Shown in pieces: positions 1 through 64,000 of a stretch of 64,000 nucleotides of DNA. The stretch lies in contig JAAXXY010000002.1 of assembly GCA_013334225.1 (NCBI GenBank), positions 2,084 to 66,083 of the forward strand, written 5' to 3'. The notes under the pieces are model-generated. The model saw nothing but the letters and a program-made list of their open reading frames with translations, was not told where the DNA came from and ran no database searches. Within the stretch, counting starts at the first letter, position 1; each line of letters opens with the position of its first letter. The DNA comes from Chlorobiaceae bacterium (GTDB lineage: Bacteria > Bacteroidota > Chlorobiia > Chlorobiales > Chlorobiaceae). The translations under genes and the position numbers were made by a program.

Positions 1-1953
<1,953 letters not shown>

Positions 1954-1971
1954 TTATTACTTAAATGATAA
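1954..1971. promoter_or_regulatory. Candidate PerR/Fur box upstream of katG
   Basis: The AT-rich 18-mer TTATTACTTAAATGATAA is an imperfect inverted repeat (14 of 18 positions symmetric) about 94 bases upstream of katG, in the gap after the PerR-like gene. Its TTAT...ATAA ends resemble the known PerR box. The assignment to PerR is inference. Confidence 0.4.
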
Positions 1972-1999
1972 AGAAAATATTGCTCATATCAAGAGGAAA

Positions 2000-2407
2000 T
2001 CAGCTTTTTCCTCTGCAGTCAGCGCAGGTTCCGAAAAAATCGATCCGGTGACCTTCGATGGTGAAATCGGTAGAGCGGCGGATTTCATCGTCAATCTCGG
2101 GAAAAAACCGTTTTTCAAAATCGGTTATGGTGCCGCATTTGCGGCAGATGAGGTGGTAGTGGGGGGAGGTTTTCGCTTCGAAGCGGTCGAAGGTGCTGCC
2201 TGCATCGATTTTGCGCACAACTCCCTGCTCGATAAGGATCGCAAGGTTCCGGTAAACGGTGCCGAGGCTGAGGCTGGGAAATTCCGGTTTCATCCAGTCA
2301 TAGAGCCATATTGCGGTAGGATGATTTTCAGTCGAGCGGAGTATGGCAAGGAGACGTTCCCGCTGGCGGCTGTATCGGTAGGTTTTTTTCAGAGTTATCT
2401 TTTTCAC
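2000..2407 (-). CDS. perR: Fur-family transcriptional regulator, PerR-like
   Basis: A 135-residue metal-dependent repressor with an N-terminal winged helix ([15 protein letters not shown], about residues 50-65) and a C-terminal dimerisation/metal domain. The motif [15 protein letters not shown] supplies histidines and the first CxxC, and CADC near the end supplies the second CxxC of the structural zinc site. PerR proteins sense peroxide by oxidising metal-ligand histidines. The neighbours katG (downstream, same strand) and rubrerythrin (upstream) favour PerR over the iron sensor Fur. The gene starts at an ATG and its length is normal for the family. The PerR/Fur distinction is context-based. 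Confidence 0.85.
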
Positions 2408-2988
2408 AATCGATTGTCTGGTCTGCCTTTTTTTGTCAATGTACCATTTCTGTAACGCTTCGAAAAGTCTGTTCGTGCCGGACGTCCGAGGAGGAATATT
2501 TCCCGTCCGGGAAACGAAAATGAATCGCCGGGTCTTTCAATCGGAAAAGGATAACACCTCACCACGATTCTCTGCCAGCCGGGTGTCAGCGGCAACGATT
2601 CTGTTCCTTCCGATCGTCCGGATAGTTGTGTCTGTCCGGATTGCGGCTTTCGATCTATCACAACCAGAACTGGTTATGGTTTACCGGTTTTGTCGGAGCA
2701 AACCTCTTTCAGGCAGCGTTTACAGGTTTTTGTCCTCTTGCCATGATTCTCAAGGCTGCCGGTATTCACCTTGGTCATGCACTCAAATAGTATCGCATTC
2801 AGAGCACTTGCCAGTAAAAAGGGAAAAAAAGCATCAGGAATCACAGAGCTCCGGAAGCTGTTTTGGTAGCCGGGAATTCAGTCTATTCCTCGGCATCCTT
2901 TCTGTAAAAAAGGAACCCGGCAAAGATCAGGATGTCGTTGTCGTGACCCCGAACAGTTTCTGTTGGTGGTATCCATTACCACACGTTG
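2408..2988. other. Non-coding stretch between perR and rubrerythrin
   Basis: About 580 bases with no convincing gene. Open frames here have no recognisable protein features and no ribosome binding site. The left end must hold the perR promoter on the minus strand. Confidence 0.5.
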
Positions 2989-3015
2989 AAAAAGCCCCCG
3001 CAGAACACGGGAGCT
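2989..3015 (-). terminator. Rho-independent terminator of rubrerythrin
   Basis: Read on the minus strand, AGCTCCCG and CGGGGGCT form an 8-bp stem (one G-U pair) around a 7-base loop, followed at once by a run of T. It lies 30 bases past the rubrerythrin stop. Confidence 0.8.
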
Positions 3016-3044
3016 TCGCTGATGAACAGATAGCGTAAATTCGA

Positions 3045-3545
3045 TCATCCAATCTGGACGTATAAAGACGCCTTCACGTTGCAGATAGGGCAGGTTTCAG
3101 GCGGCTTGCTCAATTCGATGTGACCGCAAACAGGGCAGAGCCAGATGTCAGAGGTGTCAAGGTCTTTGCCTGCCCTGGCAGTTTCGAGGGCATGGCGATA
3201 GAGGGCGGCATGTACCTTTTCTGCCTCTACAGCATATCCGAACATACGTTTTGCTTTGTGACCTTCAGCAACAGCCTGCTCGTACATCGGAGGATACATT
3301 TCGTTATGTTCATAGGTCTCGCCTTCAATGGCCGTTTGAAGGTTCTCGATAGTCGATTTGATCCCATCGTCGGCGGCAAGATGTCCCTCGGCGTGGATTC
3401 GTTCTGCTTCGGCAGTGGTCCTGAAGAGTTTGGCGATATTCTTCAGGCCCTCTTTGTCCGCCTTTTTGGCGAATGCTGTGTATTTCTGGTAAGCCTGGCT
3501 TTCTCCTGCAAAAGCGTTTTTCAGGTTCTCATGTGTAGTCGGCAT
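3045..3545 (-). CDS. rbr: Rubrerythrin
   Basis: A 166-residue non-heme iron protein that reduces hydrogen peroxide in anaerobes. The N-terminal four-helix domain carries the di-iron ligands in ExxH-type motifs (EAERIHAEGH and EAEKVHAALY), and the C-terminal rubredoxin-like domain has the two Cys pairs CPVCGH and CPICNV that bind a single iron. The length is that of the short rubrerythrin type. A good ribosome binding site (GGGAG) precedes the ATG. It forms a peroxide-defence group with perR and katG on the same strand but has its own terminator, so it is probably a separate transcript. Confidence 0.95.
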   Translation of the reverse strand: MPTTHENLKNAFAGESQAYQKYTAFAKKADKEGLKNIAKLFRTTAEAERIHAEGHLAADDGIKSTIENLQTAIEGETYEHNEMYPPMYEQAVAEGHKAKRMFGYAVEAEKVHAALYRHALETARAGKDLDTSDIWLCPVCGHIELSKPPETCPICNVKASLYVQIG

Positions 3546-4126
3546 TATTTTTTTTCTCCCGTTCGATTGATGAATGAATTATGGTGATGTTCGGTATCGT
3601 ATTATTACTGCGTCAACTATAGTTCACATACAGGTATTGGATTTTTCCTGTAATCCTGAACGAAGCATAGCGCAGTGAATGATCAATCTTATTGTTCTGA
3701 AGATGTGTATGAATTTTTCGTCTGACAGCTTTGACCTCAGGGTGACAATTTGCGCACGACAGGGCTGCTCCCTATAATCGCTCGAGGAATAAAATCTCAA
3801 ATTTTGAGAAAAATGCAAAGATTCTCGATACGAACAGTTGATCATGTGAAAAAAGTACCGATGCAAGTTTGATTTTTCAACCCTGCCATGATCCAGCTAT
3901 ACCATCGTGTTGCTGTTGCTGATAACCATTTTCAGCCAGTTTCCGGACAGCCTCCGTTGATCGAATCGAAGAATCGGAAAAGTCGGACAATCAGGCAGGC
4001 AAATTCCCATAGGGTACCGTCCGGTAATAGCCCTGTATTATTTAATTGGAATAATGTGTACTTTACAGAAATTCTTGCTCCCATGTCCTCATAGAAGTCT
4101 CGATTCAATATCAGACAGGATGCTCC
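3546..4126. other. Non-coding stretch between divergent genes
   Basis: About 580 AT-rich bases between rubrerythrin (leftward) and a rightward gene for a secreted protein; it should hold both promoters. A perfect 10-bp palindrome, AACTATAGTT, lies about 70 bases upstream of rubrerythrin. I see no credible gene. Confidence 0.5.
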
Positions 4127-4657
4127 ATGAAGCGACATGCAATTATCTTCATCATACTGTTTGCAGGGTTTCAGGCATCACCCTCGAGCGCCGACGTTCC
4201 TGCCGCGCCAGCCGAACGTGTCGATCAGCAGGATCATGATATAAACCTTGAACAATCGGTTTTCAGAAGAAAGAATCGGCTTGGTGCCATACTTCAGCCT
4301 TCTGCCAGAAAAAAGCTTGACCTTGCAGCGAAAAAGCTTGTTTCTTTACTTGCCAAAGATCCTGAACATATGGACCTGTACACTGTCGTCAGGCGTGAAA
4401 TAGGCAAGGGGTTCAGCAATCTCTCCATCGACCAGGGAAATCTGCTTGTTTTTTATGTGCTTGCAGAGTCTGCAATGCTCATCTCCGGACGTGAAAACCT
4501 GAAGAGCGGGGCTGAAAGCATTGGCGAACTGTCAGAAATGGCATCTCTCAGACTTCAGATAGCCATGGACAGACAATCAAAATTCATGAGAACACTCAGT
4601 AATATGATGCGAAAAATTTCGACTACACAGGACGCAATGGTGCAGAATATAAAGTAG
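4127..4657 (+). CDS. Secreted protein of unknown function
   Basis: A 176-residue protein with a signal peptide at its N terminus (MKRHAIIFIILFAG, probable cleavage near SSADV), so it is periplasmic. The mature part is mostly predicted helix, rich in Lys, Leu and Ser, and has no Cys or metal-binding motif. The C-terminal third (EMASLRLQIAMDRQSKFMRT) looks like an amphipathic helix. I do not recognise the family. It is followed after 42 bases by a CoA-binding-domain gene on the same strand, possibly co-transcribed. Confidence 0.75.
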   Translation: MKRHAIIFIILFAGFQASPSSADVPAAPAERVDQQDHDINLEQSVFRRKNRLGAILQPSARKKLDLAAKKLVSLLAKDPEHMDLYTVVRREIGKGFSNLSIDQGNLLVFYVLAESAMLISGRENLKSGAESIGELSEMASLRLQIAMDRQSKFMRTLSNMMRKISTTQDAMVQNIK

Positions 4658-4699
4658 CAGTATCCTGGTACCGGAAACACTTGAAAATAAGCGTAAACA

Positions 4700-5167
4700 A
4701 TGAAAACCATTCCGCGAAATGCAGTGGCTTTCCGTGAAGGCCGGCGCATAATTGTTGCCGGTGTATCACGCTCCGGGAAGTCTGCAGCGAACGCGATTTT
4801 CAGGATGCTGGGCGATACCGGTCATGAAGTTATTCCCCTGAACCCGAACGCAAACGAACTTGAGGGAGCGATATGCTATTCCGATGTTTCTTCGGTGCCG
4901 GGCGATGTTCATGGTATGATGATTGTGATCCGTCCGTCAATTGCTCCTGAAATCACAAGGGCTGCTTTAAAAAAGGGTGTCAGGCATATATGGTTTCACC
5001 GCTCGTTCGGCGAGGGCAGCGTTGCTCCGGATGCTGTCCGGGCTTGCAGGGACGCAGGGGTCGAACCGATTGTCGGAGGATGTCCGCTCATGTATTGCCA
5101 GCCGGTTGATCCGGGTCACCGCATGTTCAGGTGGATACTCAGGCTGCAGCATCGGGTCCCGGGATAA
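4700..5167 (+). CDS. CoA-binding (Rossmann) domain protein, YccU-like
   Basis: A 155-residue single-domain protein. The start (RRIIVAGVSRSGKSAAN) is the glycine-rich nucleotide-binding loop of the CoA_binding family, followed by NPNANELEGAICYSDV and a PSIAPEITRAALKKGVRHIWF segment, which match the fold and order in YccU-like proteins. These stand-alone proteins bind CoA; their cellular role is not established. It sits in a run of small rightward genes with short gaps (24 bases to the next start). The family call is good, the function unknown. Confidence 0.85.
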   Translation: MKTIPRNAVAFREGRRIIVAGVSRSGKSAANAIFRMLGDTGHEVIPLNPNANELEGAICYSDVSSVPGDVHGMMIVIRPSIAPEITRAALKKGVRHIWFHRSFGEGSVAPDAVRACRDAGVEPIVGGCPLMYCQPVDPGHRMFRWILRLQHRVPG

Positions 5168-5190
5168 TCATCTAACAGAGGATGTGAAAA

Positions 5191-5556
5191 ATGAATTCAA
5201 CCATGCGTTCGATTCAGGTGATCGGTATCTATGCGGTTTTGCTTGGTCTTGGACTGATATGCATACCGAATACCCTGCTGAGCATTTTCGATCTCGAGCC
5301 GACCAATGAACCCTGGATACGGGTGCTTGGCATCATTGTTTCGGAAGTTGGATACTACTATGTCATAGTGGCGACGAAAGGGAGCGAGGCTTTTTTCAGG
5401 GCCTCTATATTTGGAAGGCTGTGGCTCTTTCTGGTTCTGATCGTGATGATCGTGCTCGGCATCGCCAAACCGATCCTTATTCTTTTCGCTTCAATCGATG
5501 CCGCGAGTGCAATATGGACATTGAAAGCAATGCACACGGAAACAGTCCGGCAATAA
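5191..5556 (+). CDS. Small integral membrane protein, unknown function
   Basis: A 121-residue hydrophobic protein with about four predicted membrane segments (starting near residues 9, 45, 80 and 100) and no signal peptide. A GAGG ribosome binding site precedes the ATG. It contains no catalytic motif I can name. It is close behind the CoA-binding gene (24 bases), so the two are probably co-transcribed. Confidence 0.75.
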   Translation: MNSTMRSIQVIGIYAVLLGLGLICIPNTLLSIFDLEPTNEPWIRVLGIIVSEVGYYYVIVATKGSEAFFRASIFGRLWLFLVLIVMIVLGIAKPILILFASIDAASAIWTLKAMHTETVRQ

Positions 5557-5652
5557 CACCGGCATGTTTCAGAAACCTGTTTTTAGGCAGCGGGCACTTT
5601 TCGTACAGTCAGCGTTCTGCTTTTTCAACTCGATTTCAAGGGGGTGGATATC

Positions 5653-6021
5653 ATGATTAATCCGGTCATCTGGTTTGAGATTTACGTACAGGACATGCCT
5701 CGTGCAAAGGCATTTTACGAATCGGTTTTCCAGCTGAAGCTCGAAAGGCTCGATGATACCGAAATGGAAATGTGGGCATTCCCCATGGAAATGGAGCGTG
5801 TGGGGGCTGGTGGCGCTCTCGTGAAAATGGAAGGGGTTCTTTCCGGAAAGAATAGTACGCTGGTTTATTTCAGCTGCGAGGACTGCGCTGTGGAAGCTGC
5901 TGAGGCTGCACGGAATGGAGGGTTTGTAAGCCGTGAAAAGACCTCCATCGGCCAGTATGGTTTCATGGCTCTTGTTGTCGATACGGAAGGAAACATGATC
6001 GGACTGCATTCGCTCAAATGA
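5653..6021 (+). CDS. VOC-family (glyoxalase/dioxygenase fold) protein
   Basis: A 122-residue protein beginning MINPVIWFEIYVQDM. This start is chosen because the purine-rich AAGGGGG sits about 7 bases upstream; an upstream GTG would overlap it. The pattern 'F-E-I-Y-V-Q-D-M...RAKAFYESVF' at the N terminus and 'GQYGFMALVVDTEGNMIGLHS' near the end are the paired beta-alpha-beta-beta-beta halves of the vicinal oxygen chelate fold. Members bind a divalent metal and do varied chemistry; the substrate cannot be deduced. Probably cytoplasmic. Confidence 0.85.
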   Translation: MINPVIWFEIYVQDMPRAKAFYESVFQLKLERLDDTEMEMWAFPMEMERVGAGGALVKMEGVLSGKNSTLVYFSCEDCAVEAAEAARNGGFVSREKTSIGQYGFMALVVDTEGNMIGLHSLK

Positions 6022-6141
6022 ACTTTTCTGAGCGGAACCGCGTCTCCTGACCGGCGTCCATGGTGAACTTCCTCAGCACCCGGGAATGGATTAATCCATT
6101 TATGGAGGTGCCTGCGTAACGAGTCATCGACGGAGAACATC

Positions 6142-6930
6142 ATGCAACTTGAAATCATAACCAGCAAACCTGAAAGAGATAAAAAGCCGACACCCCTTCT
6201 TTTCGTTCATGGCATGTGTCATTCAGCGTCCTGCTGGGAGAACTTCCTTCCGTATTTTGCCCGTCACGGATATGAGTCCCATGCTGTGAGTTTACGTGGG
6301 CACTGTAAAAGTTACGGGTCAGGTAAAGTCAAGTGGAGCAGTGCTTCGAGGGATTATGTCGCCGATCTGGAACGTGCCGTCGGAACTCTTGACACGCCGC
6401 CGGTACTTATCGGGCACTCGATGGGTGGATATGTGGTACAGAAATACCTTGAAACACATGATTCACCTGCCGCGGTATTGCTTGCATCCATTCCTGTCAA
6501 TGGTTCCGGATGGTTTGCTTTACGGTATATTCGCCGGCATCCTGTTCAGGCTCTCAAGTATATGTTGTTATTCGATCCCGGACAACTGCTCGCTACTCCT
6601 CAACTGCTGAAAGAACTTGTGTTTTCGCCATCAATGCCAGATTCCGATATCGCAAAGTATTTCGAAAAGTTACAGCCGGAATCCTACCTCATGACACTCG
6701 AGACTCTTTTCGTGTCATTGCCGAAACCCCGGAAAGTCAAAACGCCGGTTTGTGTAATTGCAGCAGAAAATGACGCCATGTTTTCCACAGGCGAGGAGCA
6801 GGCGACAGCTCTTGCATATAACACGGTCGCGGATATTGTTCCCGGTATGGCACATGGCATGATGCTCGAACCGGAATGGCAGTCAGTTGCCGACCGGATA
6901 ATTGCCTGGCTGAATGGGAAGGGATTCTGA
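6142..6930 (+). CDS. Alpha/beta hydrolase
   Basis: A 262-residue cytoplasmic hydrolase with no signal peptide. The oxyanion-hole motif LLFVHGMCHSASCW is near residue 25, the nucleophile elbow GHSMGG near residue 93, the acid in AENDAMF near residue 210 and the histidine in GMAHGMML near residue 235, so the Ser-Asp-His triad is complete. The substrate is unknown; the sequence resembles broad lysophospholipase/esterase-like members. It has its own upstream gap and converges on the metallophosphoesterase gene. Confidence 0.9.
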   Translation: MQLEIITSKPERDKKPTPLLFVHGMCHSASCWENFLPYFARHGYESHAVSLRGHCKSYGSGKVKWSSASRDYVADLERAVGTLDTPPVLIGHSMGGYVVQKYLETHDSPAAVLLASIPVNGSGWFALRYIRRHPVQALKYMLLFDPGQLLATPQLLKELVFSPSMPDSDIAKYFEKLQPESYLMTLETLFVSLPKPRKVKTPVCVIAAENDAMFSTGEEQATALAYNTVADIVPGMAHGMMLEPEWQSVADRIIAWLNGKGF

Positions 6931-6963
6931 TCATTCATGGATTGTTTGTCCTGCATTGACAAA

Positions 6964-7761
6964 TTATCTCAGGGCAAGTTCGTAGAGGATGTCATGGTGC
7001 TGGTTGCGGATCACCATTTTCGAACGTTCCAGTTCAACCGAGCCTGAGCAGAATGAGGGGTGTTCGGAATGATTGACGAATGCCGGCAGCACGATGAAAT
7101 GAATACCTTTCTCCACGGCATAGCCTCCATGGTGGTAATGGCCGCCGAGGCAGGCTTTGACGGCTGCCGATGAAGAGAGTATATCGTAAATTTCCCGGTG
7201 GTTCCAGAGCAGGCCGTGTTTTGCATCCGTGGTTTCCTGCAGCAGCGGAAAATGGCAGATGATGATGACTTTCTCTCCCGAACGTTCCGCTTTTTCAAGC
7301 GCTTCCTGCAGCCATGCCTTCTGCTGTTTGCCGATTGCACCGCAGTAGTCGTGCAGTTCGGGGCGGTCGAGATAATACCCGAGCATGCCGGCGTCTTCAG
7401 GGGTTTCAGGTTTACGGTGTATCGAGACGTCCATGCCGTAGAGCACGATAAAGCGGAAATCCTTGACAACAAACGAATAGTAGGGCGAATCGAGCCCCAG
7501 TTCCTGCATCAGTTCCTGTTCAGGAACGGCAAGGCAGTGATTGCCGACAACATGGCGGATAGTTCCCCGGAAAGTCCCGAGTATCGATGTTGCCCGCTTC
7601 AATTCTGTGCGAGCCTCATCAACGTTTTCGCCCCTTACAAGGTCGCCGAGCTGCATGGCGAAGTTTACGCCATCATTCCGCCAGCCGGATGTACACTCCT
7701 GAAGATATTTTTCATCCCGGCCGGCAGCGAAATGGATATCGGTGATGATGCCGAAGCGCAT
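6964..7761 (-). CDS. ADPRibase-Mn/CDP-alcohol diphosphatase-like metallophosphoesterase
   Basis: A 265-residue calcineurin-like phosphoesterase. The motifs run in the family order: ITDIHF (D-x-H), QLGDLV (GD), VVGNHC (GNH), IICHFPL (H) and GGHYHHGGY (GHxH). The stretch YYSFVVKDFRFIVLYGMDVS and the LLWNHREIYDIL segment match the ADP-ribose/CDP-alcohol diphosphatase subgroup rather than CpdA-type phosphodiesterases. I chose the ATG at 7761 because it is preceded by AGGAA and the domain starts there; a longer frame would run into prfB. It begins 25 bases after the prfB stop, so the two are probably co-transcribed. Confidence 0.85.
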   Translation of the reverse strand: MRFGIITDIHFAAGRDEKYLQECTSGWRNDGVNFAMQLGDLVRGENVDEARTELKRATSILGTFRGTIRHVVGNHCLAVPEQELMQELGLDSPYYSFVVKDFRFIVLYGMDVSIHRKPETPEDAGMLGYYLDRPELHDYCGAIGKQQKAWLQEALEKAERSGEKVIIICHFPLLQETTDAKHGLLWNHREIYDILSSSAAVKACLGGHYHHGGYAVEKGIHFIVLPAFVNHSEHPSFCSGSVELERSKMVIRNQHHDILYELALR

Positions 7762-7786
7762 AACGGGTTCCTGACTGGTTCGATTA

Positions 7787-8882
7787 TCAATCGCCGAATT
7801 CCGAAAGGTAGCGTACCATGAATTCGTCGAGGTCGCCGTCAAGTACGTTTTCGATGTCGAAGCGTTCGTAGTTGGTCCGGTGGTCCTTGATCCTCCTGTC
7901 GTCCATCACGTAGCTGCGGATCTGGCTGCCCCATTCGATTTTTTTCTTCTTGCCCTCGATCTCGCGTTTTTTTGACTCCTCTTCTTCCCGCTTGCGCTGG
8001 TAGAGTTGTGCCATGAGCATCTTCATTGCACGTTCCCTGTTCTGGAACTGGGAGCGCTCCTCCTGGCAGCTTACGACGATACCGGAAGGAATATGCTTGA
8101 TGCGGACCGCGGTCTCGACCTTGTTCACATTCTGCCCACCCTTGCCGCCGCTTCGGAAAGTGGACAGCTCGAGGTCATCCTTGCGGACTTCGATCTCCGC
8201 GTCCGGCGGTGCTTCGGGATAGGTGAAGACGCTGGCGAAAGAGGTGTGGCGCCTTGCGTTCGAGTCGAAGGGAGAAACACGCACGAGCCGGTGCACGCCG
8301 TTTTCAGCTTTCAGGTAGCCGTAGGCGTAAGGGCCCTGGATTTCAAGCGTTGCGGTTTTTATGCCGGCCCCGTCACCTTCCTGGTAATCGTCGGTAAAGA
8401 TCTTGTAGCCTTTGCGTTCAGCCCAGCGCATGTACATGCGGTAGAGCATTTCAGCCCAGTCCTGGGCTTCGGTGCCTCCAGCTCCGGCATGGATCGTGAT
8501 GAGTGCGTTACCGGCATCGTCCTTGCCCGAAAGCATGTTCTTGAATTCTATGGCAGCTATCTCCTGCTCGAGTGATGCAATTGAAGCTGAAAGCTCTTCC
8601 CCGAATGACTCGTCACCGAGTTCTTCGGCTATTTCAAGTTCATCCCTGTAGGATTTCGCTTTTGCGAGGAGCTTTTCATAACCTTCGGTCCATGACTTAT
8701 GATCGCTCAGCTCCTTGAGCACCTTGTTGGCTTCTTTCTGGTCGTTCCAGAATGCCGGGTCGGCGGTTATTTTTTCGAGGTCGTAAATTTTATCTTTGCG
8801 TTCATCGACGTCAAAGATACCTCCGTAACTGTTCCAGGCGATTGTCAATCTCCTGCAGTCGTTCCTTTTGTGGTTCAAACAT
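7787..8882 (-). CDS. prfB: Peptide chain release factor 2 (programmed +1 frameshift)
   Basis: RF2 recognises UAA and UGA stop codons and triggers peptide release. The GGQ motif lies in [20 protein letters not shown] and the rest of the conserved C-terminal half is intact. The true start is the ATG at 8882: the first 23 codons ([20 protein letters not shown]...) run in one frame to CTT TGA C, where a +1 shift continues as [13 protein letters not shown]. Read through, the protein is about 364 residues, the usual length. An annotation of only the second frame would give a wrong N terminus. Its own product controls the shift, a well-known autoregulation. Confidence 0.96.
8811..8822 (-). promoter_or_regulatory. 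RF2 programmed frameshift site
   Basis: On the minus strand the sequence AGGTATCTTTGAC has the Shine-Dalgarno-like AGG, the slippery CTT codon and the in-frame TGA followed by C. It is the canonical layout of the bacterial RF2 frameshift and restores the long prfB frame. Confidence 0.95.
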
Positions 8883-9161
8883 GGTTCGCTCTGATGTTTA
8901 TATGCTGATATTTCAATATGACTTACATAGAATAATGTTTTTCACAAGAAATCAAAGCACTGAAAGGTTTTCCATGAATTTCCGGACATTTCAAAATCGC
9001 GGTATATCCACGCAAAAAAGTAAAGGAGTTTTCCTATTTTCCCTACTTATAATTGTATGTATGAGAAAAGTACCGGAGGATTCCTGATCAGTTCAAAATC
9101 AGGTATATCGGCCGGAATAACTGTTTCATGTCCGGGAAATCCCGAAAGTCAAAAAGAATCA

Positions 9162-11180
9162 ATGAAGATGAACACAGTATTTCTCCGGAAGGTCTCCAGC
9201 AGCATCAGTCGGGAGTTCGACGGCCGTCAGCGGGTGGTCATTGAAAATGTTTCTCCGGAACTCGACGGAGGAAAGTACCATGCGAAAACGGTAGAGGGCG
9301 GCAGCCTTGCCGTGGAAGCCGATATTTTCGTCGACGGCGCTGACACGGTCCGGGCGGAACTCTGTTACCGGCCCGAAGGAGCCGATGAATGGCAGCGGGT
9401 TCCCATGGAGCCGATCGGCAATGACCGGTGGAAAGCATCATTTTCTGTCGGAACCCCCGGAAAGTACTTCTATACCGTCGAGGCATGGCCAGACCATTTC
9501 CTGACATGGAAAAAAGGCCTTGCAAAAAAGGTCGATGCCGGTCAGGATGTATCGCTTGACCTGCAGACAGGAGCTTTATTCGTAGAAGGAGCAACTCCAG
9601 TCGCTTCGAAAGCGGATGCCGGGAAACTCAAAAAATTTGCGGCACTCATGCATTCGGATGACATTCAGAATGCTGTTGCTGCAGGACTTGGCGAGGAGCT
9701 TGTACGGCTCATGGAGCTGTATCCTGACAAGGCGCATGCATCGGTCTATGATAAGCAGCTCTGCGTTACGGTCGAACAGAGAAAAGCCGGGTTCGGCGCC
9801 TGGTATGAATTTTTTCCCCGTTCCTGGGGCGAAGTGCCCGGCAGACACGGGACGTTCAACGACTGCCGCCGCCTCCTGCCGATGGTTGCCGGCATGGGGT
9901 TCGATATCATCTACCTTCCTCCGATCCACCCGATCGGCTACGCCAAGCGCAAGGGCAGAAACAACTCCCTTTCGGCAGCCCCGGACGATCCCGGAAGCTG
10001 CTGGGCGATCGGCAACCGAGACGGCGGGCACAAGGCTGTGCATCCTGAGCTCGGCACGATCGAGGAGTTCGAAGAGTTTGTCGGGGATGCAGAATGCCTG
10101 GGGATTTCCGTGGCGCTCGATATCGCGTTCCAGTGTTCTCCCGACCATCCCTGGGTGCAGGAGCATCCGCAATGGTTCAAATGGCGTCCAGACGGTACCG
10201 TACAGTTTGCTGAAAACCCGCCGAAGAGATACGAAGACATCCTGCCGATCGATTTCGAGACAGCTGACTGGCAGAACCTCTGGATCGAGCTGAAGAGTAT
10301 TTTTCTCTTCTGGATAGACAGAGGGGTGAAGATTTTCCGTGTCGACAATCCTCATACCAAGGCGTTTCCTTTCTGGGAATGGGCGATCGCGTCGATCAGG
10401 GAGGATCATCCCGACACGGTTTTTCTTGCAGAGGCTTTTACCAGGCCAAAGCTCATGGCGAGGCTTGCGAAAGCCGGCTACAGCCAGTCATACAGTTACT
10501 TCACCTGGCGCAACAACAAGAATGAACTCCAGGAATACCTTACCGAACTGACCTCTTCACCGCTTAAACATTTCATGCGCCCGAATTTCTGGCCCAACAC
10601 CCCGGATATCCTGCATGAAGAATTTCACAGCGGGAACAGAACGACATTCATCATCCGTATGGTGCTTGCCGCTACGCTCTCTTCCAACTATGGCATGTAC
10701 GGTCCTGCGTACGAGCTTTGCGAACACGTGCCGGTAGCAGAAGGCAAGGAGGAGTATCTCGATTCGGAAAAATACGAGATCAAGCAGTGGGACCTCGATC
10801 GTCCGGGAAATATCAGGGCCGAAATAACACGCATCAACCGGATCCGCAAGGAGAACCCCGCACTTCAGCAGACGAACGATATCGCTTTTTTACGCATCGA
10901 TTCAGCGCCTGGCCAGGAGCACGGTTTGCTGATGGGCTATGTGAAGCGTTCGGAGGATGACGGCAACATCATTCTCGTTGTCGTCAATCTTGATCCGAAT
11001 GCCATGCAGAACGGCTGGCTCAGGTTTCCGCTCGAGATGTTCCGGAAACCGCACGATCACCACTTTGCGGTCGAGGACCTGCTGACAGGAAACCGCTATG
11101 AATGGAATGGTGAATGGAACTATGTCGAAGTGAACCCGCATGCAATGCCGGCTCATATATTCCGCGTCATGCTATCCTGA
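9162..11180 (+). CDS. glgE: Alpha-1,4-glucan:maltose-1-phosphate maltosyltransferase GlgE
   Basis: A GH13-family enzyme that extends alpha-1,4-glucans with maltose-1-phosphate in the cytoplasm. The N-terminal beta-sandwich (about residues 1-150) carries YFYTVEAWPDHFLTW; the catalytic barrel starts at GAWYEFFPRSWG, with the nucleophile in IFRVDNPHTK and the acid/base in FLAEAFTRPK; a C-terminal beta-domain ends the protein. These motifs are typical of GlgE rather than amylases. The start at 9162 gives about 673 residues, the usual length; an upstream in-frame codon at 9057 would add an unlikely leader. The next gene makes its substrate, 50 bases downstream. Confidence 0.95.
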   Translation: MKMNTVFLRKVSSSISREFDGRQRVVIENVSPELDGGKYHAKTVEGGSLAVEADIFVDGADTVRAELCYRPEGADEWQRVPMEPIGNDRWKASFSVGTPGKYFYTVEAWPDHFLTWKKGLAKKVDAGQDVSLDLQTGALFVEGATPVASKADAGKLKKFAALMHSDDIQNAVAAGLGEELVRLMELYPDKAHASVYDKQLCVTVEQRKAGFGAWYEFFPRSWGEVPGRHGTFNDCRRLLPMVAGMGFDIIYLPPIHPIGYAKRKGRNNSLSAAPDDPGSCWAIGNRDGGHKAVHPELGTIEEFEEFVGDAECLGISVALDIAFQCSPDHPWVQEHPQWFKWRPDGTVQFAENPPKRYEDILPIDFETADWQNLWIELKSIFLFWIDRGVKIFRVDNPHTKAFPFWEWAIASIREDHPDTVFLAEAFTRPKLMARLAKAGYSQSYSYFTWRNNKNELQEYLTELTSSPLKHFMRPNFWPNTPDILHEEFHSGNRTTFIIRMVLAATLSSNYGMYGPAYELCEHVPVAEGKEEYLDSEKYEIKQWDLDRPGNIRAEITRINRIRKENPALQQTNDIAFLRIDSAPGQEHGLLMGYVKRSEDDGNIILVVVNLDPNAMQNGWLRFPLEMFRKPHDHHFAVEDLLTGNRYEWNGEWNYVEVNPHAMPAHIFRVMLS

Positions 11181-11230
11181 CGATTATTTTCCGATAATTT
11201 ATTTAACAACAATATCTACAAGACGTTACA

Positions 11231-14200
11231 ATGTATCAACCCGAACCGCTCTGGTATAAGGACGCGATTATTTACGAGGCGCATGTAAAGACATTCTTCG
11301 ACAGCAACAACGACGGCATCGGCGATTTCCAGGGGCTCCGGCAGAAGCTTGGTTATCTCGAAAGCATCGGGGTTACTGCTATCTGGCTTCTTCCTTTCTA
11401 TCCTTCGCCACTGAGGGATGACGGTTACGATATTGCGGATTACATGTCGGTCAATCCTGACTACGGAACACTCGAAGATTTCAGGGAATTCCTCGATGAG
11501 GCGCACAGCCGCGGCCTGAAGGTCATCACCGAGCTGGTGGTGAACCACACCTCCGACCAGCATGCCTGGTTCCAGCGTGCGCGCAAGGCGCCTGCAGGTT
11601 CGCCTGAACGGAATTTCTATGTCTGGAGCGACGATCCGAACAAGTATTCCGAAACCCGTATCATTTTCCAGGATTTCGAGGCTTCCAACTGGACTTACGA
11701 TCCTGTGGCGGGACAGTATTTCTGGCACCGCTTCTTCCATCACCAGCCCGACCTGAATTTCGAGAACCCGGAGGTGCAGCGTGCACTGTTCGACGTGCTC
11801 GATTTCTGGCTCGGCATGGGTGTCGACGGTCTCAGGCTCGATGCAGTCCCATACCTTTACGAGGCCGAAGGGACCAATTGCGAAAATCTTCCTCAGACCT
11901 TTGAATTTCTGCAGAAGTTCCGCTCTTATGTCGACGAGCATTATCCCAACAGGATGCTGCTTGCCGAAGCCAACCAGTGGCCCGAGGATTCTGCGGCATA
12001 TTTCGGCAAGGGTGATATGTGCCACATGAACTTCCATTTTCCGCTCATGCCGAGGATGTACATGGCGCTTGCCATGGAAGACCGGTTCCCCATCATCGAC
12101 ATTCTCGAACAGACGCCCGAAATACCCGAAACCTGCCAATGGGCTTCCTTCCTTCGCAACCATGACGAGCTGACCCTCGAAATGGTGACCGACGAGGAGC
12201 GCGACTACATGCGGAGGGTCTATGCCCGGGACCCTAAAGCGAGGATCAACCTCGGCATCAGGCGCCGCCTCGCACCGCTCATGAACAACGACCGGCGCCG
12301 GATCGAGCTGATGAACATCATGCTGCTCTCCCTTCCGGGAACCCCGGTACTCTACTACGGCGACGAGATTGGAATGGGTGACAACTTCTACCTTGGAGAC
12401 CGCGACGGTGTCCGCACACCGATGCAGTGGAACGGCGACCGCAATGCGGGGTTTTCGCGCGCGAACCCGCAGCAGCTGCTCCTTCCGGTCATCATCGATC
12501 CGGAATACCATTACGAGGCGGTGAACGTCGAGGTGCAGGAGAGCAACGTGAATTCGCTGCTCTGGTGGATGCGCCATACCCTGGCGACGGCCCGCCGGTA
12601 TAAATCGCTCAGCCGGGGCTCCATCGAGTTCATTCAGGTGAACAATCCGAAGGTGCTGAGCTTCATCAGGCGTTTCGAGGACGAGACCATCCTGACGGTT
12701 GTGAACCTCTCGCGGAACGCTCAGGCTGTCATGTTCGATCTCTCGCATTTCGAAGGGTATATACCCGAAGAGGTTTTCAGTATGAACCGCTTCCCGAAAA
12801 TCCGGAAAACACCCTACATGGTCGCCCTTGGCTCCTACGGGTATTTCTGGCTGAAACTCGTGAAAGATACCGAAGGTGCTGAAGGGCAGCCATGTAGGGA
12901 TAAACCTTTCGCCTGTGTTTCGCGCTGGCAGTTGCTTTTTGCCGGCAAAAGCAGGGAGCAGCTCGAAACGGAAATCCTTCCCAGGTATTACCGTGCAAGC
13001 CGCTGGTTCGGCGGCAAGGCAAGGACGATCATGCGCATCGCCATCGTCGATACCATTCCGGTTGCCGGCATCGACAAGGCGAAGCTTCTTGTCACTGAAG
13101 TCTACTACGCCAGCGGAGAAAATGAACTTTACCAGCTTCCGGTATCTTTCACTCCGGTTTCCTCGATAAGTTCCGGGGATGACAGTTTCCGCAAGCGGGT
13201 CATTGCACGGGCCGTCGTGGGTGATGAAGAAGGGTACCTCTGCGATGCGACCTATGATAACCGATTCCTCAGCAAGTTGTTCCAGCTGCTTGCCGGTCGG
13301 GATGCATGGAAGGGAAAATCGGGTATCGTATCCGGTGTTAAATCCACTGCGATTGAAGCTTTGCAGGAGAAACTCGCCAACGGTGAAGTCGAACCTGAGC
13401 TGATGGGTGCAGAACAGACAAATACATCGATCAGGTTTCATAACGAGCTTTGTTTCAAACTTTACCGAAGAATCGAAAACGGCGTCTCTCCGGAAGTTGA
13501 GATGTGCCGCGCGCTGAGTGACCGGACATCCTTCAGGAACCTGCCTCGCTACCTTGGGTCGCTGAACTACGACCAGAACCGTGCCAGCCGCTTTTCGCTT
13601 GGTATCCTGCAGAACTATGTTCCGAACGAGGGGGATGCGTGGCAGCTCTCGCTCGGCTATGTGAAACGTTATTATGATGATGTTCTTGCCAGGATACATA
13701 CCGGCATTTCGCTTCCTGAGCTTCCACGGCTGAGCGGCGATCCGGTCAAACTTCCTGCCGTCATGCATGAACTGCTTGGAGAAGCCTGGCTCGGGATGAT
13801 CGAGAAACTTTCCGAACGTACGGCCGAAATGCACCTTTCTCTCGCGTCGCTTGAGAACGATCCGGCATTCGCGCCGGAGCCGTTTACAACGCTCTACCAG
13901 CGGTCGATTTACCAGGCGATGTGCGAGCAGGTGAAGCGGACGGTTATCCTGATCCGGGAGATCAAATCCAGGCTTTCCGAAGAAAATCAGCAGCTCTGCA
14001 ACCAGCTCCTGCAGAAGCACAAGCAGCTTCTGCAGCAGTTCGATCCGGTCAGGATAGAGAAAATCGATTCCCTCAAGATCAGGATCCACGGCGATTATCA
14101 CCTCGGCCAGGTGCTCTATACCGGCAAGGACTTCGTCATCATCGATTTCGAGGGTGAACCGGCCAGATCGCTTTCCGAGCGAAAGATCAAACGGTCGGTG

Positions 14201-14533
14201 TTCCGCGATATTTCAGGCATGCTCCGTTCGTTCGACTATGCAGCGTTCAACGTGCTCCACAAGGGAACCACTGTTTTCCGCACCGAAGACCGGGCACTGC
14301 TCGAACCCTGGGCTGACCGCTGGGGCTTCTATGTGGGCCAGCATTTCATCGACACCTATTTCGCAAAGACTGCCGGCAGCAATATCGTGCCTGCGGAACA
14401 GGATCAGCGCGAGCATCTCATGAGGGCCTACCTGATGAACAAGGCGGTCTACGAGCTGAACTACGAGCTCAACAACCGGCCGGACTGGGTTGATATTCCG
14501 CTCAGGGGAATCCTGAAGATCCTCGAATCCTGA
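11231..14533 (+). CDS. treS: Trehalose synthase-maltokinase fusion (TreS-Mak)
   Basis: An 1100-residue two-enzyme protein. Residues 1 to about 550 are a GH13 trehalose synthase (WYKDAIIYEAHVKTFFDSN; nucleophile in VDGLRLDAVPYL; acid/base in LLAEANQW; FLRNHDEL), which interconverts trehalose and maltose. From about 570 the protein is a maltokinase with the kinase-like motifs IHGDYHLGQVL and VIIDFEGEPARS near residues 955-980, making maltose-1-phosphate for GlgE. The fusion is known in other bacteria. It follows glgE by 50 bases, so the pair should be one transcript turning trehalose into alpha-glucan. Confidence 0.95.
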   Translation: MYQPEPLWYKDAIIYEAHVKTFFDSNNDGIGDFQGLRQKLGYLESIGVTAIWLLPFYPSPLRDDGYDIADYMSVNPDYGTLEDFREFLDEAHSRGLKVITELVVNHTSDQHAWFQRARKAPAGSPERNFYVWSDDPNKYSETRIIFQDFEASNWTYDPVAGQYFWHRFFHHQPDLNFENPEVQRALFDVLDFWLGMGVDGLRLDAVPYLYEAEGTNCENLPQTFEFLQKFRSYVDEHYPNRMLLAEANQWPEDSAAYFGKGDMCHMNFHFPLMPRMYMALAMEDRFPIIDILEQTPEIPETCQWASFLRNHDELTLEMVTDEERDYMRRVYARDPKARINLGIRRRLAPLMNNDRRRIELMNIMLLSLPGTPVLYYGDEIGMGDNFYLGDRDGVRTPMQWNGDRNAGFSRANPQQLLLPVIIDPEYHYEAVNVEVQESNVNSLLWWMRHTLATARRYKSLSRGSIEFIQVNNPKVLSFIRRFEDETILTVVNLSRNAQAVMFDLSHFEGYIPEEVFSMNRFPKIRKTPYMVALGSYGYFWLKLVKDTEGAEGQPCRDKPFACVSRWQLLFAGKSREQLETEILPRYYRASRWFGGKARTIMRIAIVDTIPVAGIDKAKLLVTEVYYASGENELYQLPVSFTPVSSISSGDDSFRKRVIARAVVGDEEGYLCDATYDNRFLSKLFQLLAGRDAWKGKSGIVSGVKSTAIEALQEKLANGEVEPELMGAEQTNTSIRFHNELCFKLYRRIENGVSPEVEMCRALSDRTSFRNLPRYLGSLNYDQNRASRFSLGILQNYVPNEGDAWQLSLGYVKRYYDDVLARIHTGISLPELPRLSGDPVKLPAVMHELLGEAWLGMIEKLSERTAEMHLSLASLENDPAFAPEPFTTLYQRSIYQAMCEQVKRTVILIREIKSRLSEENQQLCNQLLQKHKQLLQQFDPVRIEKIDSLKIRIHGDYHLGQVLYTGKDFVIIDFEGEPARSLSERKIKRSVFRDISGMLRSFDYAAFNVLHKGTTVFRTEDRALLEPWADRWGFYVGQHFIDTYFAKTAGSNIVPAEQDQREHLMRAYLMNKAVYELNYELNNRPDWVDIPLRGILKILES

Positions 14534-14545
14534 GATCGAATCATG

Positions 14546-14587
14546 CAGACGGGCTTGTCTCCGCAAATGAGCCGGGCCTGTTTTTTT
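14546..14587 (+). terminator. Probable terminator after treS-mak
   Basis: A broken stem (CAG/CTG and GGCT/AGCC with an interior loop) is followed by seven T bases just after the treS-mak stop. Confidence 0.45.
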
Positions 14588-14612
14588 CACCGTTTCATTG
14601 TCATCGATCTTC

Positions 14613-15257
14613 ATGGAAGAGTTTTCCATCCAGACCATTGTGAACGGCAGGTATCTCATTCGCAAGCCCCTGCAGACAGGTTCAGAATTGCTTATTGCCG
14701 GCTTCCATGGTTACGGGCAGACGGCTGAGGACGAGCTTGCTCTGCTCGCTTCGATCCCCGGGTCGGAAACATGCACACTCTGTTCCATCGAGGCGCTTCA
14801 TCCGTTTTATACGCCGAAAGGGGACCCTGGCGCCTGCTGGATGACCAGCCGCCAGCGGGAAACGCGCATCGAAGAAAATGTACGCTATGTCGAGGCGGTT
14901 ATCGAAAGGGTCCTGCATCCGGGGATCAAACTCGTCTTTCACGGTTTTTCACAGGGTACGGGCATGGCATGCCGTGCAGCTCTTTCTGGAAAGCATCGTG
15001 CTTCAGGAGTGATGCTGCTTGGCGGGGATATCCCTCCCGAACTTGCACTGACGGACCGGAGGTTGAATGTGCATATTGCCCGGGGAAACCGGGACCCGAT
15101 CTATAAGCAGGAGAACTTCAGGAGCGATTGCACCCGTCTCGATGAGGCCGGTATCAGCCATATTTCCTGCTCGTTTACCGGGGGGCATGAAGCTGCAGCG
15201 GAATATTCTGAATCTGCCGGAGAGTTTCTGCAATCGATGATCCTTTGCCGTTCCTGA
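14613..15257 (+). CDS. Phospholipase/carboxylesterase-family hydrolase
   Basis: A 214-residue cytoplasmic alpha/beta hydrolase beginning MEEFSIQTIVNG. The oxyanion strand is LLIAGFHGYGQ, the nucleophile elbow GFSQGTGMA holds the serine, ARGNRDPIY near residue 160 should supply the aspartate, and FTGGHEAAAEY supplies the histidine. This order fits the phospholipase/carboxylesterase (Abhydrolase_2) family. The ATG at 14613 is preferred over an upstream TTG. The substrate is unknown. It is separated from treS-mak by a likely terminator and converges on mazG. Confidence 0.85.
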   Translation: MEEFSIQTIVNGRYLIRKPLQTGSELLIAGFHGYGQTAEDELALLASIPGSETCTLCSIEALHPFYTPKGDPGACWMTSRQRETRIEENVRYVEAVIERVLHPGIKLVFHGFSQGTGMACRAALSGKHRASGVMLLGGDIPPELALTDRRLNVHIARGNRDPIYKQENFRSDCTRLDEAGISHISCSFTGGHEAAAEYSESAGEFLQSMILCRS

Positions 15258-15298
15258 TTCATGGTATTCAGGCTCTGTTCATTGCTATCGCTTGAGCT

Positions 15299-16105
15299 TC
15301 ATCTCTTCGCCTCGTTCCAGAGACTGTCGAGCTCTTCGGCGGTATAATCCTGCCAGGTGCGTCCCGAGGCTTCCACTTTTTCTTCGACCTTGCGGAACCG
15401 GCCCATGAACTTGTTGGTTGATTTGCGAAGAGCATCTTCCGGGTTGGCCCCGAGGAAGCGGCTGTAATTCACGATGGTGAAGAGCAGGTCGCCGAACTCC
15501 TCTTCCTGTTCCTCCCTGCTTCCGGCATGTTTCAGTTCCTCCAGTTCTTCGGCAAGCTTTTCAAGAACGCTTTCACCGTCAGTCCAGTCAAAACCGACAC
15601 CGGATACTTTTTTCTGCACGCGGTAGGCGCGAAGAAGTTCCGACATGGCTTTCGGCACACCGTCGAGCAGGCTCTTGCGACCTTCCTTCATTTTCAGGGT
15701 TTCCCAGTTTTTCAGCACTTCCTGTTCGGTTTCAGCCGAAGTCTCCCCGAAAACATGCGGATGTCGGCTGATAAGCTTGGTACAGAGGGCGTCGAAGACG
15801 TCGTGAAAGGAAAAGCTGCCGTTCTCTTCACCGAAAACGACCTGTAAACAGAGGTGCAGAAAAAGGTCACCAAGCTCTTTTTTCAGTTCATCGACATCTT
15901 TCCGGTCGATCGCGTCAACAAGCTCGTAACTTTCCTCGAGCAGCAGGTGGGCAAGGGATTCCGCTGTCTGTTTCCTGTCCCAGGGACATTCCTGCCGCAG
16001 CACTTTCACGAGTTTCAATACCCGCTCAAATTCTTCGGGCAGCGTTCTTTCTTTCCGGAGCATAATTTCCGCTTTCATCATCTCCATGGCCGTTTTGTCA
16101 TGCAT
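15299..16105 (-). CDS. mazG: Nucleoside triphosphate pyrophosphohydrolase MazG
   Basis: A 268-residue house-cleaning enzyme that hydrolyses nucleoside triphosphates to monophosphates and pyrophosphate. It has two MazG domains: the first with LRQECPWDRKQT, LLLEESYELVDAI and ELGDLFLHLCLQVVF (the metal-binding ExxE and ExxD motifs), the second with EKLAEELEELK and EEFGDLLFTIVNYSRFL. The length is typical. Several in-frame Met codons follow the first one (16087, 16081 and later) and none has a strong ribosome binding site, so the exact start is uncertain. It is divergent from the short-chain dehydrogenase gene. Confidence 0.93.
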   Translation of the reverse strand: MHDKTAMEMMKAEIMLRKERTLPEEFERVLKLVKVLRQECPWDRKQTAESLAHLLLEESYELVDAIDRKDVDELKKELGDLFLHLCLQVVFGEENGSFSFHDVFDALCTKLISRHPHVFGETSAETEQEVLKNWETLKMKEGRKSLLDGVPKAMSELLRAYRVQKKVSGVGFDWTDGESVLEKLAEELEELKHAGSREEQEEEFGDLLFTIVNYSRFLGANPEDALRKSTNKFMGRFRKVEEKVEASGRTWQDYTAEELDSLWNEAKR

Positions 16106-16215
16106 GCATCGCAGCTTTTTTTTGTTGTTCCTGCAACTGGTTCGGAATTTACTCTTTCTTTCAGCTATTCATTATACTTTAGTGAGCCATCGTTAAACTT
16201 GCAACAACTGAAACT

Positions 16216-16887
16216 GTGGAAATAAGAGACAAGGTTGCCGTTGTGACCGGTTCGAGTTCCGGCATAGGGTATAATACGGCAAAAGTTCTTCTTGAAAAAG
16301 GCGCAGTGGTTTACGGGCTGAGCCGCCGGGAGACGGAAATTTCACATCCCGCATTCAGATGGATAGAGACCGATCTTTCGTTTTCCGGCGACATCGATGC
16401 GGCTTTTGCGTCGATCAGGCAAGGTCATCCGGATATTTCCCTGCTCGTCAACAATGCCGGAATCGGGATGTTCGGCGATATCGAGACCATCACTCCCGAA
16501 ATGTGGCAGCGGGCAGTGGATGTGAACCTGACAGCGGCTTTTCTCTGTTCGAGAAAGGTTGTTCCTCTTATGAAGAAACGGCAGTTCGGCATGATCGTGA
16601 ACATCGCTTCTATTGCCGGAAAGCATGGATTCAAGGGAGGATCGGCATACTGTGCGACGAAATTCGGCCTGGCGGGCTTATCCGAATCTCTCATGGAAGA
16701 GCTTCGGCCTTTCGGTATAAGGGTCAGCTGTATTTTTCCGGGATCGGTAGATACCGCTTTTTTCAGCGGAACATCCATGCATCCGGCAAAACTCATGAAG
16801 CCTGAGGATGTTGCCCGGATCATCGTTAACGCGATTGAAACACCTGACGGGATCCTGCCCGATCAGATCGTCATACGTCCAACATAA
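16216..16887 (+). CDS. Short-chain dehydrogenase/reductase
   Basis: A 223-residue cytoplasmic oxidoreductase starting at GTG. The glycine-rich cofactor loop is VTGSSSGIGYNTAK (residues about 10-24), NNAGIG follows, and the catalytic set is the serine in NIASIAG with Tyr and Lys in YCATK. The N-terminal loop and the RR after it (LSRRETE) favour NADPH. The substrate is not identifiable. It ends 18 bases before mnmE, so the two are probably co-transcribed, although nothing links their functions. Confidence 0.92.
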   Translation: MEIRDKVAVVTGSSSGIGYNTAKVLLEKGAVVYGLSRRETEISHPAFRWIETDLSFSGDIDAAFASIRQGHPDISLLVNNAGIGMFGDIETITPEMWQRAVDVNLTAAFLCSRKVVPLMKKRQFGMIVNIASIAGKHGFKGGSAYCATKFGLAGLSESLMEELRPFGIRVSCIFPGSVDTAFFSGTSMHPAKLMKPEDVARIIVNAIETPDGILPDQIVIRPT

Positions 16888-16905
16888 CATTCTGTTTACA
16901 CAGTC

Positions 16906-18327
16906 ATGACAGCATCGACCGTTCATATCGACCAGGGAGAAGCAATTGCCGCCATCGCCACGCCGGTAGGGGCAGGTGCGCTTGCGGTTGTGCGTATCAG
17001 CGGCAGGGGGGTTTTCGATATTGCCCAGCGCGTTTTCAGGAAAGCTGGTGATCCGGACTTTCTCTTTTCACGGTCTAAAGGATACAGGGCCCATTTCGGC
17101 ACCATGCATGATCGAGAGGGTCTGATCGACGAGGTGATCGCCCTGGTTTTCAGGTCGCCGAACTCCTTCACCATGGAAGACTCGATCGAGTTCAGCTGCC
17201 ATGGCGGGCCGGTCGTGGTGAAGCATATCCTGCAGGTGCTGCTCGACGAGGGGTGCAGGCTGGCCGAACCGGGAGAGTTCACCCGCCGTGCTTTTCTGAA
17301 CGGACGGATCGACCTGCTGCAGGCCGAGGCTATCGGAGAGATGATCCATGCGCGGACGGAATCGGCATTCAGGACAGCTGTCACGCAGATGCAGGGCACG
17401 TTGTCCGCCCGCCTCGACGCCATGAGGGAGCGCCTGCTCCATTCATGCGCCCTGCTCGAGCTCGAACTCGATTTCAGTGAGGAGGATGTCGAGTTCCAGA
17501 GCCGTACCGAGCTTGAAGAGGAACTTGCAACCCTTCAGGACGAGCTTCGTAAGCTGATCGATTCCTACCGGCATGGCCGGTTGCTGAAGGAGGGTGTGGC
17601 GACGGTTATCGCGGGGAAACCGAACGCTGGCAAATCGACTCTGCTCAACGCGCTGCTCGGTGAAGAGCGGGCGATCGTGAGCCATATGCCCGGCACGACG
17701 CGCGACTATATCGAGGAGTGTTTCATTCACGAAAAGACCATGTTCCGTCTCACCGATACAGCCGGACTTCGCGAGGTCGATGAAGAGATCGAGCACGAAG
17801 GTGTAATCAGGAGCTACCGGAAAATTTCACAGGCCGACCTGATACTCTATCTCGTCGATATCTCCGGGGAGGAGCTTTCAGGCGATATTTCCCGGATAAG
17901 GCAGTTTCAGGAGGAATACCCTGAAGCCCGCATGATCGTTGCCGCGAACAAGATCGACCTGGCTGCGGATGCTTCGGAGCAAATTGCCATGCTTCGCAAT
18001 GCTGCCGGATGCGAGGTTTGCGGCATTTCCGCCGCGAAAGGCGAGGGGATCGAAGGGTTGCTGCACCTGATGGCAACCATGGTCGAAGGGCTCGACAAGA
18101 TTCACGAAGCAAGCGTGCTCGTGACCAGCCTGCGCCACTACGAAGCGCTCCGCAACGCGTCGGACGCGCTCGATAACGCGAAAATGCTTATCGAAAGCGG
18201 CGAAGGTACCGAACTGATCGCCTTCGAGCTCCGTTCCTCGCTTGATTACGTCGGGGAAATAACAGGGAAGGTTGTGAACGAGGAGATACTCAATCTGATT
18301 TTTGATCGCTTCTGCATCGGGAAGTGA
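16906..18327 (+). CDS. mnmE: tRNA modification GTPase MnmE
   Basis: A 473-residue GTPase that, with MnmG, builds the 5-carboxymethylaminomethyl group on wobble uridines. The N-terminal tetrahydrofolate-binding domain (AIATPVGAGALAVVRISG) is followed by a helical domain with the GTPase inserted: P-loop GKPNAGKSTLLNALL near residue 230, switch PGTTRDYIEE, DTAGLRE, and the NKID specificity motif. The last residues, FCIGK, are the conserved C terminus whose cysteine is characteristic. Length and domain order are normal. Confidence 0.98.
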   Translation: MTASTVHIDQGEAIAAIATPVGAGALAVVRISGRGVFDIAQRVFRKAGDPDFLFSRSKGYRAHFGTMHDREGLIDEVIALVFRSPNSFTMEDSIEFSCHGGPVVVKHILQVLLDEGCRLAEPGEFTRRAFLNGRIDLLQAEAIGEMIHARTESAFRTAVTQMQGTLSARLDAMRERLLHSCALLELELDFSEEDVEFQSRTELEEELATLQDELRKLIDSYRHGRLLKEGVATVIAGKPNAGKSTLLNALLGEERAIVSHMPGTTRDYIEECFIHEKTMFRLTDTAGLREVDEEIEHEGVIRSYRKISQADLILYLVDISGEELSGDISRIRQFQEEYPEARMIVAANKIDLAADASEQIAMLRNAAGCEVCGISAAKGEGIEGLLHLMATMVEGLDKIHEASVLVTSLRHYEALRNASDALDNAKMLIESGEGTELIAFELRSSLDYVGEITGKVVNEEILNLIFDRFCIGK

Positions 18328-18334
18328 AGCGGCT

Positions 18335-18396
18335 TTTATCAAGCAATTCCTGAACCGGATCAGTTACGGAAACGGTTAAAGGAGCTGCTTGATAAA
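18335..18396. repeat. Inverted repeat between convergent genes
   Basis: Arms TTTATCAAGCA (18335-18345) and TGCTTGATAAA (18386-18396) are perfect 11-bp inverted copies, and an inner AACCG/CGGTT pair nests inside them. It lies between mnmE and the convergent MORN gene. It could be a bidirectional terminator without a clear T run, or the scar of a small mobile element. Confidence 0.5.
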
Positions 18397-18430
18397 TGAG
18401 ATTTTTGTTCTAAATACGCTTTCAGATCGA

Positions 18431-19264
18431 TCAGGGGCCGACAAATTCATCATCGGCCCAATGGCCTTTGTCGATCTTGCCGTTGTTATAGTAAAACGTT
18501 CCGAGGCCCTGGCGTCTGCCATCGACATACTCACCATCGTACTTCTCTCCGTCAGGCCATGTATAAACACCTTTGCCGTTTCGAACGTTATCCTTAAAAA
18601 GTCCTTCGTACCGTTCGCCATTAGGCCAGGTGTAAACTCCTTTGCCGGTCCGTTTGTCATCGACAAAATTGCCATCGTACCGTTCGCCGTTAGCCAGGGT
18701 CAATACTCCTTTTCCATGGAATTTGCCATCGATGTAGTTCCCTTCGTAGCGGTCTCCATTGGAGTTGGTATAAATTGCCTTGCCGGTCCGCTTGCCCTCG
18801 ACAAAGTCTCCTTCGTACCGGGCACCGCTCGCCCACGTTTTTACCCCTTTGCCATGAAATTTGCTGTTGACAAAGTTTCCTTCGTAACGGTCACCATTCG
18901 ACCATGTATAAACCCCTTTTCCCTTGAATCTGCCATCGTCAAAGTTTCCTTCGAAATTGTCGCCGATAGGCCAGGAATAAACTCCCTTGCCGTTCTGTCT
19001 GCCCTTGCGCATCGTTCCTTCATACTTTTCTTCGGGTTTATCCTTGACATACCATTGCAACAGTCCGTCACCTTCAGCATAGCCGTTCTTGTCGGTACTG
19101 CCTGACCAGCTTGCCGATGCATCTGATGCATGAGTCTGGTTCCATATCTTCACCCCTTCTTTCGTCACGGTCCATTGTTCTTCTCCGAGAACGGGAATAG
19201 TATAAATGGTACAGGTAACGAGCATCATCATTACCATCAGAACATGTTTGAAGAATCGTTTCAT
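18431..19264 (-). CDS. Exported MORN-repeat protein
   Basis: A 277-residue protein with an N-terminal hydrophobic segment (MKRFFKHVLMVMMMLVTCTI) followed by a region of about 55 residues and then roughly nine MORN repeats of 23 residues (pattern GDRYEGNFVNSKFHGKGVYTW). MORN arrays form curved beta sheets that bind lipids or proteins. The ATG at 19264 starts directly at the signal peptide; an earlier codon would add a charged leader. The mature protein is probably periplasmic or surface-attached. Its role cannot be told from the sequence. It stands alone, convergent with mnmE. Confidence 0.88.
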   Translation of the reverse strand: MKRFFKHVLMVMMMLVTCTIYTIPVLGEEQWTVTKEGVKIWNQTHASDASASWSGSTDKNGYAEGDGLLQWYVKDKPEEKYEGTMRKGRQNGKGVYSWPIGDNFEGNFDDGRFKGKGVYTWSNGDRYEGNFVNSKFHGKGVKTWASGARYEGDFVEGKRTGKAIYTNSNGDRYEGNYIDGKFHGKGVLTLANGERYDGNFVDDKRTGKGVYTWPNGERYEGLFKDNVRNGKGVYTWPDGEKYDGEYVDGRRQGLGTFYYNNGKIDKGHWADDEFVGP

Positions 19265-19530
19265 TTGCAATGCCTCCAGCGGCTTGGGGTTGATGATCTG
19301 ACTCTGTTCGTGATACATCGGGAACTGATATGTCACTTGAACAGAGAGCTTACAAAGGCAAAAGCCCGGAAAGATTTCACTTCGAATAAAACCGGCAACA
19401 GCCCTGTTTCGGCATGGAAAAGAGGACGGTTGTTCAGTAAAGAGTAATGTGTTCTTAATAAAGAGTAAGTGTTATCAATTTTTTTTCAAAGCGATGGGGA
19501 ATATTTTTTAGAGAATCAGGGTGCATGAAT
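19265..19530. other. Non-coding gap upstream of the MORN gene
   Basis: About 265 bases holding the MORN-gene promoter; no gene seen. It is AT-rich near 19440-19510. Confidence 0.4.
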
Positions 19531-19563
19531 CTGCACGGCTTTCCTTGCCGGTCAACCGTGCAG
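19531..19563 (-). terminator. Hairpin after ccsA
   Basis: CTGCACGG and CCGTGCAG form a perfect 8-bp stem around a 17-base loop, 12 bases past the ccsA stop. There is no T run directly after it, so it may stabilise the transcript end rather than terminate. Confidence 0.45.
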
Positions 19564-19575
19564 GCAAAAGAGGTA

Positions 19576-20373
19576 CTATCCCTTCGTGTAGGTATGGACG
19601 CTGTTCTGTGACGATGGGAGGTAGTTCACGCCGAACCAGCAGACGAGCAGGACAATAAATGAAAGCGCGAGGTACCATTGCAGCTTGCTGCGGTCGATCT
19701 TGTAACTGTTTGCATGCAGGTACGCAAGGTATGCGAGCCATGAAAGAAACGCCCATGTTTCCTTCGGGTCCCAGGTCCAGTAATGGCCCCAGGCCTCTTT
19801 CGCCCAGAGCGCTCCGAAAATCAGCCCGAAGGTGAGAAAGACGAACCCGAGTATGGAGAGGTAATGCGCAACAGTTACTCCGGCATCGTTGTTTTTCGAG
19901 CGCAATTCGAGATAGACATTGTGCGAGGCGGCAGTTGACGCGGCGGCAAGAAAGACATACCCCACAAGGTAAACGACGACATGCGGAACGAACCACGGGC
20001 TCTGCAGTGCCGGCATGAGTGTTTTGTCGAACACCTCCGGGTGCATAAGGTTGATGATGAGGAAAAACGATGCGAGCGCCATGCAGTAGTACTTGAGCCA
20101 TCCTATTTTCCAGCGGAATTCAACGATAAATCCGACAATAGGGATAAGCGCCGCATACCAGAGCCTTGTTTCACCAAGCGTTCTGAGTGGGGGCCGCCCG
20201 AGAAAATTCCAGTACCATGCGATATATCCGGCGATAATTGCCGAACCGGTCAATGAGAGAATATAACCCGGGATCTTCAATCCGGCGTTTTTACCCGAGA
20301 AGACTCCAAGGATTGCGCCGGCAGCCCAGAGTGCCATGGCGGCTATTGCCGCTGTGTTGAAATCTATTGCCAT
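19576..20373 (-). CDS. ccsA: Cytochrome c assembly protein CcsA (System II)
   Basis: A 265-residue membrane protein with about eight transmembrane helices. The tryptophan-rich heme-handling motif WGHYWTWDPKETW lies near residue 210, with histidines that bind heme on either side (MHPEVF, PHVVVY). With ResB/CcsB it moves heme across the cytoplasmic membrane and attaches it to CxxCH motifs of periplasmic apocytochromes. It overlaps the resB stop by one base (TAATG), so the two are translationally coupled. The many c-type cytochromes downstream in this window are its likely clients. Confidence 0.93.
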   Translation of the reverse strand: MAIDFNTAAIAAMALWAAGAILGVFSGKNAGLKIPGYILSLTGSAIIAGYIAWYWNFLGRPPLRTLGETRLWYAALIPIVGFIVEFRWKIGWLKYYCMALASFFLIINLMHPEVFDKTLMPALQSPWFVPHVVVYLVGYVFLAAASTAASHNVYLELRSKNNDAGVTVAHYLSILGFVFLTFGLIFGALWAKEAWGHYWTWDPKETWAFLSWLAYLAYLHANSYKIDRSKLQWYLALSFIVLLVCWFGVNYLPSSQNSVHTYTKG

Positions 20374-21590
20374 TATGAGACCTTTGAACGTTTGATACCA
20401 TTCCAGAAAAACAGAACATTTGCAGCCATGATCATGAAAAAGCCGACATAAACAGCCGGAAGCCAGGGGTCATGAATAACCTCGATAAGGCTGAGTTTCG
20501 AATGTCTTCCGGCTTTTTCATCGTACCCCATCTGGTAGAGCTTCCATCCATTGAAATTCACCGGCTTGTTGACCTCGAGGTTCGCCATGACGGTATGTCC
20601 TTTGTCATCCTGCACCGTTACGGCCGAACGGTAAGATTTCGGATTTCCCGGCCAGAGCAGTACGAAAAGCCTGCCTATCTTTACAGGTTCAGGCTTTCTT
20701 GCAGGGTTGGTGATGCCGACCCACGACTCTTCGGATTGCCCGTCAGAAGTGATCCTGACTTTCGCGAAAGGTACTCCGGCCGAAGGATCTGCCGGCTTGA
20801 GGCTGCCGTCTTCAGTCGGAAGAGCGGATGGAAGGAAGTCGACAAGTACGGCATTGTTTCCTTTCCATGTTGCCGTTGCTCCTTTACGAGCTTCGAAGTT
20901 GGTCTGTTCCTCGGTTGCAGGATCGAAGAGCAGGATATTGGGAGTATACTCCTCGAGAGAGAAGTCATGCAGAAAAATTGAAAATGGCAGCAGATGCGGC
21001 TCTTCACTCTCCATCGTGATGCCGACATTGCTTGCTTTGCCTTCGTCGATCGGAACGACGAGGCGCTGGAGGTCGGTGCTGCCGAATATACCGCAGCTAA
21101 GGGCAATCCAGAACCCTGCATGGAAGAGGATGAACTGCAGGTTCTGCATTTTGAAAGGGACGAGTTTCCATGAGAGTCCGAGCCCGAGGTTCAGGAGGAA
21201 GAAAAGCACGGTCAGAGCAAAAGGCCAGCTTGAAAAAATACGGTTGAAGCCGAAGCTTGCCGTATGTAAGGCAGCTGGTGCGGTATCCTGAGGGACAATG
21301 CCGCCGATTAGCGACAAGGCTGCAACAGCGAGGATCAGGCAGAGACCGAGCGGGATGCTCCCGAGCCATTTGACGACGGAATTGTTTTTCATGGCGATTC
21401 CCGTTCCGATAACGGCAGCGGCAAACACGGCGAGCGCTATGGCATTTACCGGCAGGTGCGGCTGTGGTATGCCGTGTCCTCCAGCAGTATACTGAATTAT
21501 AAAACCGGCGAAAACGGTTGCTGCCGTTACAACGATCGACTCTTTGAATTTCCATGGTTCCTGAAACCACTTGCGACTGACATCTGCCAT
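20373..21590 (-). CDS. resB: ResB-like cytochrome c biogenesis protein (CcsB)
   Basis: A 405-residue membrane protein of System II cytochrome c maturation. Hydrophobic helices occur near residues 20-35, 48-65, 75-95, 120-140 and 150-165, then a large periplasmic domain (about 170-370), then a last helix (PWLPAVYVGFFMIMAANVL). That layout, and the VPQDTAP segment after the third helix, are those of ResB/CcsB. It works with CcsA as a complex that exports and ligates heme. The pair is transcribed leftward, with a 1.15-kb gap to the divergent cyc2 gene. Confidence 0.9.
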   Translation of the reverse strand: MADVSRKWFQEPWKFKESIVVTAATVFAGFIIQYTAGGHGIPQPHLPVNAIALAVFAAAVIGTGIAMKNNSVVKWLGSIPLGLCLILAVAALSLIGGIVPQDTAPAALHTASFGFNRIFSSWPFALTVLFFLLNLGLGLSWKLVPFKMQNLQFILFHAGFWIALSCGIFGSTDLQRLVVPIDEGKASNVGITMESEEPHLLPFSIFLHDFSLEEYTPNILLFDPATEEQTNFEARKGATATWKGNNAVLVDFLPSALPTEDGSLKPADPSAGVPFAKVRITSDGQSEESWVGITNPARKPEPVKIGRLFVLLWPGNPKSYRSAVTVQDDKGHTVMANLEVNKPVNFNGWKLYQMGYDEKAGRHSKLSLIEVIHDPWLPAVYVGFFMIMAANVLFFWNGIKRSKVS

Positions 21591-21924
21591 AATGAATTGT
21601 TTCTATACCTTGAGTACAAATTTTATAAGTACACCTGAAAAATCCGGAATTTCGGTTTGAGAACCCAAACCCGGAATGAAAAGTTTTTCCTGAAAGTCAA
21701 AATGTTGAACAGCTGGAGACATCCTGATAGTCAAATGCCTTTTACTTCCTGAAGAAGAGGGTGCGGGATATTTTCGTATCCAGGCCCCGCTGTAAAAGAT
21801 TAACAGGGAAAAAGACGTTGTCCGCAAAGGTCGGGAATGTGTTCAAGTTCTTTTATAAGAAGGAGATAACAAAAATAACCGATTTTGCAGCACAGAAATA
21901 TAACAGAGCCGGATGCGTTTCGCA

Positions 21925-21939
21925 AATAACAATTGTAAA
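21925..21939 (-). promoter_or_regulatory. Candidate operator, copy 1 (cyc2 region)
   Basis: On the minus strand the sequence is TTTACAATTGTTATT, one base from the consensus TTAACAATTGTTATT found ahead of both DUF4266/DUF3570 modules. Confidence 0.4.
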
Positions 21940-22087
21940 CATTTTTTATTATACTCATCTTTCGGTAAGGTATATGAAGGGTGATGAAGCCGGCAGCTTT
22001 TCGAAATTTCCGCAGAAATTTGAAGCCGCCCAGTGTTCATGACCAAAGGATAGGGGGAAAATTTTTTTTTAAAAAATTTGGAAGTTC

Positions 22088-22102
22088 TTAACAATTGTTT
22101 AA
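22088..22102 (+). promoter_or_regulatory. Candidate operator, copy 2 (cyc2 region)
   Basis: TTAACAATTGTTTAA has the full AACAATTGTT palindromic core and lies 640 bases upstream of cyc2. Confidence 0.4.
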
Positions 22103-22189
22103 TTTTCTTCCGAAATGATAAAGATTTGTTTGAATAGGAAGGATTGAGATATTTTTTTACCGAGTTCAATTTTTTTTTTGCAAAGAATA

Positions 22190-22204
22190 TTAACGATTGT
22201 TATA
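22190..22204 (+). promoter_or_regulatory. Candidate operator, copy 3 (cyc2 region)
   Basis: TTAACGATTGTTATA differs from the consensus at two positions. Confidence 0.35.
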
Positions 22205-22739
22205 ATTCTGCTGTTGTGCAGGTTGAACTCCTCGCGTAATTGACCCCAAGGTTTAAGCTGAGCAGGTTGTCTGAGCAAAACGTACCTCATGACAGTCTTT
22301 TATTTCGCCTCGAATGGCGATTGTATTATGATGGTGTCGTTTATTGCTTTTTGTAGTTATTTCGGGCTTATGGTTGTTTTGTTTGTGTTCTGATTGTTAT
22401 CGACTGATCTGTTTCCGGTTGTTTCTGCTGTTTGATTGTTATCGTTCCGATTACAAGTTCCACGTTGCGGTTTCTTTTGCTGAGAAAGTATGGTAGCGGT
22501 TGTTAGCGCTCGTGTCGTATTTCATCCCGCATATCCTGATAGTTCAAGGGTCTCTATATACAAATATCCACCGGCCTGTTTGAGTGTCCGGTTTCGCTCG
22601 ATCCAGATCGAGCATCATCCGGGTTGCGCTTTTTCTGCGCATTGTATTACCCGAGGGATTTATATGCGTCTTTTCAGTAGTAAAGCTGTTCAGTAAAAAC
22701 AACAAACAATAAACAACAAGTCTAAATGTGGAGAGGTTT

Positions 22740-24059
22740 ATGAAGAAACAGTCAGCCGTTAAAATTGCATCACTCGCTACGCTCGGCATGGTGCCTATGC
22801 TGTTCTGGAGCCAGGACAGCCAGGCTATCCCGGCCTTTGCAAGAAAGTACCAGACCTCCTGTTACACCTGCCACTCGGGTTTTCCTGCAAGGAACGCTTT
22901 TGGTGAAGCGTTCAGGAACAACGGCTATCGCTGGCCGGGTGGAGAGGACGATGATCATGCCAAGCAGGAGCAGACAAAAATGGGTTCTGATGGCTGGAAG
23001 AAATCATTCCCGAACTCGCCATGGCCGGGTGATATTCCCGGATTCGCTCCTTTCGCTATCTGGGTGCGTGGCAACGTGCTTTCCTATACCGAGAACAGCC
23101 TCGACAAGAACAACAAGGAGACGAAGGCGGCAGTGTTCAACTGGGGCACCACTCCGGTCGGTGCGGCCACTATTTTCGTCGGCGGCAGCATGGGCAACAA
23201 TTTCTCAGCTTTCGGTTCATACAATCTTGCCGCTGCTACAACGACAACGACAACCACGACCGGGGTCGGTGAACCTGAAACATATACATCCAAGTCAACT
23301 TCAACGACAACGCTGACTCAGTCTTTAAGGGGTCGTGTCGTATGGGCTTTCAGGCCGGGTGTGAACCTCGCGTTGGGCAACGGGTTCTCCGATTTCAACT
23401 TCGGTAGCGCCAATACGACCTATGCTGGTACTTTCCCGAATCCCGGTTCAGGAGCTGAATTCAGCTACATCACCGGTGAAAAGTCGGGAGGCTTGAAGTT
23501 CATCGCCGGTGCTGCTCAGAACGGTACCGCTGCGATCAACCAGTTCACCGACATGACCTACGTAAGGGCGAAATACAAATTCAACGGTGCAGGATTGCTC
23601 AGCGGTGCGGGCGGTACCCTCGGCAACGAGTATGTCGGTATCGATGACCATTTCGCCGTCGGAGCTTCCTACATGTCTCTGCTTAAAAATGCGAAACTGA
23701 CAGGAACCAGCGCTTGGGCAGGGGAAACAGGTGTTTGGGGTGTCGACCTCGAAGGCAGCATCGGTAATTTCATGCTTGGTGCGGCATACAGCAGGGATGT
23801 CGATCTCGGCTACAACAACTACCGTATCGACGGTACCTATTTCATCTATCCATGGTTGAAGGGAACCGTGACCTATGCAAACATGAGGGACGGTGATATG
23901 CCAAACAACGATCCGACCGTAGCTGCTGGTCTGACCGCACATCTCCGTGCCAATGCGCTTCTTTCGGCCACGTATACGTACCACACCAGGGACCGCTTGA
24001 CATCGGCAAGCGATACAACCCAGGATTCTTTTGTGCTTGGTGCTCAGTTCGCTTTCTGA
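22740..24059 (+). CDS. cyc2: Cyc2-like outer-membrane porin-cytochrome
   Basis: A 439-residue protein with a signal peptide (cleavage near SQA, residue 29), then the pattern AFARKYQTSCYTCH with a single heme c site (CYTCH, residues 41-45), then FPARNAFGEAFRNNGYRW. The rest is a series of alternating strands ending in Phe (LGAQFAF), as in an outer-membrane beta-barrel. This fused monoheme cytochrome-porin layout is that of Cyc2, the iron oxidase of several neutrophilic Fe(II) oxidisers, also reported in Chlorobium. Cyc2 takes electrons from outside the cell. A GGAGAGG site precedes the ATG. Related monoheme barrels of other function exist, so iron oxidation is inferred. Confidence 0.8.
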   Translation: MKKQSAVKIASLATLGMVPMLFWSQDSQAIPAFARKYQTSCYTCHSGFPARNAFGEAFRNNGYRWPGGEDDDHAKQEQTKMGSDGWKKSFPNSPWPGDIPGFAPFAIWVRGNVLSYTENSLDKNNKETKAAVFNWGTTPVGAATIFVGGSMGNNFSAFGSYNLAAATTTTTTTTGVGEPETYTSKSTSTTTLTQSLRGRVVWAFRPGVNLALGNGFSDFNFGSANTTYAGTFPNPGSGAEFSYITGEKSGGLKFIAGAAQNGTAAINQFTDMTYVRAKYKFNGAGLLSGAGGTLGNEYVGIDDHFAVGASYMSLLKNAKLTGTSAWAGETGVWGVDLEGSIGNFMLGAAYSRDVDLGYNNYRIDGTYFIYPWLKGTVTYANMRDGDMPNNDPTVAAGLTAHLRANALLSATYTYHTRDRLTSASDTTQDSFVLGAQFAF

Positions 24060-24079
24060 TCGCTTGCTGAATCGATGCG

Positions 24080-24130
24080 TGCAGGGCTTTCTTGCGCGGC
24101 TATGACGATTAGCCGTCAGTAAGCCCTGCA
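24080..24130 (+). terminator. Nested hairpin after cyc2
   Basis: The outer arms TGCAGGGCTT (24080-24089) and AAGCCCTGCA (24121-24130) pair perfectly over 10 bp, and the inner CGGCTA/TAGCCG (24097-24115) makes a second stem. It starts 21 bases after the cyc2 stop. No T run follows, so it may protect the cyc2 mRNA 3' end as well as, or instead of, terminating. Confidence 0.5.
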
Positions 24131-24350
24131 TGCGATTGAGATAGGTTTGATATTGGTGTTAATGTAATTGATTGGCTGTTTAGTTTATCGTTTTCTTGTT
24201 CAGAGTTTCTCCGTAAGGTATGCCTGCTGGACGATGGAATGATCTCACACGAGGACTGTCCATGTTTTACAGGCATGCTTTTTTTTTGAGTTGATTACGC
24301 TGTGTGTGCGTTTTTAAAGCAAGAATGTTGTTTGTCGTTGTGTGTGTGGG
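24131..24350. other. Non-coding spacer between cyc2 and the bc-complex operon
   Basis: Part of a 440-base gap; GT-rich near 24290-24350 and with no coding features. It may hold a separate promoter for the Rieske operon. Confidence 0.4.
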
Positions 24351-24410
24351 AAGGTGTGTTACGGAACAGAAAAGTTTTTAATAAGTACCGTTTGTAACAC
24401 ACCTTTTTTA
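24351..24410 (+). terminator. Strong hairpin with T run ahead of the Rieske gene
   Basis: AAGGTGTGTTAC (24351-24362) and GTAACACACCTT (24394-24405) form a perfect 12-bp stem with a 31-base loop, then more T bases. It lies 340 bases after cyc2 and about 90 before the Rieske start, so it could terminate cyc2 transcripts or act as an attenuator for the downstream operon. Confidence 0.65.
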
Positions 24411-24498
24411 TCTTGAAGGAATGGAGTTTTTATCGTTCCCCCCCTTCCAGATTATCAGGAAAAAGAAAAGGTCTTATTGAAAGAAAAATCAATCCGCT

Positions 24499-25053
24499 AT
24501 GCAGGGTGACAGTGATTTCGTGACGCAGCATCACGTAGAAAGGGGTTCTGGCCAAGTCGAATCCGACAGCAGAAGGAAATTTCTCACCCGTATCGGGTGG
24601 GGCAGCCTCGCAGGGTTTCTTGCCATCAACTCGGCGGCATTTTTACGGTTCTTTTACCCGCGCGTGCTGTTTGAACCGGCATCGCTCTTCAAGGTAGGGC
24701 TTCCTGCCGACTATCCTCCGGGGACAGTAAATTCCCAATATCAGAGGGAGTTCGGTACCTGGATCATCAGGCTTCAGGATGGCAGCTTTTTTGCCATGGA
24801 GTCGAAGTGTACTCATCTGGGCTGTACTCCAAGCTGGATGGAGGCTCAGAAAAAATTCAAGTGTCCCTGCCATGGCAGCGGATACTACATCTCCGGTCTT
24901 AACTTCGAGGGGCCTGCTCCCAGGCCGATGGACCGCTTCAAGCTCAGCATAGCTGAAGACGGCCAGCTTCAGGTCGACAAGACTATTAAATACCCGGGTA
25001 TTCCCGGCAAGGAATCAAACGAGGTCTATCCCCAGAGCCTGCTCAGGGTATGA
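24499..25053 (+). CDS. petC: Rieske iron-sulfur protein of a b6f-like complex
   Basis: A 184-residue protein with a twin-arginine N-terminal anchor (SRRKFLTRIGWG then a hydrophobic helix) that places the domain in the periplasm. The [2Fe-2S] ligands are Cys104 and His106 in CTHLGC and Cys122 and His125 in CPCHGSGY; Cys109 and Cys124 form the usual disulfide. It moves electrons from quinol at the Qo site to a c-type cytochrome. It heads an operon of seven same-strand genes. A single-cluster Rieske with a split cytochrome b is unlike the fused cytochrome b usual in green sulfur bacteria. Confidence 0.93.
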   Translation: MQGDSDFVTQHHVERGSGQVESDSRRKFLTRIGWGSLAGFLAINSAAFLRFFYPRVLFEPASLFKVGLPADYPPGTVNSQYQREFGTWIIRLQDGSFFAMESKCTHLGCTPSWMEAQKKFKCPCHGSGYYISGLNFEGPAPRPMDRFKLSIAEDGQLQVDKTIKYPGIPGKESNEVYPQSLLRV

Positions 25054-25087
25054 TCGTTCATGAAAATTATCGAATAGTTGCAAGCAT

Positions 25088-25414
25088 ATGAGCATCGATG
25101 AATCAAGAGTCGAGTCTTCGGAGCAAACGACACCGCGGGGCGCTCGCAAGCGAGGGAATGCGAAAATCCGTTCCGAGTGGTGCACCGGATGCAGGATTTG
25201 TGTGCAGTCGTGCCCGACGCACTGTATAACGATTATCGACTCCGAGCTTAATTTCAACGGTATTGCGGTTGTCGACATGCAGCACTGCACCGGCTGCAAT
25301 ATCTGCGCCATCGACTGTCCCTGGACCAGTGTCGAAATGTTCAATCCGGATGGATCGAAAAGGGACCAGGTCCAGTATGAAAAGCAGCTTAAAAGGCTGC
25401 GCGGTTACCAGTAA
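25088..25414 (+). CDS. 2[4Fe-4S] ferredoxin in the cytochrome bc operon
   Basis: A 108-residue soluble protein with two [4Fe-4S] motifs, CTGCRICVQSCPTHC and CTGCNICAIDCPW, and no signal peptide or membrane segment, so it is cytoplasmic. The N-terminal 30 residues are basic and probably disordered. Its position between the Rieske and cytochrome b genes (34 and 30 bases away) argues for a subunit or partner of the complex on the cytoplasmic side. It could carry electrons between ferredoxin pools and the quinone site; that is inference. Confidence 0.88.
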   Translation: MSIDESRVESSEQTTPRGARKRGNAKIRSEWCTGCRICVQSCPTHCITIIDSELNFNGIAVVDMQHCTGCNICAIDCPWTSVEMFNPDGSKRDQVQYEKQLKRLRGYQ

Positions 25415-25444
25415 TCTGTTAAGAAAATAAAATGATACGGTACA

Positions 25445-26224
25445 ATGAATAACCCAACGGAAATCACAGAGAGGATCAAGAAGAATATTATCTGGAAATC
25501 CATTTTCAGAAGGGATTACCGGAACACGGTAAGGGACAGGGCCCAGGCCGTTTTCGGCAACGTCTTTCTTCACCTGCATCCTGTACAGGTCAGGGAAGGT
25601 GCAGTCAAACTGCGTTTTACATGGGGTATGGGCGGCATTACCTTTTTTGCCTTCATAATCCTCGTAATTACCGGGGTTGTGCTGATGTTCTACTATCATC
25701 CTTCAGTCAGCCAGGCATATTCGGATATCAAGGACCTCGAGTTCCAGGTTCCATTCGGCGTTATTCTCAGGAACCTGCACCGGTGGGGTGCGCATTTCAT
25801 GGTTATTGTCGTGATGATCCACATGTTCCGTGTTTTCATGACCGGCTCCTACAAGGCTCCCCGCCAGTTCAACTGGGGCATAGGTGTAATCCTGCTGGTG
25901 CTGACCTTCCTTCTCAGTTTTACCGGATATCTCACTCCATGGGACCAGCTTGGTTTCTGGGCTATTACCGTTGGCACCAACATGGGTGCGGCCACACCTT
26001 TGCTCGGCTATCAGGGCCCCTTCAGTGAGTTTCTTCATATCACTCCCTTCAACGATGTGCGTTTCGCGCTTCTCGGTGGTTCCCGTGTCGCCGATAACGC
26101 TCTCCTCAGGGCTTACATCTGGCATTGCGTGGCAATTCCTCTTGTTTCGGTGATTTTAATGTTTGTGCATTTCTGGCGTGTCAGAAAAGACGGCGGCATT
26201 TCAAAACCTCAAATTCAGAAATAA
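25445..26224 (+). CDS. petB: Cytochrome b, N-terminal (b6-like) subunit
   Basis: A 259-residue membrane protein equal to cytochrome b6, holding both b hemes. The four ligands are His112, His126, His227 and His242, with spacings of 14 and 15 residues; the 15-residue spacing is the b6f type. The [14 protein letters not shown] segment matches the conserved cd loop region. The cysteine that binds the extra heme c_n in b6f is replaced by Gly (TWGMGGIT), so that heme is probably absent. There is an unusual 55-residue N-terminal extension before the first helix. Qi-site quinone reduction should occur here. Confidence 0.93.
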
Positions 26225-26245
26225 TCAGACCGGATGTAGTGAATT

Positions 26246-27130
26246 ATGAATCCATTTATTGAAATCATAACCCAGCCTGACAATATCGCCATCGTGATCA
26301 TGATCATCCTGGTGAGCTTTTTCACGCTGTGGGCGTTCCAGCAGGCGTTCGACAACGACAGGCTTTTAGCGGCGGGTAATCCTGTTGACGGTGAGCATGA
26401 AGGCCTTGTCGATACGTTCAAGCCGCTTGTGCGAATCGAGCTGATCATCGCACTTGTGGTGATGGTATTTCTCACCTTCTGGTCGATCGTTGTCGATGCT
26501 CCGCTCGAGGAGATAGCGAACCCGACCTTGACGCCGAACCCTGCAAAAGCACCCTGGTATTTTCTCGGGCTTCAGGAACTGCTTGTCTATTTCGATCCCT
26601 GGCTTGCAGGTGTTGTTCTGCCGACACTGATCATTGTCGGGCTTATAGCTATACCCTATATCGATATCAATCCAAAAGGGAATGGTTACTACTGTTTCAA
26701 TGATCGGAAATTTGCCATCATCACCTTCTCTTTCGGCTTTTTTATTCTCTGGCTGCTGCTGATCGTGATCGGTGTCTTTTTCCGCGGTCCAGGCTGGCTG
26801 TGGTACTGGCCATGGCAGGAGTGGGACCATGCGAGGGTTGTTTTTGAGCCGACCCGTGACCTCTCGGCAGTTTTTGGTATCGATTCCCGTTCGCTGCCCG
26901 GATTCATCATGGGAGCGATCGTAGTAAACGGTTATCTGATCGGTGGCATGATAGCTCCATACAAATACCTGAAAAAGAACATGCCCGAGTTCCTGAAAGC
27001 GTTCGGAATGATCCGTTATCTCGTAACGACGTCCTTGTTCATCACCATGATGTCCATACCGATCAAAATGGTTCTCTGGTTGGTTTTTCATATCAAGTAC
27101 ATATGGATCACTCCCTGGTTCAACGTCTGA
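26246..27130 (+). CDS. petD: Cytochrome b, C-terminal (subunit IV-like) subunit
   Basis: A 294-residue membrane protein, longer than plant subunit IV (about 160). The Qo-site signature normally read as PEWY appears as APWY in NPAKAPWYFLGLQELL, as in several bacterial split complexes. The helix EIITQPDNIAIVIMIILVSF at the front and two or three extra helices at the end (VWLW..., ITPWF) are added. It completes the quinol-oxidising site with the Rieske protein. It begins 21 bases after the b6-like gene. Confidence 0.9.
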   Translation: MNPFIEIITQPDNIAIVIMIILVSFFTLWAFQQAFDNDRLLAAGNPVDGEHEGLVDTFKPLVRIELIIALVVMVFLTFWSIVVDAPLEEIANPTLTPNPAKAPWYFLGLQELLVYFDPWLAGVVLPTLIIVGLIAIPYIDINPKGNGYYCFNDRKFAIITFSFGFFILWLLLIVIGVFFRGPGWLWYWPWQEWDHARVVFEPTRDLSAVFGIDSRSLPGFIMGAIVVNGYLIGGMIAPYKYLKKNMPEFLKAFGMIRYLVTTSLFITMMSIPIKMVLWLVFHIKYIWITPWFNV

Positions 27131-27193
27131 TCGGGGATATCATGCAGGAATACAGTTACAGGTCATTCATTAAGTCCAAAAAAACAGTTGAAA

Positions 27194-29809
27194 ATGGCGA
27201 ATGAGAATAAAAATAATTCAAACTACAGAGCTTATCTCTTTGTGTTTTTCAGTGTGGTCTTGCTGGTCCTTACACTCTGGATCGTATGGGATGACGAGTT
27301 TGGACTGAGGCCCTGGAAGAAGTACCAGCAGGAATTCAAGACCCTGAAACATGCCCAGCTTGAAAAAGAGTACAACAAGGCAGTGAGCGATTTCCAGAAG
27401 TCCGGTGATGCACAGAAACTTGCCGCTCTGAAGTCACAGTTCAAGAAAGCTGAGGACAACTTCAACAGGAAGGAGGTTCAGGAGAAGTACAAAAAGCTCA
27501 ACGAACAGTGGGCGGATGTGCATGCTGAAGCAGCTAAGAACCAGAAAGAGCTGCAGAATGCACGCGGACTGTATCTCGAAACAGAGTATTTCTTTACAAA
27601 GACGCAGAAGCCTGAGTACAAGAAAAAAATGGATGAGCTGCAGAAGCAGATCGATGCTTTTTCCGCGAAAACATCGGCACTCCAGAAGCGGGAAGATGCG
27701 CTTAAAAGCTCATTGGCACCATATACGGCAGGTATTGCTGACCTGCAAGCTGAAATTTCAAAGCTTGAAAGCGGGCTTGAGGATAAAAAGGAGAGGATCG
27801 CTACAAGCGACAAGGTTCCTGTCGAGATCAAGCAGGTCTATATCAAGGATATCGACAAGGCAGACCGCTGTCAGTCCTGCCATATCGGTATAGACGGTTC
27901 GAAACAGATCTCTTTGAAGCAGCCCTTTACAAAGCATCCTGCAAGTTTCGTTTTCCTGAAAAACCACGATCCCGAGAAATTCGGTTGTACCTTCTGTCAC
28001 CGCGGGCAGGGCAGGGCTACCACCACAGTCGCGAAAGCCCATGGCAAAGTGAAGCACTGGGATGAGCCGATGCTCGAGGGGGATATGACACAGACGTCAT
28101 GCCTGAACTGCCATGGTGATGTCAAGCAGCTTCGCGGGGCCGAGTATATAGCTAAAAATACAGAACTGGTCAGGAAATACGGCTGTTACAGCTGCCACAA
28201 GATTCCCGGATATGATGGTTTCGGCGATGTCGGACCTGTTCTCACCGAGGTCGGCACCAAGGTCAATTACACCTGGGCGATAAACTGGCTGCAGGATCCG
28301 AAGAAATATTTCTCTACGGCAAGGATGCCCAAGTTCTATTTCAAGCCGGACGAGGCTGAAGCTATTGCAGACTATCTCTTCAGCATGTCGGGCACGACGC
28401 GTCGTGATGTTGATTATGCAAATGAGACACCTGACGAAAAGCTGGTCGAACAGGGAAGACAGCTCTGGAGCCAGGCCCGGTGTAATCTCTGCCATATTAC
28501 AAACGGAAAAGGTGGAAACAACATCAAAGTGTATGCTCCGGATCTGAGTAAAGTAGGCAGTAAGGTTAACAAGGATTGGCTGTTCAAATGGATTAAAGAC
28601 CCGAATGCCTATTTCCCTGGAACAAAGATGCCGAGATTCCGCTTTACCGATCAGGAAATCAACGCACTTGTCGAATATATCGTCAGCGAGTTCAAGGACG
28701 ACGAAGCGGAGGTGAAGTATACAAATCCAGTTGAGATAAAAGCAGAGTCTATCCGTAAAGGCAAAGACCTTATACTTAAGTACGGTTGTTATGGCTGTCA
28801 CAAGCTCCAGGGTATGGAGGATATGGTACAGGTCGCGCCATCGCTTATGAGCCAGGGTGTTACCTTCCTGAAAGGCGATGAAATGAGGGAAAAAATCGGG
28901 GCTGAACTTTCATCGATTGGCAGCAAACCGGTGGATATGCTCGACTTCGGAAAACTGAAGAAGTCCATTCCGAATGACAGGCTCAGTTATATCAAGCAGA
29001 AGCTGAGAGATCCAAGAGGATACAGGCTTGGTCTGAGGATGCCTGACTTCCGCCTGACGGAAAGCGAGATCAACGGATTGGCATCGGTGTTGTACGGATT
29101 TACCGATAATACCATACCATCCCGTTACATGGTGCCATCCCGCCAGCAGCTCGACAAGATGGCAGGTGTACCATCGTACAAGTTCTCGGGTGATTTCGCC
29201 AAGGTTATTGCCGATGTGAAATGTACAAACTGCCATTCGATAAAGGGTATCGGCGCTGATTACGCTCCAGACCTGACGGTAGTCGGCAGCAAACTGCAGG
29301 AACCATGGATACGCAAGTTCCTGGAAAATCCGGATGTTATCCGTCCTTTGCTGCAGCAGATGCCTAAGCTTGGCCTGACGGCAGGCAAAACGCCGGCAAA
29401 GATAACCATGCCGAAGTTCAATCTTGGCACACAGAAAGTTGAGGATACGAACAAATCGGATGTTGATGTCATCATCAACTACTTCCAGCAGGAACTGGTG
29501 ACAAACGATATACCGAAACAGATTCCGGTTATCACGACCCTTGCTCCGGAAGAACAGATTGCAAAAGGCAAGGAGCTGTATGATCAGAAAGGGTGCAAAT
29601 CGTGTCACCAGGTAGGTACGGATGGCGGCGCTCTCGGGCCGAACTTGTCGAATGTCGGTAACAGGCTGAATCCAGGGTTTATTTTCAAACATCTTGAAAA
29701 TGCCCGCAAGTTCAAGCCGGATATTGTCGAACCGAATTACGGGTTCTCGGAACGCGAGAGGATTTATCTAACAAACTATTTGATGACCCTGAAACTGAAC
29801 GTAAAGTGA
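27194..29809 (+). CDS. Membrane-anchored octaheme c-type cytochrome with coiled coil
   Basis: An 871-residue protein with one N-terminal transmembrane helix (AYLFVFFSVVLLVLTLWIVW), a long charged coiled coil (about residues 30-210), then eight CxxCH heme sites near residues 226 (CQSCH), 264 (CTFCH), 303 (CLNCH), 330 (CYSCH), 430 (CNLCH), 531 (CYGCH), 676 (CTNCH) and 801 (CKSCH). The spacing shows repeated cytochrome c-like domains (GCYSCHKI...MPKF). It replaces the cytochrome f or c1 partner of the b6f-like complex and should face the periplasm. I know no closely described relative with this coiled coil. Confidence 0.9.
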   Translation: MANENKNNSNYRAYLFVFFSVVLLVLTLWIVWDDEFGLRPWKKYQQEFKTLKHAQLEKEYNKAVSDFQKSGDAQKLAALKSQFKKAEDNFNRKEVQEKYKKLNEQWADVHAEAAKNQKELQNARGLYLETEYFFTKTQKPEYKKKMDELQKQIDAFSAKTSALQKREDALKSSLAPYTAGIADLQAEISKLESGLEDKKERIATSDKVPVEIKQVYIKDIDKADRCQSCHIGIDGSKQISLKQPFTKHPASFVFLKNHDPEKFGCTFCHRGQGRATTTVAKAHGKVKHWDEPMLEGDMTQTSCLNCHGDVKQLRGAEYIAKNTELVRKYGCYSCHKIPGYDGFGDVGPVLTEVGTKVNYTWAINWLQDPKKYFSTARMPKFYFKPDEAEAIADYLFSMSGTTRRDVDYANETPDEKLVEQGRQLWSQARCNLCHITNGKGGNNIKVYAPDLSKVGSKVNKDWLFKWIKDPNAYFPGTKMPRFRFTDQEINALVEYIVSEFKDDEAEVKYTNPVEIKAESIRKGKDLILKYGCYGCHKLQGMEDMVQVAPSLMSQGVTFLKGDEMREKIGAELSSIGSKPVDMLDFGKLKKSIPNDRLSYIKQKLRDPRGYRLGLRMPDFRLTESEINGLASVLYGFTDNTIPSRYMVPSRQQLDKMAGVPSYKFSGDFAKVIADVKCTNCHSIKGIGADYAPDLTVVGSKLQEPWIRKFLENPDVIRPLLQQMPKLGLTAGKTPAKITMPKFNLGTQKVEDTNKSDVDVIINYFQQELVTNDIPKQIPVITTLAPEEQIAKGKELYDQKGCKSCHQVGTDGGALGPNLSNVGNRLNPGFIFKHLENARKFKPDIVEPNYGFSERERIYLTNYLMTLKLNVK

Positions 29810-30249
29810 TGCAAAAAACTATGAGAATCAGAAATGTCGCTTTATTCGCAGCACTTTCCGTACTTGTCGTTACGGGGTGCGGCAAGAAACAGGACAAAGG
29901 GGCGAAAGCTTCGAAAAATGCAGTCTCTGCCGCCGATTCGGCGGCAGCTGCATCGAAGATGCCATATTCCCTGAAGGAAGGAAAAAGGTTGTATAATCAC
30001 TACTGTGGAGTTTGCCATGGAGAGACAGGCGATGGTGCTGGCCAGTATTACGGCCTTACGCCTTCCCCGGCCAATTTCACTGACAAGGCTTTCATGAAAA
30101 CCCTCCCCGACGAGGTGCTGTTCAAGGCCATCAATGAAGGCTCTGCATCGGTCGGTAAATCAAACATGTGCCCTCCCTGGGGTAACTCGTTCAATCCCGA
30201 GGAAATCGAGTTTATTGTAACCTACATTAAAACTTTTACGGGGAGCTGA
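29809..30249 (+). CDS. Monoheme c-type cytochrome lipoprotein
   Basis: A 146-residue protein with a lipobox signal peptide (VLVVTGCGKK), so it is lipid-anchored on the periplasmic side. The single heme site is CGVCHGETGDGAGQYYG near residue 66, and a class-I-like methionine ligand lies in NMCPPW. Its start overlaps the octaheme stop (TGATG), which couples translation. It resembles the small cytochromes that carry electrons to a bc complex or photosynthetic reaction centre; the actual partner is unknown. Confidence 0.88.
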   Translation: MQKTMRIRNVALFAALSVLVVTGCGKKQDKGAKASKNAVSAADSAAAASKMPYSLKEGKRLYNHYCGVCHGETGDGAGQYYGLTPSPANFTDKAFMKTLPDEVLFKAINEGSASVGKSNMCPPWGNSFNPEEIEFIVTYIKTFTGS

Positions 30250-30332
30250 AATTTATCCTGATCATTTTGCGTAGTATATATGGATAATATCAGGATTACT
30301 TTTTTTCGTCAAATTAAAACATGGAGTCAGCA

Positions 30333-30932
30333 ATGTTAAAAAACAAAAGCTCACTATTGAAAACCACACTGTTGGCAGCTGCTTTCGGTTTCATCAGTTC
30401 CAATGCATTCTGCGGCGGCACTGTTTCCGGTGCCGTTGATTCAACGCCACCGAAATACAAGAAGGATACGGTGGTCTATATCAAAGGCGTAACCGGACCT
30501 GTAAAAGCCGGCAAGGGCGAAGTCGATCAGAAAAATCTTGTGTTCGTTCCTCATGTGCTTGTGGTGCCGACCGGCACCAGTGTCGAGTTCAAGAACAGCG
30601 ACAAGGTCAATCACAATATTTTCTCCGGAGATGCCTGCAATAAATTCAATCTCGGTACCTACAATCCTGGCCAGTCCAAAGCCATTACTTTTAGTAAACC
30701 ATGCGTGGTAAACCTGCTCTGTAACGTACATTCCGAAATGTCCGGTTTTGTCGTTGCTGTTGACAGTAACTACTTTGCTGTTACCAGTGCGGATGGCAAA
30801 TTCTCCATTGCTAACGTTCCTGCCGGTACTTATGAAGTCGGCGTCTGGAACGAAAAGCTGAAAGCTGCCAAAACAATGGTTACCGTAAAGGACGGACAGG
30901 CTTCGACACTCGCTATCGCACTTACCAAGTAA
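30333..30932 (+). CDS. Periplasmic cupredoxin-like protein with a C-terminal carboxypeptidase-regulatory domain
   Basis: A 199-residue exported protein (signal peptide ending near AFCGG). A cupredoxin-like region has DKVNHNIF and CNVHSEM: one His, then Cys, His and Met in a Cys-x2-His-x2-Met layout, which could form a copper site like those of plastocyanin-type carriers. A short carboxypeptidase-regulatory-like beta domain (VTSADGKFSIANVPAGTYEV) follows. The ATG at 30333 is preceded by GGAG. It closes the bc operon and is followed by a terminator, so it is a likely soluble electron carrier. Copper binding is inference. Confidence 0.75.
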   Translation: MLKNKSSLLKTTLLAAAFGFISSNAFCGGTVSGAVDSTPPKYKKDTVVYIKGVTGPVKAGKGEVDQKNLVFVPHVLVVPTGTSVEFKNSDKVNHNIFSGDACNKFNLGTYNPGQSKAITFSKPCVVNLLCNVHSEMSGFVVAVDSNYFAVTSADGKFSIANVPAGTYEVGVWNEKLKAAKTMVTVKDGQASTLAIALTK

Positions 30933-30957
30933 TGTACTCCCTTACTATCTGATGAAT

Positions 30958-30989
30958 AAAAAGCCCTGTCGTTTGACGGGGCTTTTTTA
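30958..30989 (+). terminator. Rho-independent terminator of the cytochrome operon
   Basis: AAAAGCCCTGTC and GACGGGGCTTTT form a strong stem with a short loop, followed by T bases, about 25 bases after the cupredoxin stop. Confidence 0.9.
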
Positions 30990-31190
30990 TTGAAACGCCA
31001 CCAGATACTCCGTTCATCATAAGAGTTACAAGAACTCCGAGAGTCAATTTTCTGTTCATTTTTACAGTTTGTTACATTTTTCAACTCAAGAGTATTTTTT
31101 GCTCACTTCTGATACGACTGGACAGCAGGGTATCTATAAATAATTTCCTGTTACACTGATCCTTGCAACCGATTTAAAGCGTTTTTGGAG

Positions 31191-32468
31191 ATGAAGGTTT
31201 TTCAGCATATATGGCGCCGGTTGAAAGAACATCCGTTATCGCGGGTTGGTCCTGGTCTTATCACCGGTGTTGCTGATGACGATCCAAGCGGTATAGCTAC
31301 GTATTCACAGGCAGGGGCTCAATTCGGCCTTAACATGCTTTGGACCATGCCATTATCTTTTCCCATGATGGCCGCAATCCAGTCAATGTGTGCAAGAATA
31401 GGCCGCGTTACGGGCAAAGGATTGGCCGCGAATATCAAAACCACTTATCCACCCATAGTTCTGTTCAGTGTCGTTTCACTATTACTCATTGCCAACATTC
31501 TTAATATAGCTGCAGACGTAGCAGCAATGGGTGAGGTCGCTGAATTGATTACCGGTGTTAATCGTCACGTTATGACAGCTGCTTTTGTTTTTGGAACCGT
31601 AATTCTCCAGATATTTATTCCTTATCATCGATATGTGAAATTTTTGAAGTGGTTGACAATCAGCCTGCTTTCTTATGCAGCTGTCCTTTTTACTGTTCAT
31701 GTGCCCTGGGATCAGGTGCTGCAAAGAACGTTCCTGCCCAGATTAACTATTACTGCCGATGTCGCAGCAGTCATTGTCGGTGTATTTGGAACAACGATAA
31801 GCCCGTATCTTTTTTTCTGGCAAGCTTCGGAAGAAGTTGAAGAAATGTATAAGAAAAAGGGTGCACTTCCTCTCCTCAATAATCGAAGTGCTGCGAAAGA
31901 TGAACTGCGACGGATAAGCTGGGATACCTGGAGCGGAATGTTTTATTCCAATATTTCAGCATACTTTATTATCCTGGCTACCGCCGTAACTCTCAATGTG
32001 GCTGGTATCACCGATATCAATACCGCAGCTGCGGCAGCCAGTGCACTCAGACCGTTAGCCGGCGATTTTGCCTATTTACTCTTTGCCGTCGGTATTCTGG
32101 GTGTTGGTTTGATTGGAGTTCCCGTCCTGGCGGGATCAGGGGCATACGCTCTTTCTGAGGCAATGAATTGGGCGGAAGGACTGGAGCGCAATCTCTCTGA
32201 TGCCAGGAGATTTTATGCTATTATAGCTTTCAGCGTTCTTCTTGGACTGGTTATTCAGTATTCTCCGATCAGTCCAATGAAAGCCTTGTTCTGGAGTGCG
32301 GTTATCAATGGTGTTGTTGCTGTTCCGCTCATGGTTGTTATTATCATGCTTGCATCAAATAAATCAGTAATGGGCGAGTATACAGCAAACCGGACTATTA
32401 TTGTTATTGGCTGGATTGCGACAATTGTCATGGGGATAGCAGCAATACGATTATTTTTTCCTGTGTAA
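31191..32468 (+). CDS. Nramp-family divalent metal transporter
   Basis: A 425-residue membrane protein with about eleven helices. The first helix carries VADDDPSGIATYSQ and the sixth region GTTISPYLFFWQASEEVEE, which match the Nramp superfamily, but the canonical DPGN and the metal-binding Met of helix 6 are not conserved, as in Nramp-related members. The substrate could be Mn, Fe or Mg. It sits next to the cyc2/bc island but after a terminator, with its own upstream gap of 250 bases. Confidence 0.85.
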   Translation: MKVFQHIWRRLKEHPLSRVGPGLITGVADDDPSGIATYSQAGAQFGLNMLWTMPLSFPMMAAIQSMCARIGRVTGKGLAANIKTTYPPIVLFSVVSLLLIANILNIAADVAAMGEVAELITGVNRHVMTAAFVFGTVILQIFIPYHRYVKFLKWLTISLLSYAAVLFTVHVPWDQVLQRTFLPRLTITADVAAVIVGVFGTTISPYLFFWQASEEVEEMYKKKGALPLLNNRSAAKDELRRISWDTWSGMFYSNISAYFIILATAVTLNVAGITDINTAAAAASALRPLAGDFAYLLFAVGILGVGLIGVPVLAGSGAYALSEAMNWAEGLERNLSDARRFYAIIAFSVLLGLVIQYSPISPMKALFWSAVINGVVAVPLMVVIIMLASNKSVMGEYTANRTIIVIGWIATIVMGIAAIRLFFPV

Positions 32469-32708
32469 CTATTATTATTGCATATATCCTGACAATATTG
32501 TTGCAGCACAAACTGAATTACTTATAACAAATATTCATAACTTGAAATATTTTCAATGGTGATTGTTTAAATTTGTTTTTATCTCACTTCCTTTCCGGTT
32601 AAAAAAAAAGCCTGCCGGAAACTGACCGTTGAAGAAATAATATTTTCATCTGTTTTTCTGTATAAAAAAGTTTTTTTGCTTCTCATTCTATTCTATTTAT
32701 AACAGGAC

Positions 32709-33728
32709 TTAATCATCATCGCTTTCTTTGTGCCAATAACCCTCTTTACCGCGACTTTCTCCATCTCCATTCCGGTGGCATTTCATACAGTTCTGATAGT
32801 TGTAGATCCCCTCTTCGCGATGTTCGGAAGCAATTTTAGCTTCTGAATGTTCATGACATCCATAGCAGGTATAGATTTTGTAGTTGCCCGGATTGGCATG
32901 GCATGTTCTGCAACTTGCCCGGTGATCTCCATCAAGTCTGAAATATCGATCATGATTGAAAGTCGCTGGTTTCCATTTATTTGTGTTGTGACAATCTGCG
33001 CATGAAGCCCGGGATAAACGGTGCATGCTGTCATTCGGCTGATCGGCTTTGTGGCACTTTATGCAATTTTTTCCGGATGAAGCGTCAAGCTTGCCGTGAT
33101 CAAATGCAGCAGGTTTCCAGCTTTTCGTTCCATGGCAGGTATTGCAGTTATCCGATAAACTAATGTGGAGCTTGTCATCAGGTTTGTCTGTTTTATGGCA
33201 ACTGATGCATGATTTGTCTGAAATACCGGTCAACTGTTTGTGATCAAATGTTGCAGGTTTCCATCGTGATGTGTTATGGCATTGGCCACAGTTGCCCCGG
33301 GTAAAACGGTGCACCTCATCAGCTGGTTTTTTCTGTGCATGGCAATTGGAACAATTGTTCAGCAGTTCCTTTGAAATCAGTTCATGACGAAAGGACCTGA
33401 TCGCTTTTTCCGCGTCTATGCCTTTATGGTCGGTGTGGCATTCTATACATGTTTTTTCAGGCAGACCTTTGTGAAACTGCACTTTGCCCTCATTTTTCGT
33501 AATCAGCTTTCCTGAAACGCTTTTAAAGCCGATATCCGACGGTTTATGGCATGAGAGACATTGAACCGAAGCAGCTCCTTTCAAGGGCTGGTGGCAGCTC
33601 AGGCAATTGTTTTTCAGCGACTGGTGCCCTTTCATCAACCCTCCCGGACTGAGTAGAAAATCAGGAGCAGTCAGGACAAGCGTTGCAAGGATCAGTACCG
33701 ATACGATGAAGACAATCAGTGGTTTCAA
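32709..33728 (-). CDS. Dodecaheme class III-like c-type cytochrome
   Basis: A 339-residue protein with an N-terminal membrane anchor (FIVSVLILATLVLTAPDF) and twelve CxxCH motifs: CLSCH twice, CIECH, CSNCH, CGQCH, CISCH, CNTCH, CIKCH, CADCH, CRTCH, CYGCH and CMKCH. A repeat of about 35-40 residues (WKPATFDH...SCISCHK) contributes bis-His ligands, as in tetraheme c3/c7-type proteins. It should be periplasmic and able to hold many electrons. The b-type membrane gene follows 3 bases upstream on the same strand, so the two probably form one quinone-linked unit. Confidence 0.92.
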   Translation of the reverse strand: MKPLIVFIVSVLILATLVLTAPDFLLSPGGLMKGHQSLKNNCLSCHQPLKGAASVQCLSCHKPSDIGFKSVSGKLITKNEGKVQFHKGLPEKTCIECHTDHKGIDAEKAIRSFRHELISKELLNNCSNCHAQKKPADEVHRFTRGNCGQCHNTSRWKPATFDHKQLTGISDKSCISCHKTDKPDDKLHISLSDNCNTCHGTKSWKPAAFDHGKLDASSGKNCIKCHKADQPNDSMHRLSRASCADCHNTNKWKPATFNHDRYFRLDGDHRASCRTCHANPGNYKIYTCYGCHEHSEAKIASEHREEGIYNYQNCMKCHRNGDGESRGKEGYWHKESDDD

Positions 33729-33731
33729 GGT

Positions 33732-34307
33732 TCAGCTCCAGTTTAAGAAGTATGCTATACTGAGAATATGCAACATGGTCAGAGCGAGCAGGACAGCAAC
33801 CAGAGGCATGTGCACGGCTCTCCATTTTTCAAGCGTTTCTACCGTCATGGTATCCCAGTAGCGTTGCTGTTCCAGATCGTCTTCATTCACTGCAGCTCCG
33901 GTGGATTGCTGTTTCATTTTCACCTCGGCTTTCACCTTTTTGAGCAGATACTGCCCAATGTGCCCGCTGCCTGTTACGATCAGCATGAATGCTGTGGCTG
34001 CCCAGGGAAGGAGTGCGTTGAAATGGATTCCGGAATGAATAAGGATCATAAGGGTACCTATCCATCCGGCATTGCAGTGGAGCCTCAGAAAGATACCGAG
34101 AGGTCCGTTTTTTATCATCTTTTTTTTACGGGCCGAATACCCGAAAGAGAGGATGAAGAACAGTGTCCCTGGTACACCGAGGTATCTTCCAATCCATGCC
34201 ATGTGAGCGATATGAAGAATCGCGTCAAGAGTAATAGCCGCAAGAATCAGCAAGAGGTATGAAATGGTAAGAGGTAAAGCTCTTTGAACCAGTACTGAAT
34301 TCCACAT
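33732..34307 (-). CDS. Small b-type cytochrome membrane protein
   Basis: A 191-residue membrane protein with about four helices. Histidines that may bind heme b occur in helix positions AHMAW, RLHCNAG, LIHSGIHF, RAVHMPL and MLHILSI. A charged loop (about residues 125-155) separates the last two helices. I cannot name the family with certainty; it resembles the cytochrome b561/b6-like group. The 12-heme cytochrome stop-start gap is 3 bases, so quinone-to-cytochrome electron transfer is the likely role. Confidence 0.75.
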   Translation of the reverse strand: MWNSVLVQRALPLTISYLLLILAAITLDAILHIAHMAWIGRYLGVPGTLFFILSFGYSARKKKMIKNGPLGIFLRLHCNAGWIGTLMILIHSGIHFNALLPWAATAFMLIVTGSGHIGQYLLKKVKAEVKMKQQSTGAAVNEDDLEQQRYWDTMTVETLEKWRAVHMPLVAVLLALTMLHILSIAYFLNWS

Positions 34308-34337
34308 CGTGAACAGTGTTTTGAAAGAGTTGTACTA

Positions 34338-34380
34338 TTTGAAAACTGCCAGTATCCTTTCTGATCTGGCAGTTTTCAAA
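34338..34380. terminator. Long perfect hairpin between two leftward genes
   Basis: TTTGAAAACTGCCAG and CTGGCAGTTTTCAAA form a 15-bp perfect stem with a 13-base loop. It lies between the DUF4405 gene and the b-type cytochrome gene on the minus strand and could terminate or partly attenuate. Confidence 0.7.
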
Positions 34381-34401
34381 ACATAACGGATCAGCCGAAA
34401 C

Positions 34402-34941
34402 TCAATCCCGGTCTTTCTCGGTTTTTTCGGCCCCTTTTACCTCGGCAAGCAACTCTCCGAGAAGTGCCTTGTCACTTTTGCCGTTCTGCCTGGCTATTTC
34501 CTGTATCGTCAAAGTTTGATTTTTAACAGTAATTCCCTTTCCTGCAAGGTTGTCAATAAGATTTTCCGGACTTTTTTTGATAACAAGAGCCACGGTTTCA
34601 AGTGAAGATGAAGTAAGTGCATGTGCGGTTATTTTTCCGAGTTTTTCTCTTCCCTCCTCTTCTTTTTCTCCAAACCCCGGATAAAGAGCCAGAATCGTCA
34701 TGAGCATGCCTCCACCAATAACAGCCAGAGCCGGCTTGCTTGATACATATCCGGTAAACTGTTTCCAGTGAAGAAGGATATGCGCCAGAATTCCGGATAA
34801 CAATAACCAGCTGAGCCATTTGTGGGCAGGTTCCACAAGACCGATTTCGATATCAAAAAAAAGAAGAATTCCTGTAACAGCTGAAATGAAAAATGCCGCT
34901 GAAGCGAGAGGTGTTGCCAAAGTTTTAATTGGTGCTTTCAT
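34402..34941 (-). CDS. DUF4405 domain membrane protein
   Basis: A 179-residue protein with three predicted membrane helices in the first 90 residues and a soluble C-terminal part (about residues 95-179). Histidines in EPAHKWLSW and AHILLHWKQF are placed like those of small heme b-binding DUF4405 proteins. The C-terminal part has a helical repeat-like segment (SLETVALVIKKSPENLIDNL). It lies directly upstream of the 12-heme cytochrome pair, which suggests a role in the same electron path; no function is established. Confidence 0.8.
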   Translation of the reverse strand: MKAPIKTLATPLASAAFFISAVTGILLFFDIEIGLVEPAHKWLSWLLLSGILAHILLHWKQFTGYVSSKPALAVIGGGMLMTILALYPGFGEKEEEGREKLGKITAHALTSSSLETVALVIKKSPENLIDNLAGKGITVKNQTLTIQEIARQNGKSDKALLGELLAEVKGAEKTEKDRD

Positions 34942-35362
34942 GGTTGTACAGATTATGTGAGTGGAAAAATCAATAAATCAGAGAATTCATATAACTATTC
35001 AGGTATAAAGTATCGTATCAATTCTTAAAAGCTTCTGAGGCCTGAGTTAAATGTTGCTTAAAAATCAGCTGTATTTTTTGAGTGTCCTGATGTTATTGAA
35101 AATATGAAACCATACCGGGAGATAGCTTTCCCGGATGGCATCAATTATTGATTAACTGATTTCAGTGAAGTGAATTGAAGATTCACTCCACCTTTTGTAT
35201 TATTTTTTATACTCAAAAAACAGCGTTGTCTTTTAACTGTCTTTTAAGCTGGCTTTCATGTCGGTTTAAGGATGACTCCTGTATTTTTCTTTTTGAAAAG
35301 AAAGGGTAAGGATGATTGACCAAATCAGCCTTTTCTGATAAATGAAATCAACGGAGAGTTCC
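34942..35362. other. Non-coding stretch between divergent genes
   Basis: About 420 AT-rich bases between the leftward DUF4405 gene and the rightward zinc-ribbon gene. It should contain both promoters. I see no gene or named regulatory element. Confidence 0.4.
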
Positions 35363-35665
35363 ATGAAATGTCCTGTATGCAATGTAGACCTTCTTATAAC
35401 AGAACGTCAGAGTATTGAAATTGATTATTGTCCTCAATGCAGGGGAGTCTGGCTTGACAGGGGAGAGCTGGACAAGATTATTGAACGGTCGATGATTGTG
35501 CCGAATACCGTCGAGTACCCTGCCGATTACCGCCATGAATCTTCTCGCCAGGATCATCACTATGATCACCGTAATGATGACCACGACTATCACTACGATC
35601 CTAAAACCGGAAAGAGAAAAAGAAGGGGCGGCCCTTTGGGATTTTTAGGGGAATTGTTCGATTGA
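35363..35665 (+). CDS. Zinc-ribbon (zf-TFIIB) protein with histidine-rich tail
   Basis: A 100-residue cytoplasmic protein. The ATG at 35363 is preceded by GGAG; an upstream frame start is less likely. Two zinc-binding pairs, CPVCN and CPQCRGVWLDRGELDK, match the TFIIB-like zinc-ribbon domain. After about residue 60 the chain is unusually rich in His and Asp (HHYDHRNDDHDYHYD), ending in a basic GKRKRRGG stretch. The His-rich part might bind or store metal; this is inference. The cation transporter CDS follows 315 bases further on. Confidence 0.8.
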   Translation: MKCPVCNVDLLITERQSIEIDYCPQCRGVWLDRGELDKIIERSMIVPNTVEYPADYRHESSRQDHHYDHRNDDHDYHYDPKTGKRKRRGGPLGFLGELFD

Positions 35666-35980
35666 TGACCTCCTTGTGAAAGTACTCACGGCATAACATT
35701 TTGATCACATTCACAGACTGCCGATAGTGCGGTGTTCCTGCTTTGCCGTATTACTCACAGGCTATCTGGGTAAGTCTGATTGTCGTGCCCTTGATTCTGC
35801 AGCTGATACTTCGATCGACCTGTTTGAACTGAAGCTTTTTATTGTTCCTGAAGCTGAAGAACATTGAATTTATTTTCAGATGGTTCTCAAGAATACTGGA
35901 GCAGTTGGAACTCAGACGATCGGATCTTTTCAGATATATTTCACGGGTACTTTCCTGCGTTCAGGACCAATCTTTATTTC

Positions 35981-36973
35981 ATGACTATGACTGCTGCAAA
36001 GCAAAACTTCAATTACCAGAGAATAATAGCGGTAACCGGTGTCCTTCTCTTCGTTGTCAAACTGCTTGCCTGGTATGTGACCCATTCAGTGGCAATTCTC
36101 ACCGATGCCCTTGAAAGTACCGTCAATGTCACCAGCGCTTTTATCGGCCTTTACAGTCTTTATGTTTCGGCTAAGCCCAAAGATTCCAGCCATCCCTATG
36201 GGCATGGGAAGATCGAGTTCATATCGGCGGCAATCGAGGGAACGATGATATCCGGAGCTGGGGTGCTGATTATTGTCGAGGCCGTAAAAAACATTGGCAA
36301 TCCCCATCCGATAGCAAAACTTGATTATGGTATCATTCTGGTCAGCCTGACGGCAATTGTCAATTACGTTATCGGAGAAATCGCCATCAGAAAAGGGAGG
36401 AAAAACAGCTCTCTCGCACTTGTCGCCAGCGGAAAGCACCTCCAAGCGGATACCTATTCGACCATCGGTATCATTATTGGCCTCATACTATTGTTAGTGA
36501 CGAAATTGGCTTGGCTTGACAGCGCAGTCGCCCTCCTGTTCGCATTGCTGATTGTTTATACGGGTTTCAAAATTATCAGGGATTCACTCAAAGGGATCAT
36601 GGATGAGGCTGATGAAGAACTGCTGAAAAATATGGTCGAGGCATTGCAGGAAAAGAGAGGTGAAAACTGGATAGATCTTCACAACACCAGAATCATAAAG
36701 TACGGTAGCACCCTGCATATCGACTGTCATTTGACTGTTCCCTGGTATCTCAATGTTCATGATGCCCACAATGAAATTGACACACTTACCAGGTTGGTCA
36801 GGGAGAAGTTCGGCAACGCTATTGAATTGTCAGTGCATACAGATGGCTGCCTTGATTATTCCTGTGAGATTTGCAGCAAGAAGGATTGTCCTGAAAGGAA
36901 AACGGATTTCAGAAGATCAATAGAATGGACTGTAAAAAATATTTCAGATGATCAGAAGCACAGATTGCTGTAA
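35981..36973 (+). CDS. Cation diffusion facilitator (CDF) family efflux transporter
   Basis: A 330-residue membrane protein with six predicted helices followed by a C-terminal cytosolic domain. The HPYGHGKIEF loop after the third helix and the HLQADTYSTIG motif in the fifth are the family signature. In the second helix the usual His/Asp metal ligands appear as LTDALESTVNV (Glu, Asn), so the specificity may be altered. The tail ends with clustered Cys (CLDYSCEICSKKDC), which may bind metal. Likely exports Zn, Fe or another divalent metal. The start is placed at the ATG with AGGA a little upstream. Confidence 0.88.
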   Translation: MTMTAAKQNFNYQRIIAVTGVLLFVVKLLAWYVTHSVAILTDALESTVNVTSAFIGLYSLYVSAKPKDSSHPYGHGKIEFISAAIEGTMISGAGVLIIVEAVKNIGNPHPIAKLDYGIILVSLTAIVNYVIGEIAIRKGRKNSSLALVASGKHLQADTYSTIGIIIGLILLLVTKLAWLDSAVALLFALLIVYTGFKIIRDSLKGIMDEADEELLKNMVEALQEKRGENWIDLHNTRIIKYGSTLHIDCHLTVPWYLNVHDAHNEIDTLTRLVREKFGNAIELSVHTDGCLDYSCEICSKKDCPERKTDFRRSIEWTVKNISDDQKHRLL

Positions 36974-37025
36974 CGCTATACCCTTTTTTATAATATTATA
37001 GCTTCATATTCAAACTGAATTTACA

Positions 37026-37436
37026 ATGAAACATTTATGCCAATTATTTGTCTTCGTCAGCTTTGTAATCATGACCGCAGGAATTTCAGCTTGTGGCAAT
37101 AACCCGACTGATACACAAAAAACAGTACTCGAGAATGGTTCCAAGATAGGGGCAGCCATAGTGGATAGTTCTGTCGCACAATGGAACAAGGCGATAGCAT
37201 TTAATCCGCAATCAGCGCAAGCCTATTCTGGCCGAGGTGCATTTAAATACGCAAAAGGGGATAAACAAGGTGCAATCGAAGATTTCACGAAAGCGATTCA
37301 AATCGACCCGAACTCGATCACTGCTCATTCCGGACGTGGTGCTGCCAGATTTACGGTTGGAGATATAACCGGAGCAATTGGAGATTTTATCAATATGGCA
37401 AGGCTTTCGTTCTTTTCACGTTCAGGCAACGGATAA
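37026..37436 (+). CDS. Small TPR-repeat lipoprotein
   Basis: A 136-residue protein with a lipobox signal peptide (MTAGISACGNN), so it is anchored in the periplasm. Two or three TPR-like repeats follow (AFNPQSAQAYSGRGAFKYAKGD, split across helices), mediating protein contacts. The last repeat ends abruptly in FFSRSGNG, which may reflect truncation by a frameshift. The partner is unknown. Confidence 0.7.
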   Translation: MKHLCQLFVFVSFVIMTAGISACGNNPTDTQKTVLENGSKIGAAIVDSSVAQWNKAIAFNPQSAQAYSGRGAFKYAKGDKQGAIEDFTKAIQIDPNSITAHSGRGAARFTVGDITGAIGDFINMARLSFFSRSGNG

Positions 37437-37455
37437 GCTTTTAATCAGGGGTCTA

Positions 37456-38181
37456 TTACATCCGGAAATGGTGTGTAAGTGTCATTATTCCAACAAAAAA
37501 AATCAATACTAAAACAATTTTTCTGAAATTTTCTTGTGATATCCTCATCAACAAGAGCTTTCCGATAAAAGAACCAGCAAAAGCAATTATAATCAATCCT
37601 GGTATGTAAAGATAATATTGAGAATTAAGGAAATTGTTCTGAAGATAAATTCCCATTCTGCTGCAATCGACACCAAAATCAATCGCTGCTGATGTTGCGA
37701 CAAATGTGCTTTTTTCAAGATTGAAAGCAGCAAGAGTCAATCCGCGCAAAGCACCACCTGTTCCTATAAGTCCGGTAAAAAAGCCTGAAATCCCTCCCCC
37801 GATCATAGCTTTTGGATTACTGGGTGAAATACTGGTTCGGGGTAAAATAAACAGCACAATGCTGAAGAAAACAAGAAAAATACCGAGAGTAAGGTCAAGA
37901 TACTTGAAGTTCGCAATCGAACTCAGATAAGCTCCTAAAATAACAAAGGTGATACTTGGAATACCTATCAGAAAAAAAAGAGGAAAGTTAACCTTTCTTC
38001 TGAAGAGAAGAATTTTTGCTGTATTGCTGAAAACGTGCAGAATACTGGTAAGGGCCAATACTGTTTGAAATTTGAAAAAGAAACCGGCTATCGGTACAAA
38101 AAAAAGTGATGAACCAAAACCACCAACTGTTCCGATAATTTCAGACAGAAAGGCAACAAGGTAAAACAGTAAGTGGCTCAT
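37456..38181 (-). CDS. TauE/SafE-family sulfite/sulfonate exporter
   Basis: A 241-residue membrane protein with about eight helices arranged as two TauE-like halves (SEIIGTVGGFGSSLF near the start and SGFFTGLIGTGGALRG in the second half; the GGxGGS-like turns are typical). Such proteins export sulfite, sulfonates or related organic anions. The ATG at 38181 starts at the signal-like first helix; an upstream TTG is less likely. It is alone on the minus strand, convergent with the TPR gene. Confidence 0.85.
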   Translation of the reverse strand: MSHLLFYLVAFLSEIIGTVGGFGSSLFFVPIAGFFFKFQTVLALTSILHVFSNTAKILLFRRKVNFPLFFLIGIPSITFVILGAYLSSIANFKYLDLTLGIFLVFFSIVLFILPRTSISPSNPKAMIGGGISGFFTGLIGTGGALRGLTLAAFNLEKSTFVATSAAIDFGVDCSRMGIYLQNNFLNSQYYLYIPGLIIIAFAGSFIGKLLLMRISQENFRKIVLVLIFFVGIMTLTHHFRM

Positions 38182-38767
38182 AAACGAGTGACTGTCAGTT
38201 CCTGACAAGATCAATTATAAAAAGCACTTGAAATCATAAATGCAAGAAATCAGACTTGAGTTTCAAATAAGTTTATATTATCAAGGAGGTTTATTTTTGT
38301 TAATATCACGTCAAAAGAAGCGGCATATTTCGCCGGAGTCAGTCCGACCAAAGCAGAACTATGAGGGTAGTTTGTATCGTAATCAATTCTCCATGGTGTG
38401 ATGATTTCCCTTTTATGTTCAAATGGTCAAAAAACCCTTTGTCATTAAGACATACTTCCCGCACCGAACCGTCCGATTGAATCTGTCAATAAAATTCAGC
38501 AAGTTCAAGCGTTAACAGTAAAATGTTATAAACAAAGAAAATATTAAGGAACATTTAAGTTTCCCTTAATGAAGCTTTAAGGCATTTGTAGTTAAAATAA
38601 ACCATAAGATCAGAGCATGTCTTTTTCTGAGTTCCGTAGTTCCAGGTTGTACCCCCTTTTTTTTTTTACAGTATTTAACAATTGTTATTATCCGAAGGCA
38701 CCATATCCCTTGGTTGATAACAGGCGGTTGTATCTCGGTAACAATTCATCAAACAAACCTGATATAT
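38182..38767. other. Non-coding stretch upstream of the tlpA module
   Basis: About 590 bases. It contains the strong Shine-Dalgarno AAGGAGG (38283-38289), 7 bases ahead of a 34-codon open frame (TTG at 38297), and the palindrome TTAACAATTGTTATT at 38675-38689. No other gene is supported. Confidence 0.4.
38675..38689 (+). promoter_or_regulatory. Candidate operator upstream of module copy 1
   Basis: TTAACAATTGTTATT contains the perfect 12-bp palindrome TAACAATTGTTA, about 80 bases upstream of tlpA. The same 15-mer lies in reverse orientation ahead of module copy 2, and close variants lie ahead of cyc2. Confidence 0.5.
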
Positions 38768-39283
38768 ATGACAATCAAAGCAAGAAAGAATACCAGGGGA
38801 CTGATTGCAGCGGCTCTCTTTTGCCTGAGCATGTACAGCAATGCATTTGCGCTCAATGCGGGAAGTCCGGCACCTGATTTTGAACTGCCGGGACCGAAAG
38901 GGGCCGTCAAACTTTCAAGTACGTCAGGTTCGGTGGTTTATCTCGATTTCTGGGCATCATGGTGCGGGCCGTGCAGGCAGTCGTTTCCCTGGATGAACTC
39001 GATTCAGGAGAAATACCGCTCACAGGGGCTTAAGGTGATAGGAGTGAATCTCGATTCTAAAAATGAAGACGTGCAGAAATTTCTCGCTCAGCTTCCGGCA
39101 CAATTCACGGTAGCCTTCGATGCGAAAGGGGCAACTCCCCAGATCTACGGTGTCAAGGGAATGCCGACCAGTTTTCTTATCGGAAGGGATGGCAGGATTA
39201 TCTCACAGCATTCAGGTTTTAAAGAGAGTGACCGTGAAACCATCGAACAACAGATCAAGACGGCTCTGGAGGCAAAGAAATGA
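38768..39283 (+). CDS. tlpA: TlpA-like thioredoxin-fold protein
   Basis: A 171-residue periplasmic protein with a signal peptide (LIAAALFCLSMYSNAFA) and the active-site CxxC in FWASWCGPCRQSFPW near residue 73, in a thioredoxin fold of about 140 residues (GVKGMPTSFLIGRDGRI holds the cis-Pro). It is the first gene of module copy 1; its stop overlaps the next start (ATGA). It should pass reducing power from the nearby DsbD to a periplasmic client. Complete here; only a 3' fragment remains in copy 2. Confidence 0.93.
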   Translation: MTIKARKNTRGLIAAALFCLSMYSNAFALNAGSPAPDFELPGPKGAVKLSSTSGSVVYLDFWASWCGPCRQSFPWMNSIQEKYRSQGLKVIGVNLDSKNEDVQKFLAQLPAQFTVAFDAKGATPQIYGVKGMPTSFLIGRDGRIISQHSGFKESDRETIEQQIKTALEAKK

Positions 39284-39510
39284 AAAAACATGTTTTGCTC
39301 AATCCTCTGCATGCAATCCTGTTGCTGATCATACTTGCTTTATCAGGCTGTTCGACAGTTCAGCCATGGGAAAAGGGAACGCTGGCCCGGCCGGAAATGA
39401 CCTTCGAGGGTGATCCGCTCGATACGAAATACACTGAGCATATCTACAGCAGTAAAGAGGGGGCATCCGGTGGAGCTGGTGTAGGTGGCGGCGGCTGCGG
39501 TTGCAATTAA
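39280..39510 (+). CDS. DUF4266 lipoprotein with CGC tail, copy 1
   Basis: A 76-residue lipoprotein: the lipobox LALSGC (Cys23) follows a hydrophobic leader, then TVQPWEKGTLARPEMTF, and the chain ends in a Gly-rich stretch with the last residues GGGGCGCN. The Cys-Gly-Cys tail is shared with copy 2 and is the most striking feature; it could bind a metal, be oxidised by the thiol-disulfide partners, or be modified. The start overlaps the tlpA stop. The domain is of unknown function, here next to a DUF3570 barrel. About 90% identical to copy 2. Confidence 0.85.
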   Translation: MKKHVLLNPLHAILLLIILALSGCSTVQPWEKGTLARPEMTFEGDPLDTKYTEHIYSSKEGASGGAGVGGGGCGCN

Positions 39511-39537
39511 CGAAACATTAATTTTCATGATACTCCA

Positions 39538-40656
39538 ATGATATCGATCCCGATAAAAAAAGCGACAGCAACAGGAGCGGTTCTATTCGCTGCAGCACTT
39601 GCCCTGCCTTTCCAGAATTCCGCTTTTGCGGAAGCAGCTCCCGAGCGCAGCATCATTGCCTTCAAATATCTCAACTATCAGGACTACCAGCCCGATAAGG
39701 ACCGGATAGGTGTCAATGCATTCACGGTTATGGGTATGGTGCCGATAGCGGGTCAATGGTCAATAAGCACAACATACACCAATGATTCGGTCTCTGGAGC
39801 CTCTCCCCATCATCATTCAAGCGTTTCAGGCGCGTCGAAAATAAAGGAACACCGGCAGGCTGTCGATCTTGGCCTTACCCGTTATTTTCATCGGGGAAGT
39901 ATAACCGTGGGCGGCAGTTATTCAAGTGAAAACGATTATGTTTCACGCAGCTATTCGGCCCAGGGAAGCATAATGACAGAGGATAAAAATACAACCTTCA
40001 CGCTTGGGGGAAGTTATACTACGGATACGATCAGTCCTTCCAACGACAAGCCCAATTCATACGACAAGAAGGGGGTTGCCGCCCTTGCAGGTGTTACTCA
40101 GGTACTGACAAAGAATGATATCGTACAGTTGAATCTCGGCTATTCAAACGGCTGGGGTTATTTTTCGGATCCCTACAAGCTATATGATGAAAGGCCGGAC
40201 AACCGGAATACCAGGACAATCATGGCCCGTTGGAACCACCATTTCGACGGAAGTGACGGAACAGGCAGGATCTCGTACCGTTACTACACCGATTCATTCG
40301 GGATCGACGCCCATACGATCGGTCTTGAATATGTTCAGCCCCTTTCGAATGGCTGGACGGTGACGCCTTCGGCGAGATACCATTCACAGACGGCGGCATA
40401 CTTCTATCAGCCCGATATGCCTCCTCCCGGGCCGCCGCCAATCCCGCCGATTTCACTTGACCAGCGTCTCTCGGCTTTCGGAGCACTGACACTCGGTATC
40501 AAAGTTGAAAAACAGGTTGCGAAGGATTGGCTGTTCGATGTCAAATACGATTACTATCAGCAGCGTCCTGAATGGTGTCTGACGGGCAAGGGTGATAAAG
40601 GTCTGGATCCGTTCTTCTTCAGAAGCATTCAGGTCGGTGTTTCAAAGAAAATATAG
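39538..40656 (+). CDS. DUF3570 outer-membrane barrel with flavinylation motif, copy 1
   Basis: A 372-residue exported protein with a signal peptide (cleavage near AFAEA) and alternating beta strands typical of an outer-membrane barrel. Residues 83-89 read DSVSGAS and 94-100 read SSVSGAS; the first fits the ApbE target pattern D-x-x-(S/T)-G-A-(S/T), where FMN is joined to the last Ser or Thr. A Pro- and Gly-rich loop (PPPGPPPIPP) lies near residue 300. The second copy has the same motifs at the same place. There is no apbE beside this copy, so modification would rely on the other locus. Function unknown. Confidence 0.82.
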   Translation: MISIPIKKATATGAVLFAAALALPFQNSAFAEAAPERSIIAFKYLNYQDYQPDKDRIGVNAFTVMGMVPIAGQWSISTTYTNDSVSGASPHHHSSVSGASKIKEHRQAVDLGLTRYFHRGSITVGGSYSSENDYVSRSYSAQGSIMTEDKNTTFTLGGSYTTDTISPSNDKPNSYDKKGVAALAGVTQVLTKNDIVQLNLGYSNGWGYFSDPYKLYDERPDNRNTRTIMARWNHHFDGSDGTGRISYRYYTDSFGIDAHTIGLEYVQPLSNGWTVTPSARYHSQTAAYFYQPDMPPPGPPPIPPISLDQRLSAFGALTLGIKVEKQVAKDWLFDVKYDYYQQRPEWCLTGKGDKGLDPFFFRSIQVGVSKKI

Positions 40657-40818
40657 CTGCTCCCCCGTGTAGCTATACACCGCCAAGCTCATTTCTTTCC
40701 ATGCCGCCGGGCTTGCCGAGAAGACCTTGCGTCATGGAAAGCTTACGGGATTAACCCGCTGGCAGTTCTTGTCCATTTTTTTTCGAACTGATGATAATAA
40801 ATAACAATAGCGATTAAA

Positions 40819-42687
40819 CACAGAAACTGAGCAGCCATGACAACCATGAGGGAGAAGAATATGTATTGCAGGGGAACGGTGATGACGATAACCGTAATGA
40901 TCATGCTTCTGCTGCTGCAATTCGGCAGCGCGTTCGGAGCGGACTTTCTCGATCCGGAACAGGCATTCAGGGTGAAGGCGGAACTGGGAGCGAACCGCTC
41001 TGTTACGCTGCACTGGGATATCGCCAAAGGGTACAAGCTCTACCGTGACCGGGTGAAGGTCAGTGTCGGGAAGGGCAGTGCGAAGTTGCAGGAGCCGGTA
41101 TTGCCGAAAGGCATCACGATAACGGACCCGTCAACGAATGAAAAATTCGAGATCTATCACGACCGTCTCGATGTCGCTGTTCCGGTGGCAAAAGCGGATG
41201 GCAGGTTCACCCTGAACGTCGAATATCAGGGGTGTGCGGAGGACGGGCTCTGCTACCCCCCGATAACGAAATCGTACGAGATCGATCCTGGCGTTCCTGG
41301 GGTGCTTGCCGCGGCAGGCGAACAGCAAACCGCTCCTGGCACGAGTGTTGCGGATGCGGCAAAAGCGGTCACTCCACCGGCAGCGGTATCGAGCGGTAAT
41401 ACAAATGTAAAAGGCGGGGGGGAAAACGATCTCTCCCTGGCGAAAGCGACGCTCGCGGGCGGGAGCCTCTGGAAAATCTCGATAGCGTTCCTGTTCTTCG
41501 GTCTGCTGCTGTCGTTCACCCCGTGTGTACTTCCGATGATCCCGATCCTCTCGTCGATCATCGTTGGCGAGGGTGAGGTCACCCGCAGGCGCAGTTTTCT
41601 GATGGCCGTAGCATACTGCCTCGGCATGTCGCTGGTCTATACGTCGCTTGGCGTCGCGGCTGGCCTTGCCGGAGAGGGGCTTTCGGGTGCCTTGCAGAAA
41701 CCCTGGGTGCTTGTGCTGTTTGCCCTGCTGCTCGTGCTGCTTTCGCTCTCGATGTTCGATGTCTACCAGCTGCAGATGCCTGCAGCGATCCAGAACCGGC
41801 TGAACCAGGCATCTGGAAAACAGAAGGGGGGCAAATTCATCGGAGTGTTCGTGATGGGTTCGCTGTCGGCTCTTATCGTAGGCCCCTGTGTGGCGGCGCC
41901 GCTTGCCGGGACGCTTGTCTATATCAGTCAGACGAAAGATGTGCTGATCGGCGGACTTGCCCTGTTTTCGATGGCGTTGGGTATGAGCGTTCCGCTTCTT
42001 CTTGTTGGACTTTCAGCGGGGAGCCTGCTTCCGAAAGCCGGAGGGTGGATGATCGGGGTGAAATATGTGTTCGGCCTGCTCCTGATAGCGGTAGCGGTCT
42101 GGATGGTGTCCCCTGTGCTGCCTGTGCAGGGCGTGATGCTGGTGTGGGGAGCATTTGCGATACTGTGCGCGGTATTTCTGAAAGTGTTCGAAAGCCATGC
42201 GGGCAAGTCCACGATCGGTCAGCGTTTCGGGAAGGCATTGGGACTGGTTCTGTTTGTGATCGGCATAGCGGAACTGGTTGGTGCGGCATCAGGGGGGAGC
42301 AATGCCCTGGAACCGCTCGGGCATCTGCAGGCGGGGAGAGGATCGGCCGGTGACAAGGCGCAGGGAGAGGGGATCGCGTTCAAAAGGATCAGCACCCCGG
42401 CAGAGCTCGACAAGGCGCTGCAGTCGGCTGACAGGCCGGTGATGCTGGACTTCTATGCGGACTGGTGTGTGGCGTGCAAGGAGATGGAGAAATTCACGCT
42501 GCATGATCCGAAGGTGAAGGCGGAGCTTGGCAAGCTGACGCTGCTGCAGGTCGATGTGACGTCGAACAGCGAAGATGCGCGGGCATTGATGAAACGGTTC
42601 GGGCTGTTCGGGCCCCCGGGCATCATATTCTTTGACAGGACAGGCAGGGAGATCCCTGACAGCAGGGTCATCGGCGTCATGGAGGCG
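40819..42687. repeat. Near-identical dsbD repeat, copy 1
   Basis: This 1869-base stretch matches 54142-56010 with a constant offset of 13,323 bases. I found two mismatches, at 42597 and 42657, both near the 3' end. It begins with CACAGAAACTGA, the last 12 bases (three codons plus stop) of apbE in the other copy, although apbE itself is absent here. Protein ends after the repeat differ but remain similar. Confidence 0.9.
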
Positions 42688-42735
42688 CCCCATTTTCTTA
42701 GCCATGTAGCAAAGACTTCGACCGGACAGATATAA
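40861..42735 (+). CDS. dsbD: Thiol:disulfide interchange protein DsbD, copy 1
   Basis: A 624-residue protein that carries electrons from cytoplasmic thioredoxin across the membrane to periplasmic thiol proteins. It has a signal peptide, an N-terminal domain with YQGCAEDGLCYPP (two redox Cys near residue 135), an eight-helix core with FTPCVLPMIP and VGPCVAAPLAG (the two membrane Cys), and a C-terminal thioredoxin-like domain with FYADWCVACKEME. The ATG at 40861 has GGGAG upstream; the ATG at 40837 is an alternative. It ends in a PHFLSHVAKTSTGQI tail that differs from copy 2. Confidence 0.93.
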   Translation: MYCRGTVMTITVMIMLLLLQFGSAFGADFLDPEQAFRVKAELGANRSVTLHWDIAKGYKLYRDRVKVSVGKGSAKLQEPVLPKGITITDPSTNEKFEIYHDRLDVAVPVAKADGRFTLNVEYQGCAEDGLCYPPITKSYEIDPGVPGVLAAAGEQQTAPGTSVADAAKAVTPPAAVSSGNTNVKGGGENDLSLAKATLAGGSLWKISIAFLFFGLLLSFTPCVLPMIPILSSIIVGEGEVTRRRSFLMAVAYCLGMSLVYTSLGVAAGLAGEGLSGALQKPWVLVLFALLLVLLSLSMFDVYQLQMPAAIQNRLNQASGKQKGGKFIGVFVMGSLSALIVGPCVAAPLAGTLVYISQTKDVLIGGLALFSMALGMSVPLLLVGLSAGSLLPKAGGWMIGVKYVFGLLLIAVAVWMVSPVLPVQGVMLVWGAFAILCAVFLKVFESHAGKSTIGQRFGKALGLVLFVIGIAELVGAASGGSNALEPLGHLQAGRGSAGDKAQGEGIAFKRISTPAELDKALQSADRPVMLDFYADWCVACKEMEKFTLHDPKVKAELGKLTLLQVDVTSNSEDARALMKRFGLFGPPGIIFFDRTGREIPDSRVIGVMEAPHFLSHVAKTSTGQI

Positions 42736-42767
42736 AGACAATCACTTAATGACAAGGAGAGAACATT

Positions 42768-45251
42768 ATGGCTACGTACAATTACACTGGCACAACCGGA
42801 GCGGATTCAGTCAGCTTGCTCAATTTCTACAACGACAAGCCTCCAGGCGGGGATGTCATCAATATCAATGGTCTTGACGGGAACGATACGTTTTACCTGA
42901 ACAGCAACGGTAAAACCTCTTACAATACACCATTTCAAAGCGCCGGGTTCACTGTTTCTCCGGTAAACGCGAGTGGTGTAATAGTTGTCACTGGTGCAAG
43001 TACCGGCGGAACAAAATTCACGTTCAATCTGACCAGTGTCGAAACACTGGTATTCGCTGACAAGACTGTAACCCTGTCGTATCTTTCAGCGGATACCATC
43101 GCTCCGACGGTGACCACCTTCAGTCCGGCCGATGCCGCGACCGGCATAGCTATAGGAAGCAATATCGTGCTGACGTTCAGCGAGGCTATCCAGAAAGGCA
43201 CAACCGGCACGATAACCATTCACAGCGGTTCTGCAACGGGAACGGTCGTTGAAAGTTATGCGGCCACGAATACAACGAACCTGACGGTTTCCGGCAATAC
43301 GCTGACAATCAATCCGACGGCCAATCTTGCAAATGGGACGCAGTATTTCGTGACGATCGATTCCGGAGCGGTCAAGGACCTTGCCGGCAACAATTATGCT
43401 GGCACGACAACGTATGACTTTACCACGCTACCTGATACCATCGCTCCGACAGTGAGCACCTTCAGTCCGGCCGATGCTGCGACCGGTGTAGCTATAGGAA
43501 GCAATATCGTGCTGACGTTCAGTGAAGCTATCCAGAAAGGCACAACCGGCACGATAACCATTCACAGCGGTTCTGCAACGGGAACGGTCGTTGAAAGTTA
43601 TGCGGCCACGAATACGACGAACCTGACGGTTTCCGGCAATACGCTTACAATCAACCCGACGGCCGATCTTGCATACGGGACGCAGTATTTCGTCACGATC
43701 GATCCGGGTGCGGTCAAGGACCTTGCCGGCAACAATTACACAGGCACGACGACCTATGACTTTACCACGGCGGCAGCGCCCGATACCACTGCTCCGACAG
43801 TGACCACCTACAGTCCGGCCGATGCCGCAACCGGCATAGCTATAGGAAGCAATATCGTGCTGACGTTCAGCGAGGCTATCCAGAAAGGCACAACCGGCAC
43901 GATAGCCATTCACAGCGGCTCTGCAGGCGGTACGGTCGTTGAAAGCTATGCGGCTGCGAATACTGCGAACCTTTCGGTGTCCGGCAATACGCTGACGATC
44001 AATCCGACGGCCGATCTTGCAAACGGGACGCAGTATTTCGTCACGATCGATCCGGGTGCGGTCAAGGATCTTGCAGGCAACAATTATGCAGGCACGACGA
44101 CCTATGACTTTACCACGCTACCTGATACCATCGCTCCGACAGTGAGCACCTTCAGTCCGGCCGATGCCGCAACCGGCGTAGCTATAGGAAGCAATATCGT
44201 GCTGACGTTCAGTGAAGCGATACAGCAGGGTACGACGGGGACGATAGCCATTCACAGCGGATCGGCAGGCGGTGCGGTTCTTGAAAGTTATGCGGCCACG
44301 AATACGTCGAACCTGTCGGTGTCCGGCAATACGCTGACGATCAACCCGACGGCCAGTCTTGCATACGGGACGCAGTATTTCGTCACGATCGATTCTGGTG
44401 CGGTCAAGGATCTTGCGGGCAACAACTATGCAGGTACCACGACATATGATTTTACTACGGCAGCAGCGCCCGATACCACCGCTCCGACAGTGACCACCTT
44501 CAGTCCGGCCGATGCCGCAACCGGCATAGCTATAGGAAGCAATATCGTGCTGACGTTCAGCGAGGCGATCCAGCAGGGCGCGACGGGGACGATAGCCATT
44601 CACAGCGGGTCGGCAGGCGGTGCGGTTCTTGAAAGCTATGCAGCCACGAACACGACGAACCTGTCTGTGTCCGGCAATACGCTGACGATCAACCCGACGT
44701 CCACTCTGGCATACGGGACGCAGTATTTCGTGACGATCGATTCGGGATCGATCAGGGATGTCGCGGGCAACAACTATGCAGGCACGACGACCTATGACTT
44801 TACCACGCTCCCAGACACCGCCCCCCCGACAGTGACGACCTTCAGTCCGTCCGATGCGGCGACCGGAATCGATGTCGGAAGCAATATCGTACTGACATTC
44901 AGTGAAGCGATACAGAAAGGAGCAGGCAAGATTGAAATCCACAGCGGTTCAGCATCCGGAACCCTTCTTGAAAGCTATGATGCTGCTTCCAACACAGCAA
45001 ACCTTTCGGTATCCGGCAATACACTGACGATCAATCCGACGGCCAATCTTGCGAACAGCACCCATTACTTTGTAGTCCTGGGCAACGCAAGCATCAAGGA
45101 CCTTGCCGGGAACAGTTATGCCGGTGCATCCGACTATGATTTCACCACGGCCGATCCTTACGCGGCAAGCGGTTCATCCGGCGGCGGAAGCTCAGTAGCC
45201 ATACTTGCAGGAGTTGGAGCACTGGGATTGCTCGCTTTTGTGGTTTTATAA
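42768..45251 (+). CDS. Giant Ig-like repeat protein, probable type I secretion substrate
   Basis: An 827-residue acidic, Thr/Ser/Asn-rich protein without a signal peptide. The first 100 residues contain a Ca-binding-like turn (LDGNDTFY) and a beta domain. Six Ig-like (Big_5/SbsA-type) repeats of about 114 residues follow, each starting APTVTTFSPADAATGIAIG-like and holding SNIVLTFSEAI and AGNNYAGTTTYDFTT. The end is a Gly/Ser linker (SGSSGGGSS) plus 18 hydrophobic residues. The T1SS genes follow directly, so it should be exported by that system to the cell surface as an adhesin or layer protein; inference. Confidence 0.85.
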   Translation: MATYNYTGTTGADSVSLLNFYNDKPPGGDVININGLDGNDTFYLNSNGKTSYNTPFQSAGFTVSPVNASGVIVVTGASTGGTKFTFNLTSVETLVFADKTVTLSYLSADTIAPTVTTFSPADAATGIAIGSNIVLTFSEAIQKGTTGTITIHSGSATGTVVESYAATNTTNLTVSGNTLTINPTANLANGTQYFVTIDSGAVKDLAGNNYAGTTTYDFTTLPDTIAPTVSTFSPADAATGVAIGSNIVLTFSEAIQKGTTGTITIHSGSATGTVVESYAATNTTNLTVSGNTLTINPTADLAYGTQYFVTIDPGAVKDLAGNNYTGTTTYDFTTAAAPDTTAPTVTTYSPADAATGIAIGSNIVLTFSEAIQKGTTGTIAIHSGSAGGTVVESYAAANTANLSVSGNTLTINPTADLANGTQYFVTIDPGAVKDLAGNNYAGTTTYDFTTLPDTIAPTVSTFSPADAATGVAIGSNIVLTFSEAIQQGTTGTIAIHSGSAGGAVLESYAATNTSNLSVSGNTLTINPTASLAYGTQYFVTIDSGAVKDLAGNNYAGTTTYDFTTAAAPDTTAPTVTTFSPADAATGIAIGSNIVLTFSEAIQQGATGTIAIHSGSAGGAVLESYAATNTTNLSVSGNTLTINPTSTLAYGTQYFVTIDSGSIRDVAGNNYAGTTTYDFTTLPDTAPPTVTTFSPSDAATGIDVGSNIVLTFSEAIQKGAGKIEIHSGSASGTLLESYDAASNTANLSVSGNTLTINPTANLANSTHYFVVLGNASIKDLAGNSYAGASDYDFTTADPYAASGSSGGGSSVAILAGVGALGLLAFVVL
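43092..45155. repeat. Six tandem Ig-like repeat units
   Basis: Units start at 43092, 43434, 43782, 44124, 44472 and 44814, so the spacing alternates 342, 348, 342, 348, 342 bases. The alternation comes from linkers LPDTIAP and AAAPDTTAP, showing that a two-unit block of 690 bases was copied. DNA identity between units is high. Confidence 0.9.
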
Positions 45252-45258
45252 CATGCCC

Positions 45259-45333
45259 AACCGCTCTCTCATTGCAACAATGTCTTGATGTATGTGAACG
45301 AGCACCTGATTACCACCGGGAGAGCGGTTTTTT
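45259..45333 (+). terminator. Terminator between substrate and secretion genes
   Basis: AACCGCTCTC (45259-45268) and GAGAGCGGTT (45320-45329) pair perfectly over 10 bp with a 51-base loop, then T bases. It ends the substrate transcript, 31 bases before the first ABC gene, or lets fewer transcripts read into the export genes. Confidence 0.7.
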
Positions 45334-45363
45334 AAGATTTTTTAATGACAGCATGAGTGATCT

Positions 45364-47067
45364 ATGACAACTGGTAAAATGAACTTTCCGCTGCGCGGCA
45401 AAGTTGCCGCTCTTTATCCCTATTTCAGGCATGTATGTGTCTTCAGTGTTGTTGTAAACGTGCTTGTTCTGGTTCCAAGTGCCTATATGATGCAGGTTTA
45501 TGAGCGCGTTACCAGTTCCCGGAGTTTTATGACGCTTCTGATGCTGACCATTCTCGTTATCGGCCTTTATGTCATTCTCGAAGCACTGGAGTGGGTTCGG
45601 AGGCAGGTGATGCTGCATGCCGGAGCAGAGCTTGAAAGAAATGTTCGCGAACAGGTGTTTTCCGTTGTTTTCACGGCAAGACTCCAGGGACACTCTGCAA
45701 CCGGGCTTCAGCCGCTGCATGACCTGAAGATCATCCGCGAGTTTTTTCCTTCTCATGCCATGCAGGCGATCATCGATGCCCCACTCGCTCTGCTCGTTCT
45801 CGGGCTGATTTTCCTGATGAACCCGTTCCTCGGCTGGTTTGCGGTAGCTGGAGCACTTGCACAATTCGGGATTGGATTTATTAACGAGCGCAACATCCGG
45901 GGACCGCTCATGGAAGCGCACCGGAATTCGACGGCAGCCCGCAACTATGCGGAAAGTGCAATACGAAAATCGCAGGTGATAGAATCGATGGGTATGCACG
46001 AAGATATTCATGGTCGATGGATGAATTTCCAGCAGGAGTTTCTTCTGCATCAGGCAAAGGCTTCGGATCTTGCCGGAACAAATGCCGTCGTATCGAAGCT
46101 GGTGCAAAGCCTGACGAGCTCGCTTCTGCTCGGACTTGGCTGCTGGCTGACACTCCGGGGCGAGCTGCACGGTGCCGGCATGATCGTCGCATCCATTCTT
46201 GGCGGGCGAGTTCTTTCTCCTCTCGTTCAGATAATCGGAAACTGGCGCCAGGTGGAAATTGCCTGTGAGGCGTTCAATCGTCTTGAAGGTCTTATGACCG
46301 CATATCCTTCGAAGAGCAAGGGGATGCCTCTGCCGGCACCTGATGGGGCGTTGTCCGTCGAAAGTTTGTTTACAGGAGCCCCGGGAAGTTCAACGTATAT
46401 CATCAGAGGTGTTTCTTTCAGGCTTCCGGCAGGATCATCACTTGCCATCGTAGGGCCTTCCGCTTCAGGTAAAACCGTTCTTTCACGGTTGCTTGCAGGA
46501 ATCTGGCCGGCGATGCAAGGCAAGGTCCGGCTGGACGGAAATGATATCTACCGATGTGACAGGGAGGAGCTCGGGCAGTATATCGGCTATCTGCCGCAGA
46601 ATGTCGAGCTGCTTGAAGGAACCATCTCGGAAAATATTTCCCGATTCGGAGAGCCTGATTCGAAAAAAGTCCGTGAAGCATGCAGGATGGCCGGGCTGGA
46701 AGTTCTGATAGATCAGTTTCCCCAGGGTTATGAAACAATCATAGGCGATGACGGTTCATTTCTGTCAGGGGGTGAGCGCCAGCGTGTAGCCCTGGCTCGG
46801 GCGGTTTACGGTATGCCGAAGCTTGTCGTGCTCGACGAGCCTGATTCAAGTCTCGACGAACAGGGGATTGCGGCCCTCATCAGCACCGTAAAACGTCTGA
46901 AAGCCGCCGGTTCGACGGTTATCGTCATTACTCACAGAGTCAACATTCTCGTTGCGATAGAGCATCTGCTCGTTCTTGTCGATGGGCAGGTTCAGCAGTT
47001 CGGCTCCTGCAGGGAGGTGCTTGCCATGCTGCAGTCTCCACCTGTGATCCTCCAGTCGAAGAATTAA
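45364..47067 (+). CDS. Type I secretion ABC transporter, PrtD-like, first
   Basis: A 567-residue half-transporter: about six membrane helices in the first 320 residues, then an ATPase with Walker A GPSASGKT near residue 363, the signature LSGGERQRVALARA near 468 and Walker B VVLDEPDSSLDEQG near 488. There is no N-terminal peptidase domain. In type I systems it forms the energised inner-membrane part. It is followed 25 bases later by a second similar gene, so the two may form a heterodimer. Its substrate is probably the upstream repeat protein. Confidence 0.93.
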   Translation: MTTGKMNFPLRGKVAALYPYFRHVCVFSVVVNVLVLVPSAYMMQVYERVTSSRSFMTLLMLTILVIGLYVILEALEWVRRQVMLHAGAELERNVREQVFSVVFTARLQGHSATGLQPLHDLKIIREFFPSHAMQAIIDAPLALLVLGLIFLMNPFLGWFAVAGALAQFGIGFINERNIRGPLMEAHRNSTAARNYAESAIRKSQVIESMGMHEDIHGRWMNFQQEFLLHQAKASDLAGTNAVVSKLVQSLTSSLLLGLGCWLTLRGELHGAGMIVASILGGRVLSPLVQIIGNWRQVEIACEAFNRLEGLMTAYPSKSKGMPLPAPDGALSVESLFTGAPGSSTYIIRGVSFRLPAGSSLAIVGPSASGKTVLSRLLAGIWPAMQGKVRLDGNDIYRCDREELGQYIGYLPQNVELLEGTISENISRFGEPDSKKVREACRMAGLEVLIDQFPQGYETIIGDDGSFLSGGERQRVALARAVYGMPKLVVLDEPDSSLDEQGIAALISTVKRLKAAGSTVIVITHRVNILVAIEHLLVLVDGQVQQFGSCREVLAMLQSPPVILQSKN

Positions 47068-47092
47068 CACGTACAGGAAAAAAGGACCCTTC

Positions 47093-48799
47093 ATGAAACC
47101 TGATTTTTTCAATCGCAGTGTTCTTGCACGTCAACTCCTGGCGTTCCGCAAAGAGTTTTTCTGGGCTGGTGTTTTCAGTCTCTTCGTCAATGTGCTCATG
47201 CTTTCACCGACGATTTACATGCTCCAGCTGTACGGCCGTGTCATGAAGAGCGGAAGCGAGCTGACGCTGCTTGTGATCACCCTGTTCCTTGTTTTGTTTT
47301 GTGGTGTTATGGCTGTAGCGGAATGGCTCCGCTCGGTACTTCTTGTCCGCACGGGGGTCAGGCTCGATGATTGCCTGAATTCGAAGGTTTTCAGGGCGAG
47401 TTTCGATGCCTACCTGAAGAATTCACCCTACCGTGTGGCAGATGCTTTCAGTGATCTCGGCAATATTCGTCTGTTTCTCACGGCAAACGGCATCTTTGCG
47501 TTATTCGATACTCCATGGACGCCTGTTTATATCGCGGTGATCTTTCTGCTCAATCCCTTTCTCGGCTGGCTGTCCGTTCTGTTCGCAATCATTCAGCTTG
47601 GTCTGGCTTTCCAGAGCAGCCGTATGAGTATCGGGAAGATCGAAAGCGCTGCATGCGCGGAACATGAGAGTGATCGTTTTTTACAGGGCAAACTGCACAA
47701 TATAGAGCCTGTTTATGCGATGGGCATGACAAAAAACGTCAGGAACAGATGGTATCGGCTTCATGATATTTCACTTTCCGCTGCAGGGGCCTCGTTTGAG
47801 AGCCAGAACCGCCAGCAGTCCATTGCAAAGTTTGTGCGTTACAGCATGCAGTCTTTGACGCTTGCCGCAGGAGCCCTGATGGTGATCGATGGGCGGATGT
47901 CTGCCGGTTCCATGATCGCCACCAATATACTGATGTCAAAAGCCCTTCAGCCGCTCGATCTCATGGTGGCGGCATGGAAGCCTTTTATGCAGGCGCGAAC
48001 GGCGTTTCTGCGACTCGAACGTTTACTCGAAGAGTTTCCTGAACGTAAAGCAGAGCCGATACGCCGTGATCCGGCTGGAGAGATAAGGCTCGAAGGTGTT
48101 ACGGCCCTTGCCGGTAACCGTACAACACCTGTTCTCAAAGATATTCATGCGGTGTTTTCTCCGGGTGAGATCGTTGCCGTACTTGGTCCGACCGGATCCG
48201 GAAAATCCACCCTTGCCCGATGCATCGTCGGAATCTGGCCGGAACGTAAGGGGCGTGTGCTGATAGACGGCAAACCGGTGGAAAGCTGGCAGAGGAGTGA
48301 GCTCGGGCCCCATATCGGTTATCTCCCGCAGGATATCGAGCTGTTCGAAGGTTCGATTGCTGAAAACATTGCGCGTTTTTCAAGAATTGATTCCGGAAAA
48401 GTGATTGAAGCGGCCAAAAAAGCGGGAATCCATGAGATGATCGTCCGTTTTTCCCTCGGCTATGATACCTGGATAGGCGAGGATGGCGGAACCCTTTCGG
48501 GAGGACAGCGCCAGAGGCTTGGGCTTGCCCGTGCACTTTATGGGAACCCCTCTCTCATTGTGCTCGACGAACCGAACGCCAACCTCGATGAAAACGGAGA
48601 CCGTTCTCTGATCAAGGCTCTCAGGGAGTTGAGGGCTGCAGGAAAAACGGTGATTCTCGTAACACACCGTCCTGGAGTGCTCGAAGTGGCCGACAGGAAA
48701 GTGTTCATGCAGTCGGGACGTATCGTCGGGACCGGTGAACCGGAAACAGTCATACCGTCTTTGCGTTCTCCGGTTTACGAAGCAGCTCTGGAACAGTGA
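47093..48799 (+). CDS. Type I secretion ABC transporter, PrtD-like, second
   Basis: A 568-residue half-transporter related to the one before it but clearly diverged (an old pair). The membrane part covers about residues 1-320; Walker A GPTGSGKST near 365, signature LSGGQRQRLGLARA near 469 and Walker B VLDEPNANLDENG complete the ATPase. All catalytic motifs are intact in both genes, so both may hydrolyse ATP. The gap to the next gene is 33 bases. Most type I systems have a single such gene, so the pair is unusual. Confidence 0.93.
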   Translation: MKPDFFNRSVLARQLLAFRKEFFWAGVFSLFVNVLMLSPTIYMLQLYGRVMKSGSELTLLVITLFLVLFCGVMAVAEWLRSVLLVRTGVRLDDCLNSKVFRASFDAYLKNSPYRVADAFSDLGNIRLFLTANGIFALFDTPWTPVYIAVIFLLNPFLGWLSVLFAIIQLGLAFQSSRMSIGKIESAACAEHESDRFLQGKLHNIEPVYAMGMTKNVRNRWYRLHDISLSAAGASFESQNRQQSIAKFVRYSMQSLTLAAGALMVIDGRMSAGSMIATNILMSKALQPLDLMVAAWKPFMQARTAFLRLERLLEEFPERKAEPIRRDPAGEIRLEGVTALAGNRTTPVLKDIHAVFSPGEIVAVLGPTGSGKSTLARCIVGIWPERKGRVLIDGKPVESWQRSELGPHIGYLPQDIELFEGSIAENIARFSRIDSGKVIEAAKKAGIHEMIVRFSLGYDTWIGEDGGTLSGGQRQRLGLARALYGNPSLIVLDEPNANLDENGDRSLIKALRELRAAGKTVILVTHRPGVLEVADRKVFMQSGRIVGTGEPETVIPSLRSPVYEAALEQ

Positions 48800-48832
48800 C
48801 AATAACAGGAAAAACCGTTTAAACGTACAATC

Positions 48833-50014
48833 ATGCCCATTCTTGAAGCTTTAGCGGGAAGGATTCCCCTTTCTGCCGTAAAACAAACCACGGACAAAAG
48901 AAAACGTTACGCTGATACAGAAAGTCCCGTCCGGCTTGGTATTCTGATCCTGCTTGTCGGATTCGGCGGATTCCTTCTCTGGTCGGCTTTCGCTCCACTC
49001 GACGAAGGTGTTCCCTGTCAGGGTATCGTAAATCTGGCGACAAAAAGAAAAGTGGTTGAAAATCTGCGCGGAGGCAGCCTCGAAAGAATCTTTGTAAAAG
49101 AGGGGCAGATGGTTGAAAAGGACGAACTGCTTATGAAAATTGACAACGGGATGGCAAAAGCCCGTTATGATGAGGTTCATCAGCATTATCTCGGTATGAG
49201 GGCGACAGCGGACCGGCTGCTTGCCGAAATACGCGGGGCAGGCTCGATTTCGTTTCATAAGGATCTTGTGAGCGATTCCGACCGGCTGCTTGCCGAACAG
49301 CATATGGAAAGTCAGAGACAGCTCTTTCTTTCCCGCCGCATGACTCTCGGAATTCTTCAGGAGCAGCTTGCGGGTATTTCATCGCTTGTAAAAGAGGGGT
49401 ATGCACCTCTGAACCAGAAAAGAGAGATGGAACTGAAAATTGCCGAATTCAAATCTGCAACGGCAACCCAGCTTGCCCAGGTTCAGCTTGAAGTCGAGGC
49501 CGATGCTGAAAAAACGAAAACTCTTGCAAAAGAGCTCGCCGATACCGAGGTGCGTTCACCGGTATCAGGCCAGGTTGTAGGTCTGCAGGTGCAGACCGTC
49601 GGGGCAGTGATTCAGCCCGGGCAGAAAATTATGGATATCGTACCGAACCATGAAGGACTTCTTGTCGATGTGAAAGTTTCCCCTCACCTGATCGACAGCG
49701 TTCGCAAGGGAGACGAGGTTGATATCGGCTTTTTTTCTTTCGTCCGTACTCCTCAGCTTGTTGTGAAGGGAAAAGTTGAATCGGTATCGAAAGACATTGT
49801 TTCCGATCCTCAGGTAAACCCTGGAGTGCCTGGAATGTCCTATTACCTTGCCCGTATTTCAGTAACGCCTGATGGTCTCAAGTCTCTTGGAAACCGTCAG
49901 ATGCAGCCCGGAATGCCGGTTCAGGTCATTGTCAAAACAGGTGAACGATCACTTCTGACCTATCTGATCGATCCGCTGATCAGGAAGGTCATGGTTTCGA
50001 TGAAGGAGGAATAA
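48833..50014 (+). CDS. HlyD-family membrane fusion protein
   Basis: A 393-residue periplasmic adaptor with one N-terminal membrane helix (about residues 31-50, LGILILLVGFGGFLLWSAFA) and the barrel-sandwich halves around a coiled-coil hairpin (residues about 90-215). The second half begins DTEVRSPVSGQVVGLQVQ, typical of the lipoyl-like part, and ends in a beta barrel. It links the ABC pair to the outer-membrane TolC-like channel. Length is short of HlyD (about 478) but normal for this PrtE-like group. Confidence 0.93.
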   Translation: MPILEALAGRIPLSAVKQTTDKRKRYADTESPVRLGILILLVGFGGFLLWSAFAPLDEGVPCQGIVNLATKRKVVENLRGGSLERIFVKEGQMVEKDELLMKIDNGMAKARYDEVHQHYLGMRATADRLLAEIRGAGSISFHKDLVSDSDRLLAEQHMESQRQLFLSRRMTLGILQEQLAGISSLVKEGYAPLNQKREMELKIAEFKSATATQLAQVQLEVEADAEKTKTLAKELADTEVRSPVSGQVVGLQVQTVGAVIQPGQKIMDIVPNHEGLLVDVKVSPHLIDSVRKGDEVDIGFFSFVRTPQLVVKGKVESVSKDIVSDPQVNPGVPGMSYYLARISVTPDGLKSLGNRQMQPGMPVQVIVKTGERSLLTYLIDPLIRKVMVSMKEE

Positions 50015-50022
50015 GATTTCGC

Positions 50023-51387
50023 ATGTGTTTACAAAGAAATATGATAAGAGTGTGTGTCATGAAAATACTGGTAGCTGTATCGTTTCTCCTGTTTTTTACA
50101 TTTTCGCAGGATGTTTCCGCCGTGTCCCTCGATCTGTCCGGGGCATACAGAAAGGCATTGGACTATGATGCGCGGGTCCGTATTGCTCATGCCGATAATG
50201 ATGCTGACAAAGAGGAGATTGCCAAGGCGCGTGCATTATTGAGGCCCAATATCCGGGGAAATGTCGGTCGGGGACGGAACGTCACGCAATACGGCTATCA
50301 TGGGGTTTTATATACACCCGACTATTACAATACATCAAATACCGGCGTCACTCTCCGTCAGTCATTGCTGAATATTCCGAATTTTATCGGTTATACCCAG
50401 GCGAAGTCGATTGTGGCAAAAAGCGATATCGACATGCAGAATGAAGAGGCTGGTCTGATTGTGAGAATAACCGATGCCTACTGCAATGTATTGTATGCCG
50501 AGGAAAACCTGGCTGTTATTCAGGAACAGGTGAAAGCATCAAAGGAACAGCTACAGCAGGCAAAGCACCGGTATGATAAAGGCTTTGGTACCATTACCGA
50601 GATCAGTGAGACCCAGGCGGTTTATAATATGGCACTTGCAGAGTGTCTCGATATGGTCAACAACCTTGAATTCAGTCGCCGTACGCTGGAAAATTTAATC
50701 GGTGAATATCCTGAAAATCTCTGCAAACTCAATCCTGAAAAACTGGTTGTAAAAAATCCGTTGTCAGATCAGGTACAATCCTGGATAAGCCTTGCGATGT
50801 CCGGTAACGGGGAGATATCTTCGGCGCGCCAGAATATGGAGATTGCCCGTAAGGAGATAGAAAAACAGAAAGCGATACGTTATCCGACGCTTGATCTCGT
50901 GGCTGGTAGAAATTTGACGGAAAGTGAAAACAACTATTCGATCGGTGCGACCTACAATACCTATTCGCTCAGTCTGCAGATGAGCGTCCCGATTTATTCA
51001 GGGGGATTTGTGAGTTCTTCCGTGCGTCAGGCAAAGGCCCGCTGGATAAAGGCAGGGGAGGAACTCAGATTGCAGGAACGCGGAGTGCAATCGGATGTTC
51101 GGAAATATTACAACAATGTTACAGGCACTATCGCCCAGATACAGGCATACGAGCAGGCGGTAAAGTCACAGGAAACCGCTTTGACCGGAACAAGAAAAGG
51201 ATTTGAAGCGGGATTGCGCAGCAATATGGATGTGCTCGATGCCCAGCAGAAGCTCTTTTCTGCCAGGCGCAATCTTGCCAAGTCCCGTTATCAGTATATT
51301 ATCAATCTGCTCATGCTCAGGCAAAGCGCAGGTGTTTTATCAGCTCGCGATATTGAAGAAGTCAACAACTGGCTCGGCAAAGTTTGA
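50023..51387 (+). CDS. tolC: TolC-family outer-membrane channel protein
   Basis: An about 454-residue protein with an N-terminal signal region (MKILVAVSFLLFFTFSQ) whose true start is uncertain; AAGGAGG lies 13 bases before the first ATG at 50023, and internal ATGs at 50041 and 50059 are alternatives. The mature chain has the repeated helical TolC halves (EENLAVIQEQVKASKEQL and KYYNNVTGTIAQIQAYEQA). It completes the type I secretion set: ABC pair, adaptor and channel. Genes of module copy 2 follow after a non-coding gap. Confidence 0.92.
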   Translation: MCLQRNMIRVCVMKILVAVSFLLFFTFSQDVSAVSLDLSGAYRKALDYDARVRIAHADNDADKEEIAKARALLRPNIRGNVGRGRNVTQYGYHGVLYTPDYYNTSNTGVTLRQSLLNIPNFIGYTQAKSIVAKSDIDMQNEEAGLIVRITDAYCNVLYAEENLAVIQEQVKASKEQLQQAKHRYDKGFGTITEISETQAVYNMALAECLDMVNNLEFSRRTLENLIGEYPENLCKLNPEKLVVKNPLSDQVQSWISLAMSGNGEISSARQNMEIARKEIEKQKAIRYPTLDLVAGRNLTESENNYSIGATYNTYSLSLQMSVPIYSGGFVSSSVRQAKARWIKAGEELRLQERGVQSDVRKYYNNVTGTIAQIQAYEQAVKSQETALTGTRKGFEAGLRSNMDVLDAQQKLFSARRNLAKSRYQYIINLLMLRQSAGVLSARDIEEVNNWLGKV

Positions 51388-51420
51388 ACAAACCTGGTGA
51401 TTTTGTTTTTTGGAATCAGA

Positions 51421-51435
51421 AATAACAATTGTTAA
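51421..51435 (-). promoter_or_regulatory. Candidate operator upstream of module copy 2
   Basis: On the minus strand this is TTAACAATTGTTATT, the same 15-mer as at 38675-38689 but inverted; the flanking bases CAGTAT are also shared in that orientation. Confidence 0.5.
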
Positions 51436-51661
51436 AATACTGAGTGCTTTTTGCCGCATAGCATCCCTCATTCATGTTGAACGATCGTTCTTTACCGATA
51501 TATGTATGATTTTCCAGGGTGATCCCTTGATTGCCGGCTGGATTTGTGCTTTCCCTCAAATCGCTCTCAACGATTATTTACAGACTTTCAGAAGGCAGGA
51601 TGATGCCTGTATGAAAGGGCGACGGCATTTGGCAAACAGGTGCGTATGTATTTGCAGTTTT

Positions 51662-51775
51662 CAGTTTTCTTATCGGAAGGGATGGCAGGATTATCTCACA
51701 GCATTCAGGTTTTAAAGAGAGTGACCGTGAAACCCTCGAACAACAGATCAAGACGGCTCTGGAGGCAAAGAAATG
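51662..51775 (+). pseudogene. tlpA: 3' remnant of tlpA in module copy 2
   Basis: About 114 bases that match the end of the copy-1 tlpA (39169-39282) almost exactly (one mismatch seen, CATC versus CCTC) and stop at the same codon. The upstream two thirds, including the CxxC active site, are gone, so no redox protein can be made. The fragment leads straight into the second DUF4266 gene. The near identity means the homology is recent even though this copy is broken. Confidence 0.9.
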
Positions 51776-52012
51776 AATAAACATGTATTACGTGTTTTGC
51801 TCAATACTCTGCATGCAATCCAGTTGCTGATCATGCTTGCTTTATCTGGCTGTTTGACAGTTCAGCCCTGGGAAAAGGGCACCCTCGCCCGGCCGGAAAT
51901 GACCTTTGAGGGTGATCCGCTCGATACGAAATCCACCGAACATATTTACAGCAGCAAGGAAGCTGCATCCGGCGGTGCAGGAGTGGGAGGGGGCGGATGC
52001 GGATGTAATTAA
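51773..52012 (+). CDS. DUF4266 lipoprotein with CGC tail, copy 2
   Basis: A 79-residue lipoprotein with lipobox LALSGC and the same C-terminal GGGGCGCN as copy 1, about 90% identical apart from three extra residues in the leader. The Cys-Gly-Cys end is conserved, so it is probably functional. It sits before a DUF3570 barrel and apbE, keeping the gene order of copy 1. Confidence 0.85.
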   Translation: MNKHVLRVLLNTLHAIQLLIMLALSGCLTVQPWEKGTLARPEMTFEGDPLDTKSTEHIYSSKEAASGGAGVGGGGCGCN

Positions 52013-52033
52013 TCGAATGTTAACACCCGACAC

Positions 52034-53233
52034 ATGATGACAATACCGGCATTGAAAGCGAAATCCGCTCTTTTCGGCACGGCGATTCTCGGTGTTGCAA
52101 TGGCATTGCCGACGATAAATTCTGCCTGTGCCGACAGTGCTCCTGAAAATGGAATTGTCAGCCTGAAATATCTCAATTACAGGGACTGGCAGACAGGCGA
52201 CACTCCCCTGACTGCCGGAATGACGAGAGAGAGAATAGGAGTTCAGGCCCTGTCGCTCATGTGTATGGTCCCTGTAGCAGGAGAGTGGTCGCTGAGTGTG
52301 AACCTGCTTGATGATACCGTTACCGGAGCTTCTCCGGCTTATCATTCGGCTGGTTTCCCATCGGCTCTATCGGGTGCTTCGGCCCTCGATCTCCGGCATG
52401 CGGGAGATGCGCAGCTTACCCGCTATTTTTCGAGAGGTTCCGTTACAGGCGGTCTCAGTTATTCAAAGGAGAATGATTACATTTCCCGTGGTATCTCGCT
52501 TCAGGGAAGCTGGTCGACCGAAGACAGGAATACAACCTGTATGATCGGTGCAAGCGTCAATGACGACAGTATCGACCTGAGGGGTGACAATGTCGTTGCA
52601 TCGAAAAAACAGAAAGATCCTGAAAAGAAGATGGCCTATGCTGCTCTTTTCGGTCTGACAAAAGTGCTTGCGAAAGCCGATATCGTTCAGTTCAATTTAG
52701 GGTACACCATTGGAAACGGTTATTTTACCGATCCTTTCAAGGATCCGGACATCCGGCCGCGAGGACGTAACAGTGCAACATTCATGACCAGGTGTAATCA
52801 CCATTTCGACAGCACTGACGGAACCATGCACCTTTCGTACCGGTACTATCAGGATACCTGGGGTATCAGAGCCCACACGCTTGGCGCGGAATATGTTCAG
52901 CCGCTCCCGAAAGGGTGGACGATTACACCACAGATGAGGTTCTATTCGCAAAGCGAAGCTGATTTTTATATCGCTTCCGGTCCGGACCCCACTAAACCGG
53001 TTCCGCCACCGGCAGGCGCCGTTTATTATTCGGAGGACCAGCGGCTCTCCTCATTCGGAGCGATAAGTTTCGGTGTCAAGGTCAGCAAGCAGTTGTCCGC
53101 CCACTGGCTGATGGATGTAAAGTATGAGAGGTATGAACAACGGGGGGAATGGAGCCTATTTGGTAAAGGTGATCCGGGAGTGGCTTCATTCAATGCGAAA
53201 GACGTTCAACTGGGTTTGTCGAGGACGTTTTAA
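52034..53233 (+). CDS. DUF3570 outer-membrane barrel with flavinylation motif, copy 2
   Basis: A 399-residue exported barrel protein, well diverged from copy 1 in its strands but alike in plan: signal peptide (cleavage near ACADS), motif 1 DTVTGAS at residues 94-100 and motif 2 SALSGAS at 110-116. Motif 1 fits the D-x-x-(S/T)-G-A-(S/T) site modified by ApbE and lies in the same relative place as in copy 1 (52313-52333). The apbE gene follows 32 bases downstream. A Pro-rich loop lies near residue 320. Its function is unknown; flavin carriage is inference. Confidence 0.82.
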   Translation: MMTIPALKAKSALFGTAILGVAMALPTINSACADSAPENGIVSLKYLNYRDWQTGDTPLTAGMTRERIGVQALSLMCMVPVAGEWSLSVNLLDDTVTGASPAYHSAGFPSALSGASALDLRHAGDAQLTRYFSRGSVTGGLSYSKENDYISRGISLQGSWSTEDRNTTCMIGASVNDDSIDLRGDNVVASKKQKDPEKKMAYAALFGLTKVLAKADIVQFNLGYTIGNGYFTDPFKDPDIRPRGRNSATFMTRCNHHFDSTDGTMHLSYRYYQDTWGIRAHTLGAEYVQPLPKGWTITPQMRFYSQSEADFYIASGPDPTKPVPPPAGAVYYSEDQRLSSFGAISFGVKVSKQLSAHWLMDVKYERYEQRGEWSLFGKGDPGVASFNAKDVQLGLSRTF

Positions 53234-53265
53234 GTGACGGCCATGTCTGTAATCAGCAAGAGATT

Positions 53266-54153
53266 ATGAATATTTTACGTTTCGGATTTGAAGCCATGTC
53301 AAGCGGTTGCGAGATAGTCATGGCGTATGAAAATAAAAAGAGCGGTGAGGCAATTGCAGAACTTGCTGTTCATGAAATAGCAAGAATCGAGATGAAATAC
53401 TCCAGATATCTTCCCCAGAGTATTGTATCGAAGATCAATGCCGCGGCAGGCATTGAAAGAGTGGAGTGCGATGAAGAGACGTTAACGCTTTTGCGTTATG
53501 CCGATGCATTTTACAGGAGCAGCGGAGGTTTGTTCGATATCACTTCCGGTGTTCTGCGCAAGGCATGGGATTTTAAAAAGGCATCAGTGCCCGAAGCGGA
53601 TGTGCTTGCACCGTTCCTTGGACTTGTAGGATGGGAATATGTGGAACGTCAGGATAAAACCGTTTATCTTCCTGTGACCGGCATGCAGGTGGATTTCGGA
53701 GGATTCGGAAAAGAGTATGCTGCGGATTGCAGTGCGGCTGTTCTGTTGAACCATGGTGTCCGCTCGGGTTATGTCAACCTTGGAGGAGATATACGTGTTG
53801 TCGGGCCAAGACCGGACGGGAGCCCGTGGGTGATCGGTATCCAGGACCCGCGGAACGAGAAACAAACGATCGCCTCCATTCCTCTCTACTCCGGTGCGCT
53901 TGCCACCAGCGGTGATTATGAACGGTATTTTGAATCGGATGGCCAACGCTACTGCCACATCCTCAATCCGGGGACGGGTATGCCGGTAAACTTCTGGCAA
54001 TCGGTCACCATACTTGCGGCAACGACCTTGTTGGCGGGAAGCCGGTCGACGATTGCGATGCTGAAGGAGGAGGATGGGCTTCATTATCTTTCTCAAACGG
54101 GAATGAAATATCTTGCGGTTGACAGCAAGGGAGCAATTCATCACAGAAACTGA
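53266..54153 (+). CDS. apbE: FAD:protein FMN transferase ApbE
   Basis: A 295-residue enzyme that joins FMN from FAD to a Ser or Thr of target proteins. The fold is recognised by FGFEAMSSGCEIVMA at the start, VDFGGFGKEYAAD near residue 145, SGDYERYF, and HILNPGTGMP (the metal/FAD-binding motif) near residue 225. No signal peptide or lipobox precedes the fold, and no upstream in-frame start would add one. Most ApbE are exported, so this one may act in the cytoplasm before export of its target. Its neighbour DUF3570 has a fitting target motif. Confidence 0.93.
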   Translation: MNILRFGFEAMSSGCEIVMAYENKKSGEAIAELAVHEIARIEMKYSRYLPQSIVSKINAAAGIERVECDEETLTLLRYADAFYRSSGGLFDITSGVLRKAWDFKKASVPEADVLAPFLGLVGWEYVERQDKTVYLPVTGMQVDFGGFGKEYAADCSAAVLLNHGVRSGYVNLGGDIRVVGPRPDGSPWVIGIQDPRNEKQTIASIPLYSGALATSGDYERYFESDGQRYCHILNPGTGMPVNFWQSVTILAATTLLAGSRSTIAMLKEEDGLHYLSQTGMKYLAVDSKGAIHHRN

Positions 54154-56010
54154 GCAGCCATGACAACCATGAGGGAGAAGAATATGTATTGCAGGGGAAC
54201 GGTGATGACGATAACCGTAATGATCATGCTTCTGCTGCTGCAATTCGGCAGCGCGTTCGGAGCGGACTTTCTCGATCCGGAACAGGCATTCAGGGTGAAG
54301 GCGGAACTGGGAGCGAACCGCTCTGTTACGCTGCACTGGGATATCGCCAAAGGGTACAAGCTCTACCGTGACCGGGTGAAGGTCAGTGTCGGGAAGGGCA
54401 GTGCGAAGTTGCAGGAGCCGGTATTGCCGAAAGGCATCACGATAACGGACCCGTCAACGAATGAAAAATTCGAGATCTATCACGACCGTCTCGATGTCGC
54501 TGTTCCGGTGGCAAAAGCGGATGGCAGGTTCACCCTGAACGTCGAATATCAGGGGTGTGCGGAGGACGGGCTCTGCTACCCCCCGATAACGAAATCGTAC
54601 GAGATCGATCCTGGCGTTCCTGGGGTGCTTGCCGCGGCAGGCGAACAGCAAACCGCTCCTGGCACGAGTGTTGCGGATGCGGCAAAAGCGGTCACTCCAC
54701 CGGCAGCGGTATCGAGCGGTAATACAAATGTAAAAGGCGGGGGGGAAAACGATCTCTCCCTGGCGAAAGCGACGCTCGCGGGCGGGAGCCTCTGGAAAAT
54801 CTCGATAGCGTTCCTGTTCTTCGGTCTGCTGCTGTCGTTCACCCCGTGTGTACTTCCGATGATCCCGATCCTCTCGTCGATCATCGTTGGCGAGGGTGAG
54901 GTCACCCGCAGGCGCAGTTTTCTGATGGCCGTAGCATACTGCCTCGGCATGTCGCTGGTCTATACGTCGCTTGGCGTCGCGGCTGGCCTTGCCGGAGAGG
55001 GGCTTTCGGGTGCCTTGCAGAAACCCTGGGTGCTTGTGCTGTTTGCCCTGCTGCTCGTGCTGCTTTCGCTCTCGATGTTCGATGTCTACCAGCTGCAGAT
55101 GCCTGCAGCGATCCAGAACCGGCTGAACCAGGCATCTGGAAAACAGAAGGGGGGCAAATTCATCGGAGTGTTCGTGATGGGTTCGCTGTCGGCTCTTATC
55201 GTAGGCCCCTGTGTGGCGGCGCCGCTTGCCGGGACGCTTGTCTATATCAGTCAGACGAAAGATGTGCTGATCGGCGGACTTGCCCTGTTTTCGATGGCGT
55301 TGGGTATGAGCGTTCCGCTTCTTCTTGTTGGACTTTCAGCGGGGAGCCTGCTTCCGAAAGCCGGAGGGTGGATGATCGGGGTGAAATATGTGTTCGGCCT
55401 GCTCCTGATAGCGGTAGCGGTCTGGATGGTGTCCCCTGTGCTGCCTGTGCAGGGCGTGATGCTGGTGTGGGGAGCATTTGCGATACTGTGCGCGGTATTT
55501 CTGAAAGTGTTCGAAAGCCATGCGGGCAAGTCCACGATCGGTCAGCGTTTCGGGAAGGCATTGGGACTGGTTCTGTTTGTGATCGGCATAGCGGAACTGG
55601 TTGGTGCGGCATCAGGGGGGAGCAATGCCCTGGAACCGCTCGGGCATCTGCAGGCGGGGAGAGGATCGGCCGGTGACAAGGCGCAGGGAGAGGGGATCGC
55701 GTTCAAAAGGATCAGCACCCCGGCAGAGCTCGACAAGGCGCTGCAGTCGGCTGACAGGCCGGTGATGCTGGACTTCTATGCGGACTGGTGTGTGGCGTGC
55801 AAGGAGATGGAGAAATTCACGCTGCATGATCCGAAGGTGAAGGCGGAGCTTGGCAAGCTGACGCTGCTGCAGGTCGATGTGACGTCGAACAGCGAAGATG
55901 CGCGGGCATTGATGAAACGTTTCGGGCTGTTCGGGCCCCCGGGCATCATATTCTTTGACAGGACAGGCAGGGAGATCCCCGACAGCAGGGTCATCGGCGT
56001 CATGGAGGCG
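54142..56010. repeat. Near-identical dsbD repeat, copy 2
   Basis: Same 1869-base unit as 40819-42687. Here its first 12 bases are the natural 3' end of apbE, which makes this the more likely donor context. The tract ends inside dsbD (at GGAGGCG), after which the two genes diverge. Confidence 0.9.
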
Positions 56011-56052
56011 GCGGCATTTTACGATCATATCAAGAAACTGGTGGTAAATTGA
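54184..56052 (+). CDS. dsbD: Thiol:disulfide interchange protein DsbD, copy 2
   Basis: A 622-residue protein identical to copy 1 up to VMEA near the end, where this copy finishes AAAFYDHIKKLVVN. The redox Cys pairs in the N-terminal domain, the membrane core (FTPCVLPMIP) and the C-terminal domain (WCVACKEME) are all intact, so it should be active. The ATG at 54184 has GGGAG upstream. It follows apbE by 30 bases, giving the module a full DUF4266-barrel-apbE-dsbD order. It should supply reducing power to the periplasm. Confidence 0.93.
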   Translation: MYCRGTVMTITVMIMLLLLQFGSAFGADFLDPEQAFRVKAELGANRSVTLHWDIAKGYKLYRDRVKVSVGKGSAKLQEPVLPKGITITDPSTNEKFEIYHDRLDVAVPVAKADGRFTLNVEYQGCAEDGLCYPPITKSYEIDPGVPGVLAAAGEQQTAPGTSVADAAKAVTPPAAVSSGNTNVKGGGENDLSLAKATLAGGSLWKISIAFLFFGLLLSFTPCVLPMIPILSSIIVGEGEVTRRRSFLMAVAYCLGMSLVYTSLGVAAGLAGEGLSGALQKPWVLVLFALLLVLLSLSMFDVYQLQMPAAIQNRLNQASGKQKGGKFIGVFVMGSLSALIVGPCVAAPLAGTLVYISQTKDVLIGGLALFSMALGMSVPLLLVGLSAGSLLPKAGGWMIGVKYVFGLLLIAVAVWMVSPVLPVQGVMLVWGAFAILCAVFLKVFESHAGKSTIGQRFGKALGLVLFVIGIAELVGAASGGSNALEPLGHLQAGRGSAGDKAQGEGIAFKRISTPAELDKALQSADRPVMLDFYADWCVACKEMEKFTLHDPKVKAELGKLTLLQVDVTSNSEDARALMKRFGLFGPPGIIFFDRTGREIPDSRVIGVMEAAAFYDHIKKLVVN

Positions 56053-56105
56053 CTCTGGCGAGCGGCAGCCGTTCCTTATATAATAATAATCCGGTGATCA
56101 GCGCC

Positions 56106-56819
56106 ATGTCATTCTATTCCGATTTTGCACCATATTACGAGCAGGTATTTCCTTACAGGGAGGACGTCTATGGTTTTCTCAAAGGATATGCAGGAGAGAA
56201 AGGCTGTTCGGTTCTCGATGCCGGCTGCGGTCCCGGCCATTACTGCGGAAGGTTTTTTCAGGATGGATACCGGGTGACCGGGATCGACCTTGACGCCATG
56301 ATGATCGAAGCCGCCGAAGCCGCGTATCAGGGAGCCATGTTCATGTGCATGGATATTGCCCTGATCGGTTCACTGCAAGGAACGTTCGATCTTGTCTACT
56401 CAATCGGCAATGTGCTTTCGCATCTTCCTCAGAACAGACTTCCGGGATTTCTTCATGACATCCATGCTTCTCTTGAAAAAGGCGGATACTGGATTGCACA
56501 GGTTGTGAACTGGGATTTTCTCGTTACCCTCGACGAATATTCATTTCCGGTAAAACATATCGGGAGCGGAGAAACATCGTTTTACCGTGCCTATTCCTCC
56601 ATTTCATCGAGTAATGTGATCTTTGAGGTGAAACTTGTTTCAGGAGGCTCTACGGTTTTTCAGGAAAGTTCCGGTCTGTATCCGGTGACGTCGGAACAAT
56701 ATGTGCAGCTCCATGAAAATGCAGGGTTATCTCTCAAAGGGATCTATGCAGGATATGACAAGACTTCTTTCAGGAAAGACCGTAATTCAGGCCTCGTCAT
56801 GATCTTTTCAAAAAGATGA
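56106..56819 (+). CDS. SAM-dependent class I methyltransferase
   Basis: A 237-residue cytoplasmic enzyme starting MSFYSDFAPYYEQVFPYRE. The SAM-binding loop VLDAGCGPGHYC is near residue 37, the acidic residue after strand 2 is in VTGIDLDAMM, and SIGNVLSHLP holds the post-I motif. The ATG at 56106 is chosen since the overlapping TTG at 56049 would lack a ribosome site. The substrate is unknown; it resembles small-molecule or ubiquinone/tellurite-type methyltransferases. It may be co-transcribed with dsbD copy 2. Confidence 0.88.
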   Translation: MSFYSDFAPYYEQVFPYREDVYGFLKGYAGEKGCSVLDAGCGPGHYCGRFFQDGYRVTGIDLDAMMIEAAEAAYQGAMFMCMDIALIGSLQGTFDLVYSIGNVLSHLPQNRLPGFLHDIHASLEKGGYWIAQVVNWDFLVTLDEYSFPVKHIGSGETSFYRAYSSISSSNVIFEVKLVSGGSTVFQESSGLYPVTSEQYVQLHENAGLSLKGIYAGYDKTSFRKDRNSGLVMIFSKR

Positions 56820-56822
56820 GGC

Positions 56823-57329
56823 TCAGTTGTAAGCTTCGATCCGGACGTTTGCCGTTCCGGTTCCGTAGAGCCCGATTTTTCTCGCTGCAGCCTGGGAAAC
56901 ATCGATAATTCTTCCTTTCCTGAATGGTCCCCGGTCATTGATCCTGACTATGACATTTTTTCCGTTGTCGAGATTGGTCACTTTGACGTTGGTGCCGAAA
57001 GCGAGTGAACGGTGAGCGGCGGTAAAGTGAAAGAGATTGAAATATTCACCACTGGCAGTTTTTCTTCCGTTGAATTCTTTTCCGTAGTAGGAAGCTTTTC
57101 CTTCAGCGACATGAAAACGATTTTTCGTTTCCATCAGAGCGTCAGGGCGGGTGGCGGCGGCATGGTTGATACTGCTGTTTTCAGGAAACCATGACATATT
57201 CGGGGTTGCAGGGTCGGGAAAGTCACTTGATTCAGCGGCTGACAGGGAGGAACATGAGAATGAACTGAAAAGTATCGCCACAAAGGCAAAAAGAGAATAA
57301 AGAGAAGAAAATCGTTTGCTTTGCGTCAT
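56823..57329 (-). CDS. RlpA-like septal ring lytic transglycosylase-type protein, copy A
   Basis: A 168-residue exported protein (signal peptide with lipobox-like SCSS) with a double-psi beta-barrel ([40 protein letters not shown]), the RlpA fold. RlpA cuts peptidoglycan strands lacking stem peptides; the short forms lack the SPOR domain. The ATG at 57329 has GGAAAT upstream. Paired with a second copy on the same strand 316 bases away, separated by a terminator and gap. Confidence 0.88.
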
Positions 57330-57600
57330 AATTTCCAAAGGTTTGCATGCGTTTTATCAGAACGTGTCTGCCTTGAGATGTTCCGCAAGGTATTAATTGT
57401 CGTATTGATGAAAAGTCATCAATGCTGCCAGGTGCGATCCGTTCCGGATTACACTTGCCCGCCATGAAGGGTGATGCAGCGTCAGAAAAGTGCGGCGTTT
57501 TATTGACCGGGAGGCAAAGTACAGTGTTTCGTACCCTGAGCCGACACTTGATTTATTAGAAAAAACAACTAATGAAGCTACAAAACTAAATCATATTTGC

Positions 57601-57631
57601 AAAATCTCCCGAACGTTTCTGAACGGGAGAT
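57601..57631 (-). terminator. Rho-independent terminator of RlpA copy B
   Basis: On the minus strand ATCTCCCG and CGGGAGAT form an 8-bp stem followed by TTTT, 15 bases after the RlpA copy B stop. Confidence 0.8.
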
Positions 57632-57645
57632 AGTGATCTGCCTGT

Positions 57646-58113
57646 TCAGGATTTGGGAGTATATGCTTCGAGTTTGACCTTGACGATTCCGTTTTGCATG
57701 ATACCGAGTTGTTTTGCAGCTCCAGCCGAAAGGTCGATAATCCGCCCCTTGATGAATGGTCCTCGATCGTTTATGCGAACGATGACACCCTTTCCGTTCC
57801 TCAGATTGGTAACCTTTACACTGGTCCCGAAGGGAAGGAAACGGTGGGCTGCCGTCAATTCATGCATATCGAAGGTTTCGCCGTTAGCCGTTTTGTGACC
57901 ATGGAAATCGTCAGCATAGTAGGACGCGGTGCCGCGGGTTACAAAAAATGGATTTTTCGCTTTTTTGGTATCGGTATTACTGGAAGAAATTCCGGAAAGG
58001 CCGGTTTCATTACCAGATGTATGTAGAGAAAGGAATGGAACGCTTGCGATGAAACTGAAAATTATCAGAATTGCAAGAAGATATCGGTTGAGAATGTTTT
58101 TTTCATGCGTCAT
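57646..58113 (-). CDS. RlpA-like double-psi beta-barrel protein, copy B
   Basis: A 155-residue exported protein with a signal peptide (LLAILIIFSFIASVPFLSL) and the same double-psi beta-barrel ([39 protein letters not shown]) as its neighbour, about 50% identical. It lacks a SPOR domain. It is probably a periplasmic peptidoglycan-active or peptidoglycan-binding protein. The start is at a clear ATG; the terminator lies directly after the stop. Confidence 0.88.
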   Translation of the reverse strand: MTHEKNILNRYLLAILIIFSFIASVPFLSLHTSGNETGLSGISSSNTDTKKAKNPFFVTRGTASYYADDFHGHKTANGETFDMHELTAAHRFLPFGTSVKVTNLRNGKGVIVRINDRGPFIKGRIIDLSAGAAKQLGIMQNGIVKVKLEAYTPKS

Positions 58114-58831
58114 AAACTCAGGATTTTGATTAGCCGGTTCTGTCGGTTTTCCAAAGGATCCAGACTGAAGAAACGGTCAAAATGAATAAAAATCAAAAAT
58201 CGATTCAGTTTTTATTCCTTGTTCAATATAAAAAAATATCCTGAAAAAAGGATTTTTTTGCGATTGGTCAATTTTGCCGCTTTTTTTATCAGATTTGAAG
58301 TATAAAAATAGATTTAAGAGATTATAATAAAAGTATAATCATTCTGCGGGTTCTGTGTATGTGTATAGCTCAAAAGGGCGTTTATTCATTTATTTTTGAA
58401 TTAATTTCATTGTTTGTTTGTCCCGGCAACACCCTGAATTCACCGCATTCGATTTTATTGTATTGTAATCGATTTCTGCCACGCATAAGGCCGGTTAAAG
58501 AGTGTGGCAATACGGTCAAGATCATATGCCCTGTAAACGGCAAATCGTGAGATGCGCGGCAGTATTATTATCCTGAGGGACAGATATGAGCACTCCAGGA
58601 CTCGAGTCCAATGGGCTGGATTATTGATTTAAGAACTATTGTTATATTTTGCCAGTAAAGAATGTTATTTAACGGGCAAAAAATTCTACGTAAATGTATT
58701 GTTTTTCATAAATAACTTTTGTTTTGTCGGGCGATTTCTTGCATTATTAATAAAATGCTACTGTTTTGGCTGTGGTTTGAGCTTTCGATTGAATATTATC
58801 GAAAGTTTTTCTTTCATCTTTTCATCAAAAC
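58114..58831. other. Long non-coding region upstream of kup
   Basis: About 720 bases, AT-rich at both ends with a GC-richer centre (58480-58615). The centre can fold: TGCCAC/GTGGCA around a 20-base loop, and a perfect 12-bp palindrome GGACTCGAGTCC at 58598-58609. I could not match it to the known riboswitch classes I tested by eye. A weak variant (AGAACTATTGTTATA) of the shared palindrome lies at 58632-58646. Confidence 0.4.
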
Positions 58832-60745
58832 ATGTCAACTGTAACCGAAGAAGACCATTTGTCCATATCAGGCGGTCAGTCGAATATTAAAAAGCTTGTC
58901 AGCCTCTCTCTTGCAGCGCTTGGTGTCGTTTTTGGAGATATCGGTACCAGCCCGCTCTATGCTGTCCGGGAGTGTTTTCATGGAGATTTCAGCATTCCGG
59001 TAACCCAGGGAAATATTCTCGGTGTACTCTCCCTTCTGATCTGGGCCCTGATTATGATCGTGAGCATCAAATATCTCACGTTCATCATGAAAGCCGATAA
59101 CCAGGGAGAAGGTGGTATTCTGGCTTTGACGTCACTGATCATATCAAACAGTCGAAAGAACGGGAGTGAACGGTGGTTTCTTATAGCCATAGGATTGTTC
59201 GGCGCGGCCCTGTTATATGGTGACGGCATGATCACGCCGGCTATTTCGGTACTAAGCGCTGTTGAAGGGGTACAGATCATCGCACCGGCATTCAAGGGAC
59301 TCGTCATCCCGGTGACCATTGTCATTCTCGCCGCGCTTTTCCTTTTTCAGCACCATGGAACAGCGAAGGTCGGTGCTTTTTTCGGGCCGGTTATTTTCAT
59401 CTGGTTTATCGTTATCGGTATTCTTGGCCTTGTTGAAGTTATCCGTTATCCGCAGATTCTTCAGGCAATTCTTCCCTGGTACGGCATCTCTTTTCTCATA
59501 AGCAATCATACCCAGGGGTTCATGGTGCTCGGCGCGGTATTTCTTTCCGTGACCGGTGCAGAAGCCCTCTATGCCGATATGGGTCATTTCGGCAAAAGTC
59601 CCATCAGACTTACCTGGATAGTTCTTGTGTTTCCTGCATTGCTTCTGAACTATTTCGGACAGGGGGCGCTGCTGCTGTCCCATCCTTCCGAATCGCACAA
59701 TCCGTTTTACGGGCTTGTACCTTCGTGGGCTATGATCCCCATGGTACTGCTTTCCACATCGGCAACGATCATTGCATCCCAGGCACTTATCACCGGAGTA
59801 TATTCGCTTACCCAGCAGGCCATACAGCTTGGCTACCTTCCTCGGCTTACCGTAACACATACCTCTGCAAAACATATGGGACAGATCTATGTTCCCGCAG
59901 CGAACTGGGTGCTTATGGTTGCCACTATCGGGCTCGTAATCGGATTTGAGTCATCCAGCCGACTTGCTGCGGCTTATGGCGTGGCCGTTACTGCCACAAT
60001 GCTTATATCGACGGTTCTGTTTTATTATGTGGCACGTGATCTCTGGAAATGGAATATGTTCGCTCTCAACGGCATGATCAGTGTTTTCATGATTATCGAT
60101 TTTTCCTTTTTCGGGGCAAGCATAACAAAACTCCTGCACGGGGCATGGTTCCCGCTGGTTATAGGGCTTGGCATTTTTTCCCTGATGGTTACCTGGAACC
60201 AGGGCCGCTCACTTCTGCTGCAGCAGTTGAAAAACCGTACACTCACCATCGATGAGTTCCTGCAGAGCCTCGCTCTACAGGAGCCACAGCGTGTTGCCGG
60301 ACAGGCGGTTTACCTTACCGCAAACCCGGAGGTTGTGCCTCTTGCGATGCTGCATAATCTGAGGCATAACAAGATCATGCATTCTAATGTGGCGTTTTTC
60401 CATTTCTCTACTGAACGCGTACCGAGGGTGCCAAACAGCCGAAAAGTTGAAGTGACCAGGCTCGGGGACGGTTTTTTCAAAGTTGTTGCCCGCTACGGTT
60501 TTCTTGAGTACCCCAATATCAGGCAGGTTATTGCGTTGGCCAATCATCAGGGATTGCATTTCAAGCCGGAGGCAATCAGCTTCTTTCTCAGCCGGGAAAA
60601 AATCGTGACCGGCATGAAATCCAGGATGGCCCTCTGGCGTAAAAAGCTCTATGCAATTATGGCTCGCAATGCTTTAAGCGCAACCGCGTATTACGATCTG
60701 CCTTCAGGCCAGGTTATCGAAATAGGCCTTCTGGTCCAGATATGA
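58832..60745 (+). CDS. kup: Kup potassium uptake transporter
   Basis: A 637-residue membrane protein with about twelve helices and a C-terminal cytosolic domain. The signature GDIGTSPLYAVRECF is near residue 30, and the conserved GALLYGDGMITPAISVLSAVEG follows in the third helix. Kup moves K+ into the cell with protons. Length is normal. It starts MSTVTEEDH with no strong ribosome site visible, so the start is moderately sure. A terminator follows; the terC gene is independent. Confidence 0.97.
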   Translation: MSTVTEEDHLSISGGQSNIKKLVSLSLAALGVVFGDIGTSPLYAVRECFHGDFSIPVTQGNILGVLSLLIWALIMIVSIKYLTFIMKADNQGEGGILALTSLIISNSRKNGSERWFLIAIGLFGAALLYGDGMITPAISVLSAVEGVQIIAPAFKGLVIPVTIVILAALFLFQHHGTAKVGAFFGPVIFIWFIVIGILGLVEVIRYPQILQAILPWYGISFLISNHTQGFMVLGAVFLSVTGAEALYADMGHFGKSPIRLTWIVLVFPALLLNYFGQGALLLSHPSESHNPFYGLVPSWAMIPMVLLSTSATIIASQALITGVYSLTQQAIQLGYLPRLTVTHTSAKHMGQIYVPAANWVLMVATIGLVIGFESSSRLAAAYGVAVTATMLISTVLFYYVARDLWKWNMFALNGMISVFMIIDFSFFGASITKLLHGAWFPLVIGLGIFSLMVTWNQGRSLLLQQLKNRTLTIDEFLQSLALQEPQRVAGQAVYLTANPEVVPLAMLHNLRHNKIMHSNVAFFHFSTERVPRVPNSRKVEVTRLGDGFFKVVARYGFLEYPNIRQVIALANHQGLHFKPEAISFFLSREKIVTGMKSRMALWRKKLYAIMARNALSATAYYDLPSGQVIEIGLLVQI

Positions 60746-60788
60746 AATGTTCTGGAGGACTTGACCGGCCGTTATTCTCCAGCTTCCG

Positions 60789-60813
60789 AAAAAAAGTGCC
60801 GGCAGCTTTTTTT
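60789..60813 (+). terminator. Terminator after kup
   Basis: AAAAAAAG (60789-60796) and CTTTTTTT (60806-60813) form an A-T stem with a 9-base GC-rich loop, 44 bases after the kup stop. Confidence 0.7.
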
Positions 60814-60834
60814 ACGCCGTAACTATTATTACTG

Positions 60835-61602
60835 ATGGACGAGCTTTTACAGCATATAGTCGATTATCCACTTGCTTCACTGCTCGTTATCGGCAATCTG
60901 GTACTTATTGAAAGCCTTCTGTCTGTCGATAACGCCGCAGTACTTGCTGCAATGGTCATGGACCTGCCGGTAAGGCAGAGGTACGCGGCGCTGCAATACG
61001 GTATTATTGGTGCATATCTTTTCAGAGGTATCTGCCTGTTTTTTGCAGCATACCTTGTAAAGATCTGGTGGCTCAAGTGTTTCGGCGGGTTATATCTTCT
61101 GTACTTATTTTTTAACTGGTACAAAGGCAGAAAAACCCCGGAAAAAAGCGATGATTATTTCGACAAGCAGGGTAACCGTTTTTACCGATGGATATCCGGC
61201 AGGCTTAGCCCTTTCGTTTCCACCATAATTCTTGTCGAACTGATGGACCTGGCTTTTTCAATAGACAACGTCTTTGCCGCGGTGGCGTTTACAGACAACA
61301 TCCTGCTGATTTATACCGGAGTATTCATCGGGATCCTTGCCATGCGTTTTGTTGCCAGAGGATTCATCAGGCTTATGGAGACCTATCCTTTTCTGCAAAG
61401 CAGTGCCTTTATCGTTATCGGTCTGCTTGGAATCAAACTTTCCCTTTCGGCAATGGACCATCTGCTTCCGGACACTCCTTTTATCAGGCTCATCGAGGGA
61501 CATGAAGCTGATATCATTACGTCAGGTGTTACCGTTGCCGTATTCCTCCTTCCCCTCGTCACCAGTTATCTGTTCAATTTTCCTTCAAAAAAGGACTGCT
61601 GA
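60835..61602 (+). CDS. TerC-family integral membrane protein
   Basis: A 255-residue membrane protein with about seven helices. The paired acidic motifs SVDNAAVLAAMV (first helix pair) and SIDNVFAAVAF (later) define TerC. The family includes tellurite-resistance and manganese exporters (Alx/MntE-like), so metal homeostasis is a reasonable guess. It starts at the ATG 21 bases past the terminator of kup. No operon partner is clear; arsA follows 157 bases later. Confidence 0.93.
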   Translation: MDELLQHIVDYPLASLLVIGNLVLIESLLSVDNAAVLAAMVMDLPVRQRYAALQYGIIGAYLFRGICLFFAAYLVKIWWLKCFGGLYLLYLFFNWYKGRKTPEKSDDYFDKQGNRFYRWISGRLSPFVSTIILVELMDLAFSIDNVFAAVAFTDNILLIYTGVFIGILAMRFVARGFIRLMETYPFLQSSAFIVIGLLGIKLSLSAMDHLLPDTPFIRLIEGHEADIITSGVTVAVFLLPLVTSYLFNFPSKKDC

Positions 61603-61759
61603 AAGGGTCCCCGCCCGAAACCCAGCCAGTAACGCCGATTGCCCTCATCCGCATGAGACAGGAATGATCCGGCGATTATCTTTCGAAGAAAACTAATTTT
61701 ATCTGTTACGGGTTATAAAGGGGAAAGTAAGGATTTACCCAAAATAAAATCCAGAGGAT

Positions 61760-62935
61760 ATGAGACTGATTCTCATGACAGGAAAAGGTGGTGTCGGCAA
61801 AACCTCCATGGCAGCGGCAACAGGTCTTCGTTGTGCAGAACTCGGTTATAAAACGCTGGTTTTAAGCACCGATCCGGCCCACTCTCTTGCGGACAGTTTC
61901 GATATCGAAATGGGCCATGAACCGAAACTGGTATGCGATAACCTCTGGGGTGCTGAACTGGATGCTTTACAGGAGCTTGAACAGAACTGGGGAATGGTCA
62001 AACGCTACATTACCGAGGTACTGCAAGCCCGGGGACTTGACGGTGTCCAGGCCGAAGAGCTTGCGATCCTGCCCGGCATGGATGAGATTTTCGGTCTTGT
62101 GCGTGTTTTCAGACATCACAAGGAAGGGCACTTCGATGTACTGATCATCGATTCGGCACCAACGGGTACGGCTCTGCGACTGTTGAGCATTCCGGAAGTT
62201 GCGGGCTGGTACATGAGACGGTTGTACAAACCCCTTGAGAAGGTGGCGATGTACCTTCGGCCGTTTGTCGAGCCCATATTCAGGCCAATTGCGGGATTTT
62301 CCCTGCCGGATAAAAAAATGATGGATGTGCCGTATGAATTCTATGAAAAAATCGATGCGCTTGGCAAAATCCTGACAGATCACATGGTGACATCCGTGAG
62401 GCTGGTCACCAATCCGGAAAAAATGGTGATAAAAGAATCATTGCGGGCATATGCATATCTCAGTCTCTATGATATTTCCGTTGACCTTGTCATATCGAAC
62501 CGGATTATCCCTGCCGAAGTGACCGATCCGTATTTTCAGTACTGGAAAGAAAATCAGAGCACCTACAGGCAGGAGATCATCGATAACTTCAGTCCGTTAC
62601 CGGTAAAGGAGGTTCCTCTTTATTTACGTGAAATATGCGGTATGGCGGCTCTCGAAAAACTGAAAGAGCTGCTTTACGGCGATGAGGACCCAGCTCAGGT
62701 TTACTACAGCAAGAGCACCTTCAATATTCAGCAGACAAAGGAAGGATTCGAGCTTGAGCTGAGTGTCCCCGGAATACCGAAAGAGCAAATCCAGCTCAGT
62801 AAAAACGGAGACGAGCTCAACATAAGGATCGGAAACCACCGCCGTAATATGGTGTTACCCCAGGTGCTTGCAACACTGAAAACAACCGGTGCGGAAATGC
62901 TTGATGACCGGCTTGTCATCCGTTTTGTAGAATAA
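61760..62935 (+). CDS. ArsA/Get3-family ATPase with C-terminal HSP20-like domain
   Basis: A 391-residue cytoplasmic ATPase. The deviant P-loop [15 protein letters not shown] is at residue 8, the Get3-type switch [13 protein letters not shown] near residue 130, and [14 protein letters not shown] near 37. The last 75 residues ([19 protein letters not shown]) form an alpha-crystallin/HSP20-like domain, as in ArsA homologues from green sulfur bacteria. Its role, whether arsenite export or membrane-protein targeting, is unclear since no ArsB is adjacent. Confidence 0.93.
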
Positions 62936-63045
62936 GTCGATATAACATTAAAAAAAAGATGTTTCTTACTGTTATTTTTTTAAATTCAAAGTTTGAATTG
63001 AGTTAAAAATAACATGTCCGTTATTCTACGGTAAAGGAGGTCGAG

Positions 63046-63342
63046 ATGATACGGTTAAGAGTCGGTGATCCCATCGTTTACCATAAGCCGAAAAGTTCCT
63101 TCAGTCCCGGACCGAGGGCAAGGCAGGTTTATCCCCTGGAGCATGGGGAGGCGTATCACTATGTGGTTGATAAATTCTGGAAAGTTACCAAAGTCAACGA
63201 CGACGGCACAATAGAAGTGGTTACCCGTAAAGGTAAAAAACACTCGATAAGTGCAAAAGACCCGAATATCACCAAAGCAGGGTTGTTACACCATTTCCTC
63301 TACGGAAAACGGTTTCCTAAACTGGACGAAGTACAGTCATAA
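63046..63342 (+). CDS. Small conserved-looking protein, unknown function
   Basis: A 98-residue soluble protein, basic, with GDPIVYHKPKSSFSPGPRAR at the front and a beta-rich VDKFWKVTKVNDDGTIEVVT core that resembles an SH3- or KOW-like fold. A strong AAAGGAGG site precedes the ATG. No catalytic motif is seen, but the positive charge and fold could fit RNA or ribosome binding. I do not recognise the family. Confidence 0.75.
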   Translation: MIRLRVGDPIVYHKPKSSFSPGPRARQVYPLEHGEAYHYVVDKFWKVTKVNDDGTIEVVTRKGKKHSISAKDPNITKAGLLHHFLYGKRFPKLDEVQS

Positions 63343-63377
63343 GAGTTGGCCCGTTCTTCGAGCTTATTTCTCGTTAC

Positions 63378-63602
63378 TTATTCTCCCGCAGGTTCATTGC
63401 CTGTACGCAGGTAATGAGCTTCCGTCTCGTACCAGACATGTTTTTCATGACGCAACATGCTGATGACAACCTGAAACTCTGCAGGATCTGTAAAGGCATG
63501 GTTTTCGATGAGCTGGTTATTTGAGTCATACAGGGCTATTCTGCCGGCATGGCGGTGAATGTCCCATCGGCTGTAATAACCTGCTACAAGAATATTTGCC
63601 AT
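63378..63602 (-). CDS. Small protein, unknown function
   Basis: A 74-residue soluble protein (ANILVAGYYSRWDIHRHAG...) with a good AGGGAACC ribosome site before the ATG. It contains RIALYDSNNQLIENHAF and a helix DPAEFQVVISMLRHE; His and Trp are frequent. It lies 14 bases past the pentapeptide gene on the same strand, so the two are probably co-transcribed. I do not recognise the family. Confidence 0.65.
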   Translation of the reverse strand: MANILVAGYYSRWDIHRHAGRIALYDSNNQLIENHAFTDPAEFQVVISMLRHEKHVWYETEAHYLRTGNEPAGE

Positions 63603-63616
63603 GGTTCCCTGCTTTT

Positions 63617-64000
63617 TTATTTGTTAATAAAGATAGCCCTTCTGAGAATTGCCCAATCCGATGTCGCCGGCTTTCCGGAAGGCAGAATGGTAAGTGGTGA
63701 CAGGGTTGCGTTGTTGAAATTGGCATCTATTATATTGGCACCTTTCAGGTTTGCCCCTTCGAGATGCGCGTTTTCAAGATCTGCTTCGAAAAGGGATGCT
63801 TCTTGAAGATTGGCTCCCCTGAAATCGGCGCCCTCGAGCATTGCGCCGAACAACATGGCTTTCGTCAGATTGGAGTCGCTGAAGTCCGCACCTTTTAAAA
63901 ATGCCCGGTCGAAGTTCGCGTTCTCAAGATTGGCGCCATGCAGCTTTGCCGCTTTCATATCGGCTTTATGGAAGTTGGCGTTGCGTAGATCGGCACCGGC
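63617..64000 (-). CDS. Pentapeptide-repeat protein, 5' end beyond the window
   Basis: At least 128 residues; the frame continues past the right edge. The repeats follow A(D/N)Lxx spacing (ANLENANFDRAFLKGADF, ANLQEASLFEADLENAHLE), forming a quadrilateral beta helix. Such proteins can mimic DNA or bind partners; the role here is unknown. The last 35 residues are not repeat-like and end in AIFINK. The gene runs leftward into the window. Confidence 0.85.
   Translation of the reverse strand, partial: AGADLRNANFHKADMKAAKLHGANLENANFDRAFLKGADFSDSNLTKAMLFGAMLEGADFRGANLQEASLFEADLENAHLEGANLKGANIIDANFNNATLSPLTILPSGKPATSDWAILRRAIFINK

What the first reader, a model, noticed from the sequence alone, without database searches (positions are those of the whole stretch)
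38768..56052. Two complementary, partly broken copies of a tlpA-DUF4266-DUF3570-apbE-dsbD module
Copy 1 has tlpA but no apbE; copy 2 has apbE but only the last 114 bases of tlpA. Each has its own DUF4266, DUF3570 and dsbD. Reciprocal loss suggests that both modules share one TlpA and one ApbE, so the two loci act as a single system.
Basis: seen in the sequence. Interest (0 to 1): 0.7.

Follow-up and report, generated by a model that had tools for sequence, protein, structure and literature searches.

The report
Paired flavin electron-transfer modules in Chlorobium
This green sulfur bacterium carries two versions of a gene set predicted to move electrons from the cell interior to flavin-bearing barrels in its outer membrane; the two sets share one flavin-attaching enzyme and one thioredoxin, which turns out to be common in the group, and the set belongs to a larger, co-regulated cluster of surface electron-transfer genes.

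Summary
Copy 1 has tlpA-DUF4266-DUF3570-dsbD and no apbE. Copy 2 has the last 114 nt of tlpA, then DUF4266-DUF3570-apbE-dsbD. The whole genome (about 3.05 Mb, 99.97% complete) holds one ApbE and one cognate TlpA, so sharing in trans is required if both copies work. Both DUF3570s keep two flavinylation motifs, and the copy-2 genes are under purifying selection.

"Reciprocal loss" is the wrong history. The two DUF3570s belong to old, separate clades. Two relatives also have an apbE-less copy-1-type module, and the closest relative has copy 2 intact at the same place. The tlpA truncation is a local recombination scar, and dsbD1 was overwritten by dsbD2 through gene conversion. Sharing is the group norm: 20 of 23 Chlorobia genomes with two or more DUF3570s have one ApbE.

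The biochemistry matches the DsbD/ApbE/DUF3570 flavinylation system of Méheust et al. 2021. New here: DUF3570 models as a 16-strand outer-membrane barrel with both flavin sites on an outer loop; its ApbE lacks a signal peptide; a linked RTX/Ig-like surface protein carries a conserved flavinylation motif; and the module follows a Cyc2-like/multihaem cytochrome cluster in many relatives, with a shared operator.

The parts
22740..24059 (+). Cyc2-like monohaem cytochrome-porin; first gene of the electron-transfer cluster that lies directly upstream of the module in many relatives
   Evidence: AXPXFAR[Q/K][T/Y] motif, single CYTCH, 439 aa, C-terminal ..QFAF; PXL motif not met
24499..30932 (+). Rieske, ferredoxin-like, cytochrome b (ExtP-like), ExtQ-like, 8-CXXCH cytochrome, monohaem cytochrome and cupredoxin-like genes of the same cluster
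21927..22202 (.). three operator-like sites (1 mismatch to TAACAATTGTTA) upstream of the cyc2-like gene (21927, 22089, 22191)
   Evidence: same element upstream of 8 of 9 cyc2-like genes in relatives
38676..38687 (.). exact palindrome TAACAATTGTTA, 92 bp before tlpA of copy 1
38768..39283 (+). tlpA (copy 1), the only full-length cognate thioredoxin; WCGPC active site
39280..39510 (+). DUF4266 lipoprotein (copy 1), lipobox LSGC, C-terminal GGGGCGCN
39538..40656 (+). DUF3570 clade a; 16-strand outer-membrane barrel model; SGAS at aa 86-89 and 97-100
40837..42735 (+). dsbD1; core overwritten by gene conversion from dsbD2 (tract about 40809-42696), 3' tail of copy-1 type
42768..45251 (+). Big_5 repeat protein with N-terminal RTX-like domain carrying TGAS (aa 75-78, nt 42990-43001); candidate new ApbE substrate
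45364..47067 (+). type I secretion ABC transporter, PrtD family (first)
47093..48799 (+). type I secretion ABC transporter, PrtD family (second)
48833..50014 (+). HlyD-type adaptor
50023..51387 (+). TolC-type outer membrane channel
51385..51660 (+). native upstream region of the copy-2 module, 86% identical to the region before intact tlpA in Chlorobium sp. L304-S-6D
51423..51434 (.). exact palindrome TAACAATTGTTA upstream of copy 2
51662..51775 (+). tlpA remnant (last 38 codons, copy-1 type)
51773..52012 (+). DUF4266 lipoprotein (copy 2), copy-1-type sequence, C-terminal GGGGCGCN
52034..53233 (+). DUF3570 clade b; TGAS aa 97-100 and SGAS aa 113-116
53266..54153 (+). apbE, the only one in the genome; no signal peptide
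54160..56052 (+). dsbD2 (ancestral at this place; 93% to Chlorobium sp. L304-S-6D)

Best explanation
Two paralogous DUF3570 flavin electron-transfer modules of different age sit in tandem and share one ApbE and one TlpA. Likely path: cytosolic thioredoxin reduces DsbD in the inner membrane, DsbD reduces periplasmic TlpA, TlpA reduces the Gly-rich CxC tail of the DUF4266 lipoprotein, and DUF4266 passes electrons to one of two FMN-bearing DUF3570 outer-membrane barrels. The FMNs sit on an outer-surface loop, where they can exchange electrons with iron, sulfur or surface proteins. One ApbE without a signal peptide, so probably cytosolic, flavinylates every substrate; a second apbE beside copy 1 is therefore unnecessary. 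Soluble TlpA can likewise serve both loci. The present layout arose by recombination between the modules (an a-type tlpA end and DUF4266 joined to the b module; dsbD1 converted by dsbD2), not by matched loss of a recent duplicate. Shown here: gene content, single apbE and tlpA, separate ages, conversion, shared operator, motif conservation. Modelled: barrel fold and loop side. Inferred: localisation, electron path, acceptor, sharing in trans.
For: Single ApbE, single cognate TlpA and no FMN_bind protein in the genome. DUF3570 flavinylation by a neighbouring ApbE at two SGAS motifs was shown for C. luteolum (PMC8238504); both window DUF3570s keep both motifs. Tree: DUF3570a groups with the apbE-less modules of W9_091 and LaPlata bin-1930 (98/93), DUF3570b with L304-S-6D (100/100). 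dsbD1 core is 99.6% identical to dsbD2, but its tail matches a-type dsbDs (FLSHVAKTSTGQI versus FLARISRNSSGNI). 20/23 multi-DUF3570 genomes have one ApbE and 17/23 one TlpA. AlphaFold2: 16 strands, pLDDT 84.8, pTM 0.81; top PDB matches are outer-membrane porins. Both SGAS lie in the strand 3-4 loop, on the long-loop side. ApbE lacks a signal peptide in every locus examined. Exact palindrome upstream of both modules; five sites in the window versus 0.12 expected. Purifying selection.
Against: No expression, flavinylation or redox data exist for this genome. Other thioredoxin-fold proteins could replace TlpA for either module. One relative (G056) has DUF3570-apbE-dsbD with no TlpA or DUF4266 found, so TlpA may not be essential. 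The route from TlpA through DUF4266 to flavin is inferred. The genome is a draft with 6.92% contamination, and a 1.8-kb near-perfect repeat is a classic site of assembly error. A Sec-exported, already flavinylated barrel would be unusual.
Confidence: 0.68

Rival explanations
1. One reading: one recent duplication of a five-gene module, then reciprocal loss of tlpA and apbE, leaving two halves that depend on each other.
For: The layout looks complementary; dsbD is 99.6% and the tlpA tail 98% identical.
Against: DUF3570s are 53% identical and in separate old clades. apbE-less a-type modules occur in two other lineages. The dsbD identity ends in an a-type tail, the mark of gene conversion. The b-module upstream region is native.
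Confidence: 0.07
2. The modules are functionally separate: copy 1 uses its own TlpA, while copy 2 uses another thioredoxin-fold protein or takes electrons directly from DsbD2; only ApbE is shared.
For: G056 has DUF3570-apbE-dsbD without TlpA or DUF4266; other thioredoxin-like genes exist in the genome; each module keeps its own dsbD.
Against: DUF4266, which sits next to tlpA, is kept in copy 2; identical operators suggest joint expression.
Confidence: 0.22
3. The tandem layout is partly an assembly artefact: a mis-join at the dsbD repeat of a multi-strain draft.
For: 6.92% contamination, 101 contigs, a 1.8-kb near-perfect repeat.
Against: Copy-specific SNPs near the tract ends and distinct flanks on both sides. 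The a-module, Big_5, b-module order is also implied by the contig ends in W9_091 and LaPlata. Flanks are syntenic with L304-S-6D. No N runs.
Confidence: 0.06

Closest known systems
DsbD-type flavinylation gene clusters (ApbE / DUF3570 / DUF4266 / thioredoxin-like / DsbD), Méheust et al. 2021 eLife, PMC8238504
   Same: Same five families; DUF3570 of Chlorobium luteolum shown there to be flavinylated by its neighbouring ApbE at two [S/T]GA[S/T] motifs; DUF4266 noted for its CxC end.
   Different: Two paralogous modules share one ApbE and one TlpA; DUF3570 modelled here as an outer-membrane barrel with surface flavin sites; ApbE without signal peptide; linked Big_5/RTX-like protein with a motif; link and shared operator with a Cyc2-like cytochrome cluster.
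Cytosolic ApbE of Klebsiella pneumoniae (flavinylates soluble fumarate reductase; reviewed in PMC12052999)
   Same: ApbE without a signal peptide.
   Different: There the substrate stays in the cytosol; here the presumed substrates are exported.
Cyc2 fused cytochrome-porin (PMC8406198)
   Same: AXPXFAR[Q/K][T/Y] motif, one CXXCH, about 440 aa, outer-membrane type C terminus.
   Different: The PXL motif is PAR/PNR/PIR/PTR; part of a Rieske/cytochrome b/multihaem cluster next to the DUF3570 module; iron oxidation untested.
Mtr/Pio-type porin-cytochrome conduits
   Same: The idea of an outer-membrane barrel carrying electrons across.
   Different: Predicted 16-strand barrel with covalent flavins instead of a 26-strand barrel with decahaem cytochrome.

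Membership tests
DsbD-type flavinylation cluster (PMC8238504) | ApbE (PF02424) in the cluster | tested here: met
   Copy 2 only; the single ApbE of the genome
DsbD-type flavinylation cluster (PMC8238504) | DUF3570 (PF12094) with two [S/T]GA[S/T] motifs | tested here: met
   Both copies
DsbD-type flavinylation cluster (PMC8238504) | DsbD (PF02683) and thioredoxin-like protein | tested here: met
   Two DsbD, one full TlpA; copy 2 alone lacks TlpA
DsbD-type flavinylation cluster (PMC8238504) | DUF4266 with C-terminal CxC | tested here: met
   Both end GGGGCGCN
DsbD-type flavinylation cluster (PMC8238504) | Actual covalent FMN on DUF3570 | not testable with these tools
   Shown for C. luteolum by the authors, not for this genome
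Outer-membrane beta-barrel (DUF3570) | Even-stranded closed barrel, short turns on one side and long loops on the other, outer-membrane matches | tested here: met
   16 strands, pLDDT 84.8; best PDB matches OmpG, FadL and other outer-membrane porins; prediction only
Extracytosolic ApbE | N-terminal signal peptide or lipobox | tested here: not met
   ApbE domain starts within a few residues of the only usable start, here and in all Chlorobia loci examined; none in the three Pseudomonadota loci either
ApbE substrate (Big_5/RTX-like protein) | [S/T]GA[S/T] core of the flavinylation site | tested here: met
   19 of 23 cluster-linked homologues; 0 of 7 weak matches checked
ApbE substrate (Big_5/RTX-like protein) | Aspartate three residues before the S/TGA (D-x-x-[S/T]GA[S/T]) | tested here: not met
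   Hydrophobic residue instead; reported as non-essential (PMC12052999)
Type I secretion substrate (Big_5 protein) | No Sec signal, RTX-like domain, adjacent T1SS | tested here: met
Type I secretion substrate (Big_5 protein) | C-terminal RTX nonapeptide array | tested here: not met
   Window protein ends in a hydrophobic tail; relatives L083/L072 do have RTX repeats
Cyc2 | AXPXFAR[Q/K][T/Y] before a single CXXCH, at least 400 aa | tested here: met
Cyc2 | PXL motif after CXXCH | tested here: not met
   PAR here; PNR, PIR or PTR in relatives; hence called Cyc2-like only

The most novel reading that the evidence does not exclude
Chlorobia have a flavin-based surface electron conduit: a cytosolic ApbE attaches FMN to DUF3570 outer-membrane barrels and to a type I-secreted RTX/Ig-like surface protein. 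DsbD, TlpA and the CxC lipoprotein DUF4266 feed electrons to these flavins, and the set is co-regulated with a Cyc2-like cytochrome-porin and a multihaem cytochrome complex.
Probability: 0.3. Interest if true: 0.78.

Novelty: new variant of a known kind. Interest (0 to 1): 0.52.

Why it matters
How green sulfur bacteria move electrons across the outer membrane to and from solids (iron, extracellular sulfur) is poorly explained. The evidence here points to a flavin-carrying outer-membrane barrel fed by thiol chemistry and encoded beside a Cyc2-like cytochrome-porin cluster, and it gives specific, testable parts: one apbE, two DUF3570 paralogues, one TlpA, a candidate new flavinylated surface protein and a shared operator. 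It also shows that an apparently broken duplicate can be the normal multi-substrate, single-modifier state of a system.

Tried and rejected
Reciprocal loss after recent duplication: rejected by the DUF3570 tree, the a-type dsbD tail and relatives. A fossil apbE in copy 1: the ~10 nt of apbE sequence before dsbD1 are the edge of the conversion tract; no other apbE similarity was found in the gap. Selenocysteine in Chlorobaculum dsbD (in-frame TGA flagged): in the loci checked these are end or upstream stops. An FMN_bind substrate for the single ApbE: none in the genome. T1SS as a normal part of the module: related PrtD-type T1SS genes occur in 23 of 28 genomes, elsewhere in the genome in those compared, so the position here looks like an insertion relative to L304-S-6D. 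Filing the cytochrome-porin as true Cyc2: not done because PXL is not met. DUF4266 itself as an ApbE substrate: no [S/T]GA[S/T] motif in it.
Full report
OBSERVATION. Copy 1 is tlpA (38768-39283), DUF4266, DUF3570, dsbD (to 42735), with no apbE. Copy 2 starts with exactly the last 114 nt of tlpA (51662-51775) and continues DUF4266, DUF3570, apbE, dsbD (to 56052). Between them lie a Big_5-repeat protein and a type I secretion system of two PrtD-type ABC transporters, HlyD and TolC. The genome is a Chlorobium-type draft (3,045,020 bp, 101 contigs, 99.97% complete, 6.92% contamination). It contains one ApbE, one full cognate TlpA, two DUF4266, two DUF3570, two DsbD of this type and no FMN_bind protein. 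Both modules can therefore work only by sharing ApbE, and probably TlpA.

HISTORY. The copies are a mosaic. The DUF3570s are 53% identical and fall in two old clades. DUF3570a groups with the modules of W9_091 and LaPlata bin-1930 that likewise lack apbE (98/93), and DUF3570b with Chlorobium sp. L304-S-6D (100/100). L304-S-6D has an intact tlpA-DUF4266-DUF3570b-apbE-dsbD between the same neighbours (cation efflux and TPR genes upstream; methyltransferase, DPBB and Kup downstream). Relative to it, the window has about 14 kb more (TauE, copy 1, Big_5, T1SS) inserted before the module. The native upstream region of the copy-2 module survives (51385-51660, 86% identical to L304-S-6D) and runs straight into the tlpA end of copy-1 type. 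dsbD1 is 99.6% identical to dsbD2 over 1889 nt, yet its last residues match dsbDs of other apbE-less modules rather than dsbD2. That is the mark of gene conversion. So copy 1 never needed its own apbE, and the tlpA truncation is a separate recombination scar.

HOW COMMON IS IT. In 43 Chlorobia genomes with hits (from 61 sampled), 23 have two or more DUF3570 genes. Of these, 20 have exactly one ApbE and 17 exactly one TlpA. In all, 19 genomes have a DUF3570 cluster without apbE, and four (this one, G020, G042, G051) have complementary tlpA-only and apbE-only clusters. Sharing one ApbE among several DUF3570s is the normal state of the group.

MECHANISM. Méheust et al. 2021 (PMC8238504) described this gene set and showed that C. 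luteolum DUF3570 is flavinylated by its neighbouring ApbE at two [S/T]GA[S/T] sites. Both window DUF3570s keep both sites, and copy-2 genes show dN/dS 0.13-0.19. AlphaFold2 gives DUF3570a a 16-strand barrel (pLDDT 84.8, pTM 0.81), and the top PDB matches are outer-membrane porins. Loops after odd-numbered strands total 93 residues, turns after even-numbered strands 26. By the usual rule the former face outward, and both SGAS motifs lie in the strand 3-4 loop on that side. DUF4266 is a lipoprotein with an invariant Gly-rich CGCN end. The likely path is thioredoxin, DsbD, TlpA, DUF4266, DUF3570-FMN, outside acceptor. Every step of the path is inferred.

ApbE WITHOUT SIGNAL PEPTIDE. In the window, in all Chlorobia loci examined and in three Pseudomonadota loci, the ApbE domain starts almost at the start codon, with no room for a signal peptide. 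A 2025 review calls ApbE typically periplasmic and names Klebsiella as a cytosolic case with a soluble substrate (PMC12052999). Flavinylation before export would be unusual and would explain why one copy can serve several loci.

A CANDIDATE NEW SUBSTRATE. The Big_5 protein between the copies has an N-terminal RTX-like domain (PDB match to an RTX-like domain) and no Sec signal. In many Chlorobia it sits between DUF3570a and apbE. It carries [S/T]GAS at a beta-hairpin in 13 of 13 aligned domains. In a search of 53 genomes, 19 of the 23 strong, cluster-linked matches that were read keep the motif (the four exceptions are SGSS, SGTS, AGAT, SGSS), and 0 of 7 weak matches that were read do. The aspartate of the full consensus is missing, but it is reported as non-essential. 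This is a lead, not a result.

WIDER CLUSTER AND CO-REGULATION. In ten relatives the module lies directly downstream of a conserved cluster: Cyc2-like cytochrome-porin (not recovered in one of them, L052), Rieske, cytochrome b, ExtQ-like, 8-haem cytochrome, monohaem cytochrome, cupredoxin-like. The window has this cluster at 22740-30932. The palindrome TAACAATTGTTA occurs exactly upstream of both modules, with three 1-mismatch sites before the cyc2-like gene: five in 64 kb against 0.12 expected. It is found within one mismatch upstream of 12 of 40 tlpA genes (0.12 expected from Markov shuffles; 2.2% of control windows) and of 8 of 9 cyc2-like genes in relatives. Joint regulation of the two modules and the cytochrome cluster is therefore likely. 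The cytochrome-porin has the Cyc2 motif AXPXFAR[Q/K][T/Y] but not PXL, so it is called Cyc2-like only.

LIMITS. Everything is comparative or predicted. The genome is a contaminated draft and the dsbD repeat should be checked by long reads. The direction of electron flow and the acceptor are unknown. The genome sample is one per species. G-handle genomes and named loci partly overlap (for example G002 = L304-S-6D, G060 = LaPlata bin-1930).

VERDICT. Observation right; functional idea of sharing plausible and ordinary for the group; evolutionary story wrong. A new variant of a known flavinylation system, of moderate interest on its face and higher interest for the surface-conduit reading.

Noticed in passing
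window 42990-43001 (Big_5 protein 42768-45251): Conserved [S/T]GA[S/T] motif in the N-terminal RTX-like domain of the Big_5 protein that is linked to DUF3570 modules; possible new ApbE substrate.
   Followed up: partly
window 53266-54153: DUF3570-associated ApbE lacks a signal peptide in all Chlorobia loci examined and in three Pseudomonadota loci, although its substrate is exported.
   Followed up: partly
window 22740-30932: Cyc2-like cytochrome-porin followed by Rieske, cytochrome b, 8-haem cytochrome and cupredoxin-like genes; directly upstream of the DUF3570 module in ten relatives.
   Followed up: partly
window 21927, 22089, 22191, 38676, 51423: Palindrome TAACAATTGTTA (exact or 1 mismatch) upstream of the cyc2-like gene and both modules; regulator unknown.
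   Followed up: partly
window 32709-33728 (-): 12-CXXCH multihaem cytochrome with weak similarity to DmsE/MtrC-type decahaem families, next to Nramp and CDF metal transporters.
   Followed up: no
window 43092-45113: Six tandem Big_5 repeats with alternating 342/348-nt spacing, the first five 86-94% identical, suggesting recent repeat expansion.
   Followed up: no
G050 contig C45:39391-40488 (L093): Open frame of 832 aa that spans two DUF3570 domains (possible double-barrel fusion).
   Followed up: no
Big_5 homologues L044, L047-L050, L053, L055-L057, L060 and the window protein: Shared hydrophobic C-terminal tail (such as GVGGLGVLAWALFF) without following basic residues; anchor or secretion signal unknown.
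   Followed up: no

Follow-up and report, generated by a model that had tools for sequence, protein, structure and literature searches.

The window considered here, a stretch of 64,000 nucleotides from a Chlorobiaceae bacterium, contains two cassettes built around DUF3570 genes (Table 1), and the gene adjoining the second DUF3570 copy is apbE, as stated in the preliminary description of this DNA. The question raised by the locus is whether the two DUF3570 proteins are outer-membrane barrels flavinylated by ApbE, and if so, whether the flavins are attached before or after export.

ApbE, DUF4266, the thioredoxin-like protein and DsbD are all found when the two cassettes are taken together: cassette 1 has no apbE, and cassette 2 has no whole thioredoxin gene. 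No cytochrome is present in either cassette. The dsbD genes and the thioredoxin 3' ends are nearly identical between the cassettes, although the barrels are old paralogues. On the DUF3570 tree, built without the two loops that may carry the second motif (L1 before motif 1, L2 after it), the barrels fall in separate, well-supported clades, and hence a recent duplication of the whole cassette is ruled out for them. The window genome (listed completeness 99.97, contamination 6.92) has one ApbE and two DUF3570 proteins; neither an FMN_bind domain nor a second ApbE was found in it.

Table 1. Features of the two DUF3570 cassettes, with positions in the window.
Feature	Position	Strand	Evidence and remarks
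Thioredoxin-like protein (TlpA type, CGPC), cassette 1	38714..39283	+	Redoxin/AhpC-TSA, E 3e-25
DUF4266 small lipoprotein, C-terminal GGGCGCN (CxC), cassette 1	39280..39510	+	PF14086, E 3.6e-24
DUF3570 barrel 1, 372 aa	39538..40656	+	PF12094; AlphaFold2 model
Barrel 1 motif 1, DSVSGAS	39784..39804	+	predicted FMN-Ser codon 39802-39804; 90/90 conserved
Barrel 1 motif 2, SSVSGAS, flexible loop L2	39817..39837	+	predicted FMN-Ser codon 39835-39837
DsbD copy 1	40837..42735	+	DsbD_TM, E 1e-94
Thioredoxin gene 3' end, truncated copy	51662..51789	+	98% to 39169-39296
DUF4266 small lipoprotein, cassette 2	51773..52012	+	PF14086, E 3e-23
DUF3570 barrel 2, 399 aa	52034..53233	+	PF12094
Barrel 2 motif 1, DTVTGAS	52313..52333	+	sequence; alignment of relatives
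Barrel 2 motif 2, SALSGAS	52361..52381	+	sequence; alignment of relatives
ApbE, 295 aa, no signal peptide	53266..54153	+	PF02424, E 4e-73
ApbE Gly258 codon	54037..54039	+	aligned with FmnB Asp301 (7esa), V. cholerae Asp285
DsbD copy 2	54160..56052	+	near-identical to DsbD copy 1 except the last ~15 codons

Both barrels match PF12094 well above the cut-off of 25 bits (231 and 224 bits; E 3e-68 and 4e-66). The coordinates given earlier for the four motifs are correct, and all four are in frame; the motif region reads NDSVSGASPHHHSSVSGASK in barrel 1 and DDTVTGASPAYHSAGFPSALSGASA in barrel 2. The full ApbE target D-x-x-[S/T]-G-A-[S/T] is matched, as proposed, by motif 1 of each pair and only by it, the Asp being present in both copies, and motif 2 has in both barrels the short form [S/T]GA[S/T] without the Asp. 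In shuffled mature proteins, two short motifs at most 25 residues apart arise by chance with P = 0.0001 (about 1 in 10,000) for barrel 1 and P = 0.00045 (about 1 in 2,000) for barrel 2. The barrels had been thought to differ over most of their length, but this is wrong: they are 49% identical in an alignment running end to end, which also rules out that they are unrelated apart from the motif. At this identity, a motif common to these two proteins alone is weak evidence.

Strong evidence for the motif is its conservation in relatives. We aligned 90 sequences, the two window barrels and 88 DUF3570 proteins from 79 loci of a genome scan; the sample, selected for its similarity to the query, is mostly Chlorobiaceae. 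All 90 carry motif 1, in the same alignment columns. The second motif is present in 79, in L2 in 50 cases and in L1 in 29, and never in both. The window barrels have it in the loop after motif 1; the protein of genome G025 has it in the loop before. On the above tree, the L1/L2 state has changed at least twice. Of the eleven proteins without the second motif, six have a close variant of it in L2 (three AGAS, two SSAS, one SKAS).

The paired ApbE sites of DUF3570 have been known since 2021, when Méheust et al. described two conserved [S/T]GA[S/T] motifs in 228 ApbE-associated DUF3570 proteins, and a cluster of DsbD, a thioredoxin-like protein, DUF4266, DUF3570 and ApbE (PMC8238504). In that study the DUF3570 protein of Chlorobium luteolum was flavinylated by its cognate ApbE, as seen on a UV gel, and flavinylation was abolished only when both serines were changed. 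Thus, the suggestion that ApbE flavinylates DUF3570 is borne out by experiment on a homologue, for both motifs. The constructs were truncated and expressed in E. coli, and DUF3570 was in the pellet yet flavinylated, so that loading of an unexported barrel is possible. The published DsbD system and the window have in common the protein family, the two motifs, ApbE, the DUF4266 CxC, the thioredoxin-like protein, DsbD and the bacterial family; the window differs in having two cassettes of old paralogues that share one apbE.

The barrel fold, assumed in the preliminary description, is supported by a confident AlphaFold2 model of barrel 1, built with the 90 sequences (mean pLDDT 92.5, pTM 0.86). 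The model is a closed barrel of 16 strands with turns of 2–5 residues on one side and loops of up to 29 residues on the other. The Ser of motif 1 is situated just past the end of strand 3, at the outer end, and motif 2 falls in a flexible part of L2, the loop that follows (residues 65–69 have pLDDT below 50). A second model, of an L1-type relative, agrees in the closed, even-stranded barrel and in short turns facing long loops; there, the second motif is in the disordered loop (23–50) that joins strands 1 and 2, again on the side of motif 1. In outer-membrane barrels the long-loop side is, by the usual rule, the cell surface. With the topology modelled and the orientation set by this rule, we infer that both flavin sites face the cell surface. 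Barrel 2 ends in F (...SRTF), which is the family consensus, and barrel 1 in I (...SKKI), which is not aromatic. A fold search with the barrel model yielded general porins only (OmpG, CymA, FadL) with TM about 0.5 and provided no functional lead; a search of solved structures with the barrel sequence profile yielded no relative.

The window ApbE is a clear family member (PF02424 match of 246.6 bits, cut-off 25.6). Signal peptides were judged from hydropathy and the available upstream codons. The window ApbE has neither a signal peptide nor a lipobox, and the open frame upstream of it has no hydrophobic stretch. The same holds more widely: the DUF3570-adjacent ApbE of the Chlorobiaceae and Betaproteobacteria (four loci for the latter) starts at the domain (M-n-i-f-r-f-g-f-e-a-M) with no signal peptide. 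Among 60 ApbEs of this clade, the open frame extends fewer than 15 codons upstream of the domain in 36, and a hydrophobic stretch upstream is seen in only four. In the Chlorobiales ApbEs adjacent to FMN_bind genes, a lipoprotein signal is evident from a hydrophobic stretch with a lipobox-like Cys, and the active-site Asp is kept. Genome G025 has one ApbE of each type, a signal-less one of the DUF3570 type and a signal-bearing one of the FMN_bind type.

The DUF3570-adjacent ApbEs of the Chlorobiaceae and Betaproteobacteria, all of one clade, have Gly at the position of the active-site Asp (60 of 60), and the Asp is present in 42 of 42 others, including the E. coli control, for which we used what we take to be the ApbE sequence. 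Independently of this control, pairwise alignment with 7esa places window Gly258 on FmnB Asp301. The Ser and His of the triad are kept, as TSGDY and CHILNP align with FmnB Ser257 and His273, and so is the metal-binding Thr four residues past Gly258. In E. coli ApbE the Asp and Thr in question, D280 and T284, are ligands of metal 1 (PMC4767422). Given the Asp-to-Gly change, the window ApbE could be weak or altered; the ApbE tested in 2021 probably belongs to the Gly-bearing clade. The absence of a signal from this Gly-bearing clade, compared with the lipoprotein signals of the FMN_bind-adjacent ApbEs, suggests that the flavins are attached in the cytoplasm, ahead of export.

ApbE and DUF3570 tend to occur together. 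Of 98 Chlorobiales genomes, 65 have both, 12 have ApbE only, 4 have DUF3570 only and 17 have neither (p = 3.7e-8, with no correction for kinship). Ten of the 12 genomes with ApbE but without DUF3570 have an FMN_bind gene, and all 64 genomes with DUF4266 have DUF3570. Beyond the Chlorobiales we considered 31 loci, 29 from other Bacteroidota and two from a related family; in 29 of the 31, apbE lies in the retrieved sequence flanking DUF3570. The SGAS-spelled pair is missing from most of these loci. However, in 25 of the 31, two [S/T][G/S]A[S/T] motifs occur within a span of 40 residues, against 0.06 expected from shuffling, often 13 apart and with SSAS or TSAS at one or both positions. The Asp is retained in the ApbEs of these loci, some of which carry a signal peptide. 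Because motif spelling varies together with ApbE type and lineage, we claim no causal link among the three. The expected association of the motif with adjacent apbE stands in the Chlorobiales, where motif 1 is invariant and ApbE tracks DUF3570; in other Bacteroidota it fails for the SGAS pair, but a pair spelled with SSAS or TSAS occupies the same place. We also considered DUF4266 as the true ApbE substrate where DUF3570 has no SGAS, and rejected it: EGAS or EAAS before GGGCGCN is not [S/T]GA[S/T], and the DUF3570 partner keeps its SSAS pair. Our prediction from these pairs is that SSAS is flavinylated by ApbE. In another ApbE substrate, the Gly-to-Ala change reduced flavinylation to about half (PMC12052999).

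Our main reading, with a probability of about 0.6, is that the window proteins belong to the known DUF3570 flavoproteins, and that each is a 16-strand barrel with two Ser-bound FMN attached by ApbE, is loaded before export and passes electrons to the surface. The single ApbE, having no export signal, would modify the barrel precursor before it leaves the cytoplasm, presumably with FAD at hand there. After passage through Sec, the precursor would be inserted in the outer membrane so that its two flavins lie on the long-loop side, that is, at the cell surface. Electrons would flow from DsbD via the TlpA-like thioredoxin and the CxC lipoprotein DUF4266 to the barrel flavins, an order suggested by the gene neighbourhood and largely the one proposed by Méheust et al. 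for DsbD systems (PMC8238504). The barrel flavins would thus provide a haem-free route to surface acceptors. The modelled topology is consistent with surface electron transfer, the role of a redox channel or surface carrier proposed initially; the two loops concerned are flexible and lie at the surface, far from the periplasm, so that any unbroken path for electrons through the barrel is hypothetical. As the likeliest use of the flavins, our guess is metal reduction for uptake. Only tentatively do we go further and suggest that a signal-less, Asp-less branch of ApbE loads FMN on the barrel in the cytoplasm before export, producing a haem-free two-flavin surface barrel, and that SSAS-type motifs are a new spelling of the ApbE target in other Bacteroidota.

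The flavins might instead be attached in the periplasm, by this ApbE exported through an unrecognised route or by another exported ApbE. Almost every ApbE studied so far works outside the cytoplasm (PMC12052999), and in part of the Bacteroidota the DUF3570-adjacent ApbE has a signal peptide. However, a single ApbE was found in the window genome, in many relatives the frame upstream of the domain is too short to encode a signal peptide, and the Chlorobiales ApbEs beside FMN_bind genes have normal signals, so periplasmic flavinylation seems unlikely. A further alternative, quite improbable, is that the SGAS motifs have only a structural part in the barrel rim and receive no flavin in this organism, the Gly-for-Asp clade being inactive or altered in activity. 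Against it, both sites of the published C. luteolum pair are flavinylated (PMC8238504), the triad Ser and His and the metal-binding Thr are kept, ApbE and DUF3570 co-occur, and the second motif has been retained even as its position shifted from one loop to the other. What speaks for such a change in activity is that the Asp, which binds metal in E. coli ApbE (D280, PMC4767422), is one of three conserved active-site residues, replaced throughout the clade.

Another possible role of the flavins, in place of long-range electron export, is reductive repair or sensing at the outer membrane, where they would keep thiols or metals in the reduced state. The recognised donors (DsbD, thioredoxin and the DUF4266 CxC) are indeed all thiol-redox proteins, but sites on the long-loop side fit surface exposure better than a purely periplasmic role, and we regard repair or sensing as somewhat unlikely.

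Loading in the cytoplasm with electron transfer to the surface may be compared with two known systems. In Klebsiella a cytosolic ApbE modifies a soluble fumarate reductase; that ApbE has no signal peptide, as in the window, but its substrate stays in the cytoplasm, whereas the window substrate is an exported outer-membrane protein (PMC12052999 for Klebsiella). The other comparison is with porin-cytochrome conduits. In conduits of the MtrCAB type, a barrel with redox partners carries electrons across the outer membrane. By analogy, the window barrels with their redox partners could do the same, although this putative conduit would use flavins and thiols, its cassettes being without a cytochrome, where the MtrCAB type uses haems.

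The open-licence literature on DUF3570, DUF4266 and PF12094 leads to PMC8238504 alone, and reports elsewhere may exist. The word "barrel" is absent from its main text, and it mentions neither surface placement, nor the missing ApbE signal, nor the Asp-to-Gly change; neither the 2024 follow-up (PMC11334425) nor the 2025 review of ApbE (PMC12052999) uses the term DUF3570. New relative to this literature are the invariance of motif 1 and the second motif lying after or before it but never both, the single apbE in a genome with two DUF3570 genes and no FMN_bind gene, the 16-strand barrel model with both sites on the long-loop, predicted extracellular side, the apparently signal-less, Gly-bearing ApbE clade beside DUF3570, and the candidate [S/T]SAS or mixed motif pairs beside apbE in other Bacteroidota.

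With the paired sites already known, what would matter is the order of flavin loading and export. If ApbE acts before export, the covalent flavin has to be carried through Sec and BAM, and FAD need no longer be supplied outside the cytoplasm. If the barrel flavins do face the surface, green-sulfur bacteria and their neighbours would have a means of exchanging electrons with the outside without haem.

Among the 98 Chlorobiales genomes surveyed, ApbE was not found in four with DUF3570 matches (G043, G019, G074 and G078). G074, at least, is an incomplete genome, and G078 has just a fragment, so the absence may reflect missing data. In two genomes from a neighbouring family of the same order (loci L144 and L145), DUF3570 carries a pair of motifs in the variant spelling SSAS, and the ApbE proteins have both a signal peptide and the active-site Asp, in contrast to those of the Chlorobiaceae. 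In genome G038, a stretch of about 8 kb contains four DUF3570 genes, the last of them adjoined by apbE; three [S/T]GA[S/T] motifs occur in one of the four.

Coordinates of the features (window positions unless a contig is given)
Feature	Position	Content
Electron-transfer and metal gene group	22728-33728	Rieske protein, cytochrome b, cupredoxin-like protein, Nramp transporter; protein of 873 aa containing several cytochrome c domains; multihaem c protein (minus strand)
dsbD, cassette 1	40837-42735	
Inter-cassette region	42768-51387	Big_5 Ig-like repeat protein; type I secretion set (two ABC transporters, HlyD, TolC-like)
Copy of the thioredoxin gene 3' end	51662-51789	98% match
dsbD, cassette 2	54160-56052	
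DUF3570 array (L060, L034)	G038:C45 32295-40488	

Between the two cassettes of the window, the six Big_5 repeats lie in one protein at a spacing of 342 or 348 nt. The thioredoxin copy ahead of the second DUF4266 gene lacks the 5' part and is a truncated remnant. Over about 1,850 positions the two dsbD genes show 2 mismatches, and they then diverge sharply in the last approximately 15 codons, while the neighbouring barrels are only 49% identical. This pattern looks like the outcome of recombination or gene conversion.
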